From assembly GCF_012910785.2 (NCBI RefSeq), contig NZ_WTVH02000009.1, forward strand, positions 744,001 through 808,000: DNA of 64,000 nucleotides, in the 5' to 3' direction. The notes beneath the pieces are model-generated. The model was not told the origin of the DNA, did no database searches, and worked only from the letters and a program-made list of their open reading frames with translations. The DNA comes from Aromatoleum buckelii (GTDB taxonomy: Bacteria; Pseudomonadota; Gammaproteobacteria; Burkholderiales; Rhodocyclaceae). Below are positions 1 through 64,000 of this stretch, piece by piece (position 1 is the first letter of the stretch; each line of letters starts with the position of its first letter). A program made the position numbers and the translations under genes.

Positions 1-1407
1 CTCGGCGAGATGGGCGTGCGGATGGAAGAGCGGGTGCTGCTATGCCTGCTCGACACGGTCGATTTTCCGACGGCGTTTCTCGGCTGCATCAAGGCCGGCG
101 TCGTCCCGGTGCCGATCAACACGCTGCTGACCTCGTCCGATTACAGCTACATGCTGCGCGACAGCCGCGCCCGCGTGCTGGTGGTGTCGTCGCTGCTGCT
201 GCCGGCGTTCGCGAATGCGATCGAGCAGAGCCCGTTCGTCAAGAACGTCGTCGTATCCGGCGGAGATGAAGGCGTCAGGGGCAGCCATCTCGATTTTGCC
301 GATCTCGTCGCCGCACCGCGCCCGCCGTTCGAAGCCGCGCCGACGTGTGCCGACGATCCCTGTTTCTGGCTCTACTCGTCGGGCTCGACCGGCGCGCCGA
401 AGGGCACGGTCCATCTGCATTCGAGCCTGATCAACACGTTCGAGCTGTACGCACGGCCGATCCTCGGGGTGCAGGAAAGCGACGTCGTCTTCTCCGCCGC
501 CAAGCTGTTTTTCGCCTATGGTCTGGGCAACGGCCTGACTTTCCCGCTGGCGGCGGGCGCGACGGCAGTGCTGATGTCCGAGCGCCCGACGCCTGCGTCC
601 GTCTCCCGCGTGCTGCGCCAGCACCAGCCGACCGTGTATTGCGGCGTGCCGACGCTGTACGCATCGATGCTTGCGAGCCCGGAACTTCCCGGGCGCAGCG
701 AAGTGTCGATCCGCCGTTGCGCGTCCGCGGGCGAAGCCCTGCCGGCCGAAGTCGGCAAGCGCTGGACCGAGCACTTCGGGGTAGAGATCCTCGACGGCCT
801 CGGTTCGACCGAGATGCTTCACATCTTCCTGTCGAACCGGCACGGCGAGGCGCGCTACGGCACCAGCGGAAAGCCGGTGCCCGGCTATGAGCTTCGCCTC
901 GTCGGGGACGACGGCGAACAAGTCGCGCCCGGCGAATCCGGCGAACTGCAGGTGCGCGGTCCGACCAGCGCGGCGCTCTACTGGAACAACCGCAGCAAGA
1001 GCCGCGACACCTTCATGGGGCAGTGGACGCGCAGCGGCGACAAGTACAGCCAGGACGCCGACGGGAATTTCGCCTACGCGGGCCGCAACGACGACATGCT
1101 CAAGGTGGGCGGCATCTACGTCTCGCCGATCGAAGTCGAGTCCGCGCTGATCACTCACGAGGCAGTGCTCGAAGCTGCAGTCGTCGGCAAGGCCGACGTC
1201 GACGGCCTGATCAAGCCGCTCGCGTTCGTCGTGCTCAAGCCCGGCCTGCGCCCGTCCGCCGGCCTCGGCGACGAACTCAAGCTGCACGTGAAATCGAAAC
1301 TCGCGCCGTACAAGTATCCGCGCTGGCTCGAATTCGTCGATGAGCTGCCGAAAACCGCGACCGGAAAAATCCAGCGATTCAAGCTGCGCGCCGCGTCCTC
1401 CGTGTAA
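1..1407 (+). CDS. bclA: Benzoate-CoA ligase (AMP-forming), 5' end outside window
   Basis: An adenylate-forming ligase that makes benzoyl-CoA from benzoate, ATP and CoA in the cytoplasm. The reading frame is open from base 1, and 468 residues are visible against about 530 in the family, so roughly 60 residues lie upstream of the window. Visible motifs are the phosphate loop SSGSTGAPKG, the benzoate-ligase signature KLFFAYGLGNGLTFPL, the hinge GRNDDMLKVGG, and the C-terminal TATGKIQRFKLR with the catalytic lysine. Sixty bases downstream an ABC importer begins, which fits an uptake-activation block. The benzoate-ligase subfamily is clear. Benzoate rather than a hydroxybenzoate as preferred substrate is inferred from the signature and the neighbours. 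Confidence 0.82.
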   Translation, partial: LGEMGVRMEERVLLCLLDTVDFPTAFLGCIKAGVVPVPINTLLTSSDYSYMLRDSRARVLVVSSLLLPAFANAIEQSPFVKNVVVSGGDEGVRGSHLDFADLVAAPRPPFEAAPTCADDPCFWLYSSGSTGAPKGTVHLHSSLINTFELYARPILGVQESDVVFSAAKLFFAYGLGNGLTFPLAAGATAVLMSERPTPASVSRVLRQHQPTVYCGVPTLYASMLASPELPGRSEVSIRRCASAGEALPAEVGKRWTEHFGVEILDGLGSTEMLHIFLSNRHGEARYGTSGKPVPGYELRLVGDDGEQVAPGESGELQVRGPTSAALYWNNRSKSRDTFMGQWTRSGDKYSQDADGNFAYAGRNDDMLKVGGIYVSPIEVESALITHEAVLEAAVVGKADVDGLIKPLAFVVLKPGLRPSAGLGDELKLHVKSKLAPYKYPRWLEFVDELPKTATGKIQRFKLRAASSV

Positions 1408-1468
1408 CATCACGTTCCAATAAACGTATCGAGCCGAATGATCGGCCAACCACCGGAGGAGTCCCGCC

Positions 1469-2656
1469 ATGAGTCATGAAGTCAATCGTCGCCAGTTTCT
1501 GATCTCCAGCGCCGCGGTCGCAGCAGGCCTGGCGTTGCCGTCTGCGCCGCTGTTCGCGCAGGGCGCGAGGAAGGTGCGGGTCGGGCTGATGCTGCCCTAT
1601 ACCGGCACCTATGCGGCGCTCGGCAATGCGATCACCAACGGCTTCAAGCTGGCGGTCGAGCAGGGCGGGGGCAAGCTCGGCGGGAGCGAGGTCGAATACT
1701 TCACCGTCGACGACGAGTCGGATGCGGCGAAGGCGCCGGAGAACGCGAACAAGCTGATCAAGCGCGACAACGTCGACGTGCTCGTCGGCACGGTCCACTC
1801 CGGCGTCGCGCTGGCGATGACGCGCGTCGCGCGCGAGGCCAAGGCCTTGCTGATCGTGCCGAACGCCGGCGCCGACGAGATCACCGGCCCGCTGTGCGCG
1901 CCGAACATCTTCCGCACGTCGTTCTCGGCGTGGCAGCCGGCCTATGCGATGGGCAACGTGATGGCCGAGCGCAAGCACAAGAACGTCGTCACGTTGAGCT
2001 GGAAGTATTCGTTCGGCGAGCAGTCGGTGGCGGGTTTCAAGGAAGCGTTCGAAAAGGCCGGCGGCAAAGTTGTCAAGGAGCTGTACCTGCCGTTCCCGAA
2101 CGTCGAGTTCCAGCCGTACCTGACCGAAATCGCGGCGCTCAAGCCGGACGCGGTGTTCGTGTTCTTCGCCGGTGGCGGCGCGGTGAAGTTCGTCAAGGAC
2201 TACGCGGCGGCAGGACTCAAGAGCACGATCCCGCTGTACGGATCGGGCTTCCTCACCGACGGCACGCTCGAGGCGCAGGGCGAGGCCGCCGAGGGCCTGC
2301 TGACGACGCTGCATTACGCCGACGGCCTGGATATCCCGAAGGACAAGGAGTTCCGGGCCGCCTACGCATCCGCGTTCAAGATGCAGCCGGACGTCTATGC
2401 GGTGCAGGGCTATGACGCGGCGCAGCTCTTCGCCACAGGCCTCGCGGCCGTCAAGGGCGACGTCGGCAAGCGTGACGAACTGGTCAAGGCCATGGAATCC
2501 GCGACGATCGACAGTCCGCGCGGGAAGTTCACGCTATCGAAGGCCCACAACCCGGTGCAGGACATCTACCTGCGCAAGGTCGAGGGGAAGGAAAACAAGG
2601 TCGTGTCGGTGGCAGCGAAGGCGTTGGCCGACCCGGCTCGCGGCTGCCGCATGTAA
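1469..2656 (+). CDS. ABC importer substrate-binding protein (LivK type)
   Basis: Periplasmic binding protein of the branched-chain-amino-acid/aromatic-acid family, 395 residues. The N-terminus carries a twin-arginine-like signal (NRRQFLISSAAVAAG, then an Ala-rich stretch ending SAPLFAQG), unusual for a LivK protein and suggesting export in folded form. The mature part opens with VRVGLMLPYTGTYAALG, typical of the family. The ribosome site GGAGGA at 1455-1460 supports this start. It leads a set with permeases and ATPases at 2748-6054, so it most likely delivers an aromatic acid such as benzoate to that ABC core. The ligand is inferred from context only. Confidence 0.9.
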   Translation: MSHEVNRRQFLISSAAVAAGLALPSAPLFAQGARKVRVGLMLPYTGTYAALGNAITNGFKLAVEQGGGKLGGSEVEYFTVDDESDAAKAPENANKLIKRDNVDVLVGTVHSGVALAMTRVAREAKALLIVPNAGADEITGPLCAPNIFRTSFSAWQPAYAMGNVMAERKHKNVVTLSWKYSFGEQSVAGFKEAFEKAGGKVVKELYLPFPNVEFQPYLTEIAALKPDAVFVFFAGGGAVKFVKDYAAAGLKSTIPLYGSGFLTDGTLEAQGEAAEGLLTTLHYADGLDIPKDKEFRAAYASAFKMQPDVYAVQGYDAAQLFATGLAAVKGDVGKRDELVKAMESATIDSPRGKFTLSKAHNPVQDIYLRKVEGKENKVVSVAAKALADPARGCRM

Positions 2657-2747
2657 TCCTCTCCACGCGGGGCCGCGCCTGCGGCTCCGCGGCCCCTCGC
2701 TTCGCCGTCATCCGGGCGCCTTCGCGGCGGCCCGGACTGGAGCCTTC

Positions 2748-3614
2748 ATGGACTTGACGACCTTCCTGATTCAGCTACTGAATGCGTTGCAGTACGGGTT
2801 GCTGCTGTTCCTCGTCGCCAGCGGACTGACCCTGATTTTCGGCATCATGGGCATCATCAACCTCGCCCACGGCAGCTTCTACATGATGGGCGCCTACATG
2901 GCGTTCGCGCTGACCTCGGCGACGGGCAATCTCTTCGTCGCGATCCTCCTCGGCATCGTCCTCAGCGCGCTGATCGGCTTCCTGCTCGAATGGGGACTGT
3001 TCAGCCGGCTCTACAAGCGCGATCACCTCGACCAGGTGTTGCTGACCTACGGACTGATCCTGATGTTCGAGGAGATACGCAGCATGATCGTCGGCGACGA
3101 CGTCCATGGCGTGCGGATTCCCGAGATGCTATCGGCGTCGATCCAGCTCAGCGAGACCCTCAGCTATCCCGTATACCGGCTGTTCATGTCCGGAGTCTGC
3201 ATCGTGCTCGCAGTGCTGATGTACTGGCTGATCCGCCACACCCGACTCGGCATGATGATTCGCGCGGGCAGCAGCAACCGCGAGATGGTCCAGTCGCTCG
3301 GCATCAACATCGATCTCATCTACCGCCTCGTGTTCGCGCTCGGCGTCACGCTCGCCGCGTTCGCCGGCATGCTCGCGGCGCCGGTGTCGTCGGTCTATCC
3401 AGGCATGGGCAACCAGGTGCTGATCATCTGTTTCGTCGTCGTCGTCATCGGCGGCGTCGGTTCCGTGTGGGGAGCGTTCGTCGCGGCCCTGCTGATCGGC
3501 CTCGCCGACACGTTCGGCAAGGTCATCATTCCCGACTTCGCCGGACTGACCGTCTATCTGCTGATGGCCGCGGTGCTGCTGTGGCGCCCTGAAGGCATCT
3601 TCCGGAGAATATGA
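2748..3614 (+). CDS. livH: ABC importer permease (LivH type)
   Basis: Inner-membrane permease of the LivH family, 288 residues, almost wholly hydrophobic with about eight predicted segments. The family motif GIINLAHGSFYMMGAYMAF lies near residues 36-54, and the C-terminus ends in a WRPEGIFRRI-type tail. The open frame extends further upstream, but the ATG at 2748 begins the usual LivH N-terminus (MDLTTFLIQLLNALQYG). It overlaps the next open frame by ATGA at 3611-3614. It pairs with the LivM-type permease to form the transport channel. Confidence 0.92.
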   Translation: MDLTTFLIQLLNALQYGLLLFLVASGLTLIFGIMGIINLAHGSFYMMGAYMAFALTSATGNLFVAILLGIVLSALIGFLLEWGLFSRLYKRDHLDQVLLTYGLILMFEEIRSMIVGDDVHGVRIPEMLSASIQLSETLSYPVYRLFMSGVCIVLAVLMYWLIRHTRLGMMIRAGSSNREMVQSLGINIDLIYRLVFALGVTLAAFAGMLAAPVSSVYPGMGNQVLIICFVVVVIGGVGSVWGAFVAALLIGLADTFGKVIIPDFAGLTVYLLMAAVLLWRPEGIFRRI

Positions 3615-3616
3615 CC

Positions 3617-4591
3617 ATGTCTGCAGCCATCAAGACTCCGCGCGGCGCGCTGTTGGCGACGCTGCTGGTGCTGTCGATCTTCCCGCTGTTCGGCTCGGAC
3701 TACTACAGCGAGCTGCTGACGAAGATCATGATCATGGCGATCTTCGCCATGAGCCTCGACCTGCTGGTCGGTTTCACCGGCCTCGTCAGCTTCGGCCACG
3801 CCGCGTTCTTCGGCATCGCCGCCTATGCGGTCGTGCTGGTGTCGCCGCAGTACGACCCGTCCAGCCTGTGGCTCGTGCTGCCGGCCGCGGTGCTCGCAGC
3901 GGCAGTCGCCGCGTTCGTCATCGGGCTGTTCGTGCTGCGGACGAAGGGGATCTATTTCATCATGGTGACGCTCGCGTTCGCCCAGATGATCTACTTCGTG
4001 TTCCACGACTCTCCGCTCGGCGGCGGGTCGGACGGCGTGTTCATCAACTTCAAGCCGGAACTGCGGATCGGCGAGACGCAACTGCTCGACCTCGGCAACG
4101 CCGCGCACTTCTACTACGTCGTGCTGCTGCTGCTGGTCGCGACGTACGTGTTCCTGCGCATCCTGCTGCGCTCGCCGCTCGGGCATGCGCTTGCCGGAAT
4201 CAAGAGCAACGAACACCGCATGCTGTCGCTGGGCTTCCCGGTGTTCCTGTACAAGCTCGCCGGTTTCGTCATCGCAGGCGCACTGGCCGGCGTGGCCGGG
4301 TTCCTCTCGGCGTGCCAGTTCGGCTTCGTGACGCCGGAGATCCTGTCGTGGCACCAGTCGGGCAACGTGCTGCTGATGGTGATCCTGGGCGGCATGGGCA
4401 CCCTCAACGGTGCGGCGATCGGCGCGTTCGCGTTCGTCGTGCTGCAGGAAGTGTTCTCGGCGCTGACCAAGCACTGGCAGTTCCTGATGGGCACGGTGAT
4501 CGTGCTGGTGGTGATGCTGCTGCCGGGCGGGCTGTCGAGCCTGACGCAGCGGGTGCGCCGCCTGCTCGTGGGAGGTGGCTCGAATGGGTGA
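3617..4591 (+). CDS. livM: ABC importer permease (LivM type)
   Basis: Second permease of the importer, 324 residues, with the LivM signature DLLVGFTGLVSFGHAAFFG near residues 50-68. Two in-frame ATGs exist. The one at 3611 overlaps the livH stop but lies only two bases after the GGAGA ribosome site at 3604-3608. The one at 3617 is eight bases after it and is preferred. The 3' end overlaps livG by a few codons, so the genes are translationally coupled. Confidence 0.9.
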   Translation: MSAAIKTPRGALLATLLVLSIFPLFGSDYYSELLTKIMIMAIFAMSLDLLVGFTGLVSFGHAAFFGIAAYAVVLVSPQYDPSSLWLVLPAAVLAAAVAAFVIGLFVLRTKGIYFIMVTLAFAQMIYFVFHDSPLGGGSDGVFINFKPELRIGETQLLDLGNAAHFYYVVLLLLVATYVFLRILLRSPLGHALAGIKSNEHRMLSLGFPVFLYKLAGFVIAGALAGVAGFLSACQFGFVTPEILSWHQSGNVLLMVILGGMGTLNGAAIGAFAFVVLQEVFSALTKHWQFLMGTVIVLVVMLLPGGLSSLTQRVRRLLVGGGSNG

Positions 4592-5345
4592 ATTGGTACT
4601 GGCCGCGCGCGGCCTGTCGCGCCAGTTCGGCGGGCTGGCCGCGAACAAGGACGTGTCGCTCGACATGCATCGCGGTGAGCTGCACGCGGTGCTGGGACCG
4701 AACGGCGCCGGGAAATCGACGCTGATCAACCTGCTGTCGGGCGATCTGCCGCCGTCGGGAGGGCAGATTCTCTATCGCGGGCAGGATATTTCGGGCTGGA
4801 GCCCGGACCGGCGCTCGCGCGCCGGGATCGGCCGCAGCTATCAGCGCACGAACATCTTCCCGGCGTTCACGGCATTCGAAAACTGCCGGCTCGCGGCGCA
4901 GTCGCGCGCGCCGCGTGCATTGCATGTGTTCTCGCGGGCTCAGAACTACGACGACCTGCGCAGCGCGGCCGATCGTGCGCTCGAGCAGGCCGGACTGGCG
5001 GCGCGACGCGACGTCGTCGCCGCGACGCTGAGCCACGGCGAGCAGCGCCAGCTCGAGATCGCGATGGTGCTCGCGACCGCGCCGTCGGTGCTGCTGCTCG
5101 ACGAGCCGCTCGCCGGCATGGGCTCGGAGGAGTCGCAGCTGATGGTCTCGCTGCTGCAGAAGCTCTCGGCCGATCACGCGATCCTGCTCGTCGAGCACGA
5201 TATGGACGCGGTGTTCGCGGTCGCGGACGTCATTACCGTGATGGTGACCGGGCAGGTGCTCGAGAGCGGGCCGCCGGATCAGATCCGCTCGAGCCTCGCG
5301 GTGCAGGAAGCCTATCTGGGCGGAGGAGAACCCGACGATGAGTGA
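4584..5345 (+). CDS. livG: ABC importer ATPase (LivG type)
   Basis: Cytoplasmic ATP-binding subunit, 253 residues. Walker A GPNGAGKSTLINLLSG, signature LSHGEQRQLEIAMVLA and Walker B LLLDEPLAGMGSEE are all intact, followed by the switch histidine in VEHDMDAVF. The start at 4584 is set by GGAGG at 4571-4575, eight bases upstream. A GTG at 4575 also opens the frame but overlaps the ribosome site. It ends in an 8-base overlap with the next ATPase. Confidence 0.93.
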   Translation: MGELVLAARGLSRQFGGLAANKDVSLDMHRGELHAVLGPNGAGKSTLINLLSGDLPPSGGQILYRGQDISGWSPDRRSRAGIGRSYQRTNIFPAFTAFENCRLAAQSRAPRALHVFSRAQNYDDLRSAADRALEQAGLAARRDVVAATLSHGEQRQLEIAMVLATAPSVLLLDEPLAGMGSEESQLMVSLLQKLSADHAILLVEHDMDAVFAVADVITVMVTGQVLESGPPDQIRSSLAVQEAYLGGGEPDDE

Positions 5346-6054
5346 AACCTTGCTGGAAGCGGAAGGCCTTCATTCCTTCTACGGTAGCAGCCACATCCTG
5401 CACGGCATCGATTTCGTCGTGCGCCGCGGCGAGACGATCGGGCTGATGGGCCGCAACGGCATGGGCAAGACGACGCTGATCCGCAGCATGCTCGGCCACG
5501 TTCGTCCGCGGCACGGGCGCGTTGCGGTGCGCGGCAAGACGATGACCGGTTCGGCGCCGTATCTGATCGCGCGCAAGGGCATCGCCTACGTGCCGGAAGG
5601 GCGGGGCATTTTCCCGAACCTTTCGGTGCGCGAAAACCTGCTGATGGCCGCCAAGCCGGGCATCGACGGACGCCGGGACTGGACGTACGAGCGGGTGCTG
5701 GAGACTTTTCCGCGACTGGGCGAACGGCTGACGAACGGTGGCGGGCAGCTCTCCGGAGGGGAGCAGCAGATGCTGACGATCGGTCGGGCGCTGATGACGA
5801 ACCCGGACGTGCTGATCCTCGACGAGGCGACCGAAGGCCTGGCGCCGCTGATCGCGAAAGAGATCTGGTACATCGTCCGCCAGATCCGCGCGACCGGCAT
5901 CGCGACGATCGTCATCGACAAGAACCATGCGGCGGTGACCTCGATCTCGGATCGCAACGTCATCCTCGTCAAAGGCAAGGTCGCGTTCGAAGGCTCGAGC
6001 GCGGAGCTGCGCGCGCAGCCCGAACTCCTGCAGAAGCATCTCGGCGCAGGCTGA
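5338..6054 (+). CDS. livF: ABC importer ATPase (LivF type)
   Basis: Second ATP-binding subunit, 238 residues, the normal LivF size. It has Walker A GRNGMGKTTLIRSM, signature LSGGEQQMLTIGRALM and Walker B VLILDEATEGLAP. It completes a full LivKHMGF-type importer lying between the benzoate ligase and an aromatic-acid symporter. Overlap with livG indicates one transcript. A GC-rich hairpin follows at 6060-6083. Confidence 0.93.
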   Translation: MSETLLEAEGLHSFYGSSHILHGIDFVVRRGETIGLMGRNGMGKTTLIRSMLGHVRPRHGRVAVRGKTMTGSAPYLIARKGIAYVPEGRGIFPNLSVRENLLMAAKPGIDGRRDWTYERVLETFPRLGERLTNGGGQLSGGEQQMLTIGRALMTNPDVLILDEATEGLAPLIAKEIWYIVRQIRATGIATIVIDKNHAAVTSISDRNVILVKGKVAFEGSSAELRAQPELLQKHLGAG

Positions 6055-6059
6055 CGCAA

Positions 6060-6083
6060 ACCGCACGGCGCGCGCCGTGCGGT
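6060..6083 (+). terminator. Hairpin between livF and the MFS gene
   Basis: A perfect 12+12 palindrome (ACCGCACGGCGC / GCGCCGTGCGGT) directly follows the livF stop. No strong T-run follows, so it may act as a partial terminator or an mRNA 3'-end stabiliser rather than a full stop. Confidence 0.5.
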
Positions 6084-6155
6084 CAATTCGATAGTGATCC
6101 CGCCGACACTTCATGAAGCGGCGTGGCACAGGATTTAACCAACAGGAGACAGGCA

Positions 6156-7514
6156 ATGCGGAAAATCGACGTACACGAGTTGATCGACAAGGCGAAATTC
6201 AACCGCTTTCACTGGCAGGTGCTGTTCTGGTGTGCGCTGATCATCATTTTTGACGGCTACGACCTGGTGATCTATGGCGTCGTGCTGCCGGTGCTGATGA
6301 AAGAGTGGGACCTGACGCCGCTGCAGGCCGGCACGTTAGGCAGCTACGCGCTGTTCGGGATGATGTTCGGGGCGCTGATCTTCGGTCCGTTGTCCGACCG
6401 GTTCGGGCGCAAGCGAGTGATCGCGATCTGCGTCGTGCTGTTCAGTTTCTTCACGTTCATAAACGGCTTTGCGACGACACCGACCGAGTTCGCGATCTGT
6501 CGCTTCATCGCCGGGCTGGGCATCGGCGGGGTGATGCCGAACGTCGTCGCGCTGATGACCGAATATTCACCGAAAAAGCTGCGCACGACGCTGGTCGCGA
6601 TCATGTTCAGCGGCTATTCGGTGGGCGGCATGTTGTCGGCCGGCCTCGGCATGTACCTGATCCCGAATTTCGGCTGGCCATCGGTGTTCTTCGTCGCCGG
6701 GGTTCCGCTGCTGCTGCTGCCGGTGATCCTCTACGCGCTGCCGGAGTCGATCGGCTTCCTGCTGCATGCGAAGCGCGATGCCGAAGCGGGCGTGCTGCTC
6801 GGAAGGGTCGAGCCGAACTTCGCGCCGCGGATCGGCGACCGCTACGAGATGCCGACCGGCAAGACGTCCCACGTGTCGCTGGTCGCGCTGTTCAAGAACG
6901 GGCGCGCGCTGAGCACGCTGATGTTCTGGCTGGCGTTCTTCATGTGCCTGCTGATGGTGTATGCGCTCGCGTCCTGGCTGCCGAAGCTGATGACCCAGGC
7001 GGGATACGGACTCGGCTCGAGCCTGTCGTTCCTGCTGGTGCTCAATTTCGGGGCGATTTTCGGCGCCATCGGCGGCGGCTTCATCGCAGACCGGCTGCAC
7101 CTGAAGACCGTGCTGATGGTGTTTTTCGTCATCGCCGCGTTCTCGATCAGCCTGCTCGGCTTCAAGAGCCCGACTGCCGTGCTCTACCTGCTGGTGGCTG
7201 CGGCCGGCGCGACGACGATCGGATCGCAGATCCTGCTCTATGCGTACGTGGCGCAGTTCTACCCGATGGCGATCCGCTCGACCGGCATCGGCTGGGCGTC
7301 GGGTGTCGGGCGCAGCGGCGCGATCGTCGGGCCGATCCTCGGCGGGACGCTGCTCGGCATGGCGATGCCTTTGGAGTACAACTTCATGTTCTTCGCGATC
7401 CCCGGCGCGATCGCGGCGTTCGCGGTGTCGCTGGTCGCGCGCAGCGCGGCCCACGCTCCGACCGAAGAGCTGCCGTTGCCGTTCGCCGCGGAGGCAGGCG
7501 CCATTTCCGACTGA
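6156..7514 (+). CDS. benK: MFS aromatic-acid:H+ symporter (BenK/PcaK family)
   Basis: Twelve-segment major facilitator, 452 residues. Typical AAHS features are the N-terminal RFHWQVLFWCALIIIFDGYD with the membrane-embedded aspartate, the loop motif GPLSDRFGRKR between segments 2 and 3, and a second RSTGIGWASGVGRSG motif in the C-terminal half. Start at 6156 follows the ribosome site AGGAGA at 6144-6149; an upstream in-frame start at 6123 lacks one. Next to the benzoate ligase it most likely imports benzoate or a related acid, giving the cell a proton-driven route beside the ABC importer. The substrate is inferred. Confidence 0.85.
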   Translation: MRKIDVHELIDKAKFNRFHWQVLFWCALIIIFDGYDLVIYGVVLPVLMKEWDLTPLQAGTLGSYALFGMMFGALIFGPLSDRFGRKRVIAICVVLFSFFTFINGFATTPTEFAICRFIAGLGIGGVMPNVVALMTEYSPKKLRTTLVAIMFSGYSVGGMLSAGLGMYLIPNFGWPSVFFVAGVPLLLLPVILYALPESIGFLLHAKRDAEAGVLLGRVEPNFAPRIGDRYEMPTGKTSHVSLVALFKNGRALSTLMFWLAFFMCLLMVYALASWLPKLMTQAGYGLGSSLSFLLVLNFGAIFGAIGGGFIADRLHLKTVLMVFFVIAAFSISLLGFKSPTAVLYLLVAAAGATTIGSQILLYAYVAQFYPMAIRSTGIGWASGVGRSGAIVGPILGGTLLGMAMPLEYNFMFFAIPGAIAAFAVSLVARSAAHAPTEELPLPFAAEAGAISD

Positions 7515-7519
7515 GTCGG

Positions 7520-7547
7520 CCGCGCGCCGCGTTCGCGCGGCGCGCGG
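7520..7547. terminator. Bidirectional terminator between converging genes
   Basis: Twelve-base-pair GC stem (CCGCGCGCCGCG / CGCGGCGCGCGG) closed by a TTCG tetraloop, midway between the stop of the MFS gene and the stop of the oppositely oriented TetR gene. Confidence 0.65.
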
Positions 7548-7557
7548 GGTGCGCCCG

Positions 7558-8454
7558 TTATCGCGGGCTGGTGCCCCAGCGCAGCATGTTCACCATCGTC
7601 GCCGCGATTTCCTGCGGCGACCGCTGCCCCTCGCGGTACCACAGGTATACCCAGTTCATCGCGCCGAGCAGCGTCAGCCGCAGCAGCGAGCGGTCGGTGC
7701 CCGGCGCGACGGGCAGGGCGTCGATGAGCCCGCGGTACAGATCCTCGTAGTCGTCGCGCACCGGCCGGATCTTCGCCAGCAGCGCGTCGTGGCCGATCAG
7801 CGCCAGGCTGTGGCCCGTCACGCGGTGCACCGGCGAGCCGCCGACGATCAGATACACATGCACTTGGCACGCGCGCGTGAGGCGCTCCCACGGGTCGCTC
7901 GCGCTGTCGACCGCGCGCTGCACCGCTTCCATGACATCGCGGAAACCTTCGCGGTGCACTGCCAGATACAGCTCGTCCTTCGACGCGAAGTGGTGATAGA
8001 CCGATCCGGCGAGCAGTCCGGCCTTGTTCGCGATGTCGCGGATCGAGGCACGGTCGTAGCCCTGTTCGGAAAACAGTTCGGCCGCTGCGTTGAGGATCAC
8101 CTGTCGCCGGTCCAGCGGCTCGTCGAGCGGCCCGGCTTTACCCCCCGACGGTCCCCGCGCCGCTTGCGCGCTCAACGTCGCGCGCTCGAGCAGCCGGCGC
8201 TGGCTGTCGCTCAGCGCGGCGAGCCCCCGATCCGAATCGCGTATCAGTGCCTGCAGGCGCTTTGCCGCCGTCTCCAACCCGTGCTTCTGCCACAAGTAGC
8301 GCACGCCAGACGCTGAAATCCGCACTCCCGATCGCCGCAGCCGCTCCGCGACCGCAGCCTGCCCGAGCTCGGGCTCCTCACGCGCGAGCCGCAGTACCGC
8401 CTGCTCGGTGTCGAGCGCAGGCGAGTTGTCGTCGGAAGTCGTTTTCGGGGCCAT
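7558..8454 (-). CDS. TetR-family regulator with an extra N-terminal HTH
   Basis: Transcriptional regulator, 298 residues against about 200 for ordinary TetR proteins. The TetR DNA-binding domain lies in the middle (about residues 113-165, with ASIRDIANKAGLLAGSVYHHF) and is followed by a ligand-binding half. About 110 residues precede it and hold a second helix-turn-helix (GQAAVAERLRRSGVRISASG, then VRYLWQKHGL) resembling the HTH of integrase-type proteins. Start at 8454 (MAPKTTSDD) was chosen because residues upstream in the open frame look non-coding. It is divergent from the beta-oxidation operon at 8731, and an inverted repeat lies between them, so it probably represses that operon until an aryl-CoA intermediate binds. 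Confidence 0.88.
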   Translation of the reverse strand: MAPKTTSDDNSPALDTEQAVLRLAREEPELGQAAVAERLRRSGVRISASGVRYLWQKHGLETAAKRLQALIRDSDRGLAALSDSQRRLLERATLSAQAARGPSGGKAGPLDEPLDRRQVILNAAAELFSEQGYDRASIRDIANKAGLLAGSVYHHFASKDELYLAVHREGFRDVMEAVQRAVDSASDPWERLTRACQVHVYLIVGGSPVHRVTGHSLALIGHDALLAKIRPVRDDYEDLYRGLIDALPVAPGTDRSLLRLTLLGAMNWVYLWYREGQRSPQEIAATMVNMLRWGTSPR

Positions 8455-8584
8455 CCAAAATCCTGCAGTGCGTCGGGGTCGCAATGATAGCGAGCAATGA
8501 CCGGAAACGCGCCCGCATAACGTCTGCCTGCACGGCGTCGAATCGTCGCGTGCTGCGTTCCGTCTGTCTTGCGACACTCACTAA

Positions 8585-8607
8585 CAAACTACTTGAACAA
8601 GTGTTTG
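8585..8607. promoter_or_regulatory. Candidate TetR operator
   Basis: Nested inverted repeat: ACTTG-AA-CAAGT at 8591-8602, flanked by CAAAC (8585-8589) and GTTTG (8603-8607), with one extra base on the left side. It lies in the 276-base region between the tetR start and the first gene of the divergent operon, where a TetR protein would act. Confidence 0.6.
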
Positions 8608-8730
8608 ACAAGATCGTTCAGCATTGCTAACTTTGCGACACGCCGACATCTTTCGGCGCGATACCCAGAGCGGTCCAGCCGCCGTTCGATTGACCCGGGG
8701 AAATCCGGAGTCAGAACCAGAGGAGTGACC

Positions 8731-9873
8731 ATGCAAGTCAAGAAGCTCGCAGTCCTGTGCTCGTTCGCGTCGCTGTCGTTTGTTCAACCCGCTGTCGCGG
8801 ATATAACGGTCGGGGTTTCACTGTCGGCGACCGGCCCCGGTGCGTCGCTCGGCATTCCGGAGAAAAACGTCTTCGCGCTGCTGCCGACGCAGATCGCGGG
8901 GGAAAAAATCCATTACATCGTGCTCGACGACGCGACCGATCCGTCGATCGCGACGAAGAATGCGCGCAAGCTGGTCACGGAAAGCAGCGTCGACGTGCTG
9001 GTCGGCTCGTCGACGACGCCGGCCACTGCGGCGATGGCTGAAGTCGCAACAGAGAGCGGGACGCCGCAGGTCGCGATCAGCCCGGTGTCGCTGCCCGAGG
9101 ACCGCAACAAATGGGTGTTCCGTACGCCGCAGCAGAACAGCGTGATGGCCGATGCGCTGCTCGCTCACATGAAGGCGACGGGCGTCAAGACGCTCGGCTT
9201 CATCGGCTTTTCGGACGCCTACGGCGAAGACTGGCTCGGCGCCGTGAAGAGCCGCGCCGAAGCGGCGGGCATCAAGATGGTCGCGGTCGAGCGCTACGCG
9301 CGCGCCGACACGTCGGTCAGCGGGCAGGTGTTGAAGCTGGTCGCGGCGCGGCCCGACGCGGTGCTGGTGGTTGGCTCCGGAAGCCCCGCGGCGCTGCCGC
9401 AGACGACGCTCGGCGAGCGCGGGTACAAAGGCCAGATCTACCAGACCCACGCGGCCGCGAACCAAGCTTTCCTGAAGGTTGCGGGCAAGGCCGCCGAAGG
9501 CGCGATCATGCCGGTCGGCCCCGTCGTCGTCGTCGACCAGGTGCCGGACGCCCACCCCTCGAAGATGGCCGGGCGCGAGCTCGTGCGCAAATATGAAGCC
9601 GCGTACGGCGCAGGCTCGTTCTCGTCGTTCGCGGGTCACGCGTTCGATGCGTTCCGCCTCATCGAACAGGCGATCCCGGTCGCGCTGAAGGCCGCGAAGC
9701 CGGGAACGCCGCAGTTCCGCGCGGCGCTGCGGGACGCGATCGAGTCGAACAAGGAGGTTGTCGGCAGTCATGGCGTGTTCAACATGAGCGCGGCCGACCA
9801 CTTCGGTCTCGATGCGCGCTCGCACGTGCTCGTGAAGATCGAGAGCGGTGCGTACAAGATGATCCCGCAGTAA
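8731..9873 (+). CDS. ABC importer substrate-binding protein, second copy
   Basis: Periplasmic binding protein of the LivK family, 380 residues. It has a Sec signal peptide (MQVKKLAVLC through QPAVA, cleavage before DITVGVSLSATGPG). Start at 8731 follows an AGAGGAG ribosome site. It is the first gene of a beta-oxidation operon that has no permease or ATPase of its own. By inference it hands its ligand, likely a phenylpropanoid acid, to the LivHMGF core at 2748-6054 or to one elsewhere. Confidence 0.88.
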   Translation: MQVKKLAVLCSFASLSFVQPAVADITVGVSLSATGPGASLGIPEKNVFALLPTQIAGEKIHYIVLDDATDPSIATKNARKLVTESSVDVLVGSSTTPATAAMAEVATESGTPQVAISPVSLPEDRNKWVFRTPQQNSVMADALLAHMKATGVKTLGFIGFSDAYGEDWLGAVKSRAEAAGIKMVAVERYARADTSVSGQVLKLVAARPDAVLVVGSGSPAALPQTTLGERGYKGQIYQTHAAANQAFLKVAGKAAEGAIMPVGPVVVVDQVPDAHPSKMAGRELVRKYEAAYGAGSFSSFAGHAFDAFRLIEQAIPVALKAAKPGTPQFRAALRDAIESNKEVVGSHGVFNMSAADHFGLDARSHVLVKIESGAYKMIPQ

Positions 9874-9890
9874 CCCCAACGGAAAATCCC

Positions 9891-11744
9891 ATGAGCACCG
9901 TGATATCCGATATCGACGCGATGTTCGCCCGGCCGGTCGTGAACGTCGAGGCACGCCCCGATGGCAGCCGCATCCTGCGTTCCGGAATTCCGCTGCCGGA
10001 CAGCTACGCGCGCTGCGTCGGCGAGTGGCTCGAATGCTGGGCGCGCAACACTCCCGAGCGCCTGTTCCTCGCCGAGCGCAACGCGGCCGGCGAGTGGGAC
10101 CGCGTCAGCTATGGCGAAGCGCGCCGGCGCGTCGTCGCGATCGCGACTTGGCTGCTCGGCCAGAACCTGTCGGCCGAGCGGCCGGTGGCGATCCTCTCCG
10201 ACAACTCGATCGAGCATGCGCTGCTGATGCTCGCGGCGATGCACATCGGCGTGCCGTCGTGCGCGATCTCGTCGGGCAACTCGCTGATGTCGAAGGACTT
10301 CGCCAAGCTGAAGGCGAACATCGAGCTGTTGCGGCCGGGCGTCATCTATGCCGATCCGGTCGGCAGGTTCGCGGCGGCGATCGAGGCGATCGGACCACTG
10401 CACGACGGCGTCATCGTCGCCGGAGGCGGCAGCGAACCGACTGCCGGCTGCATGCCATTCGCCGATATCGAGGCGGACAGCGACGAGGCGGCAGTGATGG
10501 GCGCATACGCGCGCCTCACGCCGGACACCATCGCGAAGTTCCTGTTCACGTCCGGCTCGGTCGGCACGCCGAAAGCGGTCATCAACACTCAGCGCATGCT
10601 GTGCGCGAGCCAACTCGCGAAGGAGCTGGTGTGGCCTTTCCTAGTCGACGAGCCGCCGCTGCTGATGGAATGGCTGCCATGGAGCCACACTTTCGGCAGC
10701 AACCACAACTTCAACATGGTGCTGCGCTTCGGCGGCAGCATGTATCTCGACGACGGCAAGCCGACCCCGGCGCTGCTCGACAGGACGCTGCGCAACCTGC
10801 GCGACGTCTCGCCGACGATCTACTTCAGCGTGCCGCGCGCGTTCGACATGCTGGTGCCGGTGCTGCGTCGCGACAAGGTGCTGCGCGACAGCTTCTTCAA
10901 GCGCCTGAAACTGATCTTCTACGCCGGCGCGGCGCTGCCGCAGCACCTGTGGTCCGAGCTGGAGAACCTGTCCGAGGAAGCGACCGGCCGCCGCGTCACG
11001 ATGGTTTCGTCGTGGGGCTCGACCGAGACTTCGCCGCTCGCGACCGACTGCCATTTCCAGGCGGTGCGCTCGGGCGTCATCGGCGTGCCGGTGCCCGGCA
11101 CGGAACTGAAGCTGGTGCCTTCGGCCGACAAGCTCGAAGTGCGCGTCAGGGGGCCGAATGTGTTCCCCGGCTACTGGAAGCAGCCCGAGCTGACGGCGAA
11201 ATCTTTCGACGACGAAGGTTTCTACCTGATCGGCGACGCGGTCGAGTTCGTCGATCCGGCCCGTCCCGAACAGGGCCTGCTGTTCGACGGGCGCGTCGGT
11301 GAGGACTTCAAGCTGCTGACCGGCACGTGGGTGCATGTCGGAGCGCTGCGCGTGAAAGGCATCGACGCGCTCAAGCCGGTCGCGCAGGACATCGTCGTCA
11401 CCGGGCATGACCGCGACGACATCGGCTTCCTGGTGTTCCCGAACATCCCCGAATGCCGTTCGCTGTGCCCGGGACTGCCTGCCGATGCGCCGGTCGAGCA
11501 GGTGCTGTCGAACCCGGCGGTGCTCGCCCGCGTGCGTCTCGGCATGGCCGCGATGATGCAGGCCGGCGGCGGCTCGTCCACGTGCCCGACGCGCGCGCTG
11601 CTGATGGCCGAGCCGCCATCGGTCGAAGCCGGCGAGATCACTGACAAAGGCTACATCAACCAGCGCGCGGTGCTGACCCGGCGCCACGACCTCGTCGAAT
11701 CCCTGTACGCGGCGATGCCGGACAAGTCCGTCGTCACCGTGTAG
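9891..11744 (+). CDS. Feruloyl-CoA synthetase-like acyl-CoA ligase
   Basis: AMP-forming ligase, 617 residues, the length of the feruloyl-CoA synthetase subfamily rather than of benzoate ligases. The phosphate loop is FLFTSGSVGTPKAVINT, followed by WLPWSHTFGSNHNFNMVLRFGG, characteristic of Fcs. The C-terminal part lacks the usual TGK core of benzoate ligases. It probably activates cinnamate-, coumarate- or phenylpropanoate-type acids to CoA thioesters, the first step of the operon's beta-oxidation. The exact substrate cannot be told from sequence. It sits 18 bases after the binding-protein gene. Confidence 0.85.
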   Translation: MSTVISDIDAMFARPVVNVEARPDGSRILRSGIPLPDSYARCVGEWLECWARNTPERLFLAERNAAGEWDRVSYGEARRRVVAIATWLLGQNLSAERPVAILSDNSIEHALLMLAAMHIGVPSCAISSGNSLMSKDFAKLKANIELLRPGVIYADPVGRFAAAIEAIGPLHDGVIVAGGGSEPTAGCMPFADIEADSDEAAVMGAYARLTPDTIAKFLFTSGSVGTPKAVINTQRMLCASQLAKELVWPFLVDEPPLLMEWLPWSHTFGSNHNFNMVLRFGGSMYLDDGKPTPALLDRTLRNLRDVSPTIYFSVPRAFDMLVPVLRRDKVLRDSFFKRLKLIFYAGAALPQHLWSELENLSEEATGRRVTMVSSWGSTETSPLATDCHFQAVRSGVIGVPVPGTELKLVPSADKLEVRVRGPNVFPGYWKQPELTAKSFDDEGFYLIGDAVEFVDPARPEQGLLFDGRVGEDFKLLTGTWVHVGALRVKGIDALKPVAQDIVVTGHDRDDIGFLVFPNIPECRSLCPGLPADAPVEQVLSNPAVLARVRLGMAAMMQAGGGSSTCPTRALLMAEPPSVEAGEITDKGYINQRAVLTRRHDLVESLYAAMPDKSVVTV

Positions 11745-11770
11745 CCGGACGCCGACCGGAGAACTTCGGC

Positions 11771-12565
11771 ATGAATCACGAAAGGATCATTTTGATGACC
11801 GAACAACTGGTAAGAACCTCGTATGAGGACGACATCTACACCGTCACGCTGGCTCGCCCCGCGAAGCGCAACGCGATCAGCGACCGCCTGCTGGCCGCGA
11901 TCGACGACGCTTTCGCGACCATCCCGGACAGCGCGCGGGTGATCGTGCTGGCCGGGGAGGGTGAGCATTTCTGCGCCGGCCTCGACCTGACCGAGCACCA
12001 GCACCGCGAGCCTTTCGGCGTCATGAAGCACTCACAGGGTTGGCACCGCGTGTTCAGCCGCATCCAGAACGGCGGCATTCCGGTCGTCGCGGCGCTGCAC
12101 GGTGCGGTCATCGGCGGCGGCTTGGAGCTGGCGGCCGCGACGCACGTGCGCGTTGCCGAGCCGAACACGATCTATCAGCTGCCCGAAGGGCGCCACGGCA
12201 TTTTCGTCGGCGGGGGCGGTTCGGTGCGCGTCGCGCGGATCATCGGTGCCGGACGGATGGGTGAAATGATGCTGACCGGACGCATCCTCGATGCCGACGA
12301 AGGACAGCGCCTCGGCCTGTCGCATTACCTCGTTGGGCCCGGCGAAGCGCTCGCGAAGGCGCAGCAGCTCGCGCGCCGGATCGCCGAGAACGCGCCGATG
12401 GCGAACTGGGCGATGGTCACGTCGATCGCCCGCATCGAGAACATGGCGGCCGACGACGGCTTCTTCGTCGAGTCGCTGACCGCCGCGGTCACGCAGACCG
12501 GCCCGGAAGTCGCCGAGCGCATCGGCCAGTTCCTGCAGCGCAAAGGTCAGGGAGCACAGCGATGA
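11771..12565 (+). CDS. Enoyl-CoA hydratase/isomerase family
   Basis: Crotonase-fold protein, 264 residues, with substrate-entry motif ARPAKRNAIS, the oxyanion-hole segments HFCAGLDL and HGAVIGGGLELAAATH, and the active-site region PEGRHGIFVGGGGS. In this operon it would hydrate the aryl-enoyl-CoA double bond. Two starts are plausible: ATG 11771 after GGAGAA, and ATG 11795 (MTEQLVRTSYED) after AAAGGA. The longer one is given. The stop overlaps the thiolase start (ATGA at 12562). Confidence 0.88.
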   Translation: MNHERIILMTEQLVRTSYEDDIYTVTLARPAKRNAISDRLLAAIDDAFATIPDSARVIVLAGEGEHFCAGLDLTEHQHREPFGVMKHSQGWHRVFSRIQNGGIPVVAALHGAVIGGGLELAAATHVRVAEPNTIYQLPEGRHGIFVGGGGSVRVARIIGAGRMGEMMLTGRILDADEGQRLGLSHYLVGPGEALAKAQQLARRIAENAPMANWAMVTSIARIENMAADDGFFVESLTAAVTQTGPEVAERIGQFLQRKGQGAQR

Positions 12566-13827
12566 ACACGACGAATTCCTACGCCGCGTCGCAAGCCGCG
12601 GCCCATGCCGCGCGCTATGACGACATCTGGCTCGTCGCGGGCAGCCGCACGCCTTTCGCCGACTACAACGGCGTGCTGCGCGACGTGTCGCCGACCGACC
12701 TCGGCATCTTTGCGGCGCGCGCGCTGTTCGACAGGAGCGGCATCCCTGCCACTGAGATCGACGCGATCGTCGCCGGCAACATGGCACAGGCGAGTTTCGA
12801 CGCGTATTTCCTGCCACGCCACATCGGCCTGTATTCGGGGGTGAATCCGTCGGTGCCGGCACTGCTCGTGCAGCGGCTGTGCGGCACCGGCTTCGAGACG
12901 ATCATCGCCGCCGCCGACCAGATCACGCTCGGCAAGGCGAAAGTCGCGCTCGCCGTCGGCACCGAATCGATGTCGCGCAACCCGATCGCCGCGTACACGC
13001 ACCGCGCCGGTTTCCGCATGGGCCAGCTCGATTTCCGCGACTTCCTGTGGGAAGCGACGAAGGACACCGCGCCCGGCGCGAGCATGGGCGACACCGCCGA
13101 GAACCTCGCGAAGCGCTACGGCATCTCGCGCGACGAGGTCGACCGCTTCGCCGAGCAGAGCTTTGCACGCGCCGTCGCGGCGTGGGAGTCGGGCTGGTTC
13201 GCCGGCGAGGTGGCGCCCGTCGTCAATGCGAAATGGGAGCTCGACGGCTACAACGCCCGTTCGCTGAAGCTCGCCGACCGGGCTGAAGTGTGCGATCGCG
13301 ACGGCCATGTGCGCCCGACGTCGTTCGACGCGCTGCAAAAACTGAAACCCGCGTTCGGTGGCGTGCAGACAGGCGGCAACAGCTCGGCGATCGTCGATGG
13401 CGCGGCCGCGGTGATCGTCGCGCATGGCGACTGGGTGCGCGCGCACGGCATCCGCCCGCTCGCGCGCATCGTCGCGGCGGCGTCGGTGGCAGTGCCGCCG
13501 GAGATCATGGGCATCGGGCCGGCGCCGGCGATCCGTGCCGCAGCGGTGAAAGCCGGACTCACTGTCGGCGACCTCGGGCGCGTCGAGATCAACGAAGCCT
13601 TCGGCGCGCAATACCTCGCGTGCGAGCGCGAACTGGGGCTCGACCGCGAGCGTGCCAACGTGCATGGCGGCGCAATCGCGATCGGCCATCCGCTGGGTGC
13701 ATCCGGCGTGCGGCTGACGACGACGGTGGCGCGCGAGCTGCAGGAGGCGCGGCTGCAGTTCGGCGTGTCGTCGGCGTGCTGCGGCGGCGGCCAAGGTGTC
13801 GCGATCGTCGTCGAGAACGCCGACTGA
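12562..13827 (+). CDS. Acetyl-CoA acyltransferase (beta-ketothiolase)
   Basis: Thiolase, 421 residues, that cleaves a 3-oxoacyl-CoA with CoA to release acetyl-CoA. Active-site residues are visible: Cys107 in RLCGTGFE, His376 in [10 protein letters not shown], and Cys406 in SACCGGGQG. The N-terminus is about 20 residues longer than usual. In a phenylpropanoid pathway it would produce benzoyl-CoA or 4-hydroxybenzoyl-CoA. Translationally coupled to the hydratase by ATGA. Confidence 0.93.
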
Positions 13828-13856
13828 ACGACCGGTCGCGGAAAAGGGGAAAAACG

Positions 13857-14624
13857 ATGAAACTCGAAAACAGCACTTTTATCGTCACCGGCGGGGCGTC
13901 TGGGCTCGGCGAAGCGACGGCGCGCGCGTTCCACGGCGCCGGCGCGAACCTCGTCATCGCGGACCTGAACAGCGTCGGCGGCGAAAAACTCGCCGATGAG
14001 CTCGGCGCCCGCGCGGCGTTCCACCGTACCGACGTCGCGTCCGAAGCCGATGCACGCGGCTGCGTCGAGCTCGCGCTCGCGCGCTTTGGCGCGCTCAACG
14101 GACTCGTCAACTGCGCGGGTATCGGCAGCGCCGCGAAAGTGCTCGGCCGCGACGGCCCGCATCCGCTCGACACGTTCGCGCGCATCGTGAACATCAACCT
14201 GGTCGGCACGTTCAACATGATCCGGCTCGCGTCCGAAGCGATGGCGAAAGGCGAGCCGAACGCCGGCGGCGAGCGTGGCGTGATCATCAACACCGCGTCG
14301 GTCGCCGCGTACGACGGCCAGATCGGCCAGGCCGGCTACGCCGCGTCGAAAGGCGGCATCGTGTCGATGACGCTGCCGATCGCGCGCGAGCTCGCGCGTT
14401 TCGGCATCCGCGTCGTGACGATCGCGCCGGGCCTGTTCCTGACGCCGATGATGCAGGCGCTGCCGCCCGAGGCGCAGAAATCGCTCGGCGAAGCCGTGCC
14501 GTTCCCGCCGCGCCTCGGCGAACCCGCCGAATACGCGCAGCTCGCGCGCCAGATCGTCGAGAACGCGATGCTCAACGGCGAGACGATCCGCCTCGACGGC
14601 GCGATCCGCCTCGCACCCCGCTAA
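13857..14624 (+). CDS. Short-chain 3-hydroxyacyl-CoA dehydrogenase
   Basis: SDR enzyme, 255 residues, of the type related to 3-hydroxyacyl-CoA dehydrogenase type II. NAD-binding motif [12 protein letters not shown] is at the N-terminus, NCAG follows near residue 85, and the catalytic pair is Tyr161 and Lys165 in YAASKGG. It would oxidise the 3-hydroxy-3-arylpropanoyl-CoA made by the hydratase to the 3-oxo thioester used by the thiolase. Start follows an AAAAGGGG ribosome site. Confidence 0.9.
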
Positions 14625-14663
14625 GACCACTTGGCCGGACCTGCGCCGGCCGGAGCCGCCACC

Positions 14664-16454
14664 ATGCACGATTACGCCGCGCCGCTGCGCGACATGCATT
14701 TCATCCTCCGCGAGCTGGCCGGGCAGGACGCGGTTTCTGCGCTGCCGGGATTCGAGGACGCGACGCCGGACGTCGTCGAGGCGATCCTGGACGAGGCGGG
14801 CAAGTTCGCCGCCGGCGTGCTCGGCCCGATCAACGCTCAGGGCGACGTGCAGGGTTGCCGGCTGGATGCCGACGGGCGCGTCGTCACGCCCGACGGCTGG
14901 AAGGATGCGTGGGACCGCTTCGTCGACGCCGGCTGGACCGGCCTGTCGCTGCCGCCGGAATTCGGCGGACAGGGCCTGCCGAAGCTCGTGTCGACGCCGG
15001 TGTGGGAGATGTGGTTCGCGACGAACATGGCGTTCGCGATGCTGCCGCAGCTGAACGTCGGCCAGGCCGAAGCCTTGCTGATCGCCGCCAGCGACGAGCT
15101 CAAGCAGACGTGGCTCCTCAAAGTCGTCAGCGGCGAGTGGGGCAGCACGATGAACCTTACCGAGCCGCAGGCGGGCTCCGACCTCGCGGCGACGCGCACC
15201 CGCGCCGAGCCTGCCGCCGACGGGATCTTCCGTCTGTTCGGCCAGAAGATCTTCATCTCTTACGGCGAGCACGAACTGACGAGCAACATCGTCCATCTCG
15301 TGCTCGCCCGGCTGCCCGACGCACCGGCCGGCGTCAAAGGGCTGTCGCTGTTCCTCGTGCCGAAATTCCTGCTCGACGCCGATGGCAATCCGGGGGCGAA
15401 GAACGACGTGCGCTGCATCGCGATCGAGCACAAGCTCGGCATCCACGGCAGCCCGACCTGCACGATGAGCTACGGCGACGCCGGCGGCGCCGTCGGCTGG
15501 CTCGTCGGCGCGCCGAACCGCGGCCTCGAGACGATGTTCATCATGATGAACGAAGCGCGCTTCGGCGTCGGCGTGCAGGGCGCCGGGCTCGGCGAGCGCG
15601 CCTATCAGCTCGCGCTCGGCTATGCGCGCGAACGCGTGCAGGGCCGCGACGCGATCACCGGCGAAGCCGGCCAGCCGATCCTCCATCACCCCGATGTCAA
15701 GCGCATGCTGCTGTCGATGCGCGCGCGGGTGATGGCGATGCGCACGCTGCTATACACCGCAGCCGGCTGGTTCGACTTCGCCGAGCATCATCCGGAGGCC
15801 GCCTTCGCCGCGAAATGCCGGCGTTACGTCGACCTGTTGATGCCGGTCGCGAAAGGCTGGTGCACCGAAGTCGGCCAGCAGGTCTGCAGCGACGCGATCC
15901 AGGTGTTCGGCGGCATGGGCTTCGTCGAGGAGACGGGCATCGCGCAGTTCGCCCGCGACGCGCGCATCATCACGATCTATGAAGGCACGACCGGCATCCA
16001 GGCCAACGACCTGATCGGCCGCAAGATCCTGCGCGAAGGCGGCGAGACGCTGCGCGAACTGATCGCGGACCTGCACGCGACTGCTGCGATGTTGCGCGAA
16101 GAGGCCCAGCTCGCGTCGCTTGCCGACGGATTCGCCGACAGCATTATCGCCGTCGAACGAGCGGCCGAGTGGGTGCTCGCGAACGGGAAGGAACGCTTTG
16201 CCGAAGTGCTCGCTGGCGCAGTGCCGTTCCTGCATCTGCTCGGGATCACGTGCGGTGCGTGGCAGATGGCGCGCGTCGCGCTCGCCGCGCGGCGACGGCT
16301 CGCGGCCGGCCAAGGCGACCCGGTGTACCTCGCGAGCCTCGTCGAGCTCGCCCGTTTCTACATCGCAAGCTTCGGCCCGCAGGCGGTGGCGTGCTCGCAG
16401 GCCGTGCGGGAAGCCGGCGGGCCCTTGATCCGCTTCCACCCTGCTGCCTTCTGA
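14664..16454 (+). CDS. Acyl-CoA dehydrogenase, long (about 600-residue) class
   Basis: FAD enzyme of 596 residues, the size of the AcdA/DmdC-like class that has an extra C-terminal domain. Visible motifs are MNLTEPQAGSDLAA in the beta-barrel domain and the catalytic-glutamate region IITIYEGTTGIQANDL. It would desaturate arylpropanoyl-CoA to the cinnamoyl-type thioester, so the operon could handle saturated as well as unsaturated side chains. Start at 14664 (MHDYAAPL) follows CCGGAG; an upstream ATG-less extension was discarded. Last gene of the operon. Confidence 0.92.
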   Translation: MHDYAAPLRDMHFILRELAGQDAVSALPGFEDATPDVVEAILDEAGKFAAGVLGPINAQGDVQGCRLDADGRVVTPDGWKDAWDRFVDAGWTGLSLPPEFGGQGLPKLVSTPVWEMWFATNMAFAMLPQLNVGQAEALLIAASDELKQTWLLKVVSGEWGSTMNLTEPQAGSDLAATRTRAEPAADGIFRLFGQKIFISYGEHELTSNIVHLVLARLPDAPAGVKGLSLFLVPKFLLDADGNPGAKNDVRCIAIEHKLGIHGSPTCTMSYGDAGGAVGWLVGAPNRGLETMFIMMNEARFGVGVQGAGLGERAYQLALGYARERVQGRDAITGEAGQPILHHPDVKRMLLSMRARVMAMRTLLYTAAGWFDFAEHHPEAAFAAKCRRYVDLLMPVAKGWCTEVGQQVCSDAIQVFGGMGFVEETGIAQFARDARIITIYEGTTGIQANDLIGRKILREGGETLRELIADLHATAAMLREEAQLASLADGFADSIIAVERAAEWVLANGKERFAEVLAGAVPFLHLLGITCGAWQMARVALAARRRLAAGQGDPVYLASLVELARFYIASFGPQAVACSQAVREAGGPLIRFHPAAF

Positions 16455-16507
16455 GCGAAGTAAGCCCCGCCGTGGCGAGGCAAAGTGAGACGGAGAAACA
16501 GCCGAGG

Positions 16508-16568
16508 CCGTTCGCCCTGAGCCTGTCGAAGGGCGCTGCCAGGGCTTCGACAAGCTCAGCCCGAACGG
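16508..16568. repeat. GTTCG...TGTCGAA inverted repeat (REP-like)
   Basis: Arms CCGTTCGCCCTGAGCCTGTC (16508 onward) and GACAAGCTCAGCCCGAACGG (ending 16568) are near-perfect inverted copies around a short loop. This matches a palindromic repeat common between genes in many beta- and gammaproteobacteria. A degraded copy is at 44391-44416. It lies between two converging genes and probably also terminates transcription. Confidence 0.75.
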
Positions 16569-16632
16569 TAATTAGCTGACGAGCCAATAATGGCGAATGG
16601 AAGCTGTTTCTCGAGAGCCCGCGCCGCCCGCT

Positions 16633-17862
16633 TCATTCGAGCCGCTGCCGCGTTGCGTCGAACTCCTTGCGATAGCGCTCGACGAGTTCGCGCGCGATCT
16701 GCCGCAGCTGCTGCGGCTCGGCGTTCAGGGCGTCGCCGATGCCGTCCGCGAGGTCCTCCAGCGCGACCGTCGCACGCACTTCCGGCGGCTCCCACGTCGC
16801 GGCGAAAGCCGCCTGCTTGCCGGGCCGTTCGCCCGCGGACGGGTGGAGCAAGTTGACGCGCGGCAGCGCGAAGGCCATCGCGACGATCCGGCCATGCAGG
16901 CTGCTGCCGCAGTACCCGCGACTCGCTGCGATCAGCGCGCAGATGTCCCAGATGTCGAGCGATTCGACGATCCTCAGCGGTGTCGCCGGCAGGCGCGCCG
17001 CGAGCCGCGCGTAGCAGGCGGTGTCGTCGTGCCACGGCGCTGCGCCGGCGCGAAACAGCACGACGCCGTGACCGCTCGAACGTGCGCTGCGTTCGAGCCC
17101 GGCGGCGATCGCGTCGAGCGTTGCGTCGGCGCCGAAGTCGGCGCTGAACTGAACCGCGAGATAACCTTGCGGGAACGCGGCGCGGATCTGCGCGATTTCG
17201 CCTACGCGCGCGTGCCGGGCAATGCGCTCGCCGAACAGCGCCGCGACCATGACTGCGGGATCGGGCACGAGCCGGGCGGTGATGCCTGCCGCGCCGAGCT
17301 GCGCGAGCGTCTCGCGGTCCCGCACGCCGACGACATCGGCAGCGCGAAGATTCGCGAGGACTTCGGTCCGCAATGCTTCGTCGCACTCGCGAAAGCCCGT
17401 GCCGCCGACCGCGTTGTAGATCAGGCGTGCAGCGGGGAAAAGATTCTGCGGCACGCAATAGGGTGCGAGGGCGCGAGTGCCCAGCCGGCGCTGCGCCCAT
17501 TCCAGCGCCTCTTCCGGGCGCGGGTCGAGGCGGGCGACGACTACGTGCGCGTCCCGCAGCGGGAGCAGCATCACCGCGGCGTGCCACGCGCCGCACGTGA
17601 GAATCTCGCCGCCGACGTGGATGAGGTTGACGCGGCGCTCACCACAGGCCGCCGCGAGTGGCCCGATCGCGCGGATCGCATGCCCGCCGAAACGCCGCAG
17701 ATCGGCGTCGACGAGACCGGCGAACACCGGCTTCCGGTCGTCGAGCATCGCGGCGACGACGTGCGGAAACAGCAGGTCGCCGAAGTTGTGGCGGTCGAAC
17801 GCGCCGAAAAGGATCGTCGCGATGTCCGTCTGCGGCTGGGGAACGACCTGACTTCCTGCCAC
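16633..17862 (-). CDS. Polysaccharide pyruvyl transferase family protein
   Basis: Protein of 409 residues. The N-terminal ATILFGAFDRHNFGDLLFPH matches the nucleotide-sugar-type fold start of the WcaK/AmsJ family, and the C-terminal GYCGSSLHGRIVAMAFALP matches its conserved SLHG loop. Start is taken at the GTG 17862 because AAGGAGA lies six bases upstream; an ATG at 17898 also opens the frame. There are no glycosyltransferase or capsule genes nearby, so a role in exopolysaccharide is doubtful. It is divergent from a B12 radical-SAM gene 177 bases away. Confidence 0.78.
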   Translation of the reverse strand: MAGSQVVPQPQTDIATILFGAFDRHNFGDLLFPHVVAAMLDDRKPVFAGLVDADLRRFGGHAIRAIGPLAAACGERRVNLIHVGGEILTCGAWHAAVMLLPLRDAHVVVARLDPRPEEALEWAQRRLGTRALAPYCVPQNLFPAARLIYNAVGGTGFRECDEALRTEVLANLRAADVVGVRDRETLAQLGAAGITARLVPDPAVMVAALFGERIARHARVGEIAQIRAAFPQGYLAVQFSADFGADATLDAIAAGLERSARSSGHGVVLFRAGAAPWHDDTACYARLAARLPATPLRIVESLDIWDICALIAASRGYCGSSLHGRIVAMAFALPRVNLLHPSAGERPGKQAAFAATWEPPEVRATVALEDLADGIGDALNAEPQQLRQIARELVERYRKEFDATRQRLE

Positions 17863-18039
17863 GACTGTCTCCTTTTGGTGTCCGCTGTCAGGCCGCAATG
17901 ATTGCCTCTAGAATGTGCGGCCCGAGCCCAGCGCAAACCTTGTGGCGATTCCCGAAGGATCAGGCCGTCACTGCCGTCAGCGGACGTTCCTGCCGCGACC
18001 CCGCTCACCGATCCGGTCTTCCCGACAGGTTCTCCTGCC

Positions 18040-19944
18040 ATGATGTCAGACACCTCCTTGCGCGTTTTGTCGGTGATCCCGCCGATGACGCAACTCAACA
18101 CGCCGTACCCGTCCACCGCGTACCTGACCGGCTTCCTGCGCTCGCGCGGCATCGATGCGGTGCAGGAGGATCTGGCGCTGGCGCTCGTGCTGCGGCTGTT
18201 TTCCGGCGACGGCCTGGCGGCGATCCGCGACAACATCGAAGCGACGCCCGAATCCAAACGCCCGCCGCGCGTGCGGGATTTCCTCGCGCAATTCGACCGC
18301 TACCGGACGACGATCGGGCCGGCGATCGCGTTTCTGCAGGGGCGCGATCCGACCGTCGCGCACCGCATCGCCGGGCGCAGCTTCCTGCCCGAAGGCTCGC
18401 GCTTCGAGTCGCTCGACGTCTATGTCGATCCGGACGGAGGCGATCCGCTCGCGTGGGCGTTCGGTGCGCTCGGACTGCAGGACCGGGCGCGGCATCTTGC
18501 GACGCTGTATCTGAACGACGTCGCCGACGTGCTGCGCGAAGCCGTCGATCCGCGCTTCGAGTTCGTGCGCTACGCCGAATCGCTGGCGCAGAGCCAGCCG
18601 ACTTTCGATCCGCTTGCCGAAGCCCTCGCAGCGCCGCTCAATCTCGTCGACCGCACGCTGCGCACGCTGACATTGGACGCAATCGCACGCCATGCGCCGC
18701 AGCTCGTGCTGCTGTCGGTGCCGTTCCCGGGGGCCGTCTACGCGGCGTTTCGCATCGCGCAGGCGATCAAGGAACACGACCCAGCGATCGTCACGGTCCT
18801 GGGCGGCGGGTTCGTGAATACCGAGTTGCGCGAACTCCGCGAGCCGCGGGTATTCGATTATTTCGACTACGTGACGCTGGACGATGGCGAGCGCCCGATC
18901 CTGGCGCTGCTCGACCACCTTGCCGGCGCGCGTTCGCGGCAGCGCCTGGTGCGCACTTTCGTGCCCGGCGACGACGCGACGGTGCGCTACATCGACATCG
19001 GCGAAGCCGACATCGCGTTCGCCGAAGTCGGCACGCCGACCTGGGACGGCCTGCCGCTGGACCGCTACCTTTCGGTCCTCGACATGCTCAACCCGATGCA
19101 CCGGCTGTGGTCGGATGGGCGCTGGAACAAGCTCACCGTCGCGCACGGCTGCTACTGGAAGAAGTGCAGCTTCTGCGACGTCAGCCTCGACTACATCTCG
19201 CGCTACGACGGTGTCGCCGCGACGACGCTGGTCGATCGCATCGAGGCGATCATCGACGAGACCGGCCAGACGGGTTTCCATTTCGTCGACGAAGCCGCGC
19301 CGCCGAAAGCGCTGAAAGCGCTCGCGCAGCAGCTTCTCGACCGCCGCCGCGCAATCTCGTGGTGGGGCAACATCCGCTTCGAGAAATCGTTCACGCCCGA
19401 GCTGTGCCGGTTGCTGGCCGACAGCGGCTGCATCGCGATTTCGGGCGGCCTCGAAGTCGCGTCGGACCGCCTGCTCAAACTGATGAACAAGGGGGTGTCG
19501 GTCGAGCAGGTCGCGCGCGTCACGCACGGTTTCAGCGAAGCCGGCATCCTCGTCCACGCCTACCTGATGTACGGGTTTCCGACCCAGACCGTGCAGGACA
19601 CCGTGGATGCGCTCGAATACGTGCGGCAGCTCTTCGAAGCCGGCTGCATCCAGTCCGGGTTTTTCCATCGCTTCGCCTGCACCGTGCATTCGCCCGTCGG
19701 CCAGCAGCCCGAAATGTACGGCGTCACGCTGGCACCGCTACCGCCGGCATCGTTCGCGCGCAACGACGTGCGTTTCCTCGACCCGACGGGCGTCGACCAC
19801 GACATGCTGGGGACTGCGCTGAACAAGGCGCTGTACAACTACATGCACGGCATCGGTCTCGACGAAGACGTGCGCAGCTGGTTTTCCGATCGCGTACCTC
19901 GCCCTCGCGTGCCTCGCCAGTTCATCGCGCGGGCGTTGCGGTGA
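18040..19944 (+). CDS. B12-binding radical SAM protein
   Basis: Protein of 634 residues. A cobalamin-binding-like Rossmann region (about residues 215-300, with LVLLSVPFPGAVYAAFRIAQ and VLGGGFVNTEL) precedes a radical-SAM core. The cluster motif is HGCYWKKCSFCDV, a C-x4-C-x2-C spacing rather than the standard C-x3-C-x2-C. SGGLEVASDRLLKLMNKG and AYLMYGFPTQT are typical later core motifs. Two ATGs (18040 and 18043) are adjacent. Substrate unknown; enzymes of this class often methylate or rearrange unactivated carbon. Divergent from the pyruvyl-transferase-like gene, perhaps sharing control. Confidence 0.82.
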   Translation: MMSDTSLRVLSVIPPMTQLNTPYPSTAYLTGFLRSRGIDAVQEDLALALVLRLFSGDGLAAIRDNIEATPESKRPPRVRDFLAQFDRYRTTIGPAIAFLQGRDPTVAHRIAGRSFLPEGSRFESLDVYVDPDGGDPLAWAFGALGLQDRARHLATLYLNDVADVLREAVDPRFEFVRYAESLAQSQPTFDPLAEALAAPLNLVDRTLRTLTLDAIARHAPQLVLLSVPFPGAVYAAFRIAQAIKEHDPAIVTVLGGGFVNTELRELREPRVFDYFDYVTLDDGERPILALLDHLAGARSRQRLVRTFVPGDDATVRYIDIGEADIAFAEVGTPTWDGLPLDRYLSVLDMLNPMHRLWSDGRWNKLTVAHGCYWKKCSFCDVSLDYISRYDGVAATTLVDRIEAIIDETGQTGFHFVDEAAPPKALKALAQQLLDRRRAISWWGNIRFEKSFTPELCRLLADSGCIAISGGLEVASDRLLKLMNKGVSVEQVARVTHGFSEAGILVHAYLMYGFPTQTVQDTVDALEYVRQLFEAGCIQSGFFHRFACTVHSPVGQQPEMYGVTLAPLPPASFARNDVRFLDPTGVDHDMLGTALNKALYNYMHGIGLDEDVRSWFSDRVPRPRVPRQFIARALR

Positions 19945-20185
19945 GCGTTTCGGACGGGTCGTATCAGCGTCAGCGCGCGGTCGCCGGCGTTTTCTCCGCC
20001 GCGGTCCTTGAGGCGAAGCGCCCCTTGCGCTAGGCTGGTACCCCAGTGCGGGGGGCGGAGGTCGATGATGACGGTGCCGGCATGACGGGCGCACGATTCG
20101 GCGATCCCGACTGCGGCCCCCGAAAATGCACTGTCCGTGACCACAGGTCGCGAGGTTCTTTGATATGGAAATGGAGTGTTCGAGC

Positions 20186-20398
20186 ATGAGTGCGTGGAGC
20201 TGTCCTCACGATCTGGAAGGAATTTGTCAGCGGGTGCAGGGCGCGGTCTGTTCGCCCGGCATGCGTGGTTGCGAGCTGGAAGGCAAGGTCCGGTTCGCCC
20301 GCGACGAGATGAACCTGCCGCGCAAGCCGGTCAAGGCGGCTCCCCCCGCCCGCAGCGAAAAGCCCGCGCAAGCTCCGAGGCGCCGGCTGCCGTTCTGA
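20186..20398 (+). CDS. Small conserved hypothetical protein
   Basis: Seventy residues. Four cysteines sit in the first half (SCPHDLEGICQRV, then GAVCSPGMRGCELEG), followed by a Lys/Pro/Arg-rich tail ending RRRLPF. The cysteine layout suggests metal binding or a zinc ribbon, but no function is known to me. Start at 20186 follows GGAG at 20173-20176; an alternative in-frame ATG at 20165 would add seven residues. Flanked by unrelated genes on the same strand. Confidence 0.6.
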   Translation: MSAWSCPHDLEGICQRVQGAVCSPGMRGCELEGKVRFARDEMNLPRKPVKAAPPARSEKPAQAPRRRLPF

Positions 20399-20547
20399 GA
20401 GCCCGCCAGGAAACAGCTTTGCCGTTTCCGTGCCCCCAAGGGAACAAGAAAACTTGAGGCGGCGCCGCGTTTTCTCGAGAGCGGGCCGCACGCGACAATC
20501 GAATTTATCGGCCTCGGCGTCGCCAGGCCCTCTTCTCAAGGACAGAG

Positions 20548-20979
20548 ATGAGCCGACTCCGCTCCGATGTGACACTCGACGTGCTCAATCAGCGCGGCGG
20601 CGAATACCTGCCAGGCTATCTCGGCATCGAAATCCTGTCGGTGGAGCAGGGCACGCTCAACAGCCGGATGCCCGTCAGGCAGCTGCATTTCGCACCGAAC
20701 AATTTTCTCCACGCGGCGAGCATCGTCGCGCTGGCCGACACCACTTGCGGCTACGGCACGATGGCGCACCTGCCGGACGGCGCCGAATCGTTCACGACGA
20801 TCGAACTCAAGAGCAACCATCTCGGCACGGTCAGGGACGGCAGCATCGCGTGTGTCGCGACCGCTCAGCATCTGGGGAAGAGCACGCAGGTGTGGGACGC
20901 CGTCGTGACCGACGAAGGGACCGGGCGCAAGCTCGCGCTGTTCCGCTGCACCCAGATGATCCTGTGGCCGAAGTCCTGA
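20548..20979 (+). CDS. Hotdog-fold thioesterase (PaaI/YbdB type)
   Basis: Protein of 143 residues with a single hotdog domain. The conserved stretch HFAPNNFLHAASIVALADTT holds the Asn-x-x-x-His region and the helical acidic segment, and FTTIELKSNHLGT matches the following strand. Likely hydrolyses acyl- or aryl-CoA to salvage CoA in the cytoplasm; no partner gene next to it shows which. Ribosome site AAGGACAGAG precedes the ATG. Confidence 0.82.
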   Translation: MSRLRSDVTLDVLNQRGGEYLPGYLGIEILSVEQGTLNSRMPVRQLHFAPNNFLHAASIVALADTTCGYGTMAHLPDGAESFTTIELKSNHLGTVRDGSIACVATAQHLGKSTQVWDAVVTDEGTGRKLALFRCTQMILWPKS

Positions 20980-21376
20980 GCGGGCACCCGATGCTGGTAC
21001 CGCACAGCGTTTGCGCACAATAGCGAGCCGGTACCGGCTGCACAGGGCCTGAAACGCTTTCGTTCCGATTTGCCGCGCCGCTTGCAGGCGCGAGTCCGCT
21101 TTTCTCAGCTCCGCCAATCCCCTGCGTTGCCTGCATCCTGATCGGACCCGAACCCGCGCTTCCTTTCTTGAAGCCGCGAATCCACGGGTGCGCGCGTGTA
21201 GCGATTGCGCCGAATTTAAACCGCTTGTCACTGAGAATGCTTCGCGTTTATGATGCGGCCCGTTCTCATTTACTCACGTCGAATCTCCCGGGACGATTCG
21301 GCGCAAATTTTCCAGTCAACGGCAAGCCAGGCGACATCTCTCCCAGCCAGCCAGGATTCACGAAGGAGCAAGATAG
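20980..21376 (+). promoter_or_regulatory. Upstream region of the TonB receptor; weak Fur-like element
   Basis: About 400 bases without a convincing gene. The 3' part has TGAGAA (21232-21237) and its complement TTCTCA (21263-21268) flanking an AT-richer stretch, reminiscent of scattered Fur half-sites before a siderophore receptor gene, but no full 19-bp Fur box is seen. A 14-bp palindrome AGCCGGTACCGGCT is at 21026-21039. Confidence 0.3.
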
Positions 21377-23476
21377 ATGTCGTTCAAGATCCGCATGAAG
21401 CCCGCGGCAGTGGCCGTGTTCGCCGCGCTCGGCGGCGCTCATGTCGCTGTGCATGCCGCCGACGCCGTGCTGGGCCCGGTTCTCGTCAAGGGCGAGGCCG
21501 AGCGGGCCGACGGACCGGTCGAAGGCTATCGCGCGACCCGTTCGGCCACTTTCACCAAGACGGACACGCCGTTGAAAGAAGTGCCGGCGTCGATCACCGT
21601 CGTGCCGGGAGAAGTCATCCAGGACCAGGCGATGCGCGGCATGTCCGACGTGCTGCGCTACGTGCCGGGCGTGACGGCGGCGCAGGGTGAAGGCAACCGC
21701 GACCAAATGGTCATCCGCGGCAACAACACGACGGCCGACTTCTTCGTTAACGGCATCCGCGATGACGCGCAGATCTTCCGTGACGTCTATAACCTCGAGC
21801 GCGTCGAAGTGCTGAAGGGCCCGGGCGGCATGACATTCGGCCGCGGCGGCGCCGGTGGCGTGGTCAACCGCGTGACGAAGCGGCCGGTGTTCGGCCATTT
21901 CGGCGAAGCCAGCCTTACCGTCGGCAGCTGGGATCAGCTGCGCGGCACTGTCGACGTCGGCGAAAAGATCAACGACGCGGCGGCGTGGCGCCTGAACGCG
22001 ATGGCCGAAAAAGCCAACAGCTTCCGCGACGGCGTCGACCTTGAGCGCTACGGCATCAATCCGACAATCACCTTCACGGCAGGCGGCAACACGGCGTTGA
22101 CTCTCGGCTTCGAGCATTTCCGCGACGAGCGCACCGCCGACCGCGGCGTGCCGTCGCAGAACGGCCGGCCGTTCGACGACAGCCGCAGCCGCTTCTTCGG
22201 CAATGCCGACCAGAGCGAATCGCTCACCGGTGTGGACGCGCTCACCGCAGTCATCGAGCACGACTTTGGCGGCGTGCAGCTGCGGAACAGCTTCCGCGCG
22301 GCGCAGTATGACAAGTTCTACCAGAACGTCTTCGCCGGCAGCGCGATCAATGGCGGGGGAACCCTCACGCTGTCCGCCTACAACAACTCGAACGACCGGC
22401 TGAATGTCTTCAACCAGACCGACCTGACGACGAAGTTCGCGATCGGCGGCCTGCAGCACACGCTGCTCGCCGGCATCGAGCTCGGCTATCAGGACAGCGA
22501 CAGCCGACGCAAGAGCGGCCAGTTCGCGCCCGGCACAAACGTCGTGCCGGCGGGCAATCCCTTCGGGACGGCGATCAGTTTCAATCCGACTGCCGGCGAC
22601 GCGAACAACAACGTCGAGTCGAATACTTACGCCATCTACCTGCAGGACCAGATTGCGCTGAACGAGCAGTGGAAAGTGCTTGCGGGCCTGCGCTACGACA
22701 AGTTCGACGTCGACTTCAACGACAAGCGTGCGAATCCAGCTGACCTGTCGACCACCGACGAGGAAGTCAGCCCGCGTTTCGGCGTGATCTGGACGCCGAC
22801 GGCGGCGCAGACCTACTACGCGAGCTACAGCTACTCCTTCCTGCCCGCTGGCGAACAGCTGAGCCTGTCGCCCACGACCGAGGACCTCAAGCCCGAGAAA
22901 GCGATCAACTACGAAATCGGCGCGCGCTGGGATCTCGCACCCGCGCTGACGTTGTCCACGGCGGTGTTCCGCCTCGACCGCGAGGACGTGCGTGCCGCCG
23001 ACCCGCTCAACCCGGGCTTCTTCGTGCAGACCGGCGAGCAGCGCACCGAAGGCTTCGAGATCGGTCTGCAGGGCCAGGTGACACCGTGGTGGCAAGTCTT
23101 CGCCGGCTACGCGAACCTCGACTCCGAGATCACGAAGTCAACCTCCAGCGGGCCCAAGGGACGCAAGGTCGGCCTCGTTCCCGACCACATGGCGTCGATC
23201 TGGAACCGCTTCGACCTCGGTCAGGGCTGGGGCGTCGGTCTCGGCGTGATCAACCAGTCGTCGAGCTATACGTCCTTCACGAACAGCGTGAAACTGCCGT
23301 CGTTCACCCGCGTCGACGGCGCGGTCTACTACACTTTCAACGACCGCAAGACCCGGCTCGCGCTCAACGTCGAGAACATCACCGACAAGGAATACTTCCC
23401 GACGGCGCACAGCGACAACAACATCAGCCCGGGAGCGCCTCTCAATGCGCGTCTGACCCTGAGCACGGCGTTCTGA
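21377..23476 (+). CDS. TonB-dependent siderophore receptor
   Basis: Outer-membrane receptor of 699 residues with a signal peptide ending near VAVHAADA. The plug domain contains EVPASITVVPGEVIQDQ and the classic VEVLKGPGGMTFGRGGAGG. A 22-strand barrel follows, and the protein ends in phenylalanine (TLSTAF) as expected for outer-membrane insertion. Closest in type to catecholate and hydroxamate receptors such as Fiu and FhuE. Ribosome site AAGGAG precedes it. No siderophore synthesis or ABC genes are next to it, so it probably scavenges foreign siderophores. Followed by a clear terminator. Confidence 0.9.
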   Translation: MSFKIRMKPAAVAVFAALGGAHVAVHAADAVLGPVLVKGEAERADGPVEGYRATRSATFTKTDTPLKEVPASITVVPGEVIQDQAMRGMSDVLRYVPGVTAAQGEGNRDQMVIRGNNTTADFFVNGIRDDAQIFRDVYNLERVEVLKGPGGMTFGRGGAGGVVNRVTKRPVFGHFGEASLTVGSWDQLRGTVDVGEKINDAAAWRLNAMAEKANSFRDGVDLERYGINPTITFTAGGNTALTLGFEHFRDERTADRGVPSQNGRPFDDSRSRFFGNADQSESLTGVDALTAVIEHDFGGVQLRNSFRAAQYDKFYQNVFAGSAINGGGTLTLSAYNNSNDRLNVFNQTDLTTKFAIGGLQHTLLAGIELGYQDSDSRRKSGQFAPGTNVVPAGNPFGTAISFNPTAGDANNNVESNTYAIYLQDQIALNEQWKVLAGLRYDKFDVDFNDKRANPADLSTTDEEVSPRFGVIWTPTAAQTYYASYSYSFLPAGEQLSLSPTTEDLKPEKAINYEIGARWDLAPALTLSTAVFRLDREDVRAADPLNPGFFVQTGEQRTEGFEIGLQGQVTPWWQVFAGYANLDSEITKSTSSGPKGRKVGLVPDHMASIWNRFDLGQGWGVGLGVINQSSSYTSFTNSVKLPSFTRVDGAVYYTFNDRKTRLALNVENITDKEYFPTAHSDNNISPGAPLNARLTLSTAF

Positions 23477-23535
23477 AAACTGATCCTTCCGCGGGCTGAC
23501 GCGACGTGCAAAAGCCCGCGGAAGACCGGCCCAAG

Positions 23536-23575
23536 CGGGCCCGACGGCTTTCGCGAGCCCTCGGGCCCGTTTTTT
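23536..23575 (+). terminator. Rho-independent terminator after the TonB receptor
   Basis: Perfect nine-base stem CGGGCCCGA / TCGGGCCCG followed immediately by six T residues at 23570-23575. Confidence 0.88.
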
Positions 23576-23617
23576 GATATACCTTTTCGGCACCAGACTT
23601 TGCCGGAAGGAAATGAC

Positions 23618-23959
23618 ATGACGACGAACACTGCGAACACTGCCTATTCCGCGACTGCGCCCGAGCGTGCGGAGATCGATGCGCTGCAGGAGCCGGCTGT
23701 CGTCGAGTTCGGCGCGAACTGGTGCGGGTATTGCCAGGCGGCGCAGTCGCTGATCGCCACTGCGTTCGCCCGCCATCCGCGGGTGCGGCATATCAGGGTC
23801 GAAGACGGCAAGGGGCGCAAGCTCGGCCGCTCGTTCGGCGTCAAGCTGTGGCCGACGCTGATCTTCCTGAAAGAGGGAAAGGAGGTCGCCCGCCTGGTCC
23901 GCCCTGCGAATGCGGACGCGATCGCGGAGGCGCTCGGGCGCATCGACACGGACGCGTAA
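23618..23959 (+). CDS. Thioredoxin-like protein
   Basis: Cytoplasmic thioredoxin-fold protein of 113 residues with no signal peptide. Redox centre WCGYC (Trp35, Cys36, Cys39) differs from the usual WCGPC; the cis-proline segment KLWPTLIFLKEG is present. Start at 23618 lies seven bases after GGAAGG. The two-residue loop Gly-Tyr should alter redox potential, so it may be a specialised thiol reductant. It converges with the Hsp15 gene. Confidence 0.88.
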   Translation: MTTNTANTAYSATAPERAEIDALQEPAVVEFGANWCGYCQAAQSLIATAFARHPRVRHIRVEDGKGRKLGRSFGVKLWPTLIFLKEGKEVARLVRPANADAIAEALGRIDTDA

Positions 23960-23971
23960 CGCGCGCGGCTT

Positions 23972-24370
23972 TCATCCGCCTTCGTTGAACCCCCTGATTT
24001 GCCGCCGCGCCTTCTTCGTCGGGCGCCCGCGCAGATCGCTGCCCGGTACCGGCGCGAGCCGGCGGTTTTCCTTTTCCGCCGCGCGCCGTTCGCCGCTTTC
24101 GATGGTCTCCTCGTACAACTCGCGTGCTTCGGGCGCCGGACGACGCTGCTCATTGAGGCCGCGCACGACGACAGTCCAGTGCGCATCGCCCGTGACGATC
24201 TCGAGCGTGTCGCCCGGGCGCACGTCGCGAGCAGGCTTGACGGCGTGACCGTTGAGCCTGACGTGACCGGCCTCGACGGACTGGCTGGCGAGCGAGCGCG
24301 TCTTGTAGAAGCGCGCTGCCCACAGCCATTTGTCGAGGCGCATGCGGTCGGTGTTTTCGGCGTTTGCCAT
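23972..24370 (-). CDS. hslR: Ribosome-associated heat-shock protein Hsp15 (S4 domain)
   Basis: Protein of 132 residues with an N-terminal S4 RNA-binding domain (MRLDKWLWAARFYKTRSLAS, then VRLNGHAVKPARDVRPGD) and a basic C-terminal tail. Hsp15 binds free 50S subunits carrying nascent chains and helps recycle them. The start MANAENTD at 24370 fits the family; the longer open frame upstream is an artefact of high GC. Confidence 0.9.
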   Translation of the reverse strand: MANAENTDRMRLDKWLWAARFYKTRSLASQSVEAGHVRLNGHAVKPARDVRPGDTLEIVTGDAHWTVVVRGLNEQRRPAPEARELYEETIESGERRAAEKENRRLAPVPGSDLRGRPTKKARRQIRGFNEGG

Positions 24371-24462
24371 GCTGGAACGTGGTTCTCCGGACGGTTTTTC
24401 CGTGCTTGCCGATTCACCCGGCCGGCAGGTCGGGCAGACGAGGGGACGGGCCAGCGGCCGGC

Positions 24463-25185
24463 TCAGCGTACCTCGATTTCGTTGATCACCCCCCTGACAC
24501 CGTGCAGGAACCACGCGTCCAGTTCGGCGCGCTGGCGTTCGTCCTCGGAGGGCACAACGCCCTTGAGCGTGACGACGAAGTCGCGACTGCTGATGGCGAT
24601 CTGCTCCGCATGCACGAGCGGATCGGTTTCGAGCACGAGACGCATCGCCTCGACGACTTCCTCGTCGTTGTCCTCTTCGGGAGGCCGGATTTCGAGCGCG
24701 TTGTCGACGTCGCGACAACCTCGCGCCCACCACGCCAGCACCCCCGCCAGGCGTTTGTGGGACAGACTGATGACGTGGCCGCTCAGCGTGATCACGCCAT
24801 CCTCGACGGCAATATCGATCGCGCCGCTCGGGTCGACGCTCGCGTCGCGCAGCACTTCCAGACGACCCGAGCTCAGGACCCGCAGCGTGCAGTTGAAGAA
24901 ATCGACGTCCCGCGAAATCCGTTTGCAGGCCGCGTCGCGGATCGCGCCGTCGCCTGCTTCCGCGACCGGTGCAATCCGCAGCCGATCGATGACTGTCTGC
25001 ACACCCTCGACCTCGGTGGCGGCTGTAACCGCGCGTCGCTTGCTCGCGATTCCCGGCACTTCGCCGGACAGGGTCACCACGCCCGCGGCAACGCTCACGT
25101 CGAGCGGATGAACGACGGGATCGATATGCGCGCCGCGCTCGAGTGCGGCAAGAACACGACGCACGATGTCATCTTTCGTCTGCAT
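24463..25185 (-). CDS. BON-domain protein (three repeats)
   Basis: Protein of 240 residues holding three BON-like units, each with an IDVAVxxGVVTLSG-type core (VSVAAGVVTLSGEV, IAVEDGVITLSGHV, ISSRDFVVTLKGVV). No signal peptide is seen, unlike the periplasmic OsmY, so it is likely cytoplasmic. Start at 25185 follows AAGGAGA. BON domains bind phospholipid or ligands and appear in stress proteins; the exact role here is unknown. A short inverted repeat TTGTCT...AGACAA lies at 25222-25239 in its promoter region. Confidence 0.8.
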   Translation of the reverse strand: MQTKDDIVRRVLAALERGAHIDPVVHPLDVSVAAGVVTLSGEVPGIASKRRAVTAATEVEGVQTVIDRLRIAPVAEAGDGAIRDAACKRISRDVDFFNCTLRVLSSGRLEVLRDASVDPSGAIDIAVEDGVITLSGHVISLSHKRLAGVLAWWARGCRDVDNALEIRPPEEDNDEEVVEAMRLVLETDPLVHAEQIAISSRDFVVTLKGVVPSEDERQRAELDAWFLHGVRGVINEIEVR

Positions 25186-25324
25186 GATTCCGTCTCCTTC
25201 GGCGATGGCGGCAGGGCCCGTTTGTCTGATCATAGACAACGAACCGGCAGTGGCGCGATGCTCAGGGGTGATGGAGGTGTAGCAGGCGGGGCAACACGGC
25301 CCGACCGATCCGGCGCCCAAAAGC

Positions 25325-25353
25325 ACAGCGCCCCGCTGCTGGCGGGGCGCTGT
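25325..25353 (-). terminator. Terminator of the AOR gene
   Basis: Perfect 12-base stem ACAGCGCCCCGC / GCGGGGCGCTGT with a five-base loop. On the minus strand it is followed by GCTTTTGGG, giving a short U-run just past the AOR stop. Confidence 0.8.
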
Positions 25354-25391
25354 GGCGTTCTTTGCTGTCAGGCCGCTCGGCGGCCGCAGCC

Positions 25392-27716
25392 TCAGCCGCC
25401 GGCGATGATCGGCACCAGCGTGACGCGGTCACCATCGTTCAACGCGGTCTCGCGCTCGCCCGACAGCACCATGCGGCCGTTGACCGCGACGTTCCACGAA
25501 TGGTCGCCGAGTTCCTCCTGCGCTTCCGGGAACCGCCGGCGCAGCGCCTCGCGCAGCGCGATCACGTTCGATACCGGCTCGTCGATGACGATGTCCTTGT
25601 CCGGCGCACCCGGAATCGGCTTCGGCAGTTCGACGCGGACCGCAAAGCCGGTCATCGTGCGGGCGAGCTGCTGGTGCCAGTCGGCGCTCGGCACGCCTTC
25701 GGCGTTCAGACCGGTGACCGTGTAGAAGCGCGACTTCATCGCCTCGAATTCCTTGCGATCGACTTTCTCGCCCTTGAACGGACCGACTTCGATTTCCTCG
25801 TCGAACCAGCGCCGCGGCAGCGTGTCGTCCTTCGCGCGCAGGCCGAGGCGGAAGTTCAGCAGCCGCTCGATGCCGGTGATGTTGCGTCCGATCTCGTTGA
25901 GATCATCGGCGCTGAGCGTCACGTCGGTGGCAGTCGACACCTGGGTCGCGAAGTCGCCGCAGTCGGGCGTGGTGGGCGAGTTGAACAGCTTGGTGTTGAA
26001 CCGGCACATGCCGACCGAGTCGCCGACGGCGAACGTGTTCTCGCAGCGACGCACCGCGAACTCCTTGCCTCCGTAGCCGTTCGGCTCCGGCACGACGGCG
26101 CCGCCGTAGAGCTGCGTCTTGAATGCCGCGTCGTCGTTGATGCGCGCGTTGATCTCCAGCGTGACGCGGTTGCGCAGGTGGTCCATGCCGCGCGTCGCGA
26201 CCGACAGACCGAGCGCGAACGCCTTGAGGATGCGCGCGTCGTGCGGATCGGACTGGAACAGGCCCTTGACCGCCATGCGGTAATCGAGCGCTTCCTTCGG
26301 GTACTTGCCGCGCTCGACGGCTCGTGACGAGTCGGCGATCGTGTCGCCGAAGCCTTCGCGCTTGGCTGTCATGAACAGCAGCTTTTCGATCGACTCGTAG
26401 TTGCCCCACGACAGGTCGAGGCCGCCGGTGTGACTGGCGTCGATGATGCCGCGCTGCCACAGCTCCATCGCCCACGCGATCGCGCTGCCGGTCGAGGCCG
26501 AGTCGAGGCCGAGGTCGTTGAGGATGTTGTTGAGGCGCAGCACCTGTTCGGGTTCGCGCAGCCCGATCATCGGACCGAACTTGCCGACAGTGACGTACTC
26601 CGGGCCGTCACCCTTGTCGTACTTGTCGAACTGGCCGTCGTTATGGATGCCGTTGTAGGTGCGCTGCTTCTTGTGCTCGACATCGGCCTGGGCCTTGTCG
26701 TAGCTCGCATTGCCCTTCAGGCCTTTCAGTGCCGCCGAGCCCCAGCCGCCCTTGCCTTCGGGGGTCATGTCGTTGAGGTTGCGGCAATGCACCGGGCACT
26801 TGAAGCAGCCGTCCATGCCGGGACGGTAGGGGTCGAAGTTGTCGGCGTCAAGCGACTCGTGCCACGCGGTCTTCTGGTTGTTCATCGTGCCGAGCGCACC
26901 GAGCACGCGCGAAGGCTTGTACAGGAACGGCGTGCCGACCTGCTTGAGCGCATTCTTGATGACCGAGGTCGAAGTGATCTTCTTGCCGATCACCTTGTTG
27001 TGAGCCTTGAGCTCGGCCACTTTCGGCGCCTCGTCGGGCTTGCCGTGCACCATGATCGCTTTCAGGCGCAGCGCGCCCATTTTCGCGCCGCCGCCGCCAC
27101 GCGCCCAGATCGCCTTGATGCCGCCCATGATGCCGCTGCACAGCGCGAGGTTTTCGCCGGCACTGGTGATGCGGGCGAGCGCCATGTCCTTGCGTTCGGT
27201 GCAGTCGAAGTCGCGCTCGATGGCGCCGGGGATCTCGAGGTTATCGAGGCCGACGTAAGGCGTCGCGTCGAGGAACTGGACTTCGTCGTGCGCGATGCGC
27301 AGCAGCGTCCATTGCGGCGCCAGGCCGTACAGCACAATGTGATCGTAGCCGTGGCGCTTGACGAAGGACGGGAAGTAATCGCCGCCGTTGGTGTCGAGGA
27401 TCGCGTCGCTTTCCGGCGAGCGGCTGGTGAAATTGCCGCGCGTTGCGGCTGGCATGTCGCCGGTAAGCGTGCCGGCGCCGAAGATCAGCGGCACTTCGGG
27501 GTCGAGCGCGTCGCGTTCTTCCTGCAGCAGATTGTAGAGCAGGTACATGTTGGCGCCGCGGCCGCCGAGGAACGTCTGCAGCACGTCGCGCGGCAGGTAT
27601 TTGCGGCGCGTCTCGCGGCGTTCGAGATCGACGAACAGGGTCAGGCCCTGTGTCGGGAACTGCGGCTCGTCATGCATTCTGGCGCACAACTGCTCGACCT
27701 TCGTCCTGATATTCAT
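25392..27716 (-). CDS. Aldehyde:ferredoxin oxidoreductase with C-terminal MoaD-like domain
   Basis: Tungsten/molybdopterin enzyme of 774 residues. The first ~690 are AOR-like: GGRGANMYLLYNLL near the N-terminus, TRGNFTSRSPESDA, and the cluster cysteines in DGCFKCPVHCRNLND and PTTPDCGDF. The last ~80 form a ubiquitin-like MoaD/ThiS domain (NVIALREALRRRFPEAQEEL) ending in the diagnostic VTLVPIIAGG. AORs oxidise aldehydes to acids and reduce ferredoxin; a cofactor-sulfur-carrier fused to the enzyme is unusual. Start at 27716 (MNIRTKVEQL) matches AOR N-termini; the frame is open further upstream. A 20-bp palindrome lies 48-67 bases upstream of the start. Confidence 0.88.
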   Translation of the reverse strand: MNIRTKVEQLCARMHDEPQFPTQGLTLFVDLERRETRRKYLPRDVLQTFLGGRGANMYLLYNLLQEERDALDPEVPLIFGAGTLTGDMPAATRGNFTSRSPESDAILDTNGGDYFPSFVKRHGYDHIVLYGLAPQWTLLRIAHDEVQFLDATPYVGLDNLEIPGAIERDFDCTERKDMALARITSAGENLALCSGIMGGIKAIWARGGGGAKMGALRLKAIMVHGKPDEAPKVAELKAHNKVIGKKITSTSVIKNALKQVGTPFLYKPSRVLGALGTMNNQKTAWHESLDADNFDPYRPGMDGCFKCPVHCRNLNDMTPEGKGGWGSAALKGLKGNASYDKAQADVEHKKQRTYNGIHNDGQFDKYDKGDGPEYVTVGKFGPMIGLREPEQVLRLNNILNDLGLDSASTGSAIAWAMELWQRGIIDASHTGGLDLSWGNYESIEKLLFMTAKREGFGDTIADSSRAVERGKYPKEALDYRMAVKGLFQSDPHDARILKAFALGLSVATRGMDHLRNRVTLEINARINDDAAFKTQLYGGAVVPEPNGYGGKEFAVRRCENTFAVGDSVGMCRFNTKLFNSPTTPDCGDFATQVSTATDVTLSADDLNEIGRNITGIERLLNFRLGLRAKDDTLPRRWFDEEIEVGPFKGEKVDRKEFEAMKSRFYTVTGLNAEGVPSADWHQQLARTMTGFAVRVELPKPIPGAPDKDIVIDEPVSNVIALREALRRRFPEAQEELGDHSWNVAVNGRMVLSGERETALNDGDRVTLVPIIAGG

Positions 27717-27763
27717 TGGCGTATCCGTGGCAATCAAGGGGTGTTTCGAAGTATAGAGAGCAA

Positions 27764-27783
27764 ATTGTTTGACGTCAAACAAT
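27764..27783. promoter_or_regulatory. 20-bp palindromic operator before the AOR gene
   Basis: ATTGTTTGACGTCAAACAAT is a perfect palindrome, sized like a MarR-family site. A near copy (18 of 20 bases) lies at 47732-47751, directly upstream of a marR gene. Confidence 0.72.
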
Positions 27784-27900
27784 GGCGGCGAGAAATGAAT
27801 GCCTTCGAACGGCAACTGATTTCCGAACCTTCGGCGACGAACCTCTGCGCTGTCTCATCCCTCGATCGCGCCACCCGCCCGGGCATCGAAACGGCGGTGC

Positions 27901-27928
27901 AAATGAAAACGGGCGCCGCGGCGCCCGT
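27901..27928 (-). terminator. Terminator of the porin gene
   Basis: Palindromic stem ACGGGCGCC-GC-GGCGCCCGT at 27909-27928; on the minus strand it is followed by TTTTCATTT, a fair U-rich tail, 20 bases after the porin stop. Confidence 0.78.
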
Positions 27929-27948
27929 CGATTCTGGGCAGCAGATGA

Positions 27949-28998
27949 TCAGAACAGGTGGTTCAAACCGACCATCAGGTTGCGGCTCGTGTCGCCGGGC
28001 GAAGTGTTGGCCGCGCTCACAAACGACGGGGAGCGGACTGCCCGTCCGTCGTCGTTGCTGATGTGGCCGTAACCAGCGTAGGCGAGCGTGCGCTTCGACA
28101 GCGAGTGGGAGTACACCAAAGCCCAGGAGTCGGCGTCGCTGTCGTTCGTATCCGCGTCCAATTGGCCATAGGCCACGGAGAATTTGCCCGAGGTGCCAAT
28201 CGGCAAGGTGCCGCCGATATGCCAGACGTTGTCGGTGTCTTCCGCTGCGGTGGCATCCTCGATGCGCTGATACGAGCCGGCCAGCTTGAACACGCCGAAA
28301 TCGTAGGAACCGCCGATGTATGCTTCGCGCTTGTCCTCGTCGCCGACGTGTTCCTTCACTTGGCTGTAGATCAGGCCGATGGCGAGCGGGCCGTTCGCGT
28401 AGTCGGCGCCGATGGCGGCAATGTCGCCTTTCCTGCGGTCGTCGTCCTGGTTTACTTCATTGAGACCATAGATCGCGTTGAGCGTCAGGCCGCCGAAGTT
28501 CGGCGACTTGTAGTTGATCGAGTTGCTGACGCGGGCGGGACCTCCTGCTACCAGGTTCGATCCGGCGGCAGCCGCCAGGGCAAACTGCGGGCTGATCGGC
28601 ACGGGAACGATGGCGTCGTACTTGAACACGTAGTAGCCCGGGTGGTACTGGCGACCGAGGCCGATGAAGCCGAAGCCGCCCTGCAGGCCGATGAACTGCT
28701 GCCGCGAAAGGTTGGGGGCTGCACCGAGGCCTGCGTTCTGGTCGAGCTCGATCCCGTACTCCAGCGTGAACAGGGCCTTGAGTCCGTTACCGAGGTCTTC
28801 GGTGCCGCGGAAGCCGAGGCGCGAACCCGCCCAGCCGCCACTCTGCACACCGGTAAATTTCGCGTCTCCGGTCTTGCCGTAGCCGATGAAAGCATCGGCC
28901 ACGCCATATACCGTCACATTCGACTGGGCTGCGGCGGAAGCCGAAACCAGACCGGCGACGATACAAGAGACCGCTATGGCGAGACGTTTTTTGTGCAT
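27949..28998 (-). CDS. Outer-membrane general porin (Gram-negative porin type)
   Basis: Barrel porin of 349 residues. Signal peptide MHKKRLAIAVSCIVAGLV through SASAAA, mature start QSNVTVYGVADAFIGY, which is the standard betaproteobacterial porin opening. The constriction-loop region and the terminal phenylalanine (LMVGLNHLF) are present. It lets small solutes, perhaps aromatic acids, enter the periplasm. Divergent from the TRAP importer operon, with which it shares a 447-base regulatory region. Confidence 0.92.
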   Translation of the reverse strand: MHKKRLAIAVSCIVAGLVSASAAAQSNVTVYGVADAFIGYGKTGDAKFTGVQSGGWAGSRLGFRGTEDLGNGLKALFTLEYGIELDQNAGLGAAPNLSRQQFIGLQGGFGFIGLGRQYHPGYYVFKYDAIVPVPISPQFALAAAAGSNLVAGGPARVSNSINYKSPNFGGLTLNAIYGLNEVNQDDDRRKGDIAAIGADYANGPLAIGLIYSQVKEHVGDEDKREAYIGGSYDFGVFKLAGSYQRIEDATAAEDTDNVWHIGGTLPIGTSGKFSVAYGQLDADTNDSDADSWALVYSHSLSKRTLAYAGYGHISNDDGRAVRSPSFVSAANTSPGDTSRNLMVGLNHLF

Positions 28999-29445
28999 TG
29001 ATTTCCCCTTTTTTGATGTGGATTCGAAGCCCGTTGCAAACTCGTCCGATGCAGGCCGGCAAGTTGAACTTTGTTATGAAAGGTGCTGCTCTCCCTGGTG
29101 AAACCTGTGCCGGTTCTTGTCGGCGCATCGCCGGGGCGATAACCATTCTTGCGCCAATGTATTTTCCGAATCGTGTCTAACAAATAGTTACAAGTCAAAC
29201 AAAAGATCAACGAATTCATCCATCAGGCATCGGATGCTTCACGGCGCGTGCCGCTGCAGAGCCGTCCTGAGGTCGGGGACAACCCGCTTGCGAAGTCCCT
29301 GGCAAGAGGCATTTATGAATATCGTAGATTGTTTGATATTCATCAATCGAAGCGAAAATAGGCGGTGCTTCGTGTTGTGGGGCGCCTGCCCCAGGCCTAT
29401 CGTGCAGGAAAACAAAAACCACGAACCGATACACCGGAGGAGCAG
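28999..29445. promoter_or_regulatory. Divergent porin/TRAP control region with FNR-type box
   Basis: An AT-richer 447-base gap between divergent genes. TTGAT-ATTC-ATCAA at 29333-29346 is a perfect FNR/AcpR consensus; its centre lies about 106 bases before the dctP start, leaving room for a class II promoter and a roughly 65-base leader. Direct half-sites GTCTAACAA (29175-29183) and GTCAAACAA (29194-29202), 19 bases apart, lie on the porin side and match halves of the 27764 palindrome. Confidence 0.65.
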
Positions 29446-30495
29446 ATGAGCAAAGGTATTTCAGCGGGATTCAAGGTAGTGGCCGGGGCGACGATGGCCC
29501 TGGCGTTCGGTGCAGCGTCGGCGCAGGAAGTGACGCTGAAGGTGCATCACTTTCTGCCGCCGGGTTCGACGGCGCACGCGAAGTTCATCACGCCGTGGTG
29601 CGACAAGATCAACAAGGAATCCGCCGGCCGGCTGAAATGCCAGATCTACCCGGCGATGCAGCTCGGCGGCACGCCGCCGCAGCTGATCGATCAGGCGCGT
29701 GACGGCATCGCCGACATCGTCTGGACGCTGCCCGGCTACAGCGCCGGGCGCTTCCCCGCGGTCGAAGTGTTCGAGTTGCCGTTCATGACCAAGACGGCGG
29801 AATTGTCGAGTCGTGCATTGTGGGAATACGTCACGGTGAACAAGCTCGACCAGACCGAGTTCAAGGACATTCATCCGATCCTGTTCCACGTCCACGACAG
29901 CGGCCAACTGCACCTTGTCAAAGGGCCGATCACCCAGCAGTCAGACTTCCGCGGCCTCAAGCTGAGGGCGCCGACGCGCCAGACGAACAAGTTCCTCGCC
30001 GCGCTCGGTGCGACGCCGGTCGGCATGCCGGTGCCGCAGGTTTCCGAAGCGCTGTCGAAAGGCGTCATCGACGGAGCGATGCTGCCGTGGGAAGTGGTCC
30101 CTGCGGTCAAGGCCCACGAACTGGTCAAGTTCCACAGCGAAGGCGACCCGAAAGCGCGCGCGCTCTACACGACCGCGTTCGTCTTCGCGATGAACAAGGC
30201 GAAGTACGCCAGCCTGCCCGCCGACCTGAAGCAGGTCATCGACGCCAATGGCGGAGCAGAGGCCTCGACGTGGGTCGGCAAGGTGTGGGACGAGTCGGCG
30301 GCCGCCGCGCGCAAACTGGCGTCGGACCGCGGCAACCAGTTCAATGTCATCCCCGCAGCCGAACTCAAGAAGTGGGAGAAGGCCGGCCAGCACGTCTATG
30401 ACTCGTGGGTTTCGGAAGTCTCGGGCAAGGGATACGACGGCAAGGCGCTGCTCAAGAGCGCGCAGGACCTGATCCAGAAGCACGATCCGATCTGA
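29446..30495 (+). CDS. dctP: TRAP transporter substrate-binding protein (DctP type)
   Basis: Periplasmic receptor of 349 residues. The signal peptide ends at GAASAQ, and the mature protein starts EVTLKVHHFLPPGSTAHAKF. The family's conserved arginine region (LRAPTRQTNKFLAALGATPVG) is visible near residues 175-190. The start at 29446 is set by GGAGGAG. The adjacent aryl-CoA ligase suggests an aromatic carboxylate ligand, for example 4-hydroxybenzoate, but this is inference. Confidence 0.92.
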   Translation: MSKGISAGFKVVAGATMALAFGAASAQEVTLKVHHFLPPGSTAHAKFITPWCDKINKESAGRLKCQIYPAMQLGGTPPQLIDQARDGIADIVWTLPGYSAGRFPAVEVFELPFMTKTAELSSRALWEYVTVNKLDQTEFKDIHPILFHVHDSGQLHLVKGPITQQSDFRGLKLRAPTRQTNKFLAALGATPVGMPVPQVSEALSKGVIDGAMLPWEVVPAVKAHELVKFHSEGDPKARALYTTAFVFAMNKAKYASLPADLKQVIDANGGAEASTWVGKVWDESAAAARKLASDRGNQFNVIPAAELKKWEKAGQHVYDSWVSEVSGKGYDGKALLKSAQDLIQKHDPI

Positions 30496-30509
30496 AGCAT
30501 TCGGCACCT

Positions 30510-30540
30510 CGCGATGCGAACCGCCTCGGTTCGCATCGCG
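30510..30540 (+). terminator. Intra-operon hairpin after dctP
   Basis: Perfect 13-base stem CGCGATGCGAACC / GGTTCGCATCGCG with loop GCCTC and no T-run, between the receptor gene and dctQ. Likely blocks 3' exonucleases so that the receptor mRNA outlasts the membrane-subunit mRNA. Confidence 0.65.
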
Positions 30541-30615
30541 GCCACATGACCCGCGGTCTGCGGGTCCGGCGACGAATCGCTCGCCGGCCGGGATCGCCTC
30601 ACCGGGAGACTTCAA

Positions 30616-31137
30616 ATGTCCGAACCCATTGCAACGCCGGTCTGTGCACCGCAGGACCCGATCGGCCGCTCACTGTTCTTCCTTTCCCGCACGTTCGCCG
30701 CGGCCGGCGGACTGGTGCTGGTCGCGGTCAGCATCATGTCGGTGTTCAGCATCGCGAGCCGCGCGCTGACCGGCAACGCAGTGCTCGGCGACTTCGAACT
30801 GGTGCAGATCGGTTCCGCCGTTGCGGTCGCCGCGTTCCTGCCGTGGGGCCAGATGCGCGGCAGCCACGTGTTTGTCGACTTCTTCACGACCGGCCTGCGC
30901 CCCTGTATGCGGGCACGACTCGACGGTCTCGGTGCCTTGTTGCTCGCCATCTGCGCTGGGATCGTGGCTTGGCGAATGACGATCGGCACGGTCGATCTCA
31001 GGGCCAGCAGTGAAACCTCGATGCTGCTCGGCGTGCCCACCTGGTACGCGTACATGCTGATGTCGCCGTCTTTCGCGCTGCTCGCCGCGACCGCGTTTTA
31101 CACGTCCTCACAGAAATTCCGGGAGCAGCCAGCATGA
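30616..31137 (+). CDS. dctQ: TRAP transporter small membrane subunit (DctQ type)
   Basis: Inner-membrane protein of 173 residues with four predicted segments. The family region around segment 2-3 reads LVQIGSAVAVAAFLPWGQMRG followed by SHVFVDFF, typical of DctQ. Stop overlaps the dctM start by ATGA at 31134. It partners the large subunit in sodium-driven uptake. Confidence 0.9.
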   Translation: MSEPIATPVCAPQDPIGRSLFFLSRTFAAAGGLVLVAVSIMSVFSIASRALTGNAVLGDFELVQIGSAVAVAAFLPWGQMRGSHVFVDFFTTGLRPCMRARLDGLGALLLAICAGIVAWRMTIGTVDLRASSETSMLLGVPTWYAYMLMSPSFALLAATAFYTSSQKFREQPA

Positions 31138-32453
31138 GCGGTACGGCAATCGGTGCAAGTTTCTTCGTTTTCCTGCTGGTGCTGCTGGCGCTGCGGGTGC
31201 CGATCGCAATCTCGATGCTGATCACCGGCGTGGCCGGCTACGTCACGATGGCGGGCTGGGATCCGCTGCTCGGCTATCTGAAGACCGCTGCCTACGGGCG
31301 CTATTCGATCTACGATCTGTCGGTCGTCCCGCTGTTCCTGCTGATGGGCAGCTTCGCGTCGCGCGGTGGCCTGTCGAAAGCGCTGTTCGGTGCCGCCGAA
31401 TCGATGATCGGTCATTACCGCGGCGGGGTCGCGATGGCGGCGGTCGGCGCTTGCGCAGGGTTCGGCGCGATTTGCGGCTCGTCGCTCGCGACGGCGGCGA
31501 CGATGGGGCAGGTCGCGCTGCCGGAACTGCGCCGGCTCAATTACTCGCCGGCACTCGCGACAGCGACGCTGGCCGCCGGGGGGACGCTGGGCATCCTGAT
31601 TCCGCCGTCGGTCGTGCTGGTGATCTACGCGATCCTCGCCGAGCAGAACATCGCCAAGCTGTTCGCGGCGGCGCTCATTCCCGGGATCATCGCCGCCCTC
31701 GGCTACATCGCCGTCATCGCGCTGCACTGTCGGCTCAACCCGGATGCGGGCCCGGCGGGGGAACGCAAGAGCGTGGCGCTGCGCATTCGTGCGCTGATCG
31801 ACGTATGGCCGGTGCTGGCGATCTTCGTCGTCGTCATCGGGGGCATCTACGGCGGCATCTTCACGCCGACCGAGGCCGCTTCGGTCGGCACGATCGGGGC
31901 AGGGGTGCTGGCAGTCGCCAAGGGCATGCGCCTGGACGGACTGATGGAGTCGCTGTACTCGACCGCCGAGGCCACGGCGATGATCTTCCTGATCCTGCTC
32001 GGGGCCGACGTGCTCAACGTGTTTCTCGCGCTGACGCAGATGCCGGCGGAACTGGCGAGCTGGGTTTCGGGTTCGGGACTGCCGCCGCTGCTGGTGCTGT
32101 TCGCGATCATCGTGATTTACGTGTTCCTCGGCTGCGTCATGGACAGCCTGTCGATGATCCTGCTGACGATCCCGATTTTCTTTCCGGTGATCATGGGGCT
32201 CGACTTCTGGGGCCTGGACCAGTCCGAGAAGGCGATCTGGTTCGGCATCCTCGCGCTGATGGTCGTCGAAGTCGGCCTCATCACGCCGCCCGTCGGAATG
32301 AACGTCTACATCATCAACAGCATGGCGAAGAATGTCCCGATGTCGGCGACTTTCCGGGGCATCGTGCCGTTCCTGATGTCGGACGCGCTGCGCGTCGTCC
32401 TGCTGGTTTTCTTCCCGGTCCTGACGCTGTTTCTGGTCCGGGTGATTGAATGA
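31134..32453 (+). CDS. dctM: TRAP transporter large membrane subunit (DctM type)
   Basis: Twelve-segment translocation channel of 439 residues. Recognisable motifs include FLLMGSFASRGGLSKALF, GTLGILIPPSVVLVIYAILA and the late TPPVGMNVYIIN. It completes a dctPQM operon that continues, 34 bases later, into an aryl-CoA ligase gene, tying import to activation. Confidence 0.93.
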   Translation: MSGTAIGASFFVFLLVLLALRVPIAISMLITGVAGYVTMAGWDPLLGYLKTAAYGRYSIYDLSVVPLFLLMGSFASRGGLSKALFGAAESMIGHYRGGVAMAAVGACAGFGAICGSSLATAATMGQVALPELRRLNYSPALATATLAAGGTLGILIPPSVVLVIYAILAEQNIAKLFAAALIPGIIAALGYIAVIALHCRLNPDAGPAGERKSVALRIRALIDVWPVLAIFVVVIGGIYGGIFTPTEAASVGTIGAGVLAVAKGMRLDGLMESLYSTAEATAMIFLILLGADVLNVFLALTQMPAELASWVSGSGLPPLLVLFAIIVIYVFLGCVMDSLSMILLTIPIFFPVIMGLDFWGLDQSEKAIWFGILALMVVEVGLITPPVGMNVYIINSMAKNVPMSATFRGIVPFLMSDALRVVLLVFFPVLTLFLVRVIE

Positions 32454-32487
32454 AATCCGGGCCTTCCGGGTTAGAGGAGAAATCGCA

Positions 32488-33969
32488 ATGAATGCTGCGG
32501 AAACTTTGTTGTCGACGGGCGCCGACACGGCGATCGCGATCGAATGCGACGATGAAAAAGTGAGTTACGCGGTGCTTCGCGACCGCGTGAGCCGTGCGGC
32601 CGGCGCGTGGAAGGCACTCGGCCTGCAACCCGGCAATCGCGTCATCGTGTTCGCGCCGGACAGTGTCGACTGGGTCGTTGCCTACCTCGGCGCGATCTGG
32701 GCGGGCGGGGTCGCGATCGGCGTCAATCCGCGCCTGTCGATGAACGAGTTCGCGCCGATCCTCAACGAATGCGAGCCGCGCTTCGTTTGGTGCGAGAACG
32801 AGCAGGCCAGCGCGCTCGTCGCGGAAGCCCATACCGCCGCAGAGATCGTCGCGGACGGCCCCGGCACGTCCAACTGGGCGACGCACCTCGCTGCGGCCGA
32901 AGCTATCGCGCCGCTCGAGCGCGCCACCGAGGACGCCGCCCTGTGGATCGGGACGTCCGGGACGACGGGCGTGCCGAAAGGCGTCGTCCATGCGCAGCGC
33001 ACGGTCGCCGACGCGCATTCGTTCGCCTGTGGCATCCTCGGGCTGACTGCGGCGGACCGGCTCTACGCCAGTTCCAAGCTGTTCTTCGCTTACGCGCTCG
33101 GCAACAGCCTTTTCGCGGGTCTGCGCGTCGGCGCGACGGTGATCCTCGATCGCGAATGGCCGACCGCCGAGCGCGTCGAGTACATGGTCGAAAAACACCA
33201 CCCGACGCTGCTGTTCAGCGTTCCGACGCTGTACCGCAAGATGCTGCAGACCGGCGTCGCGCGGCGGATCGCGAAATACGGCATCCGCCACTACGTCTCG
33301 GCCGGCGAAGCGCTGCCGCTGGGGGTGCGGCAGGACTGGCGCGAAGCGACGGGCCACACGTTGATCAGCGGCTACGGGACGTCGGAGACGCTGTGCCTGA
33401 TGCTCTTCAGCGACGACGATTCCGGCCTGATGCGGCCGACCCCGCTGACCGAAGTCCGTCATGCCGACGACGTCGATCCGGACGTGCCGCAGCGCGTGTG
33501 GATCCGCCATTCGGCAGTCGCGCTCGCGTATTGGAAGCGGCCCGAGGCGCAGGCGGACGGGTTCCGCGACGGCTGGTTTTCTCCCGGCGACATGTTCCTG
33601 CGCCACGCCGACGGGCGTTTCGAATACACCGGGCGCAACGACGACATGCTGAAGATCGCCGGCCAGTGGGTCAGCACCTTGTGGGTGGAGCAGTCGCTCG
33701 CATCGGTCTGTGGCGAAACGCTTCATCAGATCGCCTCCGTCGGGGTAAGCTCCGCCGACGGCCTGACGGCGCTCGCAGTGCTCGCAGTGGCAGCGCCGGA
33801 GCGCGGCAGCGAAGCACGCCGGAAGATGGACGAAGGGATTGCGACGCTGCCCGGTCATCGCCGTCCGCGCTGGGTCCATTGGCTCGATGAGCTGCCGCTG
33901 ACACCCACCGGCAAGCTTCAGCGCGGGCGTCTGCGGGCATTGCACGAGAGCGCAGTCGGCGTGTCCTGA
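32488..33969 (+). CDS. hcl: Aryl-CoA ligase, probably 4-hydroxybenzoate-CoA ligase
   Basis: AMP-forming ligase of 493 residues in the benzoate/4-hydroxybenzoate ligase group. Phosphate loop IGTSGTTGVPKGVVHAQR, substrate region SKLFFAYALGNSLFAGLR, hinge GRNDDMLKIAGQWVS and catalytic TPTGKLQRGRLR are intact. It is shorter than BclA. Start 32488 follows AGAGGAGA; an ATG at 32446 overlaps dctM and lacks a ribosome site. Context (p-cresol genes downstream, TRAP importer upstream) favours 4-hydroxybenzoate, the product of p-cresol oxidation. 3-Hydroxybenzoate or benzoate cannot be excluded. Confidence 0.8.
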   Translation: MNAAETLLSTGADTAIAIECDDEKVSYAVLRDRVSRAAGAWKALGLQPGNRVIVFAPDSVDWVVAYLGAIWAGGVAIGVNPRLSMNEFAPILNECEPRFVWCENEQASALVAEAHTAAEIVADGPGTSNWATHLAAAEAIAPLERATEDAALWIGTSGTTGVPKGVVHAQRTVADAHSFACGILGLTAADRLYASSKLFFAYALGNSLFAGLRVGATVILDREWPTAERVEYMVEKHHPTLLFSVPTLYRKMLQTGVARRIAKYGIRHYVSAGEALPLGVRQDWREATGHTLISGYGTSETLCLMLFSDDDSGLMRPTPLTEVRHADDVDPDVPQRVWIRHSAVALAYWKRPEAQADGFRDGWFSPGDMFLRHADGRFEYTGRNDDMLKIAGQWVSTLWVEQSLASVCGETLHQIASVGVSSADGLTALAVLAVAAPERGSEARRKMDEGIATLPGHRRPRWVHWLDELPLTPTGKLQRGRLRALHESAVGVS

Positions 33970-34026
33970 CCGGAGGTGGGCCCCGCGCGCATTGCGAAAA
34001 TTCTGCCACGGTAGGGGAGAACGGGA

Positions 34027-36168
34027 ATGCGCGCGGACGAACTTGATTTCTTCTCCCTCGTCGAGCTGCGGCCCAACGAAGGGGCGATCGAGTTCTGCGG
34101 CCGTCGCGCGATCCTGCTGCATACCGATGCGATGGGAGCGCTGCGCAAGGAGCTCGTCGAGACGCTCGGCGCGGAGGCGGCGAAAGTCGTCCTGACGCGC
34201 TACGGCTTCAGTTGCGGCCACGAGGATGCCGGCCTCCTCGCCGCGTACATGCATCCGGACACGATCGAGCAGTTCGTCCGCGGCGGCCCGCGCACGCACA
34301 TGTTCGCCGGCATCGCCGAAGTCGAGACCCGCTCCGTCGAGATCGACTGCGAGCGCCGGCGCTATCGCATGGGCGGTTTCTGGCGCCGCTCGTACGAAGC
34401 CGAGCAGCACTTGCGCCTGTTCGGCCGCTCTCATGAAGCGGTGTGCTGGACGCTGGCCGGCTACGCGTCCGGCTTCGCGTCGTTCGTGTTCCAGACCGAC
34501 ATGATCTGCATCGAGCACGAATGCGAAGGGCGCGGCGACGAGCGCTGTTCGTGGACGCTGATGAATGCCGACGACGGCTCGCCCGAACTCGCCGAACTGC
34601 GCAAGTATTTCCAGCCGCTGAACATCAAGGATCAGATCAACGGACTCGAAACCAAGGTCTTCGAGCGCACGCGCGAGCTCGAGGCGTCCGAGCAGCGTTA
34701 CCGCAACCTGATCGAGGATCTGCCCGAAATCGTCTTCGCGCTGCATCTGTCCGGTCGTCTGGTGCAGCTCAACAAGGCCGGGCGGACGCGCCTGGGCATC
34801 GACGAGGCCGAGCTGCCGTCGCTGCGCCTGAAGGATCTGGTGCTGCCGGAGTATCGCGCGCAGGCGTCGAGCTTCCTGAAGCAGAGCGCGCGGCAGCGCA
34901 GTGTGAGCCGCCTCGATGTCGTGATGAGCGATTCGGCCGGACACCCTTTCCCCGTGCAGTTGCAGGTCGAGCCGGTCATCAAGGACGACAAGATCGTCGG
35001 CTACAGCGGTCTCGCGCTCGATGTCACTGCGCAACAGGAACGCGAACGCAAGCTCACCGAATATGCCGCGCGGCTCGAGAATCGGGAACAGCAGATTCAG
35101 GACATCATCAACGATGCGGTGTACATCCTCGATCTGGACGGGCGCCTGAGCTTCGTCAATACGCGCATGGCGGAGCTTCTTGGCGTGCCCGCGGACCGCG
35201 CGATCGGCCGACGCTGCGGCGAATTCATGCTGCATTCGTCGGCATTGCGACTGGAGCGGGATTTCCGGCGGCGTCTGGCCGGCGGGCCGGGGCTGCCGTT
35301 CGAGATCGCGATCGAGGCGCCGGGCGGGACGAACTGCCTCCTCGAAGTCAGCACCGCGGTGCTGCTGACGAATGGCAAAGCGGAAGGCGTGATCGGCGTC
35401 GCGCGTGACATCACCGCCCGGCGCGAAATGGAGCGACAGCTCGCGCAGGCGAATCGCCTCAGTTCGCTGGGGCAGTTCGCTTCCGGCATCGCGCACGAGA
35501 TCAACAACCCGCTCGGCCTCGTGTCGGGCTTCGCCGAAGAGCTGCAGTCGCTGATGGAGGCGATCCCGAATGCCGCGCAGATCCCCGGCCTGGAAATCAT
35601 CCGCGACGGGCTGACGACGATCCAGGAACAGGCGCAGCGCTGCAAGGCGATCACCGACAATCTGCTGCTTTTTTCGCGCCGACAGAGTCCGCCGATCGAA
35701 CCGGTGGACGTCGCGTTGTACGTGCGTGAGCGCTTTGCCTCGTATCGCGAGGTCGGCCTCACGCGCGGGCTGGAGATCACGTTCGACATCGAGGAGCGCC
35801 TGCCGCCGGTGCGCACGAACCCGACGCTGCTCGACCAGGTGCTCCAGAACCTCGTCAAGAATGCACGCGACGCGATGAACGGCGCGGGCCGCCTGCGGGT
35901 CGAGCTGCGAAGCGCGGACGACGCCGTCGAGTTCGGCGTGCTCGACGAAGGCGCTGGTCTGCCTGCGGGCGTCATCGACCATGTCTTCGACCCCTTCTTC
36001 ACGACGAAGCCGCCGGGCCGCGGTACCGGCCTCGGCCTGTCGATCTGCTACGGGATCATGTCCGAGCTGCACGGCAGGATCACCTGCGGCAATCGGCAAG
36101 AAGGCGGGGCGTGGTTCCGGATTTCGCTGCCGTACGACGAAGCCGGCATCGAGGGGGCGGACCGATGA
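34027..36168 (+). CDS. pcrS: Sensor histidine kinase with XylR-type effector domain
   Basis: Soluble kinase of 713 residues with no membrane segments. In order: XylR-N effector domain (about 1-110), V4R domain (about 118-190, SHEAVCWTLAGYASGFASFV, then CEGRGDERCSW), a short coiled linker, two PAS domains (about 230-340 and 360-470), phospho-acceptor His490 in GIAHEINNPLG, and an ATPase domain with FFTTKPPGRGTGLGLS. XylR-N/V4R domains bind phenols or methylbenzenes directly in DmpR and XylR; here that input is placed on a kinase. The pair with the regulator next door and the p-cresol genes suggests p-cresol sensing, as proposed for PcrSR of A. aromaticum. The symbol is from memory. Confidence 0.85.
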   Translation: MRADELDFFSLVELRPNEGAIEFCGRRAILLHTDAMGALRKELVETLGAEAAKVVLTRYGFSCGHEDAGLLAAYMHPDTIEQFVRGGPRTHMFAGIAEVETRSVEIDCERRRYRMGGFWRRSYEAEQHLRLFGRSHEAVCWTLAGYASGFASFVFQTDMICIEHECEGRGDERCSWTLMNADDGSPELAELRKYFQPLNIKDQINGLETKVFERTRELEASEQRYRNLIEDLPEIVFALHLSGRLVQLNKAGRTRLGIDEAELPSLRLKDLVLPEYRAQASSFLKQSARQRSVSRLDVVMSDSAGHPFPVQLQVEPVIKDDKIVGYSGLALDVTAQQERERKLTEYAARLENREQQIQDIINDAVYILDLDGRLSFVNTRMAELLGVPADRAIGRRCGEFMLHSSALRLERDFRRRLAGGPGLPFEIAIEAPGGTNCLLEVSTAVLLTNGKAEGVIGVARDITARREMERQLAQANRLSSLGQFASGIAHEINNPLGLVSGFAEELQSLMEAIPNAAQIPGLEIIRDGLTTIQEQAQRCKAITDNLLLFSRRQSPPIEPVDVALYVRERFASYREVGLTRGLEITFDIEERLPPVRTNPTLLDQVLQNLVKNARDAMNGAGRLRVELRSADDAVEFGVLDEGAGLPAGVIDHVFDPFFTTKPPGRGTGLGLSICYGIMSELHGRITCGNRQEGGAWFRISLPYDEAGIEGADR

Positions 36169-37532
36169 ACCGACATATCCTGATCGTCGACGACGAGGCG
36201 CTGTACCGCCAGCTGCTCACCAGCCGGCTCGGCCGCGCCGGCTACCGCCTCAGCGAAGCTGCGGACGGCGAAGCGGCGCTCGAATGTGCGCAACACGGTG
36301 GAATCGACCTCGCGCTCGTCGACATCAAGATGCCGGGCATCGACGGCATCGAGGTGTTGAAGCGCCTCAAGGAGCTCGACCCGCTGATCGAAGTCGTTAT
36401 CCTGACGGGGCACGGCAACGTCGACACCGCGATCTCGGCAATGAAGCTCGGGGCCTTCGACTACCTGTCGAAACCTTACAAGCTGACCGAGCTCGACATC
36501 GTCGTCGAGCGTGCGCTCGAAAAGCGTGCGATGGCACAGCGCTGCGCAGCACTGAGCGCCGAAATCGCCCATCTGCGCGGCCCGGAGGAGGCGGCCGTGA
36601 TCGGCGCGAGCCCCGCCTGGCAGCGCACCCTCGCGCTCGTCCGCAAGGCCGCACCGCTCGACTTGCCGGTGCTGATCACCGGCGAGAGCGGCGCCGGCAA
36701 AGAGGTCGTCGCGAGCGCGCTGCACCGCTGGAGCGGCCGCGCGGCCGAATCGTACGTGCCGCTGAACTGCGGTCTGCTCGATGACGATCTCGTCGAAAGC
36801 GAACTGTTCGGCCACAAACGGGGCGCGTTCTCCGGGGCGACGAGCGACAAGGACGGCCTGTTCCAGGTCGCAAGCGCCGGAACGCTGTTCCTCGACGAAA
36901 TCGGCGAACTTCCCGCCGCCTGCCAGGCGAAGCTGCTGCGCGTGCTCGACAGCGGCGAATTCCGGCAACTCGGAGCGACCGCGCTGCGGCACACCCGCGC
37001 GCGCGTCATCGCCGCGACGCACCGCGACCTCGATGCGCTGGTCGCGGGGGGCAAATTCCGGCACGACCTCCTGTATCGCCTGAACGTCGTCCATATCCAT
37101 GTCCCGCCGCTGCGCGAGCGGCGCGAAGACATTCCGCTGCTCGTCGACTACCTGATGCGCCGCGCCGCATCCCACCTGACCCGCCTGCCGCGCCTCTCCG
37201 CGGCGGCGCTGTCCCGGCTATCCGATTATCCTTGGCCGGGCAACGTGCGCGAGTTGCGCAACGTCATCGAGCGCCTGCTGGTCTTCCACGAGGGCGAGAC
37301 GATCGACGAGGCTACGGTCTGTTCGATCTTGTCGATCCCGCCGGAAATATCGACGGCTTCCGCTGCGCGCCGTGCCTTTTCCGCCATCACGCCTCTCGAA
37401 GAATTCGAACGCGAATACATCGTCTGGGTGCTCGACAAGCTGGACGGCAACGTCAGCGCCGCAGCCCACGCGCTCGGCGTGTCGCGCTCGACGGTGTATC
37501 GTTTTCTGCGCACTACCCAGCCTGCCGATTAG
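36165..37532 (+). CDS. pcrR: Sigma-54-dependent response regulator
   Basis: NtrC-type activator of 455 residues. Receiver domain with phosphorylatable Asp53 (LALVDIKMPG), AAA+ domain with Walker A GESGAGKE at 173-180, the sigma-54 contact loop at 220-225 reading GAFSGA instead of GAFTGA, and a Fis-type HTH at the C-terminus (SAAAHALGVSRSTVYRFL). Start overlaps the kinase stop by ATGA. It should activate -24/-12 promoters; two candidates lie downstream at 37975 and 39242. Confidence 0.9.
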   Translation: MNRHILIVDDEALYRQLLTSRLGRAGYRLSEAADGEAALECAQHGGIDLALVDIKMPGIDGIEVLKRLKELDPLIEVVILTGHGNVDTAISAMKLGAFDYLSKPYKLTELDIVVERALEKRAMAQRCAALSAEIAHLRGPEEAAVIGASPAWQRTLALVRKAAPLDLPVLITGESGAGKEVVASALHRWSGRAAESYVPLNCGLLDDDLVESELFGHKRGAFSGATSDKDGLFQVASAGTLFLDEIGELPAACQAKLLRVLDSGEFRQLGATALRHTRARVIAATHRDLDALVAGGKFRHDLLYRLNVVHIHVPPLRERREDIPLLVDYLMRRAASHLTRLPRLSAAALSRLSDYPWPGNVRELRNVIERLLVFHEGETIDEATVCSILSIPPEISTASAARRAFSAITPLEEFEREYIVWVLDKLDGNVSAAAHALGVSRSTVYRFLRTTQPAD

Positions 37533-38064
37533 TAACGGCTTGCTGCGAGGCGGCGGGTTTTTCGGCCGTCACTTCAATGTGCCGTTGTGCAGGCCGATTT
37601 CCCGCCATTCTCCGCAGGTGGCACCTGTCTCCGAGCGCCACGACCGGTTCGGCAGTTTGCGCCTCGCCTCCCGTTTCCGCAGGTCGAGGCAGGGCGCGCT
37701 CGCGACCTGAAACTCGCCGCAGTCGATTTTCCGCTCACGCGTGCCGATGTCAGGTAACGCGGGACATCAACTCCTCTCCAAGTGCCGGGCTGAATCCGCG
37801 GAATGCGCAGGGCTTTGCGGCGACTCCAGTGATGCAGGTCCCTCGCCCTGATCCCGCCGCAGCGAAAAGGCCGCCTGATCCTGCCGTTACATTTTGTCGA
37901 AGATTTTTACATCTGGCTGCTCCATGCCTTCGACGCAGTTCGTAATCCATTGAAAGTAAAATTGATTTTCGCTATGGCCCGCAAAATGCATCGAATGCCT
38001 GCAGCGGAGGTTGCGTGCATTCCATCCGCCAATAAGTTCAACAGCGGGCCAAAGGGGGGCGATC
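37533..38064 (+). promoter_or_regulatory. Intergenic region with -24/-12 promoter
   Basis: A 532-base gap, AT-richer towards its 3' end, with no convincing gene. TGGCCCGCAAAATGCA at 37975-37990 has the required GG-N10-GC spacing of a sigma-54 promoter and lies 75 bases before the next start codon. No other element is recognised. Confidence 0.5.
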
Positions 38065-38832
38065 ATGACATCGATTCTGGGTACATCTCGAATTGAACGA
38101 CATACAGGGGACCAGTCGGCTGGAACGTTTTCCAAAGACGCAACAGCGTTCCTGGTCGCACTTATCGTGATCCTGGCAGGAGCCCTTGCGGCCGCCGACG
38201 CGTCCGCTTCGCCCCTCGACGAATTTCAGGCGCGCTATGAGGACGGGACATTTCTGGCCCACGAGTCGGATTATGCTGACCTCTATTCCAGATCGACTGA
38301 CCGCACAATCCAAATCACCCACGCGCAGCAATTCGATGATCGCATCGACGCTTGGTATCACACGGTAATGCTGCTTGACGGCGAGCCCTACGAGCAACGC
38401 GGCGTGATGTCCTTGTATATCGAGGAGGGCCAGGTGGTACGCGAAGAGCATGCCGTCATCGAATCGGCCGAGGGGGTGGACCTTGCGATGGCCGGACAGG
38501 CTGCCGACATCGGCACAACTGCAGCAGCACTGGGTATGGGATTCGCGGAAGGCAATCCGGCAGTTGCAGCGCTCATTGGCACGCCGGGCGGGATCGTGGC
38601 GGTCGTCGGCCTGAAGCTCGGGGCCGTGCAATACGCGAATTCACGCGGCCTGGCAGAGTGTGTCACGGCACGCTCGCTGCTCGGGTCGATCGGGTGGGGC
38701 GCTGGAGCGTGGAACGTCGGCATGGTGGCGGCCGGCCCCGTTGCTGCGGTCGTGCTGGGAATTACATCGGCGTATGTCGCTTGGAACCGCATCGTCGCCG
38801 ACTCGCCCGCCAGATGTATCACCGCGGTTTGA
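38065..38832 (+). CDS. Secreted or membrane hypothetical protein
   Basis: Protein of 255 residues that I do not recognise. A polar N-terminal stretch of about 26 residues precedes a signal-like segment (FLVALIVILAGALAAADASA). The middle is polar and acidic. Two Gly/Ala-rich hydrophobic stretches follow (about 150-190 and 203-243, the latter with GSIGWGAGAWNVGMVAAGPV). Ribosome site AAAGGGGGG precedes the ATG. The base composition is less GC-rich than its neighbours, hinting at separate origin. Its own -24/-12 promoter suggests control by the adjacent sigma-54 regulator. Confidence 0.68.
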   Translation: MTSILGTSRIERHTGDQSAGTFSKDATAFLVALIVILAGALAAADASASPLDEFQARYEDGTFLAHESDYADLYSRSTDRTIQITHAQQFDDRIDAWYHTVMLLDGEPYEQRGVMSLYIEEGQVVREEHAVIESAEGVDLAMAGQAADIGTTAAALGMGFAEGNPAVAALIGTPGGIVAVVGLKLGAVQYANSRGLAECVTARSLLGSIGWGAGAWNVGMVAAGPVAAVVLGITSAYVAWNRIVADSPARCITAV

Positions 38833-39309
38833 TTCGCCGCTGATCGAGAATCCGGCACCTGCCGATCTTGTCGGCGGTGCCGACTTCTCGCGTTTGCGGC
38901 ATGCGATCTGCAGCCCCGTCGAGGGTGGCCGACGCATGTCCCGCCGACGCGCATTTGCGGACGGTCGATTAAGTTCATCACGACCGAGTGGGGCTGTGCC
39001 CGTTCTATCCGCGTACCGCCGTTCGGCGAGACGCTCATGCGCGCCGTTCTGTCGCAAAAACCGACACTGCCTGAATTTGCGACACCCTGGCGAAAACCCG
39101 GGACAACTGGACAAAGCGACCGGCATAGGCACGCCATACCGGAATATGTCCAGATTTCCGACACTTTCCCCGTTGTGCTTCTCGCTCTAGCTGATTTCAT
39201 AACTGACTGAAAACAATGGAGAATACCCGCGCTGCCCAACTCGGCATGGACCTTGCGTTACTGCCTTTGCGGGAATGCCGCAGAGACGGGAAACAGGGAG
39301 GAGAACGGG
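38833..39309 (+). promoter_or_regulatory. p-Cresol operon control region
   Basis: A 477-base gap without a supported gene. Upstream inverted repeat TGTCGCAAA (39050-39058) and TTTGCGACA (39076-39084), 17 bases apart, is perfect. A sigma-54 promoter CGGCATGGACCTTGCG at 39242-39257 (GG-N10-GC) follows about 160 bases downstream, and pchC starts at 39310. This is the layout expected for an NtrC-type activator site and its promoter. Confidence 0.68.
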
Positions 39310-39612
39310 ATGCGTGCCAACAGGTTGGCGTGTTTAGTTATTGGCGCCGGGGCGATGCTGGGGGCGGCCGGTGCCGGGGCCGGGCAGTGGCGCGACGGGG
39401 CGCAGGTGTACGAGAAAGTCTGTGCGCACTGTCACGAGGCCAATGTCGGTCCGGTGCTCAAGGGCCGGCAGCTTCCGCAGGTGTACATCGAGCGCGTCGT
39501 GCGCCACGGCAATCGGGCGATGCCGAGTTTCCGGCCGAGCGAGATCGACGACGCGGCCCTTGCCGAGGTGGCCCAGCTGATCGGCGCCAGCGCGCCGCTT
39601 ACCAAAGAGTAG
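39310..39612 (+). CDS. pchC: p-Cresol methylhydroxylase cytochrome c subunit
   Basis: Small periplasmic cytochrome of 100 residues. Sec signal peptide (MRANRLACLVIGAGAML onward), single haem site CAHCH (Cys38, Cys41, His42), and axial Met71 in RAMPSFRPSE. Size and placement just before the flavoprotein gene match the cytochrome subunit of p-cresol methylhydroxylase, which takes electrons from the PchF flavin. Start is set by GGAGGAGAACGGG. Confidence 0.88.
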   Translation: MRANRLACLVIGAGAMLGAAGAGAGQWRDGAQVYEKVCAHCHEANVGPVLKGRQLPQVYIERVVRHGNRAMPSFRPSEIDDAALAEVAQLIGASAPLTKE

Positions 39613-39619
39613 GCGCGCT

Positions 39620-40270
39620 ATGGAGCGACGTGATTTCCTCAAGGGAGTGTTGGGAGGCGGAGCGCTGGCCGGAATGCCGCTCGGGACCTTCGCAGCCGCA
39701 GCCGCGCCGGCCGATATCGGGGCCGCAGTCCCGGTGACCCTCGTCAGCCAGGTCGATCTGCCTTTTGCGGCGGCGCTCGCCGGACGGATCGCCGGCAGCC
39801 TGGAGGCGAGGGGCCTGCGCGTCGCCCGGCTTGCACCGCACGGCAACGAGCTGGGCCGCTACGCGAGCGTCATGTCGATCCTCGACGGCGCGCGCCACGG
39901 GCATCTGATCGGGGTCATGGACGATGCCTCGGCGGTGATCGTCCAGCAGCTCGCGGCTTCCCGCGGCGCGGCGTGCGTGATCCAGACGCATCACAGGGTG
40001 TCAGAAGGGGCGGTGCGCAGCTGCTGCACCGTTGCCGGCCTCGACTCGAATCTCGTCTGGTCCGACGGCGTCGCGTCGCCGGCAGACCGTATCGGGCGCC
40101 TGTACGCCCAGGCGGTCGGTCGCGGAGGCGCCAGGTCGAGCAGCCCGGCTGCAGTTGCCGAAGACGCGTTCGCAAGCGCCAGCGGCGCTTCCGCGGCGAG
40201 CCTCGTGTCTTTCGTCATCAACACCTCGAGCATCGGACGAGGTCATACATCCACGGAGACCGCAGCATGA
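39620..40270 (+). CDS. Tat-exported hypothetical protein of the p-cresol operon
   Basis: Protein of 216 residues with a twin-arginine signal (MERRDFLKGVLGGGALAGMP) and an Ala-rich cleavage region. The mature part shows no family I recognise; it has a cysteine pair (RSCCTV) and ends in a Ser/Ala-rich tail. It lies between pchC and pchF and overlaps the pchF start by ATGA, implying tight coupling. Because PchF has no signal peptide of its own, this protein could be an export or maturation partner; that is inference. Confidence 0.75.
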   Translation: MERRDFLKGVLGGGALAGMPLGTFAAAAAPADIGAAVPVTLVSQVDLPFAAALAGRIAGSLEARGLRVARLAPHGNELGRYASVMSILDGARHGHLIGVMDDASAVIVQQLAASRGAACVIQTHHRVSEGAVRSCCTVAGLDSNLVWSDGVASPADRIGRLYAQAVGRGGARSSSPAAVAEDAFASASGASAASLVSFVINTSSIGRGHTSTETAA

Positions 40271-41814
40271 GTTCAAACAACAGGGTACTGCCGAAAGGCG
40301 TGACGGCCGGCGATTTCGACAAGGCGATGCAGGAGATCCGCGCCATCGTCGGCGCCGAGTACGTGCTCGTCGACGAGGAGCCACTCGCGCCGTACAACAA
40401 GATCATGGTGCCGGTGGCCGATGCGCAGCATGCGCCGTCCGCGGCGGTCATGCCGGACGGCGTCGAGCAGGTCCGGAAAATCATGAAGGTCGCGAACACG
40501 TACCGCGTGCCGGTCTATCCGATCTCGACCGGCAAGAACATCGGCTACGGTTCGGCAGCACCAGTCGAGCGCGGCCAGATCGTCCTGGACCTGCGGCGCA
40601 TGAACCGGATCATCGAAGTCGATGCGGAGTTGTGCACCGCGCTCGTGGAACCGGGCGTGACTTACCAGCAGCTCTACGACTATCTGCAGGAGCACAACCT
40701 TCCGCTGTGGTTCTCGTGCCCGGCGCCGTCGGCGATCGCCGGCCCGGTCGGCAACATGGTCGACCGCGGCGTCGGTTACACGCCTTACGGCGAACATTTC
40801 ATGTTCTCGTGCGGCATGGAAGTCGTGCTCGCCGACGGCGAAGTGCTGCGCACCGGCATGGGCGCGATGGAGAATTCGAACACTTGGCAGGTGTTCAAGT
40901 GGGGCTACGGACCGACGCTCGACGGCATCTTCACGCAGTCGAACTACGGCATCGTCACGAAAATGGGAATGTGGCTGATGCCGGCGCCGCCGGACTTCCG
41001 CCCGTTCTGCATCCAGTACCCGAACGAAACCGACATCACGAAGATCGTCGATGCGCTACGCCCGTTGCGCATCGCGATGGTGATCCCGAACGCCGTGGTG
41101 ATCGCCCACACGCTGTGGGAAGCGCCGTGCACGCCGGTCAAGCGCAGCGACTACGTCACCGGGCAGGGCGCGATTTCCGACGACGCAGTGCTGAAGATCC
41201 AGGCCGACCACGGCATCGGCGCGTGGAACGTGTACGCGGGTCTCTACGGCACGAAGGAAACCAACGACGCGAACTGGAAAATCATCGAGGCGGTCGCGGC
41301 CGCCACCGGCGGCAAAATCATCACCGAAGAAGCTTCGCGCGGCAGCCAGGCGCTGCAATACCGCTTCGACCTGATGAAAGGCAAGCCGAACCTCGGCGAG
41401 TTCGGGCTGTACAACTGGCGCGGCGGCGGCGGCTCGATCTGGTTCGCGCCGGTGTCGCAGGCAAAAGGCTCCGAGACGCTCAAGCAGATGAAGATGGCGA
41501 AGGAGATCCTCGGCAAGTACGGCTTCGACTACGTCGGCGAATTCATTGTCGGCTGGCGCGACATGCATCACGTCATCGATCTCCTCTACGACCGTTCGGA
41601 CGACACACAGACCAAGAACGCCTACGCGTGCTACGACGAGCTGCTGCATACCTTCGCGAAGGAAGGCTACGGCATGTACCGCGCGAGCACCGCATTCGCC
41701 GAGAAGGTCGCAGCGACTTACGGGCCTGTGAAGCGCGACGTCGAAAAGCGCCTGAAGCAGGCGCTCGATCCGAACAACATCATCGCGCCGGGCCGGTGCG
41801 GCATCAGCCTCTAG
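40267..41814 (+). CDS. pchF: p-Cresol methylhydroxylase flavoprotein subunit
   Basis: Flavoenzyme of 515 residues closely resembling Pseudomonas PchF along its full length, from MSSNNRVLPKGVTAGDF to the C-terminal DPNNIIAPGRCGI. It oxidises p-cresol with water, via a quinone methide, to 4-hydroxybenzyl alcohol and 4-hydroxybenzaldehyde. FAD-binding segments YPISTGKNIGYGSAAP and APSAIAGPVGNMVDRGVG are intact. Tyr382 in FGLYNWRGGGGS corresponds to the tyrosine that carries covalent FAD (Tyr384 in P. putida). No signal peptide is present. Confidence 0.95.
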   Translation: MSSNNRVLPKGVTAGDFDKAMQEIRAIVGAEYVLVDEEPLAPYNKIMVPVADAQHAPSAAVMPDGVEQVRKIMKVANTYRVPVYPISTGKNIGYGSAAPVERGQIVLDLRRMNRIIEVDAELCTALVEPGVTYQQLYDYLQEHNLPLWFSCPAPSAIAGPVGNMVDRGVGYTPYGEHFMFSCGMEVVLADGEVLRTGMGAMENSNTWQVFKWGYGPTLDGIFTQSNYGIVTKMGMWLMPAPPDFRPFCIQYPNETDITKIVDALRPLRIAMVIPNAVVIAHTLWEAPCTPVKRSDYVTGQGAISDDAVLKIQADHGIGAWNVYAGLYGTKETNDANWKIIEAVAAATGGKIITEEASRGSQALQYRFDLMKGKPNLGEFGLYNWRGGGGSIWFAPVSQAKGSETLKQMKMAKEILGKYGFDYVGEFIVGWRDMHHVIDLLYDRSDDTQTKNAYACYDELLHTFAKEGYGMYRASTAFAEKVAATYGPVKRDVEKRLKQALDPNNIIAPGRCGISL

Positions 41815-41822
41815 GAGGAGAC

Positions 41823-43265
41823 ATGAAGGAATACAAGCTCTTCATCGACGGTGAATGGGTCGAGTCGTCGTCGGGCACGATTCTCGACGACCTCAATCCG
41901 GCGACCGGCGAAGTGTTCGGACGCGTGCATCAGGCTTCGGCCGATGATCTGGAGCGCGCGATCGCGGTGGCGTACCGCGCGCGTGAAAGCTGGGGCGGCA
42001 CGCTCGCGAACGAGCGCGAGGCGATCTTGATGCGCGCAGCGACGATCCTTGAGCAACGCATCCCGGAAGTGGCCGAGGTGCTGATCGACGAAGCCGGCTC
42101 GACGTTCGGCAAGGCGATGTTCGAGGCGTCGTTCGTCGTGAACCTGCTGCGCAGCGCTGCAGGCGAATGCCGGCGCATCACCGGCGAGACGATCCCGTCG
42201 GACAGCCCCGGCGTGTTCTCGATGAGCGTGCGCCGGCCGCTGGGGGTGATTGCGGGCATCGCGCCGTTCAACTTCCCGTTCCTCCTCGCGACGAAGAAAG
42301 TCGCGCTCGCGCTCGCCGCCGGCAATACCTTCATCCTGAAGCCCGCGAGCTACACGCCGGTCACGGGGCTCAAGATCGCCGAAATCTTCGAGGCCGCGGG
42401 CCTGCCGAAAGGCGTGCTGAACGTCGTGCCGGTGCAGGGTTCGGTGCTCGGCAACACTTTCGTCTCCGACCCGCGCATCCGCATGATTACTTTCACCGGC
42501 TCGACCGAGGTCGGGCGGGAGCTGTCGGCTGAGGCCGGCAAGCACTTCAAGCGCATCACGCTGGAACTCGGCGGGAAAAGCCCGCTGATCGTGCTGAAGG
42601 ACGCCGACGTCGATTACGCAGTCGATGCCGCCGCGTTCGGCATCTTCCTGCACCAGGGCCAGGTGTGCATGGCGAACTCGCGCCTGATCGTCGAGGCGCC
42701 GATCTTCGACGCGTTCTGCGACAAGCTGACCGCCAAGATCAAGAGCTTTCAGGTCGGCGATCCGCATGACCCGCAGACCGTGATCGGCCCGCTGATCGAC
42801 CGCAAGCAGTGCCGCGTGCTCGATGGCCACGTCGCCGACGCCGTCAGTAAAGGTGCGACGCTGCTTACCGGGGGCAGGAGCGAAGGTGCTTTCTACCAGC
42901 CGACGATTCTCGCCGGCGTGACGCCCGACATGCTGGTGTTCCGCGAAGAGAGTTTCGGCCCGGCGGTATCGGTGATCCGCGCCGCAGACAGCGAAGCGGC
43001 GCTGAAGCTCGCGAACGACTCGTGCTACGGCCTCTCGTCGGGCCTGATCACGAACGACCTGCAGAAAGCGTTCGACCTGTCGCTGCGGCTCGAGGCGGGG
43101 ATGGTGCACATCAACGACTCTTCGATCATGGACGAGCCGCATGTGCCGTTCGGCGGCGTCAAGGACAGCGGCTTCGGGCGCGAGGGCGGGCATCACTCGA
43201 TGGACGAGATGACCGAACTCAAGTGGATCACCGTGCAACTGGGTCAGCGGCAGTTCCCGTTCTGA
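41823..43265 (+). CDS. pchA: Aldehyde dehydrogenase, probably 4-hydroxybenzaldehyde
   Basis: NAD(P)-dependent aldehyde dehydrogenase of 480 residues. Catalytic Cys282 (GQVCMANS) and general base Glu248 (LELGGKSP) are present, with the cofactor motif FTGSTEVGREL. Placed eight bases after pchF with a strong AGGAGGAGA ribosome site, it should oxidise 4-hydroxybenzaldehyde to 4-hydroxybenzoate. Family assignment is certain and the substrate is inferred from the operon. Confidence 0.85.
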   Translation: MKEYKLFIDGEWVESSSGTILDDLNPATGEVFGRVHQASADDLERAIAVAYRARESWGGTLANEREAILMRAATILEQRIPEVAEVLIDEAGSTFGKAMFEASFVVNLLRSAAGECRRITGETIPSDSPGVFSMSVRRPLGVIAGIAPFNFPFLLATKKVALALAAGNTFILKPASYTPVTGLKIAEIFEAAGLPKGVLNVVPVQGSVLGNTFVSDPRIRMITFTGSTEVGRELSAEAGKHFKRITLELGGKSPLIVLKDADVDYAVDAAAFGIFLHQGQVCMANSRLIVEAPIFDAFCDKLTAKIKSFQVGDPHDPQTVIGPLIDRKQCRVLDGHVADAVSKGATLLTGGRSEGAFYQPTILAGVTPDMLVFREESFGPAVSVIRAADSEAALKLANDSCYGLSSGLITNDLQKAFDLSLRLEAGMVHINDSSIMDEPHVPFGGVKDSGFGREGGHHSMDEMTELKWITVQLGQRQFPF

Positions 43266-43345
43266 TGCAGCCCGGTCCCCGGCACTGCGCCGCGATGCGC
43301 AGTGTGGGGCGGGTGGTGCGGAAAATCGAATATCAGGGAGAAAAC

Positions 43346-44275
43346 ATGAAGTTAAATAAAATGGCTGTGGCCACCGCGCTGGTGGCCGTGGTGGCGGGCA
43401 ATGCAGTGGCGAAGGAGGGTGGCGACCAGTACCCGAACGGCGCGGAAAACTGGCTGGCCGGCGCAGTGCCGCCGCCCGGCAACTATTTCCTGAATTACTT
43501 CGGCTATTACGACGCGCAGCTGCGCGACGGCGACGGCGACAAGGTACCGAACACGTCGGTGCGCGCATGGTTCGACGCCCTGCGCTTCATCAAGATGACC
43601 GACACGAAGATCCTCGGCGGCGACTGGGGCATGCACCTGATCGTGCCGGTGGTCAGCCAGGAGGTGAAGCTCGGCGGACGCAGCGCGTCGGAGACCGATC
43701 TCGGCGACATCACGATCAACCCGATTATCGTTGCCTGGCATACGCCGAACCTGCACTGGACCGTCGCGCTCGACTTCAACCTGCCGAGCGGCAAGTACAA
43801 GTCCGGCGATCCGCGCAAGAGCATCGGGACGAACTACTGGAGCATCGAACCGATTTTCGCGATGACATGGCTGTCGGACACCGGCTGGGAGGTGTCCGGC
43901 AAGTTCATGTACAACATCAAGTCGAAGAACAAGGATTTCCGCCCGGCGCCCGGCGCGCCGAAAATGGATTACGAGTCCGGCGACGACTTTCACATGGACT
44001 ACGTCGTCGGAAAGCATATCGGCCCGTGGGCGGTGGGCCTGTCCGGCTACTATCTGAAGCAGACCACCGACGACAAGCTCGAGGGCAGGAAGATTTCGTC
44101 GGCGATCGGCCCGTGGTCGTCCGGGCGGCGAGGTGAAGTGTTCGCCATCGGCCCGAGCGTGAGCTACACGAGCAAGACCGGGACGATGTTCATCGCCCAG
44201 TGGCAGCATGAAACGGAAGCGGAGAATCGATTCCGTGGCGACAAGGCGTGGTTCAAGGTCGTGCTGCCGTTGTAG
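43346..44275 (+). CDS. Outer-membrane channel of the phenol MetA-pathway family
   Basis: Protein of 309 residues with a Sec signal (MKLNKMAVATALVAVVAG, cleaved after AVA). Alternating beta-strand pattern and motifs NYFLNYFGYYDAQLRDGDGD and LDFNLPSGKYKSGDP match the MetA-pathway/SphA-like family often found in aromatic-degradation operons. Probably carries p-cresol or related phenols across the outer membrane. Last gene of the p-cresol operon. Confidence 0.8.
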   Translation: MKLNKMAVATALVAVVAGNAVAKEGGDQYPNGAENWLAGAVPPPGNYFLNYFGYYDAQLRDGDGDKVPNTSVRAWFDALRFIKMTDTKILGGDWGMHLIVPVVSQEVKLGGRSASETDLGDITINPIIVAWHTPNLHWTVALDFNLPSGKYKSGDPRKSIGTNYWSIEPIFAMTWLSDTGWEVSGKFMYNIKSKNKDFRPAPGAPKMDYESGDDFHMDYVVGKHIGPWAVGLSGYYLKQTTDDKLEGRKISSAIGPWSSGRRGEVFAIGPSVSYTSKTGTMFIAQWQHETEAENRFRGDKAWFKVVLPL

Positions 44276-44660
44276 GTGCCGCGATTCGTTGGTGAACATC
44301 TCGCTCCTCAGCCAGCCCCGCAACGGGGCTGGAAAAGCCGCGGAATCAGATCCGGCTGCCCGGCGTTATTGCCGACCCGACAACAAGATTCCGTTCGGGC
44401 CAGGCTTGTCGAAGCCCCGGCAGCCTTTCTACAAGCACAAGGCGAGCGGCTGTATTTGATTGCCGGATTCGTAACGTCCGGGACTACCCCAGCCTGCGCG
44501 TCGGACAAATCTTCCCCAGCAAACCGCGCCGGTTCCACTGTCCTTCCTCGTTCACCGTCGAGCCTTCCATAGAAGGCACACCGATTGCCTGTCTTCGCCG
44601 TGATGGCCGGGCCGCTGCTCTGGCCATGAATGGACTGCAACCGAGTGACAGGAGGCGACG
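44276..44660 (+). other. Intergenic region with hairpin and degraded repeat
   Basis: A 385-base gap. A perfect nine-base stem CCAGCCCCG / CGGGGCTGG is at 44312-44332, probably ending the p-cresol transcript although no T-run follows. CCGTTCGGGCCAGGCTTGTC at 44391-44410 continues into GAAGCC and is a half copy of the repeat at 16508-16568. No gene is supported. Confidence 0.5.
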
Positions 44661-45446
44661 ATGAATACGAACAATCCGGACATCCCCGGCGCGGGCGACG
44701 CGTTTCGCATGTCGACCGGCGGCACTGCGGCAGGGCCGTCGGCCGCAGGGGCCGCGGCAGGTGTCGGCACGACAATGGAAGTGGGCACGCCGGGTGACAC
44801 GAGTGCCGGCAGGGGCAACGCTTCGGGTGACGGAGGCGACGGCGGGCGCGGCCGGCCGGAGCGGGAGATCCGGCGCGAAGCGAAACATCTCGCCGAGTCG
44901 CTGTTCGACAGCCAGAAAAGCGGCGTTGCGAAGGGCGCGGGCGGTCTCGCCCGGGCATTGCGGCGTGCCGGCGACGAGCTCGAGCAGCAGGAGCAGCAGA
45001 GCGTCGGCCACTACGTTGACTGGGCTGCGGACCGGCTGGAAGGTTTTGCGCGGTCGATGGAGCACAAGAAGGTCGACGGCCTCATCTCGGATGCGCAGGA
45101 CCTCGCGCGCAGGCAGCCGGCGCTGTTTCTCGGCGGCGCGGTGGTCCTGGGGTTCGGGCTTGCGCGAATGTTGAAGAGTTCCGCGCGGCGGCCGCACGAA
45201 CAGGAGCGCGCCGGCGAGCGGGATCGCGGGAGCGACTTCGAGCGTTATCAAGGGCGCGCCGGTTTCGAACAGGACGACGCAAACGTCCCCATTGCCGCGC
45301 ACGCACCCGCGGCAGAACACCCGTTCGGCACAGGTCATTCGACCAATCCGCTCGATCGCACCGTCTCCGGCGCAGATCCCTCGGTCGGTACCGCCGTCAC
45401 CCCGGGCGAACGGGAACCCAAGCTGCCGGCTGGAGGGCCAGTGTGA
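44661..45446 (+). CDS. Hypothetical protein with one membrane helix
   Basis: Protein of 261 residues. The N-terminal ~65 are Gly/Ala/Thr-rich and probably disordered. A central helical part (EREIRREAKHLAESLFDSQK onward) resembles membrane-anchored stress proteins, and one hydrophobic segment (PALFLGGAVVLGFGLARML) lies near residues 153-171. A charged, disordered tail follows. Its stop overlaps the next gene by TGATG, so the three genes 44661-47028 form one operon. Specific function unknown. Confidence 0.8.
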   Translation: MNTNNPDIPGAGDAFRMSTGGTAAGPSAAGAAAGVGTTMEVGTPGDTSAGRGNASGDGGDGGRGRPEREIRREAKHLAESLFDSQKSGVAKGAGGLARALRRAGDELEQQEQQSVGHYVDWAADRLEGFARSMEHKKVDGLISDAQDLARRQPALFLGGAVVLGFGLARMLKSSARRPHEQERAGERDRGSDFERYQGRAGFEQDDANVPIAAHAPAAEHPFGTGHSTNPLDRTVSGADPSVGTAVTPGEREPKLPAGGPV

Positions 45447-45844
45447 TGGACATCAACAAGGAAACCCGCAGCCTGCCGGAACTCTTCACCGATCTGATGC
45501 GTGAAACCTCGACGCTCGTGCGCAAGGAGATTGATCTCGCGAAGGCGGAGATGAGCGAAAAGATTTCGCAGACGACGTCCGCGCTGACCTCGCTCGCGGT
45601 GGGCGGGGTCATCGCGTTCGCCGGCGTGCTGGTGCTGCTCGACGGCATTGCGCGCGCGATCGCCGTGTTCGCCGACATCGGCCTGTGGGCCGCTGCGCTG
45701 CTCGTCGGCGTCATCGTCCTGGTCATCGGGCTGGTGATGCTGAATCGCGGCCGCCACAACCTCGACGCGCGCAACCTCGTGCCGCGGCGCACCGCGCAAT
45801 CGCTGCGCAGGGACAAGGAATTCGTGAAGGAGCAGACGAGATGA
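45446..45844 (+). CDS. Phage-holin-family (YqjE-like) membrane protein
   Basis: Protein of 132 residues: an amphipathic N-terminal helix (SLPELFTDLMRETSTLVRKE) followed by two membrane segments (about 46-72 and 76-100). This matches the holin-superfamily III/YqjE group, which are membrane proteins of uncertain role linked to stress, not true holins. ATG 45446 is preferred over GTG 45443. It overlaps the downstream gene by ATGA. Confidence 0.82.
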   Translation: MDINKETRSLPELFTDLMRETSTLVRKEIDLAKAEMSEKISQTTSALTSLAVGGVIAFAGVLVLLDGIARAIAVFADIGLWAAALLVGVIVLVIGLVMLNRGRHNLDARNLVPRRTAQSLRRDKEFVKEQTR

Positions 45845-47028
45845 ACACAGACAATCCCAGGAATGCCACTTACCGGCAGCCGCAGCAGTATCTCGACGAG
45901 GGGCAGACGCGCGCGCCCGATGCGCCGATGACATCCGACCGCAGCCCGGACGAGATCGAGGCCGAGATCGCAGCGGAGCGCGCACGGATGGGCGACACGC
46001 TCGAGGCGATCCAGCGCCGGCTGTCGCCGGGGCAATTGCTCGACCAGGTGCTCGACTACACGAAGCGCGGGTCGGGCGATTACGTGGCGAATCTCGGCGC
46101 CAGCGTCAGGGACAACCCGCTGCCGGCAACACTCGTCGCGGTCGGCCTCGCGTGGCTGATGGCGTCGGGAACGGGCACGCATATGCGCAGTGCAGAGCAC
46201 ATCGCTCGCCCGAGGGCTGCGGACGACGAGTCCTCGACCGGACGGATCAAGGGCGCGGCCGAGCGTGCGAGTTCGGCGGTGAGCGACGTGGTCCATCGCG
46301 TCGGCGACGCCGCGCGCAGCGTCAGGGAAAGTGTCAGTGGCGCGGCTCACAGCGCGCGAGAAAGCGTCGGGCACGCACGCGAATCCGGATCGCACGCCGG
46401 CGAGCGGATGCGCGAACAGGGCCGCCACGCGCGCGATTCGGCCAAGCATTACGCGGAGCGCGCCTCCAGCGGTTGGAGCTATATGGCCACCGAGCAGCCG
46501 CTCGTGCTCGGCGCGATCGGCGTGGCAATCGGCGCCGCGCTGGGTGCGGGACTGCCGTCGACGCGGCGTGAAGACGAACTGCTCGGTGAATACCGCGATG
46601 AGCTTGTCGATCGCGCCACGGAGACCGGCAAGGAGCAACTGGAGCGTGGCAAGCGGGTCGCTACGGCCGCGGTCAGCGCCGCCGCGTCCGAGGTCGATCG
46701 CAAGGCCAGGTCAGCGGAGGCAGGCGACGACACGACCGGCGCGGGACCGGGCGGCATGGAGGCGGTCGCCAAGGCGGCTGCTGCCGCCGCGAAGGGAGAG
46801 GCCGAGCGGCAGGGGATCCTGCATATCGGTTCGGGGTCCGCGATGAAGTCGGGGACGGCCGAGAGCGCGCAGGCGACCTCGACGTCGGGCGCGAGTGGAA
46901 TTGCGAGCGGTTCTTCGGCCGCGACGACCGGGTCGTCGCCGTCCGCCCAAGGGACGAGTCCCGCCGGCGCGAGCGCCTCCGCCTCTGGCGCGACTCCAGC
47001 GTCCACGAAGTCGCCCGGCAGCAGGTAG
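45841..47028 (+). CDS. DUF3618-type membrane protein with long low-complexity tail
   Basis: Protein of 395 residues. Residues ~32-75 carry the DUF3618 pattern (SPDEIEAEIAAERARMGDTL, then EAIQRRLSPGQLLDQ). A weak membrane segment is near 85-100, a Lys/Arg/Ser/His-rich helical stretch spans 120-210, a clear membrane helix (PLVLGAIGVAIGAALGAGLP) is near 220-240, and the last ~100 residues are Ala/Ser/Gly/Thr-rich. It likely organises or protects the envelope under stress, but no precise role is known. Confidence 0.82.
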   Translation: MNTDNPRNATYRQPQQYLDEGQTRAPDAPMTSDRSPDEIEAEIAAERARMGDTLEAIQRRLSPGQLLDQVLDYTKRGSGDYVANLGASVRDNPLPATLVAVGLAWLMASGTGTHMRSAEHIARPRAADDESSTGRIKGAAERASSAVSDVVHRVGDAARSVRESVSGAAHSARESVGHARESGSHAGERMREQGRHARDSAKHYAERASSGWSYMATEQPLVLGAIGVAIGAALGAGLPSTRREDELLGEYRDELVDRATETGKEQLERGKRVATAAVSAAASEVDRKARSAEAGDDTTGAGPGGMEAVAKAAAAAAKGEAERQGILHIGSGSAMKSGTAESAQATSTSGASGIASGSSAATTGSSPSAQGTSPAGASASASGATPASTKSPGSR

Positions 47029-47098
47029 CACCGCTGGTCGCAAGCGAACCGGGCGGGCGCAAGAAACCGGAGTCTTCCGCGAACGATAATGCGACGCG

Positions 47099-47138
47099 CG
47101 ACGGCGAGGCGAGGTCAAGACGTCTCGCCGTCGTTTTT
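47099..47138 (+). terminator. Terminator of the 44661-47028 operon
   Basis: Stem ACGGCGAGGCG / CGTCTCGCCGT (one G-T pair, extendable by two more pairs) with a nine-base loop, followed by CGTTTTT. Confidence 0.82.
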
Positions 47139-47163
47139 GCAGAAGCGTTCCGCCGAATCTGGC

Positions 47164-47649
47164 TTACGTATGCGACTGCGTCAGACGCTGTTCCGGAAAG
47201 ATCTTCTGCAGCAGCCTCACCAGCGTGACGCGCTCCTCTTCGGACAGGTGTTCGACGAGCCGTTTCTCGTGTTCGCCGACGCGGCGCTTGAGCTTTTTCA
47301 GCAGCGCGACCCCGTCCGGAGTGAGCACCAGCGCGTTCGAGCGACGGTCGTTTTCGGCCGGGCGTCGTTCGACGAGACCGCGCCGTTCGAGATTGTCGAT
47401 CACCGAAACCACCGTCGAGCGGTCGAGGTGCGCGGCACGGGCAAGTTCGCTCTGCTTGAGCCCGGGGTTCGCGTCAATGATGACGATGACGCCGAACAGT
47501 CCGGGCGTGACGTCGAACTCGCCGAGCGCAGCGGCGAAATCGCGAAAGATCGCGATCTGTGCAAGCCGCAGCTGATAACCCGCCAGACTGGGCAGAATGC
47601 CGAAATCGAGGCCTTTGTCTGCGGATGTTTTCTTTTTTGTCATGTCCAT
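47164..47649 (-). CDS. MarR-family regulator
   Basis: Protein of 161 residues. The winged HTH includes LKQSELARAAHLDRSTVVSV and the wing RRPAENDRRSNALVLTPDG, both diagnostic of MarR. Helical ends form the dimer interface. Start at 47649 (MDMTKKKT); an ATG two codons later is also possible. A 20-bp element (47732-47751) lies about 80 bases upstream, shared with the divergent ferredoxin gene, and is nearly identical to the palindrome before the AOR gene. It therefore probably represses itself, the ferredoxin and the AOR. Confidence 0.88.
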   Translation of the reverse strand: MDMTKKKTSADKGLDFGILPSLAGYQLRLAQIAIFRDFAAALGEFDVTPGLFGVIVIIDANPGLKQSELARAAHLDRSTVVSVIDNLERRGLVERRPAENDRRSNALVLTPDGVALLKKLKRRVGEHEKRLVEHLSEEERVTLVRLLQKIFPEQRLTQSHT

Positions 47650-47731
47650 TCCGGGCTTGGCGTCACGGGCGCCACTCAGGTTCCAGGGTCGAATGCTACC
47701 GCAGATCGGCTCCGCGTTGAACTGCGCTTGT

Positions 47732-47751
47732 ATTGTTAGACATCAAACAAT
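47732..47751. promoter_or_regulatory. MarR-type operator between marR and ferredoxin genes
   Basis: ATTGTTAGACATCAAACAAT matches the perfect palindrome at 27764-27783 in 18 of 20 positions. Its position between divergent genes fits autoregulation plus control of the ferredoxin. Confidence 0.7.
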
Positions 47752-47805
47752 TTGACTGGGAGCATTACGGGTGTTACCGTTCGGCCATCGGAATGCTGGC
47801 GATAG

Positions 47806-48093
<288 letters not shown>

Positions 48094-48153
48094 CGCCTCT
48101 TCCGGTGTTGCCCGATCTGGCGGCCCCTCGCCGACACGGAGAGGGTGACGAAA

Positions 48154-48197
48154 TACGATACAAACAAAAAGCGCGAAAGCGCTTTTTGTGTATCATT
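48154..48197. terminator. Bidirectional terminator that also resembles the pad operator
   Basis: Stem CAAAAAGCGC / GCGCTTTTTG with GAAA loop (48165-48188), extended by GATAC / GTATC (48157-48194), between the converging ferredoxin and PaaX-type genes. Its A- and T-tracts suit termination both ways. The outer arms also match the 49427-49471 inverted repeat (10/12 and 9/12 bases) with nearly the same spacing (20 against 21 bases). Confidence 0.75.
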
Positions 48198-48273
48198 AAC
48201 GCATTATGGATTGATTGACCAGGAACGGTTTCCGGGTCAGCAGTCAGCGGAGGTGCGGTTCTGCGTTTCTGTG

Positions 48274-49230
48274 CTACTGCTGCTCCGCCGTTTCCCGGTG
48301 TGTAGTGTCCTCGAGGCCGCCGAAACGTTCGTAGAAGTATGGTGCGGCGGGCGGCAGCGGGCCATTGGGCGTCTTGCATGTCGCCATCAGGTGCTGCTGG
48401 GCGAGACGGTAGGTGATGCGATAAATGTCGCGGCACACTTCGCGGGCCACCGAGCCGCTCCAGTCGGCAGGCATCAGTTGATCGGGCAGGAGCGGGTCGT
48501 GCAGCAGGGCGCGGCGAAAATCGTGCATCGTCAGGGTCTGCACGAGAAAGCATTGTTCCGGATCCAGGTCGCGAGCGGTGCGCAGCGCGCGCAGCACGGG
48601 CCGCAGCCGGTCCGCAAACTCCCGGTAGGTCGCGCCGATTGCCTCCAGATTCCAGCATTCGCGCGCCAGATCCTGCAGCGGCCGGTTCGACAGCGCGCCA
48701 AGATTGGTGGCGGTCATCGGCACGACCTTGTCGTGGGTGCCGGTCTCCTGCAGGATTTCCAGCAGGGTTTCGGTATCCGCCGACGGATGTGCGAGCACGC
48801 TCGGGGCGACCGTTCCGTAGCCCGCCCACGACAGTTCCTTGCGCAGCGCGTCCCGCTGCGGGGTGGCCAGCGTCGACGGCAGGATCACGATCTGCCATTC
48901 GCCGTTCCAGGGTAGCTGCCGTGCGTCGTAGATTCGGCGGTAGGCGTGTTCGAACCGCCGCCGACCCGAGGCGGTGAGGCTGTAATAGCTGTTGCGTCCG
49001 ATCTGCTCGGAAACCAGCCACTTGTCCTGCGCCAGTCGATAGACGCTGGTGCGGACCATTCTCTCGTTCAGGCCCAGCGGCTCGACCAGCCGTATGAAGC
49101 TGCCGAGCCATACGGTTCCGCCGTGCGGGGCGATGAAGTCTCCGTAGATGGTGATGATCAGCGAGTTCGCGCGGACGCGGCGTTCCGCCAGGTAGTCGTT
49201 GATCCACTGCGTAATGAACCGGCTCTTCAT
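48274..49230 (-). CDS. PaaX-family repressor of the phenylacetate operon
   Basis: Regulator of 318 residues. N-terminal PaaX-type winged HTH (TIYGDFIAPHGGTVWLGSFI, then GLNERMVRTSVYRLAQDKWL), central PaaX domain (RQLPWNGEWQIVILPSTLAT) and C-terminal PaaX-C domain (ALLHDPLLPDQLMPADWSGS). PaaX repressors of aerobic phenylacetate catabolism respond to phenylacetyl-CoA. Here it faces the anaerobic pad operon across 310 bases that include a perfect inverted repeat around the promoter, so it most likely represses padB-J until phenylacetyl-CoA is made. Confidence 0.9.
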   Translation of the reverse strand: MKSRFITQWINDYLAERRVRANSLIITIYGDFIAPHGGTVWLGSFIRLVEPLGLNERMVRTSVYRLAQDKWLVSEQIGRNSYYSLTASGRRRFEHAYRRIYDARQLPWNGEWQIVILPSTLATPQRDALRKELSWAGYGTVAPSVLAHPSADTETLLEILQETGTHDKVVPMTATNLGALSNRPLQDLARECWNLEAIGATYREFADRLRPVLRALRTARDLDPEQCFLVQTLTMHDFRRALLHDPLLPDQLMPADWSGSVAREVCRDIYRITYRLAQQHLMATCKTPNGPLPPAAPYFYERFGGLEDTTHRETAEQQ

Positions 49231-49540
49231 TGTCGTGAACGTGTTTCTCTGAGGGAAGGTTATTTCGTTATTGAATTGAATGCTGATTGATTCTAGCGCC
49301 GCTCGGGCGATTTAAGAACAGAAGGAACGTGATTCGGACAGCGGATCCCGGCCGCCGGAGAGCAAAATGCGACGTTCGCTGCCGCGACGCGCAATGATGC
49401 ATCGCACCATGAAACGTTGGATGAAAAACGATACAAATCTATTGACTTATATTGGCTTGATTTGTATCGTTACGGTCAATTGAAGGAGCTGATCCGCCAA
49501 TCTCGGCGGATCGGGGTGAAACCGGTTGGCGGGGTGAGCG
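49231..49540. promoter_or_regulatory. pad operon promoter flanked by perfect operator arms
   Basis: Arms AACGATACAAAT (49427-49438) and ATTTGTATCGTT (49460-49471) are exact inverted copies 21 bases apart. Between and across them lie a -35-like TTGACT (49443-49448) and a -10-like TATCGT (49465-49470) with 16-base spacing, so a bound repressor would cover the promoter. The part nearer the regulator gene has repeated TTGAAT/TTGATT words of unclear meaning. Confidence 0.72.
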
Positions 49541-50362
49541 ATGCGGCACGATTCGGATTCGATCGCAGATTCGCACGGCAGGGTGGGGGTGGAGCGCTGG
49601 ATCGACGGCGACGCCACCCGCGAAGAAGACCTGGTTGCCGAAGAAGTTCCTGCCGCCCTCGTGTACAACGGATTTTCCCACGCCGTAATGATGACCACCC
49701 CTCAGGACCTCGAAGACTTCGCGCTCGGCTTCAGTCTCAGCGAAGGCATCATCAACGAGGCCCGTGAGCTCTACGACATCGAAGTTGTCGACCACCCCCT
49801 GGGCAGCGAAGTGCAGATGCGCATCGCCGGCGAACGCTTCGCCGGTCTGCGCCAGCGCCGCCGCGCGATGGCCGGACGCACGGGCTGCGGGCTGTGCGGC
49901 GTCGAGAGCCTCGAGCAGATCGCCGGCCGCCCGCTCGGCACGGTGGATGCGGGCCGCGGCGCGCTGCAGGCTCGCGCATTGTCCCGGGCGCAGGCCGAGC
50001 TGCACGCGCGCCAGCACCTGTTCCACCTGACCGGTGCGGTGCATGCGGCGGCGTGGTGCGGCCTGGACGGGGCGGTCGAATTCGTGCGCGAGGACGTCGG
50101 CCGGCACAACGCGCTCGACAAGCTGATTGGCGCGGTCGCCGCCAGCGGCAGCGCGTTCGGCGACGGCTTCGTGCTGATGACGAGCCGCGCGAGCTACGAG
50201 ATCGTGCAGAAAGCCGCCGCCGTCGGCATCGCGGTCGTCGCGGCGGTGTCGGCCCCGACCGGCATGGCGGTGCGCCTGGCCGAAGCGGCCGGGGTCACAT
50301 TGATCGGGTTTGCACGCGGCGAGCGCCACAGCGTGTATTCGCACCCGCAACGCATTCATTGA
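49541..50362 (+). CDS. fdhD: Sulfurtransferase FdhD (molybdenum-cofactor sulfuration)
   Basis: Protein of 273 residues. The catalytic loop TGCGLCGVESLEQ carries the cysteine pair that relays sulfur to the bis-MGD cofactor; DFALGFSLSEGII and FREDVGRHNALDKLIG-like (VREDVGRHNALDKLIG) motifs are typical. FdhD activates formate dehydrogenases and related enzymes. Placed 13 bases before padB, it presumably sulfurates the PadB molybdenum cofactor. The ribosome site upstream (GGGGTGAG) is modest. Confidence 0.92.
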   Translation: MRHDSDSIADSHGRVGVERWIDGDATREEDLVAEEVPAALVYNGFSHAVMMTTPQDLEDFALGFSLSEGIINEARELYDIEVVDHPLGSEVQMRIAGERFAGLRQRRRAMAGRTGCGLCGVESLEQIAGRPLGTVDAGRGALQARALSRAQAELHARQHLFHLTGAVHAAAWCGLDGAVEFVREDVGRHNALDKLIGAVAASGSAFGDGFVLMTSRASYEIVQKAAAVGIAVVAAVSAPTGMAVRLAEAAGVTLIGFARGERHSVYSHPQRIH

Positions 50363-50375
50363 GGTGAGAAACAAC

Positions 50376-53132
50376 ATGACGCTTGCCCCCAAGCCGCAGT
50401 CGGTCGCCAAAGTCGCGAGCTACTGCTACAACTGCGTCGCCGGCCCGGACTTCATGACCGTCAAGGTCGTCGACGGCGTCGCGACCGAAATCGAGCCGAA
50501 CTTCGCCGCCGAGGATGTGCATCCGGCGCGCGGGCGCGTGTGCGTGAAAGCCTACGGGCTGGTGCAAAAGACCTACAACCCGCACCGCGTGCTGCAGCCG
50601 ATGAAGCGCACGAACCCGAAGAAGGGGCGCAACGAGGATCCGGGCTTCGTGCCGGTGTCGTGGGACGAGGCGCTCGATCTCGTCGCCGCGAAGCTCACCG
50701 CGACGCGCGAGAAAGGGGTGACGGACGAAGCCGGCCTGCCGCGGCTCGCAGCGAGCTTCGGCCATGGCGGCACGCCGGCGATGTACATGGGTACGTTCCC
50801 GGCCTTTCTTTCCGCGTGGGGTCCGATCGACTTCAGCTTCGGCTCGGGCCAGGGCGTCAAGTGCGTGCACTCCGAGCACCTGTATGGCGAGTTCTGGCAC
50901 CGCGCCTTCACGGTCGCGGCGGACACGCCGCTTGCCGACTACGTGATCTCGATCGGCTCGAACGTCGAAGCCTCCGGCGGCCCGTGCGCGGTCACGCGGC
51001 ACGCCGGAGCGCGCGTGCGCGGCTACAAGCGCGTGCAGGTCGAGCCGCACCTGTCGGTGACCGGCGCCTGTTCCGCTGAATGGGTGCCGATTCGGCCGAA
51101 GACCGACCCGGCGTTCATGTTCGCGCTGATCCACGTGCTGGTGTGCGAACAGGGTCTGGACAAGCTCGACGTGTCGTTCCTGCGTGATCGCACCTCGTCG
51201 CCGTATCTCGTCGGCCCCGATGGCCTGTACCTGCGCGACGCGGCGACCCGCAAACCGCTGCTGTGGGACGAGGCGAGCGGGCGCGCCGTGCCGTTCGATA
51301 CGGCGGGTGCAGTGCCGGCAGTGGCCGGGTGTTTCCCCGTGGCCGGTGCCGTGAGCGTCGACGCCGACGATGCGTGTCGCGAAATGGGCGCGGTCGAAGG
51401 CAGGACCGCGTACACGATGCTCGTCGAGCACATGAAGAAATACACGCCGGAATGGGCGGCAGGCGTGTGCGACGTGCCGGCCCCGACGATCCGGCGCATC
51501 GCCAACGAATACCTCGAAGCCGCGTCGATCGGCGCGACGATCGACATCGACGGCCACACTCTGCCGCTGCGCCCGGTCGCGGTGACGCTCGGCAAGTCGG
51601 TCAACAACGGCTGGGGCGCGTTCGAATGCTGCTGGGCGAGGACGCTGCTGGCGACTCTCGTCGGCGCGCTCGAGAACCCCGGCGGCACGCTCGGCACGAC
51701 GGTGCGGCTGAACCGCCCGCACGATGACCGCCACGTCAGCGTCAAAGCCGGCGAAGACGGCTTCATGGCGCAGAACTTCAACCCGACCGACAAGGAACAC
51801 TGGGTGTCGACGCCGACGGGGCGCAACGCGCACCGCACGCTCGTGCCGATCGTCGGCAACAGCGCTTGGAGCCAGGCGCTGGGCCCGACGCAACTGGCGT
51901 GGATGCACCTGCGCGAAGTGCCGAGCGACTGGTCGATGCCGGTACCGACGCTGCCCGACGTGTGGTTCGTCTATCGCTCGAACCCGGCGATCTCGTTCTG
52001 GGACACGCCGACGCTGGTCGACACGATCGCGACGTTTCCCTTCACGGTGTGCTTCGCCTACACGGTGGACGAGACCAACTGGATGGCCGACGTGCTGCTG
52101 CCCGAGGCGACTGACCTCGAGTCGCTGCAGATGATCAAGGTCGGCGGCACGAAGTTCGTCGAGCAGTTCTGGGAACACCGCGGCGTCGTGCTGCGCCAGC
52201 CCGCGGTGGCGCCGCAGGGCGAGGCGCGCGATTTCACGTGGATCAGCACGGAGCTGGCGAAGCGCACCGGGCTCCTCGAAGGCTACAACGCTGCGCTCAA
52301 CCGCGGTGCCGGGGGCGGGGCACCGCTCAAAGGCGAGCATTACGACCATTCGCTCGACCTGAGCCAGGAGCATGGTGTCGAGCCGATCTGGGACGCGATC
52401 TGCAAGGCTTCGTCGGCAAGCCTGTCGAATGGCGCCGAAACCCACGACCTCGAATGGTTCAAGGAGCACGGCTTCTACACGGTGCCGATGTCGAAGCTCG
52501 ACTGGTACCTCACGCCGACGCTCGAAAAGCACAATCTCCGCTACGAGATGCCGTACCAGGAGCGCCTCTTGCGGATCGGCCGGGAGCTGGGCAACCGGCT
52601 ACACGAGCAGAAGATGCACTGGTGGGACGCGCAGCTCTCCGAATACACGGCGCTGCCCGAGTGGCACGACGTGCCCGGACGCTGGACCGAGCAGCTCGTC
52701 AATGTCGGCGCCAACCCGGACGACTTCCCGCTGTGGCTGCTCGCGACCAAAAGCATGCAGTACCACACCGGCGGCAACGTCTCGATTGCGCTGATGCGTG
52801 AAGTCTCGCAGAACGTGCGCGGCCACACCGGCGTGATCATCAACGCGAAGACGGCGAAGAGCCTCGGCATCGCTGAGGGCGACCGCGTCGAGATCCGCTC
52901 GCACATCGGCGCGACCTACGGCGACGCCGTGCTCGCGCAGGGCGTGCGCCCGGACACGCTCGTGATCCTCGGGCAGTTCGATCACTGGGCGACGCCTTTC
53001 GCCAAGGATTTCGGCATGCCGAGCCTCAACACGATCGCGCCGATGTCGCTCGAATTGACCGATGCGACTGGCTCGGGTTCGGACATCGTGCGCGTTGCGC
53101 TGCGCAAGGTTGCTGCTAAGGAGACTGTATGA
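50376..53132 (+). CDS. padB: Phenylacetyl-CoA:acceptor oxidoreductase molybdopterin subunit
   Basis: Large DMSO-reductase-family subunit of 918 residues that oxidises phenylacetyl-CoA to phenylglyoxylate. The N-terminal cluster region has only three evident cysteines (Cys17, Cys20 and Cys56 in SYCYNC and RVCVKAYG); the usual third ligand position is a proline (residue 24). Molybdopterin-domain motifs FGSGQGVKCVHSEHLYGEFW and the C-terminal GGNVSIALMREVSQNVRGHT are present. No Tat signal, so the enzyme faces the cytoplasm, as expected for a CoA substrate. Start 50376 is preceded by GAGGTGAG; the stop overlaps padC. Confidence 0.92.
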   Translation: MTLAPKPQSVAKVASYCYNCVAGPDFMTVKVVDGVATEIEPNFAAEDVHPARGRVCVKAYGLVQKTYNPHRVLQPMKRTNPKKGRNEDPGFVPVSWDEALDLVAAKLTATREKGVTDEAGLPRLAASFGHGGTPAMYMGTFPAFLSAWGPIDFSFGSGQGVKCVHSEHLYGEFWHRAFTVAADTPLADYVISIGSNVEASGGPCAVTRHAGARVRGYKRVQVEPHLSVTGACSAEWVPIRPKTDPAFMFALIHVLVCEQGLDKLDVSFLRDRTSSPYLVGPDGLYLRDAATRKPLLWDEASGRAVPFDTAGAVPAVAGCFPVAGAVSVDADDACREMGAVEGRTAYTMLVEHMKKYTPEWAAGVCDVPAPTIRRIANEYLEAASIGATIDIDGHTLPLRPVAVTLGKSVNNGWGAFECCWARTLLATLVGALENPGGTLGTTVRLNRPHDDRHVSVKAGEDGFMAQNFNPTDKEHWVSTPTGRNAHRTLVPIVGNSAWSQALGPTQLAWMHLREVPSDWSMPVPTLPDVWFVYRSNPAISFWDTPTLVDTIATFPFTVCFAYTVDETNWMADVLLPEATDLESLQMIKVGGTKFVEQFWEHRGVVLRQPAVAPQGEARDFTWISTELAKRTGLLEGYNAALNRGAGGGAPLKGEHYDHSLDLSQEHGVEPIWDAICKASSASLSNGAETHDLEWFKEHGFYTVPMSKLDWYLTPTLEKHNLRYEMPYQERLLRIGRELGNRLHEQKMHWWDAQLSEYTALPEWHDVPGRWTEQLVNVGANPDDFPLWLLATKSMQYHTGGNVSIALMREVSQNVRGHTGVIINAKTAKSLGIAEGDRVEIRSHIGATYGDAVLAQGVRPDTLVILGQFDHWATPFAKDFGMPSLNTIAPMSLELTDATGSGSDIVRVALRKVAAKETV

Positions 53133-53776
53133 CCCGCTACGTGATGGCCATCGATCTGCGCCGCTGCGTCGGCTGCCAGACCTGTACGGCGGCGTGCAAG
53201 AACGCCAACGCGACGCCGCCGGGCGTGCAGTGGCGCCGCGTGCTCGATATCGAAACGGGCGAATTTCCCGACGTGCGCCGCAGCTTCGTGCCGGTTGCGT
53301 GCATGCACTGCGACGAGCCGCCGTGCGAGGAAGTGTGCCCGACCACGGCGACGAAAAAGCGCGCCGACGGTCTTGTGACCATCGACTACGACACTTGTAT
53401 CGGCTGCGCGAACTGCGTGATGGCCTGTCCGTACGAGGCGCGCTCGATCGTGCACGAGGCGAAGTTCGCCTACGGCGACACGCCGATCAAGTCCGAAGAG
53501 GTGCGCTTCGACCCGGCACGCATCGGGGTGTCGATGAAATGCACGTTCTGCGTCGATCGCATCGACGAGGCGGCGAGGACCGGGCAGGTGCCCGGGCGCG
53601 ACCCCGAAGTCACGCCGGCGTGCGTCAATTCGTGCATCTCGGGAGCGATGAGCTTCGGCGATATCGACGACCCCAACAGCAACGTCAGCCGGCTCTTGGC
53701 CGAGACGCAATCGTTTCGCATGCACGAGGAACTCGGCACGGGCCCCGGCGTGTATTACATCTGGGACAAGGGGTGA
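53129..53776 (+). CDS. padC: Phenylacetyl-CoA:acceptor oxidoreductase iron-sulfur subunit
   Basis: Electron-transfer subunit of 215 residues with four cysteine groups: CVGCQTCTAACKN, CMHCDEPPCEEVCP, CIGCANCVMACPYEA and CTFCVDRI...CVNSC, enough for four [4Fe-4S] clusters as in DmsB/NrfC. It connects PadB to the membrane subunit PadD. Overlaps padB by ATGA and nearly abuts padD. Confidence 0.93.
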   Translation: MTRYVMAIDLRRCVGCQTCTAACKNANATPPGVQWRRVLDIETGEFPDVRRSFVPVACMHCDEPPCEEVCPTTATKKRADGLVTIDYDTCIGCANCVMACPYEARSIVHEAKFAYGDTPIKSEEVRFDPARIGVSMKCTFCVDRIDEAARTGQVPGRDPEVTPACVNSCISGAMSFGDIDDPNSNVSRLLAETQSFRMHEELGTGPGVYYIWDKG

Positions 53777-53784
53777 ACGCCGCG

Positions 53785-54696
53785 ATGAAAGCGAAGACCT
53801 TGAAGGCGGGCGACCGGATCGGGCCGCGCCAGCAGCACAACTGGGACTGGCGCGCGGCGTCGAACTTCATAGCAGGCGGAGCGGGCGGCGGGCTGCTGTT
53901 CTTCGCCGCCCTGGCGAGCCTTGCGGGCATCGACGTTCGCGCCCTGCTGCTCGGCGGGATGGCGCTGATCGGCGCGGGGCTGACCTGCGTGTGGTTCGAG
54001 ATCGGCAAGCCATGGCGGGCGTTGAACGTCTATCGACATCTGGCCACGTCGTGGATGACGCGCGAAGCGGCGGTGGCGCCGCTGGTGTTTGTCTGTGGCG
54101 CACTCGCGCTGCTCACCGGCCATAGCATTTTCGTGCTGCTGACGGGCGTGTTCGGCGCCGCTTTCGTCTATGCCCAGGCGCGGATTCTGTCCGCCGACAA
54201 GGGGATCCCGGCGTGGCGCCACGCGCGCTGCCGGCCGATGCTGGTCGCGACCGGTTTCGCTGAAGGCGCGGCGCTGGTCGCGGTGGCAGCGCCGTTCGTG
54301 ATGACGAGCGCGGCGGGCCAGATCGCAGTCGCCGCCGTGACGCTCGGGCTGCTGCTGATTCGCGTCCTGCTGTGGCGCAGTTATCTCGCCGGCCTGCGTG
54401 CCGACGGGGCGCCGGAAGGTAGCCTGCGTGCGCTGGCGGCGGTCGATGGGCAGTTCCTGAAGTTCGGCAACCTGCTGCCAGCGGCATTGCTGCTGGTTGC
54501 GGCGCTCGGCGCGCCGCTGGCGGGCCTCGCGCTGATTCCGGCCGGACTGATCGCGGTCGGCGGCGGGTGGCTCGTCAAATACACGCTGGTGCGCCGCGCC
54601 GCCTTCACGCAGGGCTTCGCGCTGCCGCACCTCCCGGTGCGCGGGCGCGGTCCGGCCGGCGCCGCGGTGAAACCGGGCTGGGGCGGCGCCAGCTGA
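53785..54696 (+). CDS. padD: Phenylacetyl-CoA:acceptor oxidoreductase membrane anchor
   Basis: NrfD/DmsC-type integral membrane protein of 303 residues with about eight hydrophobic segments and the segment-2/3 loop WFEIGKPWRALNVYRHL typical of the family. It anchors PadBC and passes electrons to the quinone pool. Start ATG 53785 (MKAKTLKAG) is given; a GTG at 53773 overlapping the padC stop is an alternative. Confidence 0.9.
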   Translation: MKAKTLKAGDRIGPRQQHNWDWRAASNFIAGGAGGGLLFFAALASLAGIDVRALLLGGMALIGAGLTCVWFEIGKPWRALNVYRHLATSWMTREAAVAPLVFVCGALALLTGHSIFVLLTGVFGAAFVYAQARILSADKGIPAWRHARCRPMLVATGFAEGAALVAVAAPFVMTSAAGQIAVAAVTLGLLLIRVLLWRSYLAGLRADGAPEGSLRALAAVDGQFLKFGNLLPAALLLVAALGAPLAGLALIPAGLIAVGGGWLVKYTLVRRAAFTQGFALPHLPVRGRGPAGAAVKPGWGGAS

Positions 54697-54785
54697 ACGG
54701 CCGGGGGCTGACCCCCCGCCAACCGAAGCAAACGACAGGGACCGGGCCAGCGAGCCGGGTTCCGCGAGCAGCAGGAGGAGACAAG

Positions 54786-55358
54786 ATGTACGAGGTGCGA
54801 TTCCATGGCCGGGGCGGCCAGGGTTCGGTGCTGGCGTCGGGCATTCTGGCCGCGGCGCTGGTCGAGGAAGGCAAATATGCGGTATCGATCCCGTCGTTCG
54901 GCTTCGAGCGGCGCGGCGCGCCAGTCGTGTCGTTCCTGCGCGCGAGTGAGCGTCCGATCCGCCAGCTCACCAATATCTACAACCCCGACTGCCTGATCTG
55001 CGTCGATCCGACGCTGACCCGCTCGGTCGATATCTTCGCCGGCCTGAAGCCGGGCGGCACGCTCATTCAGGCGACGCACAAGCCGCTCGCGGAGCTCGTG
55101 CTGCCCGACACGGTCGGGCGCGTCGGACTGTGTGACGCGGTGAAAATCGCTCTCGAGGTCTTCCGCCGCCCGATCACCAACACCTTGATGCTCGGCGCGT
55201 TCGCGAAGACGACGGGCGTGGTGTCGCTCGACGCCTTGAAGCGCGCGCTTGAGCACTCGGACTTTCGCGACGCCGGGCTCGCGCAGAATATGACGGCGCT
55301 CGAGCGCGGCTACGCCGAGACGACCGTCCACCAGATCGAAAGGAGGGTCGCCGCATGA
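54786..55358 (+). CDS. padE: Phenylglyoxylate:acceptor oxidoreductase gamma-type subunit
   Basis: Protein of 190 residues of the pyruvate:ferredoxin-oxidoreductase gamma family: FHGRGGQGSVLASGILA at the N-terminus and IPSFGFERRGAPVVSFLR. With PadF, G, H and I it converts phenylglyoxylate, CoA and acceptor to benzoyl-CoA and CO2. Start ATG 54786 follows AGGAGGAGA; the frame is open well upstream but without a ribosome site. Overlaps padF by ATGA. Confidence 0.92.
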   Translation: MYEVRFHGRGGQGSVLASGILAAALVEEGKYAVSIPSFGFERRGAPVVSFLRASERPIRQLTNIYNPDCLICVDPTLTRSVDIFAGLKPGGTLIQATHKPLAELVLPDTVGRVGLCDAVKIALEVFRRPITNTLMLGAFAKTTGVVSLDALKRALEHSDFRDAGLAQNMTALERGYAETTVHQIERRVAA

Positions 55359-55654
55359 GCCGGCATCAAAGCTATCCGCTGTTCAACCTCGAGCAGGCCA
55401 ACGTCCCCGACGACCTGTGCCCGGTCGCGACCGACATCAGCCCGATGCTGCCTGGCGACTGGAGAAGTCAGCGCCCGGTCGTCGACCGCGACAAATGCGT
55501 CAAATGCGCGGTGTGCTGGCTGTACTGCCCGGTGCAGTGCGTCGAGGAGCACGCCGCGTGGTTCGACTTCAACCTCAACACCTGTAAAGGCTGCGGCATC
55601 TGTGCGACCGAGTGCCCGCAGCGCGCGATCACGATGATCGGGGAGGCCCAGTGA
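55355..55654 (+). CDS. padF: Phenylglyoxylate oxidoreductase ferredoxin (delta) subunit
   Basis: Small subunit of 99 residues with two [4Fe-4S] motifs, CVKCAVCWLYCPVQC and CKGCGICATECPQ, matching the delta subunit of 2-oxoacid oxidoreductases. Moves electrons from the TPP-bearing subunit towards PadH. Coupled to padE by ATGA and three bases before the padG start. Confidence 0.93.
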   Translation: MSRHQSYPLFNLEQANVPDDLCPVATDISPMLPGDWRSQRPVVDRDKCVKCAVCWLYCPVQCVEEHAAWFDFNLNTCKGCGICATECPQRAITMIGEAQ

Positions 55655-55656
55655 AC

Positions 55657-56916
55657 ATGAGCACCACCACGCTCGAAAAACCCGCCGTCAGCGCGCCGAA
55701 GAAGCAGAAAGTGATGCTGTGCGAAGGCAACGAAGCGGCCGCGCTGGCCGTCGCGCTCGCGCGCCCCGACATGGTCGCGGTGTATCCGATCACGCCGCAG
55801 TCCTCGCTCGTCGAGCACGTCGCCAGCCTCATCGCCGACGGCAAGATGGACGCCGACATCGTCGACGCCGAGGGCGAACACTCGGTGCTGTCGGTGCTGC
55901 AGGGCGGCGCTCTGGCCGGTGCGCGCACCTACACGGCGACCTGCGGGCCGGGCCTCGCGTTCATGTTCGAGCCGTATTTCCGCACGTCGGGCATGCGCCT
56001 GCCGATCGTGATGTCGATCGTCACGCGCGACGGCATCACGCCGCAGTGCGTGTGGGGCGGGCACCAGGACGCGATGACGGTGCGCGAAGTCGGCTGGGTG
56101 CAGATCTACTGCGAGACGGTGCAGGAAGTGCTCGACACGACAGTCATGGCGTTCAGGATCGCTGAAGACCACGACGTGATGCTGCCGGTGAATATCTGCC
56201 TCGACGGCAATTACCTGTCGTACGGCACGGCGCGCATCGAGCTGCCCGACCAGTCGGACGTCGATGCGTTCATGGGGACGAAGGACGTCAACTGGCACGT
56301 CGCGCTCGACCCGCTCAAGCCGATGGCGGTCGATCCGCTCACCGGAGGCGCGGGCGGCAAGGGGCCGGCGACGTTCGTGCGCTATCGCAAGAGCCAGTGC
56401 CGCGGCATGCAGAACGCGCTGGGCGTGATCGAAGCGGTGCATGCCGAGTGGGCGGAGCGCTTCGGGCGCAGCTACGCGCCGCTCGTAGAGGAGTACCGCT
56501 TGGACGACGCCGACTTCGCGATCATGACGCTCGGCAGCATGACGGGGGCGGCAAAGGACGCGGTCGACGAGGCGCGTGAAGCCGGCAAGAAAGTCGGCCT
56601 CATCAAGATCAAGACGTTCAGCCCGTTCCCGGTCGAGGCGCTGATGCGTGCGCTGTCGAAAGTGCGCGCGCTCGGCGTCGTCGACCGCTCGGTCGGGTTC
56701 CGCTGGAACTGTGGGCCGATGTACCAGGAAGTGCTCGGCGTGCTGTACCGCCTCGCGCGGGAATCGGGCACGGTGCTGCCGGCGATGAGCTTCATCGGCG
56801 GCCTGGCAGGCGCGGACATCACGATTCCACACTTTCACCGCGTCATCGACGCCACCGAGCGGCTGCTCGATGGGCCGGCGCCCACCGAGCCGGTGTGGCT
56901 CAACGAGAATGACTGA
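55657..56916 (+). CDS. padG: Phenylglyoxylate oxidoreductase alpha-type subunit
   Basis: Protein of 419 residues. The family opening MLCEGNEAAALAVALARPDM, the substrate region VYPITPQSS and the domain-2 motif GSMTGAAKDAVDEARE identify the alpha subunit of a 2-oxoacid:acceptor oxidoreductase. Start at 55657 is eleven bases after GGGGAGG. Works with the TPP-binding PadI. Confidence 0.92.
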   Translation: MSTTTLEKPAVSAPKKQKVMLCEGNEAAALAVALARPDMVAVYPITPQSSLVEHVASLIADGKMDADIVDAEGEHSVLSVLQGGALAGARTYTATCGPGLAFMFEPYFRTSGMRLPIVMSIVTRDGITPQCVWGGHQDAMTVREVGWVQIYCETVQEVLDTTVMAFRIAEDHDVMLPVNICLDGNYLSYGTARIELPDQSDVDAFMGTKDVNWHVALDPLKPMAVDPLTGGAGGKGPATFVRYRKSQCRGMQNALGVIEAVHAEWAERFGRSYAPLVEEYRLDDADFAIMTLGSMTGAAKDAVDEAREAGKKVGLIKIKTFSPFPVEALMRALSKVRALGVVDRSVGFRWNCGPMYQEVLGVLYRLARESGTVLPAMSFIGGLAGADITIPHFHRVIDATERLLDGPAPTEPVWLNEND

Positions 56917-56929
56917 GGGCGGCAGAACC

Positions 56930-58195
56930 ATGGAACCAGCGATGGAACAGACCCAATACCTGATCGTCGGCAGCAGCCACGCGGCGCTCGAGGCGATCAG
57001 CGCGATCCGCATGCATGACGCGACCGGCACACTGACGGTGGTGACGCGCGACGCGCACCTGCCGTATTCGCCGACCGTGCTGCCCTATGTCGTGTCCGGA
57101 AAATCCGCGCCCGAGCGGGTATTCCTGCGCGACGACGACTTCTTCGCGCGCAACGCAGTGAGCTACCGGCCGGGCGCCGGGCTCGCCGCGCTGCACGCGG
57201 ACTCGAACACCGCGGAACTTGCCGACGGCACGCGGCTCGGCTACGACAAGCTCTTGCTCGCGACCGGCACCTCCCCCGCGATCCCGCCGATCCCGGGCAT
57301 CGACACCGTGTCCTACCACGTGCTCCGGACGCTCGACGACGCACTCGGGCTGCGCGACGCGATCGCGCAATCGCGCCAGGCAGTGGTGCTCGGCGCAGGG
57401 CTCGTCGGCATGCACGCGGCCGAAAACCTCGTCAAGGCCGGCGCGAGCGTGACTATCGTCGAGATGAGCGACCAGCTCACCGCGGGCTACTTCGACAAAG
57501 TCGCTGCGCAGATGATCGAGCAAGCTTTCACCGACAACGGCGCGAAGATCCTCACCGGCAGCCGCGTTGTGCGCCTCGAGCCGTCACCCGTTGGCGCGCG
57601 CCTGACGCTCGCCAACGGCACGACGCTCGAAGCCGATCTCCTGCTCGTCGCGACCGGCGTCAAGCCGAACCTCGAGTACCTGAACGGCAGCGGCGTCGCG
57701 TTCGACCACGGCATCCTCGTCGACGACACGATGCGCACGAGCGTCGCCAACGTCTGGGCGGCGGGCGACTGCGCGCAGGCGAAGCATTTCTTCTCGCCGA
57801 CGCCGCGTGTCAACGCCATCCTGCCTTCGGCGACCGAGCAGGGACGTCTGGCCGGCATGGCGATGGCGGGCGATGCCGGCATCAAGCCTTACCCGGGCGG
57901 CGTGCCGCTCAACACCTACCACTTCTTCGGCCGGCATGCGATCTCGGTCGGTTCGAGCGAGGCGCCCGAAGGCAGTGAGGTCCTGACCCGCTTCGATGAA
58001 AAAACCGGGCGTTACCTGAAGGCGATCTTCCGCGACGGGCGCCTCGCCGGCATCTTCGGCGTCAATGAATTCTTCGACGGCGGCATCATGTGCCAGCTGA
58101 TTGTGCGGCGCATGGACCTCACGGCAGACAAGGAGCGCCTGGTCGCCGACCCGCTCAAAGTCGGCCGTGAGCTGATGTCGAGGACGTGGCGCTAG
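56930..58195 (+). CDS. padH: Phenylglyoxylate oxidoreductase FAD/NADH subunit
   Basis: Flavoprotein of 421 residues. FAD-binding YLIVGSSHAALEAI near the N-terminus, NAD-binding VVLGAGLVGMHAAENL in the middle, and the second FAD segment NVWAAGDCAQAK identify a pyridine-nucleotide-disulfide-type reductase. It lets this oxidoreductase reduce NAD+ directly, as described for the Azoarcus evansii enzyme. Start is uncertain: ATG 56930 (MEPAMEQT) is given, while 56909 would overlap padG and 56942 would omit four residues. Confidence 0.9.
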   Translation: MEPAMEQTQYLIVGSSHAALEAISAIRMHDATGTLTVVTRDAHLPYSPTVLPYVVSGKSAPERVFLRDDDFFARNAVSYRPGAGLAALHADSNTAELADGTRLGYDKLLLATGTSPAIPPIPGIDTVSYHVLRTLDDALGLRDAIAQSRQAVVLGAGLVGMHAAENLVKAGASVTIVEMSDQLTAGYFDKVAAQMIEQAFTDNGAKILTGSRVVRLEPSPVGARLTLANGTTLEADLLLVATGVKPNLEYLNGSGVAFDHGILVDDTMRTSVANVWAAGDCAQAKHFFSPTPRVNAILPSATEQGRLAGMAMAGDAGIKPYPGGVPLNTYHFFGRHAISVGSSEAPEGSEVLTRFDEKTGRYLKAIFRDGRLAGIFGVNEFFDGGIMCQLIVRRMDLTADKERLVADPLKVGRELMSRTWR

Positions 58196-58218
58196 AAGCG
58201 CCCGATCAAGGAGCAGAT

Positions 58219-59613
58219 ATGGGACGAGCTTACAGCACGATCGCCTTCGACCCCGCCAAGTGCGACGGCTGCGGCGATTGCATGACGGCCTGCGCGCAGG
58301 CCAAGACCGGCACCGATGATTGGGCGCGCTCGCGCATCCAGATCGTCGGCCGAGGTAACGCAACTCAGGACGCAATCAGGGACGCAATTGAGGACGCCAC
58401 TGAAAAAGCGTTCGAGCTGGCGCTGTGCCGCCAGTGCGCCGATCCGAAATGCGTCACCGTGTGTCCGGCAGGCGCCTTGGCCAAGGACGGCGCATCGGGC
58501 GTGATCGGCTGGGACGCTTCGAAATGTGTCGACTGCCTGTTGTGCACGGTCGGCTGTGCGTACGGCGGCATCGCGCTCGACGAAGTCAGCGGCCACGTGT
58601 CGAAGTGCGACACTTGCGATGGCAAGCCGGCGTGCGTGCCGGTGTGCAGCAAGGGCGCGCTGACCTATGTGACGACGGCGAACATCTACAACGAAGTCGG
58701 CGACTGGGAAGACCTCTTCGCGCCGGGGCTTGCGGGCTGCCAAGGCTGCAACACGGAACTCCTGATGCGCCACACGCTGCGCCGCGTCGGCCCCGACACC
58801 GTGCTCGCGACTCCGCCCGGGTGCGTGCCGGGGATGGGCTCGGTCGGCTTCAACGGCACGACCGGCACGAAAGTCCCGGTCTTCCATCCGCTCTTGACGA
58901 ACACCGCGGCGATGCTCGCGGGCGTCAAGCGCCAGTTCAAGAGGATGGGGCGCGACGTGACCGCCTTGGCGATCGCCGGTGACGGCGGGGCGTCCGACGT
59001 CGGCTTCCAGTCGCTGTCGGGAGCCGCCGAGCGCGGCGAGCAGATGCTCTTCATGGTCGTCGACAACGAAGGCTACATGAACACCGGCATGCAGCGCTCG
59101 AGCTGCACGCCGTACGGCGCCTGGACTTCGACGACGCCGATCGGCGCCGGCTGCAGCGCCGGCCAGCCCGCGCAGGGCAAGACGCAGGACGCGAAGAACC
59201 TGCCGCTCTTGATGGTGAATCACCGCTGCGCGTACGTCGCGACCGCGTCGACGGCGTACATGGAAGATCTCTACGCGAAGCTCGATCGCGCGATCGAAGC
59301 GTCGAAAACCGGTTTCGCCTACGTGCATGTCTATTCTCCCTGCACGACCGGCTGGCGCTTTCCGTCCGACCAGAACATGGAAGTCGCGAGGAAAGCCGTC
59401 GAGACCAACTTCGTCATGCTGTGGGAATTCACGCCGAGCGAAGGCCTCAGGTTCAGTCGCTCCGTCGACGACCCCCTGCCGGTCACCGACTACCTCAAGG
59501 CCATGGGACGATTCCGTCACCTGAGCCCGGAGCAGATCGAGCACATCCAGGGGAAGGTCGTGGAAAATTCAAAATTCATCCAACGTTTTTCGGAGCAGGC
59601 CCATGGCGGCTAG
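58219..59613 (+). CDS. padI: Phenylglyoxylate oxidoreductase beta-type TPP subunit with ferredoxin domain
   Basis: Protein of 464 residues. The N-terminal ~165 residues hold four cysteine groups (CDGCGDCMTACAQ, CRQCADPKCVTVCP, CVDCLLCTVGCAYG, CDTCDGKPACVPVC). A TPP-binding domain follows with AGCQGCNTELLMR and GDGGASDVGFQSL plus VVDNEGYMNTG. Fusion of extra clusters to the beta subunit fits an enzyme that feeds NAD+. A three-copy 12-base tandem repeat lies inside the ferredoxin part at 58367-58402. Start follows CAAGGAG. Confidence 0.92.
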   Translation: MGRAYSTIAFDPAKCDGCGDCMTACAQAKTGTDDWARSRIQIVGRGNATQDAIRDAIEDATEKAFELALCRQCADPKCVTVCPAGALAKDGASGVIGWDASKCVDCLLCTVGCAYGGIALDEVSGHVSKCDTCDGKPACVPVCSKGALTYVTTANIYNEVGDWEDLFAPGLAGCQGCNTELLMRHTLRRVGPDTVLATPPGCVPGMGSVGFNGTTGTKVPVFHPLLTNTAAMLAGVKRQFKRMGRDVTALAIAGDGGASDVGFQSLSGAAERGEQMLFMVVDNEGYMNTGMQRSSCTPYGAWTSTTPIGAGCSAGQPAQGKTQDAKNLPLLMVNHRCAYVATASTAYMEDLYAKLDRAIEASKTGFAYVHVYSPCTTGWRFPSDQNMEVARKAVETNFVMLWEFTPSEGLRFSRSVDDPLPVTDYLKAMGRFRHLSPEQIEHIQGKVVENSKFIQRFSEQAHGG

Positions 59614-60952
59614 ACAAGACTGGGAGTCGGGGCGCGCCCCGGCAGGTGATGAACTGGAACCGATCGAGACTGCGAGCCGCGAGGAACTGGCCGCGCTGCA
59701 GCTCGAACGGATGAAATGGTCGTTGCAGCACGCCTACGACAACGTGCCGCACTACCGCGCCGCGTTCGACGCCGCCGGCGTGCATCCGTCCGACCTGAAG
59801 CAATTGTCCGACCTCGCCCGTTTCCCCTTCACGAGCAAGAAGGAACTGCGCGAGAACTACCCTTACGGGATGTTCGCGGTGCCGATGAGCGAGATCGTGC
59901 GCGTGCATGCCTCGTCCGGCACGACCGGTCTGCCGACCGTCGTCGGCTACACGAAGAACGACATCGCGATGTGGGCGGGCGTCATGGGGCGCTCGCTGCG
60001 CGCCGCCGGCGGCACGCGCAACGACATCATCCTCAATTCCTACGGCTACGGACTGTTCACCGGCGGCCTCGGGGCGCATTACGGCGGCGAGAACCTCGGC
60101 GCCGCGGTGATCCCGATGGGCGGTGGCAACACTGAGAAGCAGGTGCAGCTGATCCGCGAATTCGGCCCGACGATCATCCTCGCGACGCCGTCGTACATGC
60201 TGACGATCGCCGACGAGCTGCAGCGCCAGGGCATCGACCCGACTTCGACGTCGCTGCGCCTCGGCGTGTTCGGCGCCGAACCCTGGACCAACGAGATGCG
60301 CCGCGAGATCGAGACGCGCCTCGGCATTGACGCGATCGACATCTACGGGCTGTCCGAAGTCATCGGCCCGGGTGTTGCGTGCGAATGCGTCGAGACGAAG
60401 GACGGTCCGCATATCTGGGAAGACCATTTCTATCCCGAAATCATCGATCCCCAGACCGGCGAAGTGCTGCCCGACGGCGAACCGGGCGAGCTCGTGTTCA
60501 CGTCGCTGACGAAGGAAGCGCTGCCGATCATCCGCTACCGCACGCGCGACCTTACCGTGCTGCTGCCGGGGACCGCGCGGCCGATGCGTCGCATCGGCAA
60601 GATCACCGGCCGCAGCGACGACATGCTGATCATCCGCGGCGTGAACGTCTTCCCGACGCAGATCGAGGAAATCCTGCTCAAGCATGAATGCCTGTGCGGC
60701 CATTACCAGCTTCAGATCACCCGTGAACACCACATGGACGAAATGACGGTGCTCGCCGAAGTGCGCCACGACCTGTCGGAGGTGCTCAGTGCGAGCCAGC
60801 GCGCCGCGATTGCGACCGAGCTCCGCCACGAGATCAAGAGCGCCGTCGGCGTGTCGGCCGATGTCCACGTGCTCGAGACGGGCAGCATCGAGCGCACGCA
60901 GGTCGGCAAGGCAAAGCGCGTCATAGACAAGCGGCCGAAGGCGAGTGTGTGA
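59603..60952 (+). CDS. padJ: Phenylacetate-CoA ligase (AMP-forming)
   Basis: PaaK-type ligase of 449 residues with phosphate loop ASSGTTGLPTVVGYT near residue 102, YGLSEVIGPGVACE in the core, and hinge GRSDDMLIIRGVNVFP. It activates phenylacetate to phenylacetyl-CoA, the substrate of PadBCD. Its start lies 11 bases inside padI, giving strong coupling. Confidence 0.94.
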   Translation: MAARQDWESGRAPAGDELEPIETASREELAALQLERMKWSLQHAYDNVPHYRAAFDAAGVHPSDLKQLSDLARFPFTSKKELRENYPYGMFAVPMSEIVRVHASSGTTGLPTVVGYTKNDIAMWAGVMGRSLRAAGGTRNDIILNSYGYGLFTGGLGAHYGGENLGAAVIPMGGGNTEKQVQLIREFGPTIILATPSYMLTIADELQRQGIDPTSTSLRLGVFGAEPWTNEMRREIETRLGIDAIDIYGLSEVIGPGVACECVETKDGPHIWEDHFYPEIIDPQTGEVLPDGEPGELVFTSLTKEALPIIRYRTRDLTVLLPGTARPMRRIGKITGRSDDMLIIRGVNVFPTQIEEILLKHECLCGHYQLQITREHHMDEMTVLAEVRHDLSEVLSASQRAAIATELRHEIKSAVGVSADVHVLETGSIERTQVGKAKRVIDKRPKASV

Positions 60953-61027
60953 TACGGCACCGATAGCACCAGGGAATTCCAACAAAAGCCGCGCGGCAAT
61001 CCGCGGGGCGATAACGGAGACAGCACA

Positions 61028-63112
61028 GTGAACGATCGGTCGACATTCAATCCGGGCGCAGCGGTGAACGCCGTGGCCGGAGAGCTGTTCAAGCAGGCAG
61101 CGTCGGAAGGGCGCGACGCGCTGAATGCCGCGGAACTCGAGAAGTTCGTCGCGAGCTTCGGCGCCGCGCTGGCGGAGGGAACGCCGGGCGGCGTCGATCT
61201 TCGCATCGAACTGAACAACACGCGCGAGTTCGGCATCGTCATCACCGCAGGGCAGGGCGGCATCGATGCGCAGCTCGACCGCGACAATTTCCGCAAGGAC
61301 CGCGCGAGCGTTTCGGCCTCGGTCGAACTGACCGACGCCGCCGGCTTTCTCGACCTGTTCCGGCGCACCCTCGCGTACCGCAAGATGGCAGCGCTCGCGC
61401 AGCGTGACGGACGTCGTCCGCCGGACCAGGTGCTCGAATTCTGCTTCGGCCTGATGCTCGGCCTCGCTCGCGAGTATTCCGCGGCCAACCCGCAAGCGCC
61501 GTACGTGCTGCGCACGCTCGAACTCGACTCGGTGCAGTTCAACAAGAAGCCGACCGTCGGCAGCGCCCGCTTCGAGTTCGGCGCCCCGGTCGCGGGTCGC
61601 CTGCCGCGCCCGGTGCACAAGATCGACAAGCTGATCCATCCCCAATCGATCGGCATCATCGGCGTGTCGGCGACGAGCATGAACTTCGGCCGCATCATCC
61701 TGAAGAACCTTATGGGCAGCGGCTATCCGAAGGAAAAGCTGACGATCCTGCGTCCCGGCGAGACCGAGATCGACGGCGTGCGCTGCGTCGAGGGCCTCAA
61801 GGCGCTCGACCACAAACTCGACCTCCTGATCGTCGCGGTCGCCGCCGACGCGGTGTACGGCCTCGTCGACGAGATCATCGAAACCGACGCGGTCGAATCG
61901 GTGATGCTGATTCCCGGCAGCCTCGGCGAGACGGCGAAGAGCCGGGAGCCGGCAGCGGCGCTCGCCGCGCGCATCAACGCAGCACACGGCAGACCCGACG
62001 GCGGGCCGGTGTTCCTCGGCGCGAACTGCCTCGGCGTGGTGTCGCATCCGGGCGGCTACGATTCCTGGTTCATCCCGCTCGAGCGCCTGCCCAAGCCGCA
62101 GAAGAAGCCCGAACGCAACTCGGTGATGCTGAGCCAGAGCGGCGCGTTCATGATCACGCGGCTGTCGCAGAACCCGTGGCTCGACCCGCGCTACATGCTC
62201 GCGCTGGGCAACCAGACCGATCTGACGCACGGCGACATGCTCGGTTTCTTTGCCGAACGACCGGATATCGAGACGATCGGCGTCTACATCGAAGGCTTCA
62301 AGGACGGCGACGGACTCGATTTCGCCAAGGCAGTGCGCCGCGCAGTCGAAAACGGCAAGCAGGTCGTCGTCTACAAGTCCGGCCGCACCGAAGCGGGCGC
62401 GGGCGGCGTCATGGGCCATACGGCTTCGATCGCCGGCGACCCGGTGCTGTTCGAGTCGGTGCTGCGCCAGGCCGGCGCAATCGTTGCCGAGGACTTCAAT
62501 ACGTTCGACGATCTTTTCTACATCGCCGGCGCGCTGCATCACAAGAAGGTCGGCAAACGCATCGGGGCGATCAGCGGCGCCGGTTTCGAGGCTGTCGGCA
62601 TGGCCGATTCGATCATCTCCGAGACTTTCGCGCTGGAGATGGGCGCGCTCGAGGAGGCGACCGTCAAGCGCGTCGGGGAGATCCTCGCGGCGAAGCGGCT
62701 CGACGCGCTGGTCGAAGTGCGCAATCCGATCGACATCAATCCGGGGGCGGACGACGAAGCGCACCTGCTGATCACGCAAGCCTTCCTCGACGACCCGAAC
62801 ATCGACGCGGTCGTCGTCGGCCTCGACCCGACCGCGCCGTCGATCCGCGCCCTCGAATCGAGCAAGCTGCGGCCCGGCTTCGATTTGTCGGACCCGAAAG
62901 GCACGGTGCACCTGATGCCCCCGCTGGTCGAACGCAACGACAAGCCGGTGATCGGCATCGTCGACGGCGGCGTCCTCTACGACGCGATGGCCGGCCGCCT
63001 GATGGACCAGGGCGTGTGCGTGTTCCGCAACTGCGGGCGCGGCACCCGGGCGCTGGTCCGCTACGTCGAGGCCCGCCTCAACGCGGACGCGATCAAGAAC
63101 CGCAATCAATAG
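61028..63112 (+). CDS. NDP-forming acyl-CoA synthetase-like protein
   Basis: Protein of 694 residues with a GTG start. The first ~190 residues resemble part of an ATP-grasp region. A CoA-binding domain begins near 200 (IHPQSIGIIGVSATSMNFGR) and two succinyl-CoA-ligase-like domains follow, with the phosphohistidine region GGVMGHTASIAGDPVLF. This matches ADP-forming acetyl-/acyl-CoA synthetases, though with an unusual domain order. It lies 75 bases after padJ and may recycle acyl-CoA energy or activate an aryl acid reversibly. Substrate unknown. Confidence 0.75.
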   Translation: MNDRSTFNPGAAVNAVAGELFKQAASEGRDALNAAELEKFVASFGAALAEGTPGGVDLRIELNNTREFGIVITAGQGGIDAQLDRDNFRKDRASVSASVELTDAAGFLDLFRRTLAYRKMAALAQRDGRRPPDQVLEFCFGLMLGLAREYSAANPQAPYVLRTLELDSVQFNKKPTVGSARFEFGAPVAGRLPRPVHKIDKLIHPQSIGIIGVSATSMNFGRIILKNLMGSGYPKEKLTILRPGETEIDGVRCVEGLKALDHKLDLLIVAVAADAVYGLVDEIIETDAVESVMLIPGSLGETAKSREPAAALAARINAAHGRPDGGPVFLGANCLGVVSHPGGYDSWFIPLERLPKPQKKPERNSVMLSQSGAFMITRLSQNPWLDPRYMLALGNQTDLTHGDMLGFFAERPDIETIGVYIEGFKDGDGLDFAKAVRRAVENGKQVVVYKSGRTEAGAGGVMGHTASIAGDPVLFESVLRQAGAIVAEDFNTFDDLFYIAGALHHKKVGKRIGAISGAGFEAVGMADSIISETFALEMGALEEATVKRVGEILAAKRLDALVEVRNPIDINPGADDEAHLLITQAFLDDPNIDAVVVGLDPTAPSIRALESSKLRPGFDLSDPKGTVHLMPPLVERNDKPVIGIVDGGVLYDAMAGRLMDQGVCVFRNCGRGTRALVRYVEARLNADAIKNRNQ

Positions 63113-63187
63113 ACTTGGTTGAAAAAGCGGCAGCCTTCCATCCGGGCGGCTGCCTTTCGAAAACATGGAACAACTGGAGGAAATCAA

Positions 63188-63598
63188 ATGAGCGAGACCC
63201 TGAAACCCGGCCTGACCTCGACGCGGCGTTACGACATCGATGCCGGTCGCACGATCGGATTCATGGGCGACGATTGCCGCGTCTACTCGACGCCGAGCCT
63301 GCTGTACGACATCGAAGTCGTCTGCCGTGACCTGCTGCTCGAAAACATCGAAGCCGGCAAGGACTCGGTCGGCACGCGCGTCGAACTCGACCACGTCGGT
63401 GCGACCCTGCTCGGCATGTGGATCGAGATCACCGTGACGGTGACCGAAGTCAATGGTCCGGCCGTGACGTTCGAATTCACCGCGCGCGACGCGCTCGAGG
63501 AAGTCGCCCGCGGCAAGCACAGCCGCTTCGTCGTTGGCGCCGAGAAGACCGCCCAGCGGCTGAAGGCGAAACTCGCCAAGGCGCTGGCTGCGGCGTAA
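63188..63598 (+). CDS. Hotdog thioesterase (FlK-like)
   Basis: Protein of 136 residues resembling the fluoroacetyl-CoA thioesterase fold. A Thr in VYSTPSLLYDIE, a following Glu in the helix, and His in VELDHVGATLLGMWIE occupy the FlK catalytic positions. The C-terminal helix is Lys/Ala-rich. Probably releases CoA from accumulating phenylacetyl- or aryl-CoA. Start follows GGAGGAAATC. It is the last gene of the pad region. Confidence 0.82.
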   Translation: MSETLKPGLTSTRRYDIDAGRTIGFMGDDCRVYSTPSLLYDIEVVCRDLLLENIEAGKDSVGTRVELDHVGATLLGMWIEITVTVTEVNGPAVTFEFTARDALEEVARGKHSRFVVGAEKTAQRLKAKLAKALAAA

Positions 63599-63620
63599 GG
63601 CGTTAAGCATTGAGGCGAGC

Positions 63621-63654
63621 GGCGCTGCGCTGCCGAATGCGGCAGCACAGCGCC
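63621..63654 (+). terminator. Hairpin after the thioesterase gene
   Basis: Fifteen-base stem GGCGCTGCGCTGCCG / CGGCAGCACAGCGCC (one mismatch) with loop AATG, between converging genes; no T-run follows. Confidence 0.6.
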
Positions 63655-63759
63655 GTTGCCCCTCTGCAGGAGGAGGTGGGTCGGGCCCGCCCCACCCCTC
63701 CCGAATCCTCCGTGCCAACCCCGGAGCCCCGAAGAAATTCCGCGGTTTCCGCTCTTTCG

Positions 63760-64000
63760 CTACTCGTGAGCCGGGTGGCCGGCTCCCGTGTTGCGTGGCA
63801 GCACGACCCTGAAAGTCGATCCGGTGCCGACTTCGCTGCGGACTTCGATGCGTCCGCCATGCTTATGTACGATTCCGTATGAAAGCGACAGGCCGAGCCC
63901 GGTGCCTTTGCCGACTGCCTTGGTCGTGAAAAAGGGTTCGAAGATCCGCCCGACGTGCTCCGGCTTGATGCCTTTGCCGGTGTCTTTCACTTCCACCCAG
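63760..64000 (-). CDS. Histidine kinase, C-terminal ATPase domain (5' end outside window)
   Basis: Only the last ~80 residues are visible. They hold the G1 and G2 boxes of a histidine-kinase ATPase: [40 protein letters not shown] and [21 protein letters not shown]. The reading frame runs off the window end. It converges on the pad region, so a role in pad control cannot be judged. Confidence 0.85.

Follow-up and report, generated by a model that had tools for sequence, protein, structure and literature searches.

A shared palindrome points to a probable CouR-like MarR repressor of ferredoxin supply and use in Aromatoleum buckelii

Results

Two palindromes in one window

The stretch of A. buckelii DNA analysed here (the "window", 64,000 nucleotides) carries an AOR/WOR-family gene, a marR gene with a divergent ferredoxin gene (fdx), and a TRAP transporter with an aryl-CoA-ligase-like gene (Table 1). 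Two 20-bp palindromes lie 20 kb apart in it: ATTGTTTGACGTCAAACAAT, which is perfect and ends 47 bp from the ATG of the AOR-family gene (27716-27714, minus strand), and ATTGTTAGACATCAAACAAT, which is near-perfect and sits between marR (start at 47643 or 47649) and fdx. A direct check bore out the positions, the perfect symmetry of the first and the 18 of 20 shared bases that an earlier note on this DNA had reported. These are the only matches in the window at up to three mismatches, and none of 100 dinucleotide shuffles of the window contained any match at that threshold. An equivalent of the second palindrome occupies the same position in genomes G100 and G137 and in A. anaerobium LuFRes1.

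Table 1. Features of the window, with predicted promoter elements and candidate operators
Feature	Position	Strand	Basis
Candidate operator 1, perfect 20-bp palindrome, AOR promoter	27764..27783	.	matrix score 34.6
Candidate operator 2, near-perfect palindrome, between marR and ferredoxin gene	47732..47751	.	matrix score 30.6
Predicted -35 box TTGACG, inside palindrome	27773..27778	-	sequence and alignment of 26 AOR promoters
Predicted -10 box TATACT, 17 bp from -35	27750..27755	-	sequence; columns conserved in 26 promoters
AOR/WOR-family gene, 774 aa, AFOR_N, AFOR_C and fused C-terminal ThiS/MoaD-like domain	25392..27716	-	domain search, active-site comparison
Look-alike site TTGATGAATATCAAACAA, read as FNR/AcpR box, left out of the operators	29329..29346	-	box content, matrix score
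TRAP transporter (DctP, small ORF in DctQ position, DctM) and aryl-CoA-ligase-like gene	29446..33969	+	
marR, CouR-like, 161 aa (first ATG) or 159 aa (second ATG)	47164..47649	-	profile, PDB and fold matches
2[4Fe-4S] ferredoxin gene (fdx), YfhL type, 65 aa	47896..48093	+	NF033683; 3eun and 1rgv matches

Sites were scored with an 18-site matrix, whose seeds came partly from loci later scanned, together with the hcr sites of G000, G044 and G114. Because of this overlap, a 4-site matrix built from the window's genome alone was used alongside it.

The AOR promoter and its gene product

In the predicted AOR promoter, the -35 box falls inside the palindrome and the -10 box follows 17 bp on, which is the geometry expected of a repressor operator. 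The same features (-35 within the palindrome, 17-bp spacer, TATAnT) recur in 26 aligned AOR promoters, all selected for possession of a site. By eye, the fdx and hcr promoters are without this clean -35/17/-10 pattern. Among named relatives, 23 of the 26 AOR copies downstream of marR have a site upstream, 42-56 bp from the start (reversed control, 0/26; 19/26 with the 4-site matrix), and none of the 13 copies that precede marR has one. This survey omitted one copy of 40, the first in locus L113, whose segment stops short of the N-terminus.

The encoded protein has the AFOR_N and AFOR_C domains and the FeS cysteines of the AOR/WOR family; its identity as an aldehyde oxidiser does not fare as well. 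An excerpt of PMC13328260 lists Thr243, Glu313, Tyr427 and His448 (PfAOR numbering) for most aldehyde-oxidising members. Here Thr and His are kept, Glu is replaced by Val and Tyr by His, and both replacements occur in 43 of 43 aligned segments at least 60% identical. Because two residues of most aldehyde-oxidising members are replaced, "AOR" serves as a family name only; aldehyde oxidation is in doubt, and the enzyme may catalyse no such reaction. The structure model is poor (mean pLDDT 45.9), and no conclusion is based on it.

The MarR protein and the ferredoxin

The promoter region of marR contains a palindromic site, and the gene product is a MarR-type winged helix-turn-helix protein. It matches MarR-family NCBIfam models and PDB entries, every NCBIfam match falling under its equivalog cut-off, and the 50 fold-search matches shown for its structure model (moderate, pLDDT 74.7) are all of MarR-family type. 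Among solved structures CouR is closest in both sequence and fold: it leads by profile (113 bits; the next, 55), the CouR-DNA complex ranks first in the fold search, and CouR with p-coumaroyl-CoA ranks fifth. The best NCBIfam match, though below cut-off, is the model for Saro_0803, which responds to resveratrol, not a CoA ester, according to the opening of an abstract. That effector counts against release by an aryl-CoA, as suggested below.

The ferredoxin scores 99.7 bits against NF033683 (cut-off 86), in keeping with the YfhL type. Its structural matches include 3eun, at 84 bits, and the Thauera ferredoxin 1rgv, at 75 bits.

Distribution of the site in the genome

For the earlier note, a motif frequent at unrelated loci across the genome would speak against the proposal; the genome scan did not show such a spread. 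At up to three mismatches, TTGTTWGACRTCAAACAA is present at 10 places, with 18 oriented matches vs 1 for the reversed pattern, and the exact 14-bp core is found at only three places in the 4.16-Mb genome: before the AOR-family gene, korA and hcrC. The korA gene belongs to 2-oxoacid:ferredoxin oxidoreductase and hcrC to 4-hydroxybenzoyl-CoA reductase. The site between marR and fdx has one mismatch to the core. At two mismatches the core occurs at 19 places, nine of which were inspected; the reversed control gave 3 for up to two mismatches. A one-mismatch core at C5:351384, within an apparent coding frame, was taken as chance.

Several further sites were seen in this genome. One between rnf and a DUF1499 gene (C5:488571) holds no canonical FNR box and is distant from both genes; G100 has a similar site (25.8), and G137 is without one. 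Another, at MeaB-XdhC (C2:108174), overlaps a predicted start and exists in a better version in G100; of the 54 loci with a marR at least 60% identical, 12 have a MeaB-XdhC homologue near that gene. The others are at EamA (C5:628681) and a histidine-kinase gene (C4:918091).

Linkage and co-occurrence in relatives

Of 79 named loci surveyed, 54 have a marR at least 60% identical and 25 a less similar one. Homologues of AOR, kor, fdx or hcr were present in the fetched flanks of 42/54 loci in the first group vs 0/25 in the second, the latter figure hinging on the identity cut-offs (60% for AOR and hcr, 55% for fdx, 45% for kor); one of the 25 contains bzdN. AOR is found in 32 of the 54 loci, kor in 24 and hcr in 2. 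In relatives marR often stands beside AOR or korAB-fdx, and the AOR promoter there has the same palindrome. Near these 54 marR genes, a DctP homologue occurs in 11 loci and a ligase homologue in 3; in the window itself, DctP and DctM score over a cut-off, and the matches to HbdA and benz_CoA_lig, both ligase models, fall below theirs.

Across 150 genomes of the family, MarR is present in 30, including 17 of the 18 with this AOR and 14 of the 14 with hcrC. Overlaps of MarR with AOR, hcrC and bzdN were counted by hand from match lists, and the genus-level AOR count takes in genus g30, where AOR and MarR come from different genomes. Sites at up to two mismatches number 25 in the 30 genomes with MarR and 11 in the 120 without it, after TTGTTTCACGTGAAACAA matches (8 of 44 places, all sorted by hand) were set aside as parS-like, a likeness that we presume from the consensus.

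Promoters without a good site

A site scoring at least 10 lies upstream of 11/61 marR genes, 5/21 korA genes and 36/708 other genes in relatives; some of the 36 share a divergent site, and the hypergeometric values ignore relatedness. No good site was found in the marR-kor intergenic regions of six Aromatoleum loci and one Azoarcus locus, where the best score was 5.2 with the 18-site matrix and the 4-site matrix gave no more than 8.4, nor was a site found at korA of G044. Eight of 13 hcrC upstream regions have a site scoring at least 10; the other five, including that of the second hcr of the window's genome, are without a good one. Since sites upstream of marR and korA are few, neither autoregulation nor control of kor is general: self-regulation through the MarR protein's own promoter, which the earlier note gave as usual for MarR proteins, would fit the window, G100, G137 and LuFRes1, but not most of the 61 relatives.

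Discussion

We propose that the product of marR (47164-47649) uses the palindrome TTGTTTGAYRTCAAACAA as its operator, and that one repressor, very probably docked there, controls a small set of genes for the generation and consumption of low-potential electrons in anaerobic aromatic degradation. The sites, the geometry of the AOR promoter, the conserved linkage and the co-occurrence are features of the DNA itself; from these we infer binding by MarR, repression, the direction of electron flow and the effector. We have high confidence that MarR binds the two window sites. Dimers bound over the AOR promoter's -35 region and between marR and the ferredoxin gene would block transcription. The same operator would govern korAB and hcr, which lie in other parts of the chromosome, and both are likely targets. 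One repressor would then preside over the expected makers of reduced ferredoxin (2-oxoacid:ferredoxin oxidoreductase and the AOR-family enzyme), over the ferredoxin itself, and over its user, 4-hydroxybenzoyl-CoA reductase. The repressor would leave its site upon activation of an aromatic acid, in response to an aryl-CoA, for which 4-hydroxybenzoyl-CoA and benzoyl-CoA are the likeliest candidates; the chance that aryl-CoA is indeed the effector seems to us about even. Taken whole, a CouR-like repressor of ferredoxin supply and use is probably the correct account. Control of AOR and ferredoxin by one MarR, the core of the earlier proposal, is strongly supported by comparison through linkage, the shared AOR-promoter palindrome and co-occurrence, and the exact cores at korA and hcrC make the predicted regulon wider than was first drawn.

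Ring-reducing enzymes of anaerobic aromatic degradation need reduced ferredoxin, and the regulators known to us (BzdR, BoxR, BadR, MbdR) govern substrate pathways. If our explanation is true, a single repressor joins ferredoxin reduction, ferredoxin and ferredoxin use, so that electron supply is matched to demand, and the conserved AOR-like family acquires a functional context. A more specific version is unlikely: a dedicated aryl-CoA-sensing repressor whose AOR-like target is a tungsten-type enzyme of aromatic metabolism, not an aldehyde oxidoreductase, that has a sulfur-carrier-like domain built in and an active site altered from Glu to Val and from Tyr to His, and that works beside 4-hydroxybenzoyl-CoA reductase and ferredoxin.

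A tentative case can be made that MarR is instead a substrate-specific repressor of hydroxybenzoate/p-cresol catabolism, with AOR and hcr as pathway steps, the electron-supply genes following hcr's need for ferredoxin, and no general electron-supply regulon. The candidate operator at hcr and the presence of MarR in every hcrC genome agree with this, as do the TRAP and aryl-CoA-ligase genes near marR in some relatives and, in locus L097, a site where a cytochrome gene adjoining a p-cresol-methylhydroxylase-like gene is predicted to begin. Yet 16 of the 30 MarR genomes are without hcrC at E<=1e-50, and hcr is far rarer in the linked loci than kor or AOR.

It is very unlikely that another regulator, for example of FNR/AcpR type, binds the palindrome while MarR is a bystander. 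AcpR does work at the Azoarcus bzdN promoter, according to an excerpt of PMC6678401, and two look-alike sites, at bzdN2 and the TRAP promoter, hold perfect TTGAT-N4-ATCAA boxes. The AOR, korA and hcrC sites, however, lack this box and differ in symmetry centre, and in relatives the motif is found together with marR and in physical linkage to it. We regard bzdN2 (C2:813768) as an unproven target and rejected it because its box sits about where AcpR acts upstream of Azoarcus bzdN (same excerpt); the other bzdN copy of the window's genome (L189) has no upstream site above 8. The same FNR-type box led us to reject the TRAP-promoter look-alike at 29329 as an operator, and intergenic FdhD/PaaX sites of other Aromatoleum loci, which mostly look alike by eye, were set aside with these. 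Coincidence, which could appeal to the low number of copies in the window (two, separated by 20 kb), can be dismissed in view of the shuffles, the exact core at three loci of related function and the conserved position of the site in relatives.

Comparison with known systems

CouR (6c28, 6c2s, 6c9t), which we take to be the Rhodopseudomonas palustris protein, is a repressor whose structure has been solved both on DNA and with p-coumaroyl-CoA, as the entry titles state, and is 35-40% identical to the window MarR in fold alignments. It regulates p-coumarate catabolism. The Rhodococcus CouR box, cATTGA-N5-TCAATg (PMC4737184), differs from the window palindrome.

BadR, present in both Aromatoleum sp. 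CIB and R. palustris, is a MarR repressor, as predicted for the window protein, and controls an anaerobic ring pathway; its effector in strain CIB is cyclohexane-carboxyl-CoA (PMC9795900). It differs in its bad-ali targets and its operator, CAATnnATTG (PMC9795900), which is absent from both window 20-mers. At bzdN of Azoarcus/Aromatoleum, which BzdR and AcpR control, repression of anaerobic ring reduction responds to benzoyl-CoA (PMC6678401), but BzdR binds TGCA repeats and AcpR is an FNR/CRP-type activator, both unlike the system described here.

In Thauera aromatica, KorAB feeds reducing power to benzoyl-CoA reductase (PMC9973337), and a title cited in that paper names ferredoxin as the electron donor of 4-hydroxybenzoyl-CoA reductase; MarR was not found in the passages of the paper. 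The window ferredoxin matches the Thauera protein in 1rgv. Finally, AorABC of Aromatoleum aromaticum EbN1 is an AOR/WOR-family enzyme from the same genus, made of three subunits with separate MoaD-like proteins (PMC6365974), whereas the window protein is a single polypeptide to which a ThiS domain is fused, and residues of its active site are altered.

Two palindromes and a genome-wide motif

The two 20-mers that the earlier note had placed before the AOR gene (AOR/WOR family) and beside marR are indeed present; the AOR-side site is perfectly palindromic, and the two share 18 of 20 bases. The first ends 47 bp upstream of the start codon of AOR (774-aa product, minus strand), and the second separates marR (minus) from the gene for a 65-aa 2[4Fe-4S] ferredoxin, fdx (plus). 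A match with at most three mismatches appeared in 0 of 100 shuffles of the window.

Across the 4.16 Mb genome (10 contigs), the consensus TTGTTWGACRTCAAACAA with up to three mismatches occurs at 10 places, with 18 oriented matches versus 1 for the reversed pattern. Only three places carry the 14-bp core GTTTGAYRTCAAAC without a mismatch: upstream of AOR, of korA (C5:148694; kor, 2-oxoacid:ferredoxin oxidoreductase) and of hcrC (C5:587846; hcr, 4-hydroxybenzoyl-CoA reductase). With one mismatch it recurs at marR/fdx, at bzdN2, at an rnf/DUF1499 intergenic site and at one more place, which we read as falling in an apparent coding frame. Two mismatches admit 19 further places, and up to that limit the reversed control yields 3 in total. 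Strong matches are thus not common at loci of unrelated function; the earlier note had named a motif frequent at such loci as telling against a shared MarR regulon.

Two of the sites, at bzdN2 and in the TRAP promoter (29329), contain a perfect TTGAT-N4-ATCAA box, which is absent from the AOR, korA and hcrC sites. The parts of PMC6678401 covered describe AcpR, an FNR/CRP-type activator, acting at -41.5 of the Azoarcus bzdN promoter. As bearers of this FNR-type box, the bzdN2 and TRAP-promoter sites were not counted as MarR operators. The ACAA-extended form found before the TRAP operon recurs at bzdN2, and other Aromatoleum loci have similar boxes in the FdhD-PaaX interval. The genome holds two bzdN copies (C4:730641 and C2:813886), the former about 12 kb before the window.

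Features of the palindromic loci and their surroundings, in window coordinates
Feature	Position	Strand	Basis
AOR	25392-27716	minus	
Predicted -10 box TATACT, AOR promoter	27755-27750	minus	promoter alignment
Palindrome, AOR promoter	27764-27783		
Predicted -35 box TTGACG, AOR promoter	27778-27773	minus	promoter alignment
FNR-type box with ACAA extension, upstream of TRAP operon	29329-29346		
Histidine kinase, then sigma-54 response regulator	34027-37532		
FAD-linked oxidase, then aldehyde dehydrogenase frame	39973-43265		
marR	47164-47649	minus	
Palindrome between marR and fdx	47732-47751		
fdx	47896-48093	plus	

Linkage and promoter geometry in relatives

A profile from 17 MarR sequences led to 79 named loci, some of them short contigs (of 105 candidate stretches, the best 80 were retained); among the sources are Aromatoleum anaerobium, toluclasticum, tolulyticum, toluvorans, diolicum, toluolicum and evansii, an Azoarcus sp., and Sulfuritalea, Rhodocyclales and Burkholderiaceae assemblies. 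Where the MarR is at least 60% identical, the fetched flanks hold an AOR, kor, ferredoxin or hcr homologue in 42 of 54 loci (AOR 32, ferredoxin 25, kor 24, hcr 2); below 60%, they do so in 0 of 25 at the cut-offs used. In many named loci marR precedes AOR, and several Sulfuritalea-like loci have the order korA-korB-fdx-AOR-marR-AOR. A divergent arrangement of marR and korA-korB-fdx is seen in the Azoarcus locus and in six from Aromatoleum. A korA adjacent to marR has no close counterpart in the window's genome (best 39-40%, query from locus L139), so the marR/fdx pair there looks like a remnant left by korAB loss. A different korAB, elsewhere in that genome, carries an operator-like palindrome.

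Sites were scored with a matrix from four sites of the window's genome alone and with an 18-site matrix partly seeded from the tested loci. Among 26 AOR copies downstream of marR (gap 1.3-2.4 kb in L140, L141 and L143), 23 have a site scoring at least 10 within 150 bp upstream, 42-56 bp before the start; the four-site matrix finds 19 of 26, and the reversed-sequence control 0 of 26. AOR copies preceding marR have an upstream site in 0 of 13 cases. Over 1.08 Mb of named loci, matches of at least 10 number 63 versus 2 reversed, the seed sites coming partly from these loci. When 26 AOR promoters, selected for having a site, are aligned, conservation falls on the palindrome and on a -10 element, TATAnT; the -35 box (TTGACR/TGGACA) lies inside the palindrome, with TATAnT 17 bp beyond. 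An operator over the -35 box implies repression. By eye, some hcr promoters have a -10-like element directly before the operator, which would also fit repression.

General autoregulation and kor control fare less well. No good site is present in the marR-kor region of the seven loci with the divergent arrangement, and by the four-site matrix an upstream site of at least 10 is found for 11/61 marR, 5/21 korA, 18/37 AOR and 36/708 other genes. Control of marR and kor is therefore lineage-dependent or exerted via weaker sites.

Co-occurrence across the family

MarR is present in 30 of 150 family genomes (E<=1e-30). It accompanies full-length AOR in 17 of 18 genomes (hypergeometric 1.8e-13), hcrC (E<=1e-50) in 14 of 14 (8.1e-12) and bzdN in 21 of 26 (3.0e-14), kinship being ignored in all three values; counted by genus, it accompanies AOR in 13/13 and hcrC in 9/9. 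With at most two mismatches, TTGTTTGAYRTCAAACAA occurs at 44 places in 29 of the 150 genomes, of which 8 parS-like places were set aside. The remaining 36 comprise 25 places in 11 of the 30 MarR-positive genomes (three genomes from the same genus as the window account for 15) and 11 places in 11 of the 120 MarR-negative genomes; the reversed control matches once each in 7 of 150.

A site of at least 10 precedes hcrC in 8 of 13 regions, the exceptions being G048, G103, G073, G010 and the second hcr of the window's genome, and AOR in 6 of 14, two of the 14 being distant AORs. In G088, the sole genome with full-length AOR and no MarR, AOR has no upstream site and closely trails another apparent reading frame. 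The korA sites score 27.5 in the window's genome and 17.1 in both G100 and G137; none was found for korA of G044.

Other palindromes were also observed. One, in genome G017, lies upstream of the gene for a 1170-aa protein (L091:2873-6385) that matches glutamate-synthase-beta-like oxidoreductase models below cut-off and is perhaps a further ferredoxin-linked target. Good to perfect ones near marR genes 48-62% identical (L148, L159, L170) lie beside genes for 2Fe-2S reductases (in L170 the BenC model matches below cut-off) and hint at further regulons that share this motif.

Probable targets and their putative regulator

Fused to the C-terminus of the AOR-family chain is a ThiS/MoaD domain that ends in AGG; the chain keeps its FeS cysteines. 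Val and His replace PfAOR Glu313 and Tyr427, as in 43/43 segments of the subfamily; the parts of PMC13328260 covered give Glu313 and Tyr427 as residues of most aldehyde-oxidising members. The protein is a WOR variant for which, judged from these replacements, an aldehyde substrate should not be assumed.

Elsewhere in the window, the histidine kinase N-terminus (residues 7-219) weakly matches the MobR phenol-regulator model, far below cut-off, and the kinase/regulator pair possibly senses phenol or p-cresol. The FAD-linked oxidase is read as p-cresol-methylhydroxylase-like. The start of a cytochrome gene neighbouring such an oxidase bears a good palindrome in L097 (A. tolulyticum); the window has no counterpart of it.

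Neither regulator nor motif was found in literature titles and abstract openings, a scope mostly excluding subscription papers, and no paper found there combined MarR, aldehyde ferredoxin oxidoreductase and operator. MarR is not mentioned in the parts covered of PMC6449761, which compares the regulation of aromatic metabolism across betaproteobacteria, or of PMC9765128, a systems study of A. aromaticum.

Among several matches, the ferredoxin is closest to 3eun and then to 1rgv, which we take to be the Thauera ferredoxin. In Thauera aromatica, KorAB delivers reducing power to benzoyl-CoA reductase, and a title cited in the same paper names the ferredoxin that donates electrons to 4-hydroxybenzoyl-CoA reductase (PMC9973337). 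A single electron chain of kor, fdx and hcr is therefore plausible. The MarR dimer would sit over the -35 box, repressing until an aryl-CoA binds. Our candidate effector is a guess from CouR kinship, from the proposed control of hcr by the same MarR and from genes resembling aryl-CoA ligases close to marR (3/54 loci), and it is weakened because the best, sub-threshold, family model is Saro_0803, described as responding to resveratrol in the source material covered. By sequence, the closest solved relative of the MarR is CouR (89 bits versus 41 for the next), as it is by profile comparison (113 versus 55), and the best fold match of the structure model is DNA-bound CouR, with the p-coumaroyl-CoA complex fifth.
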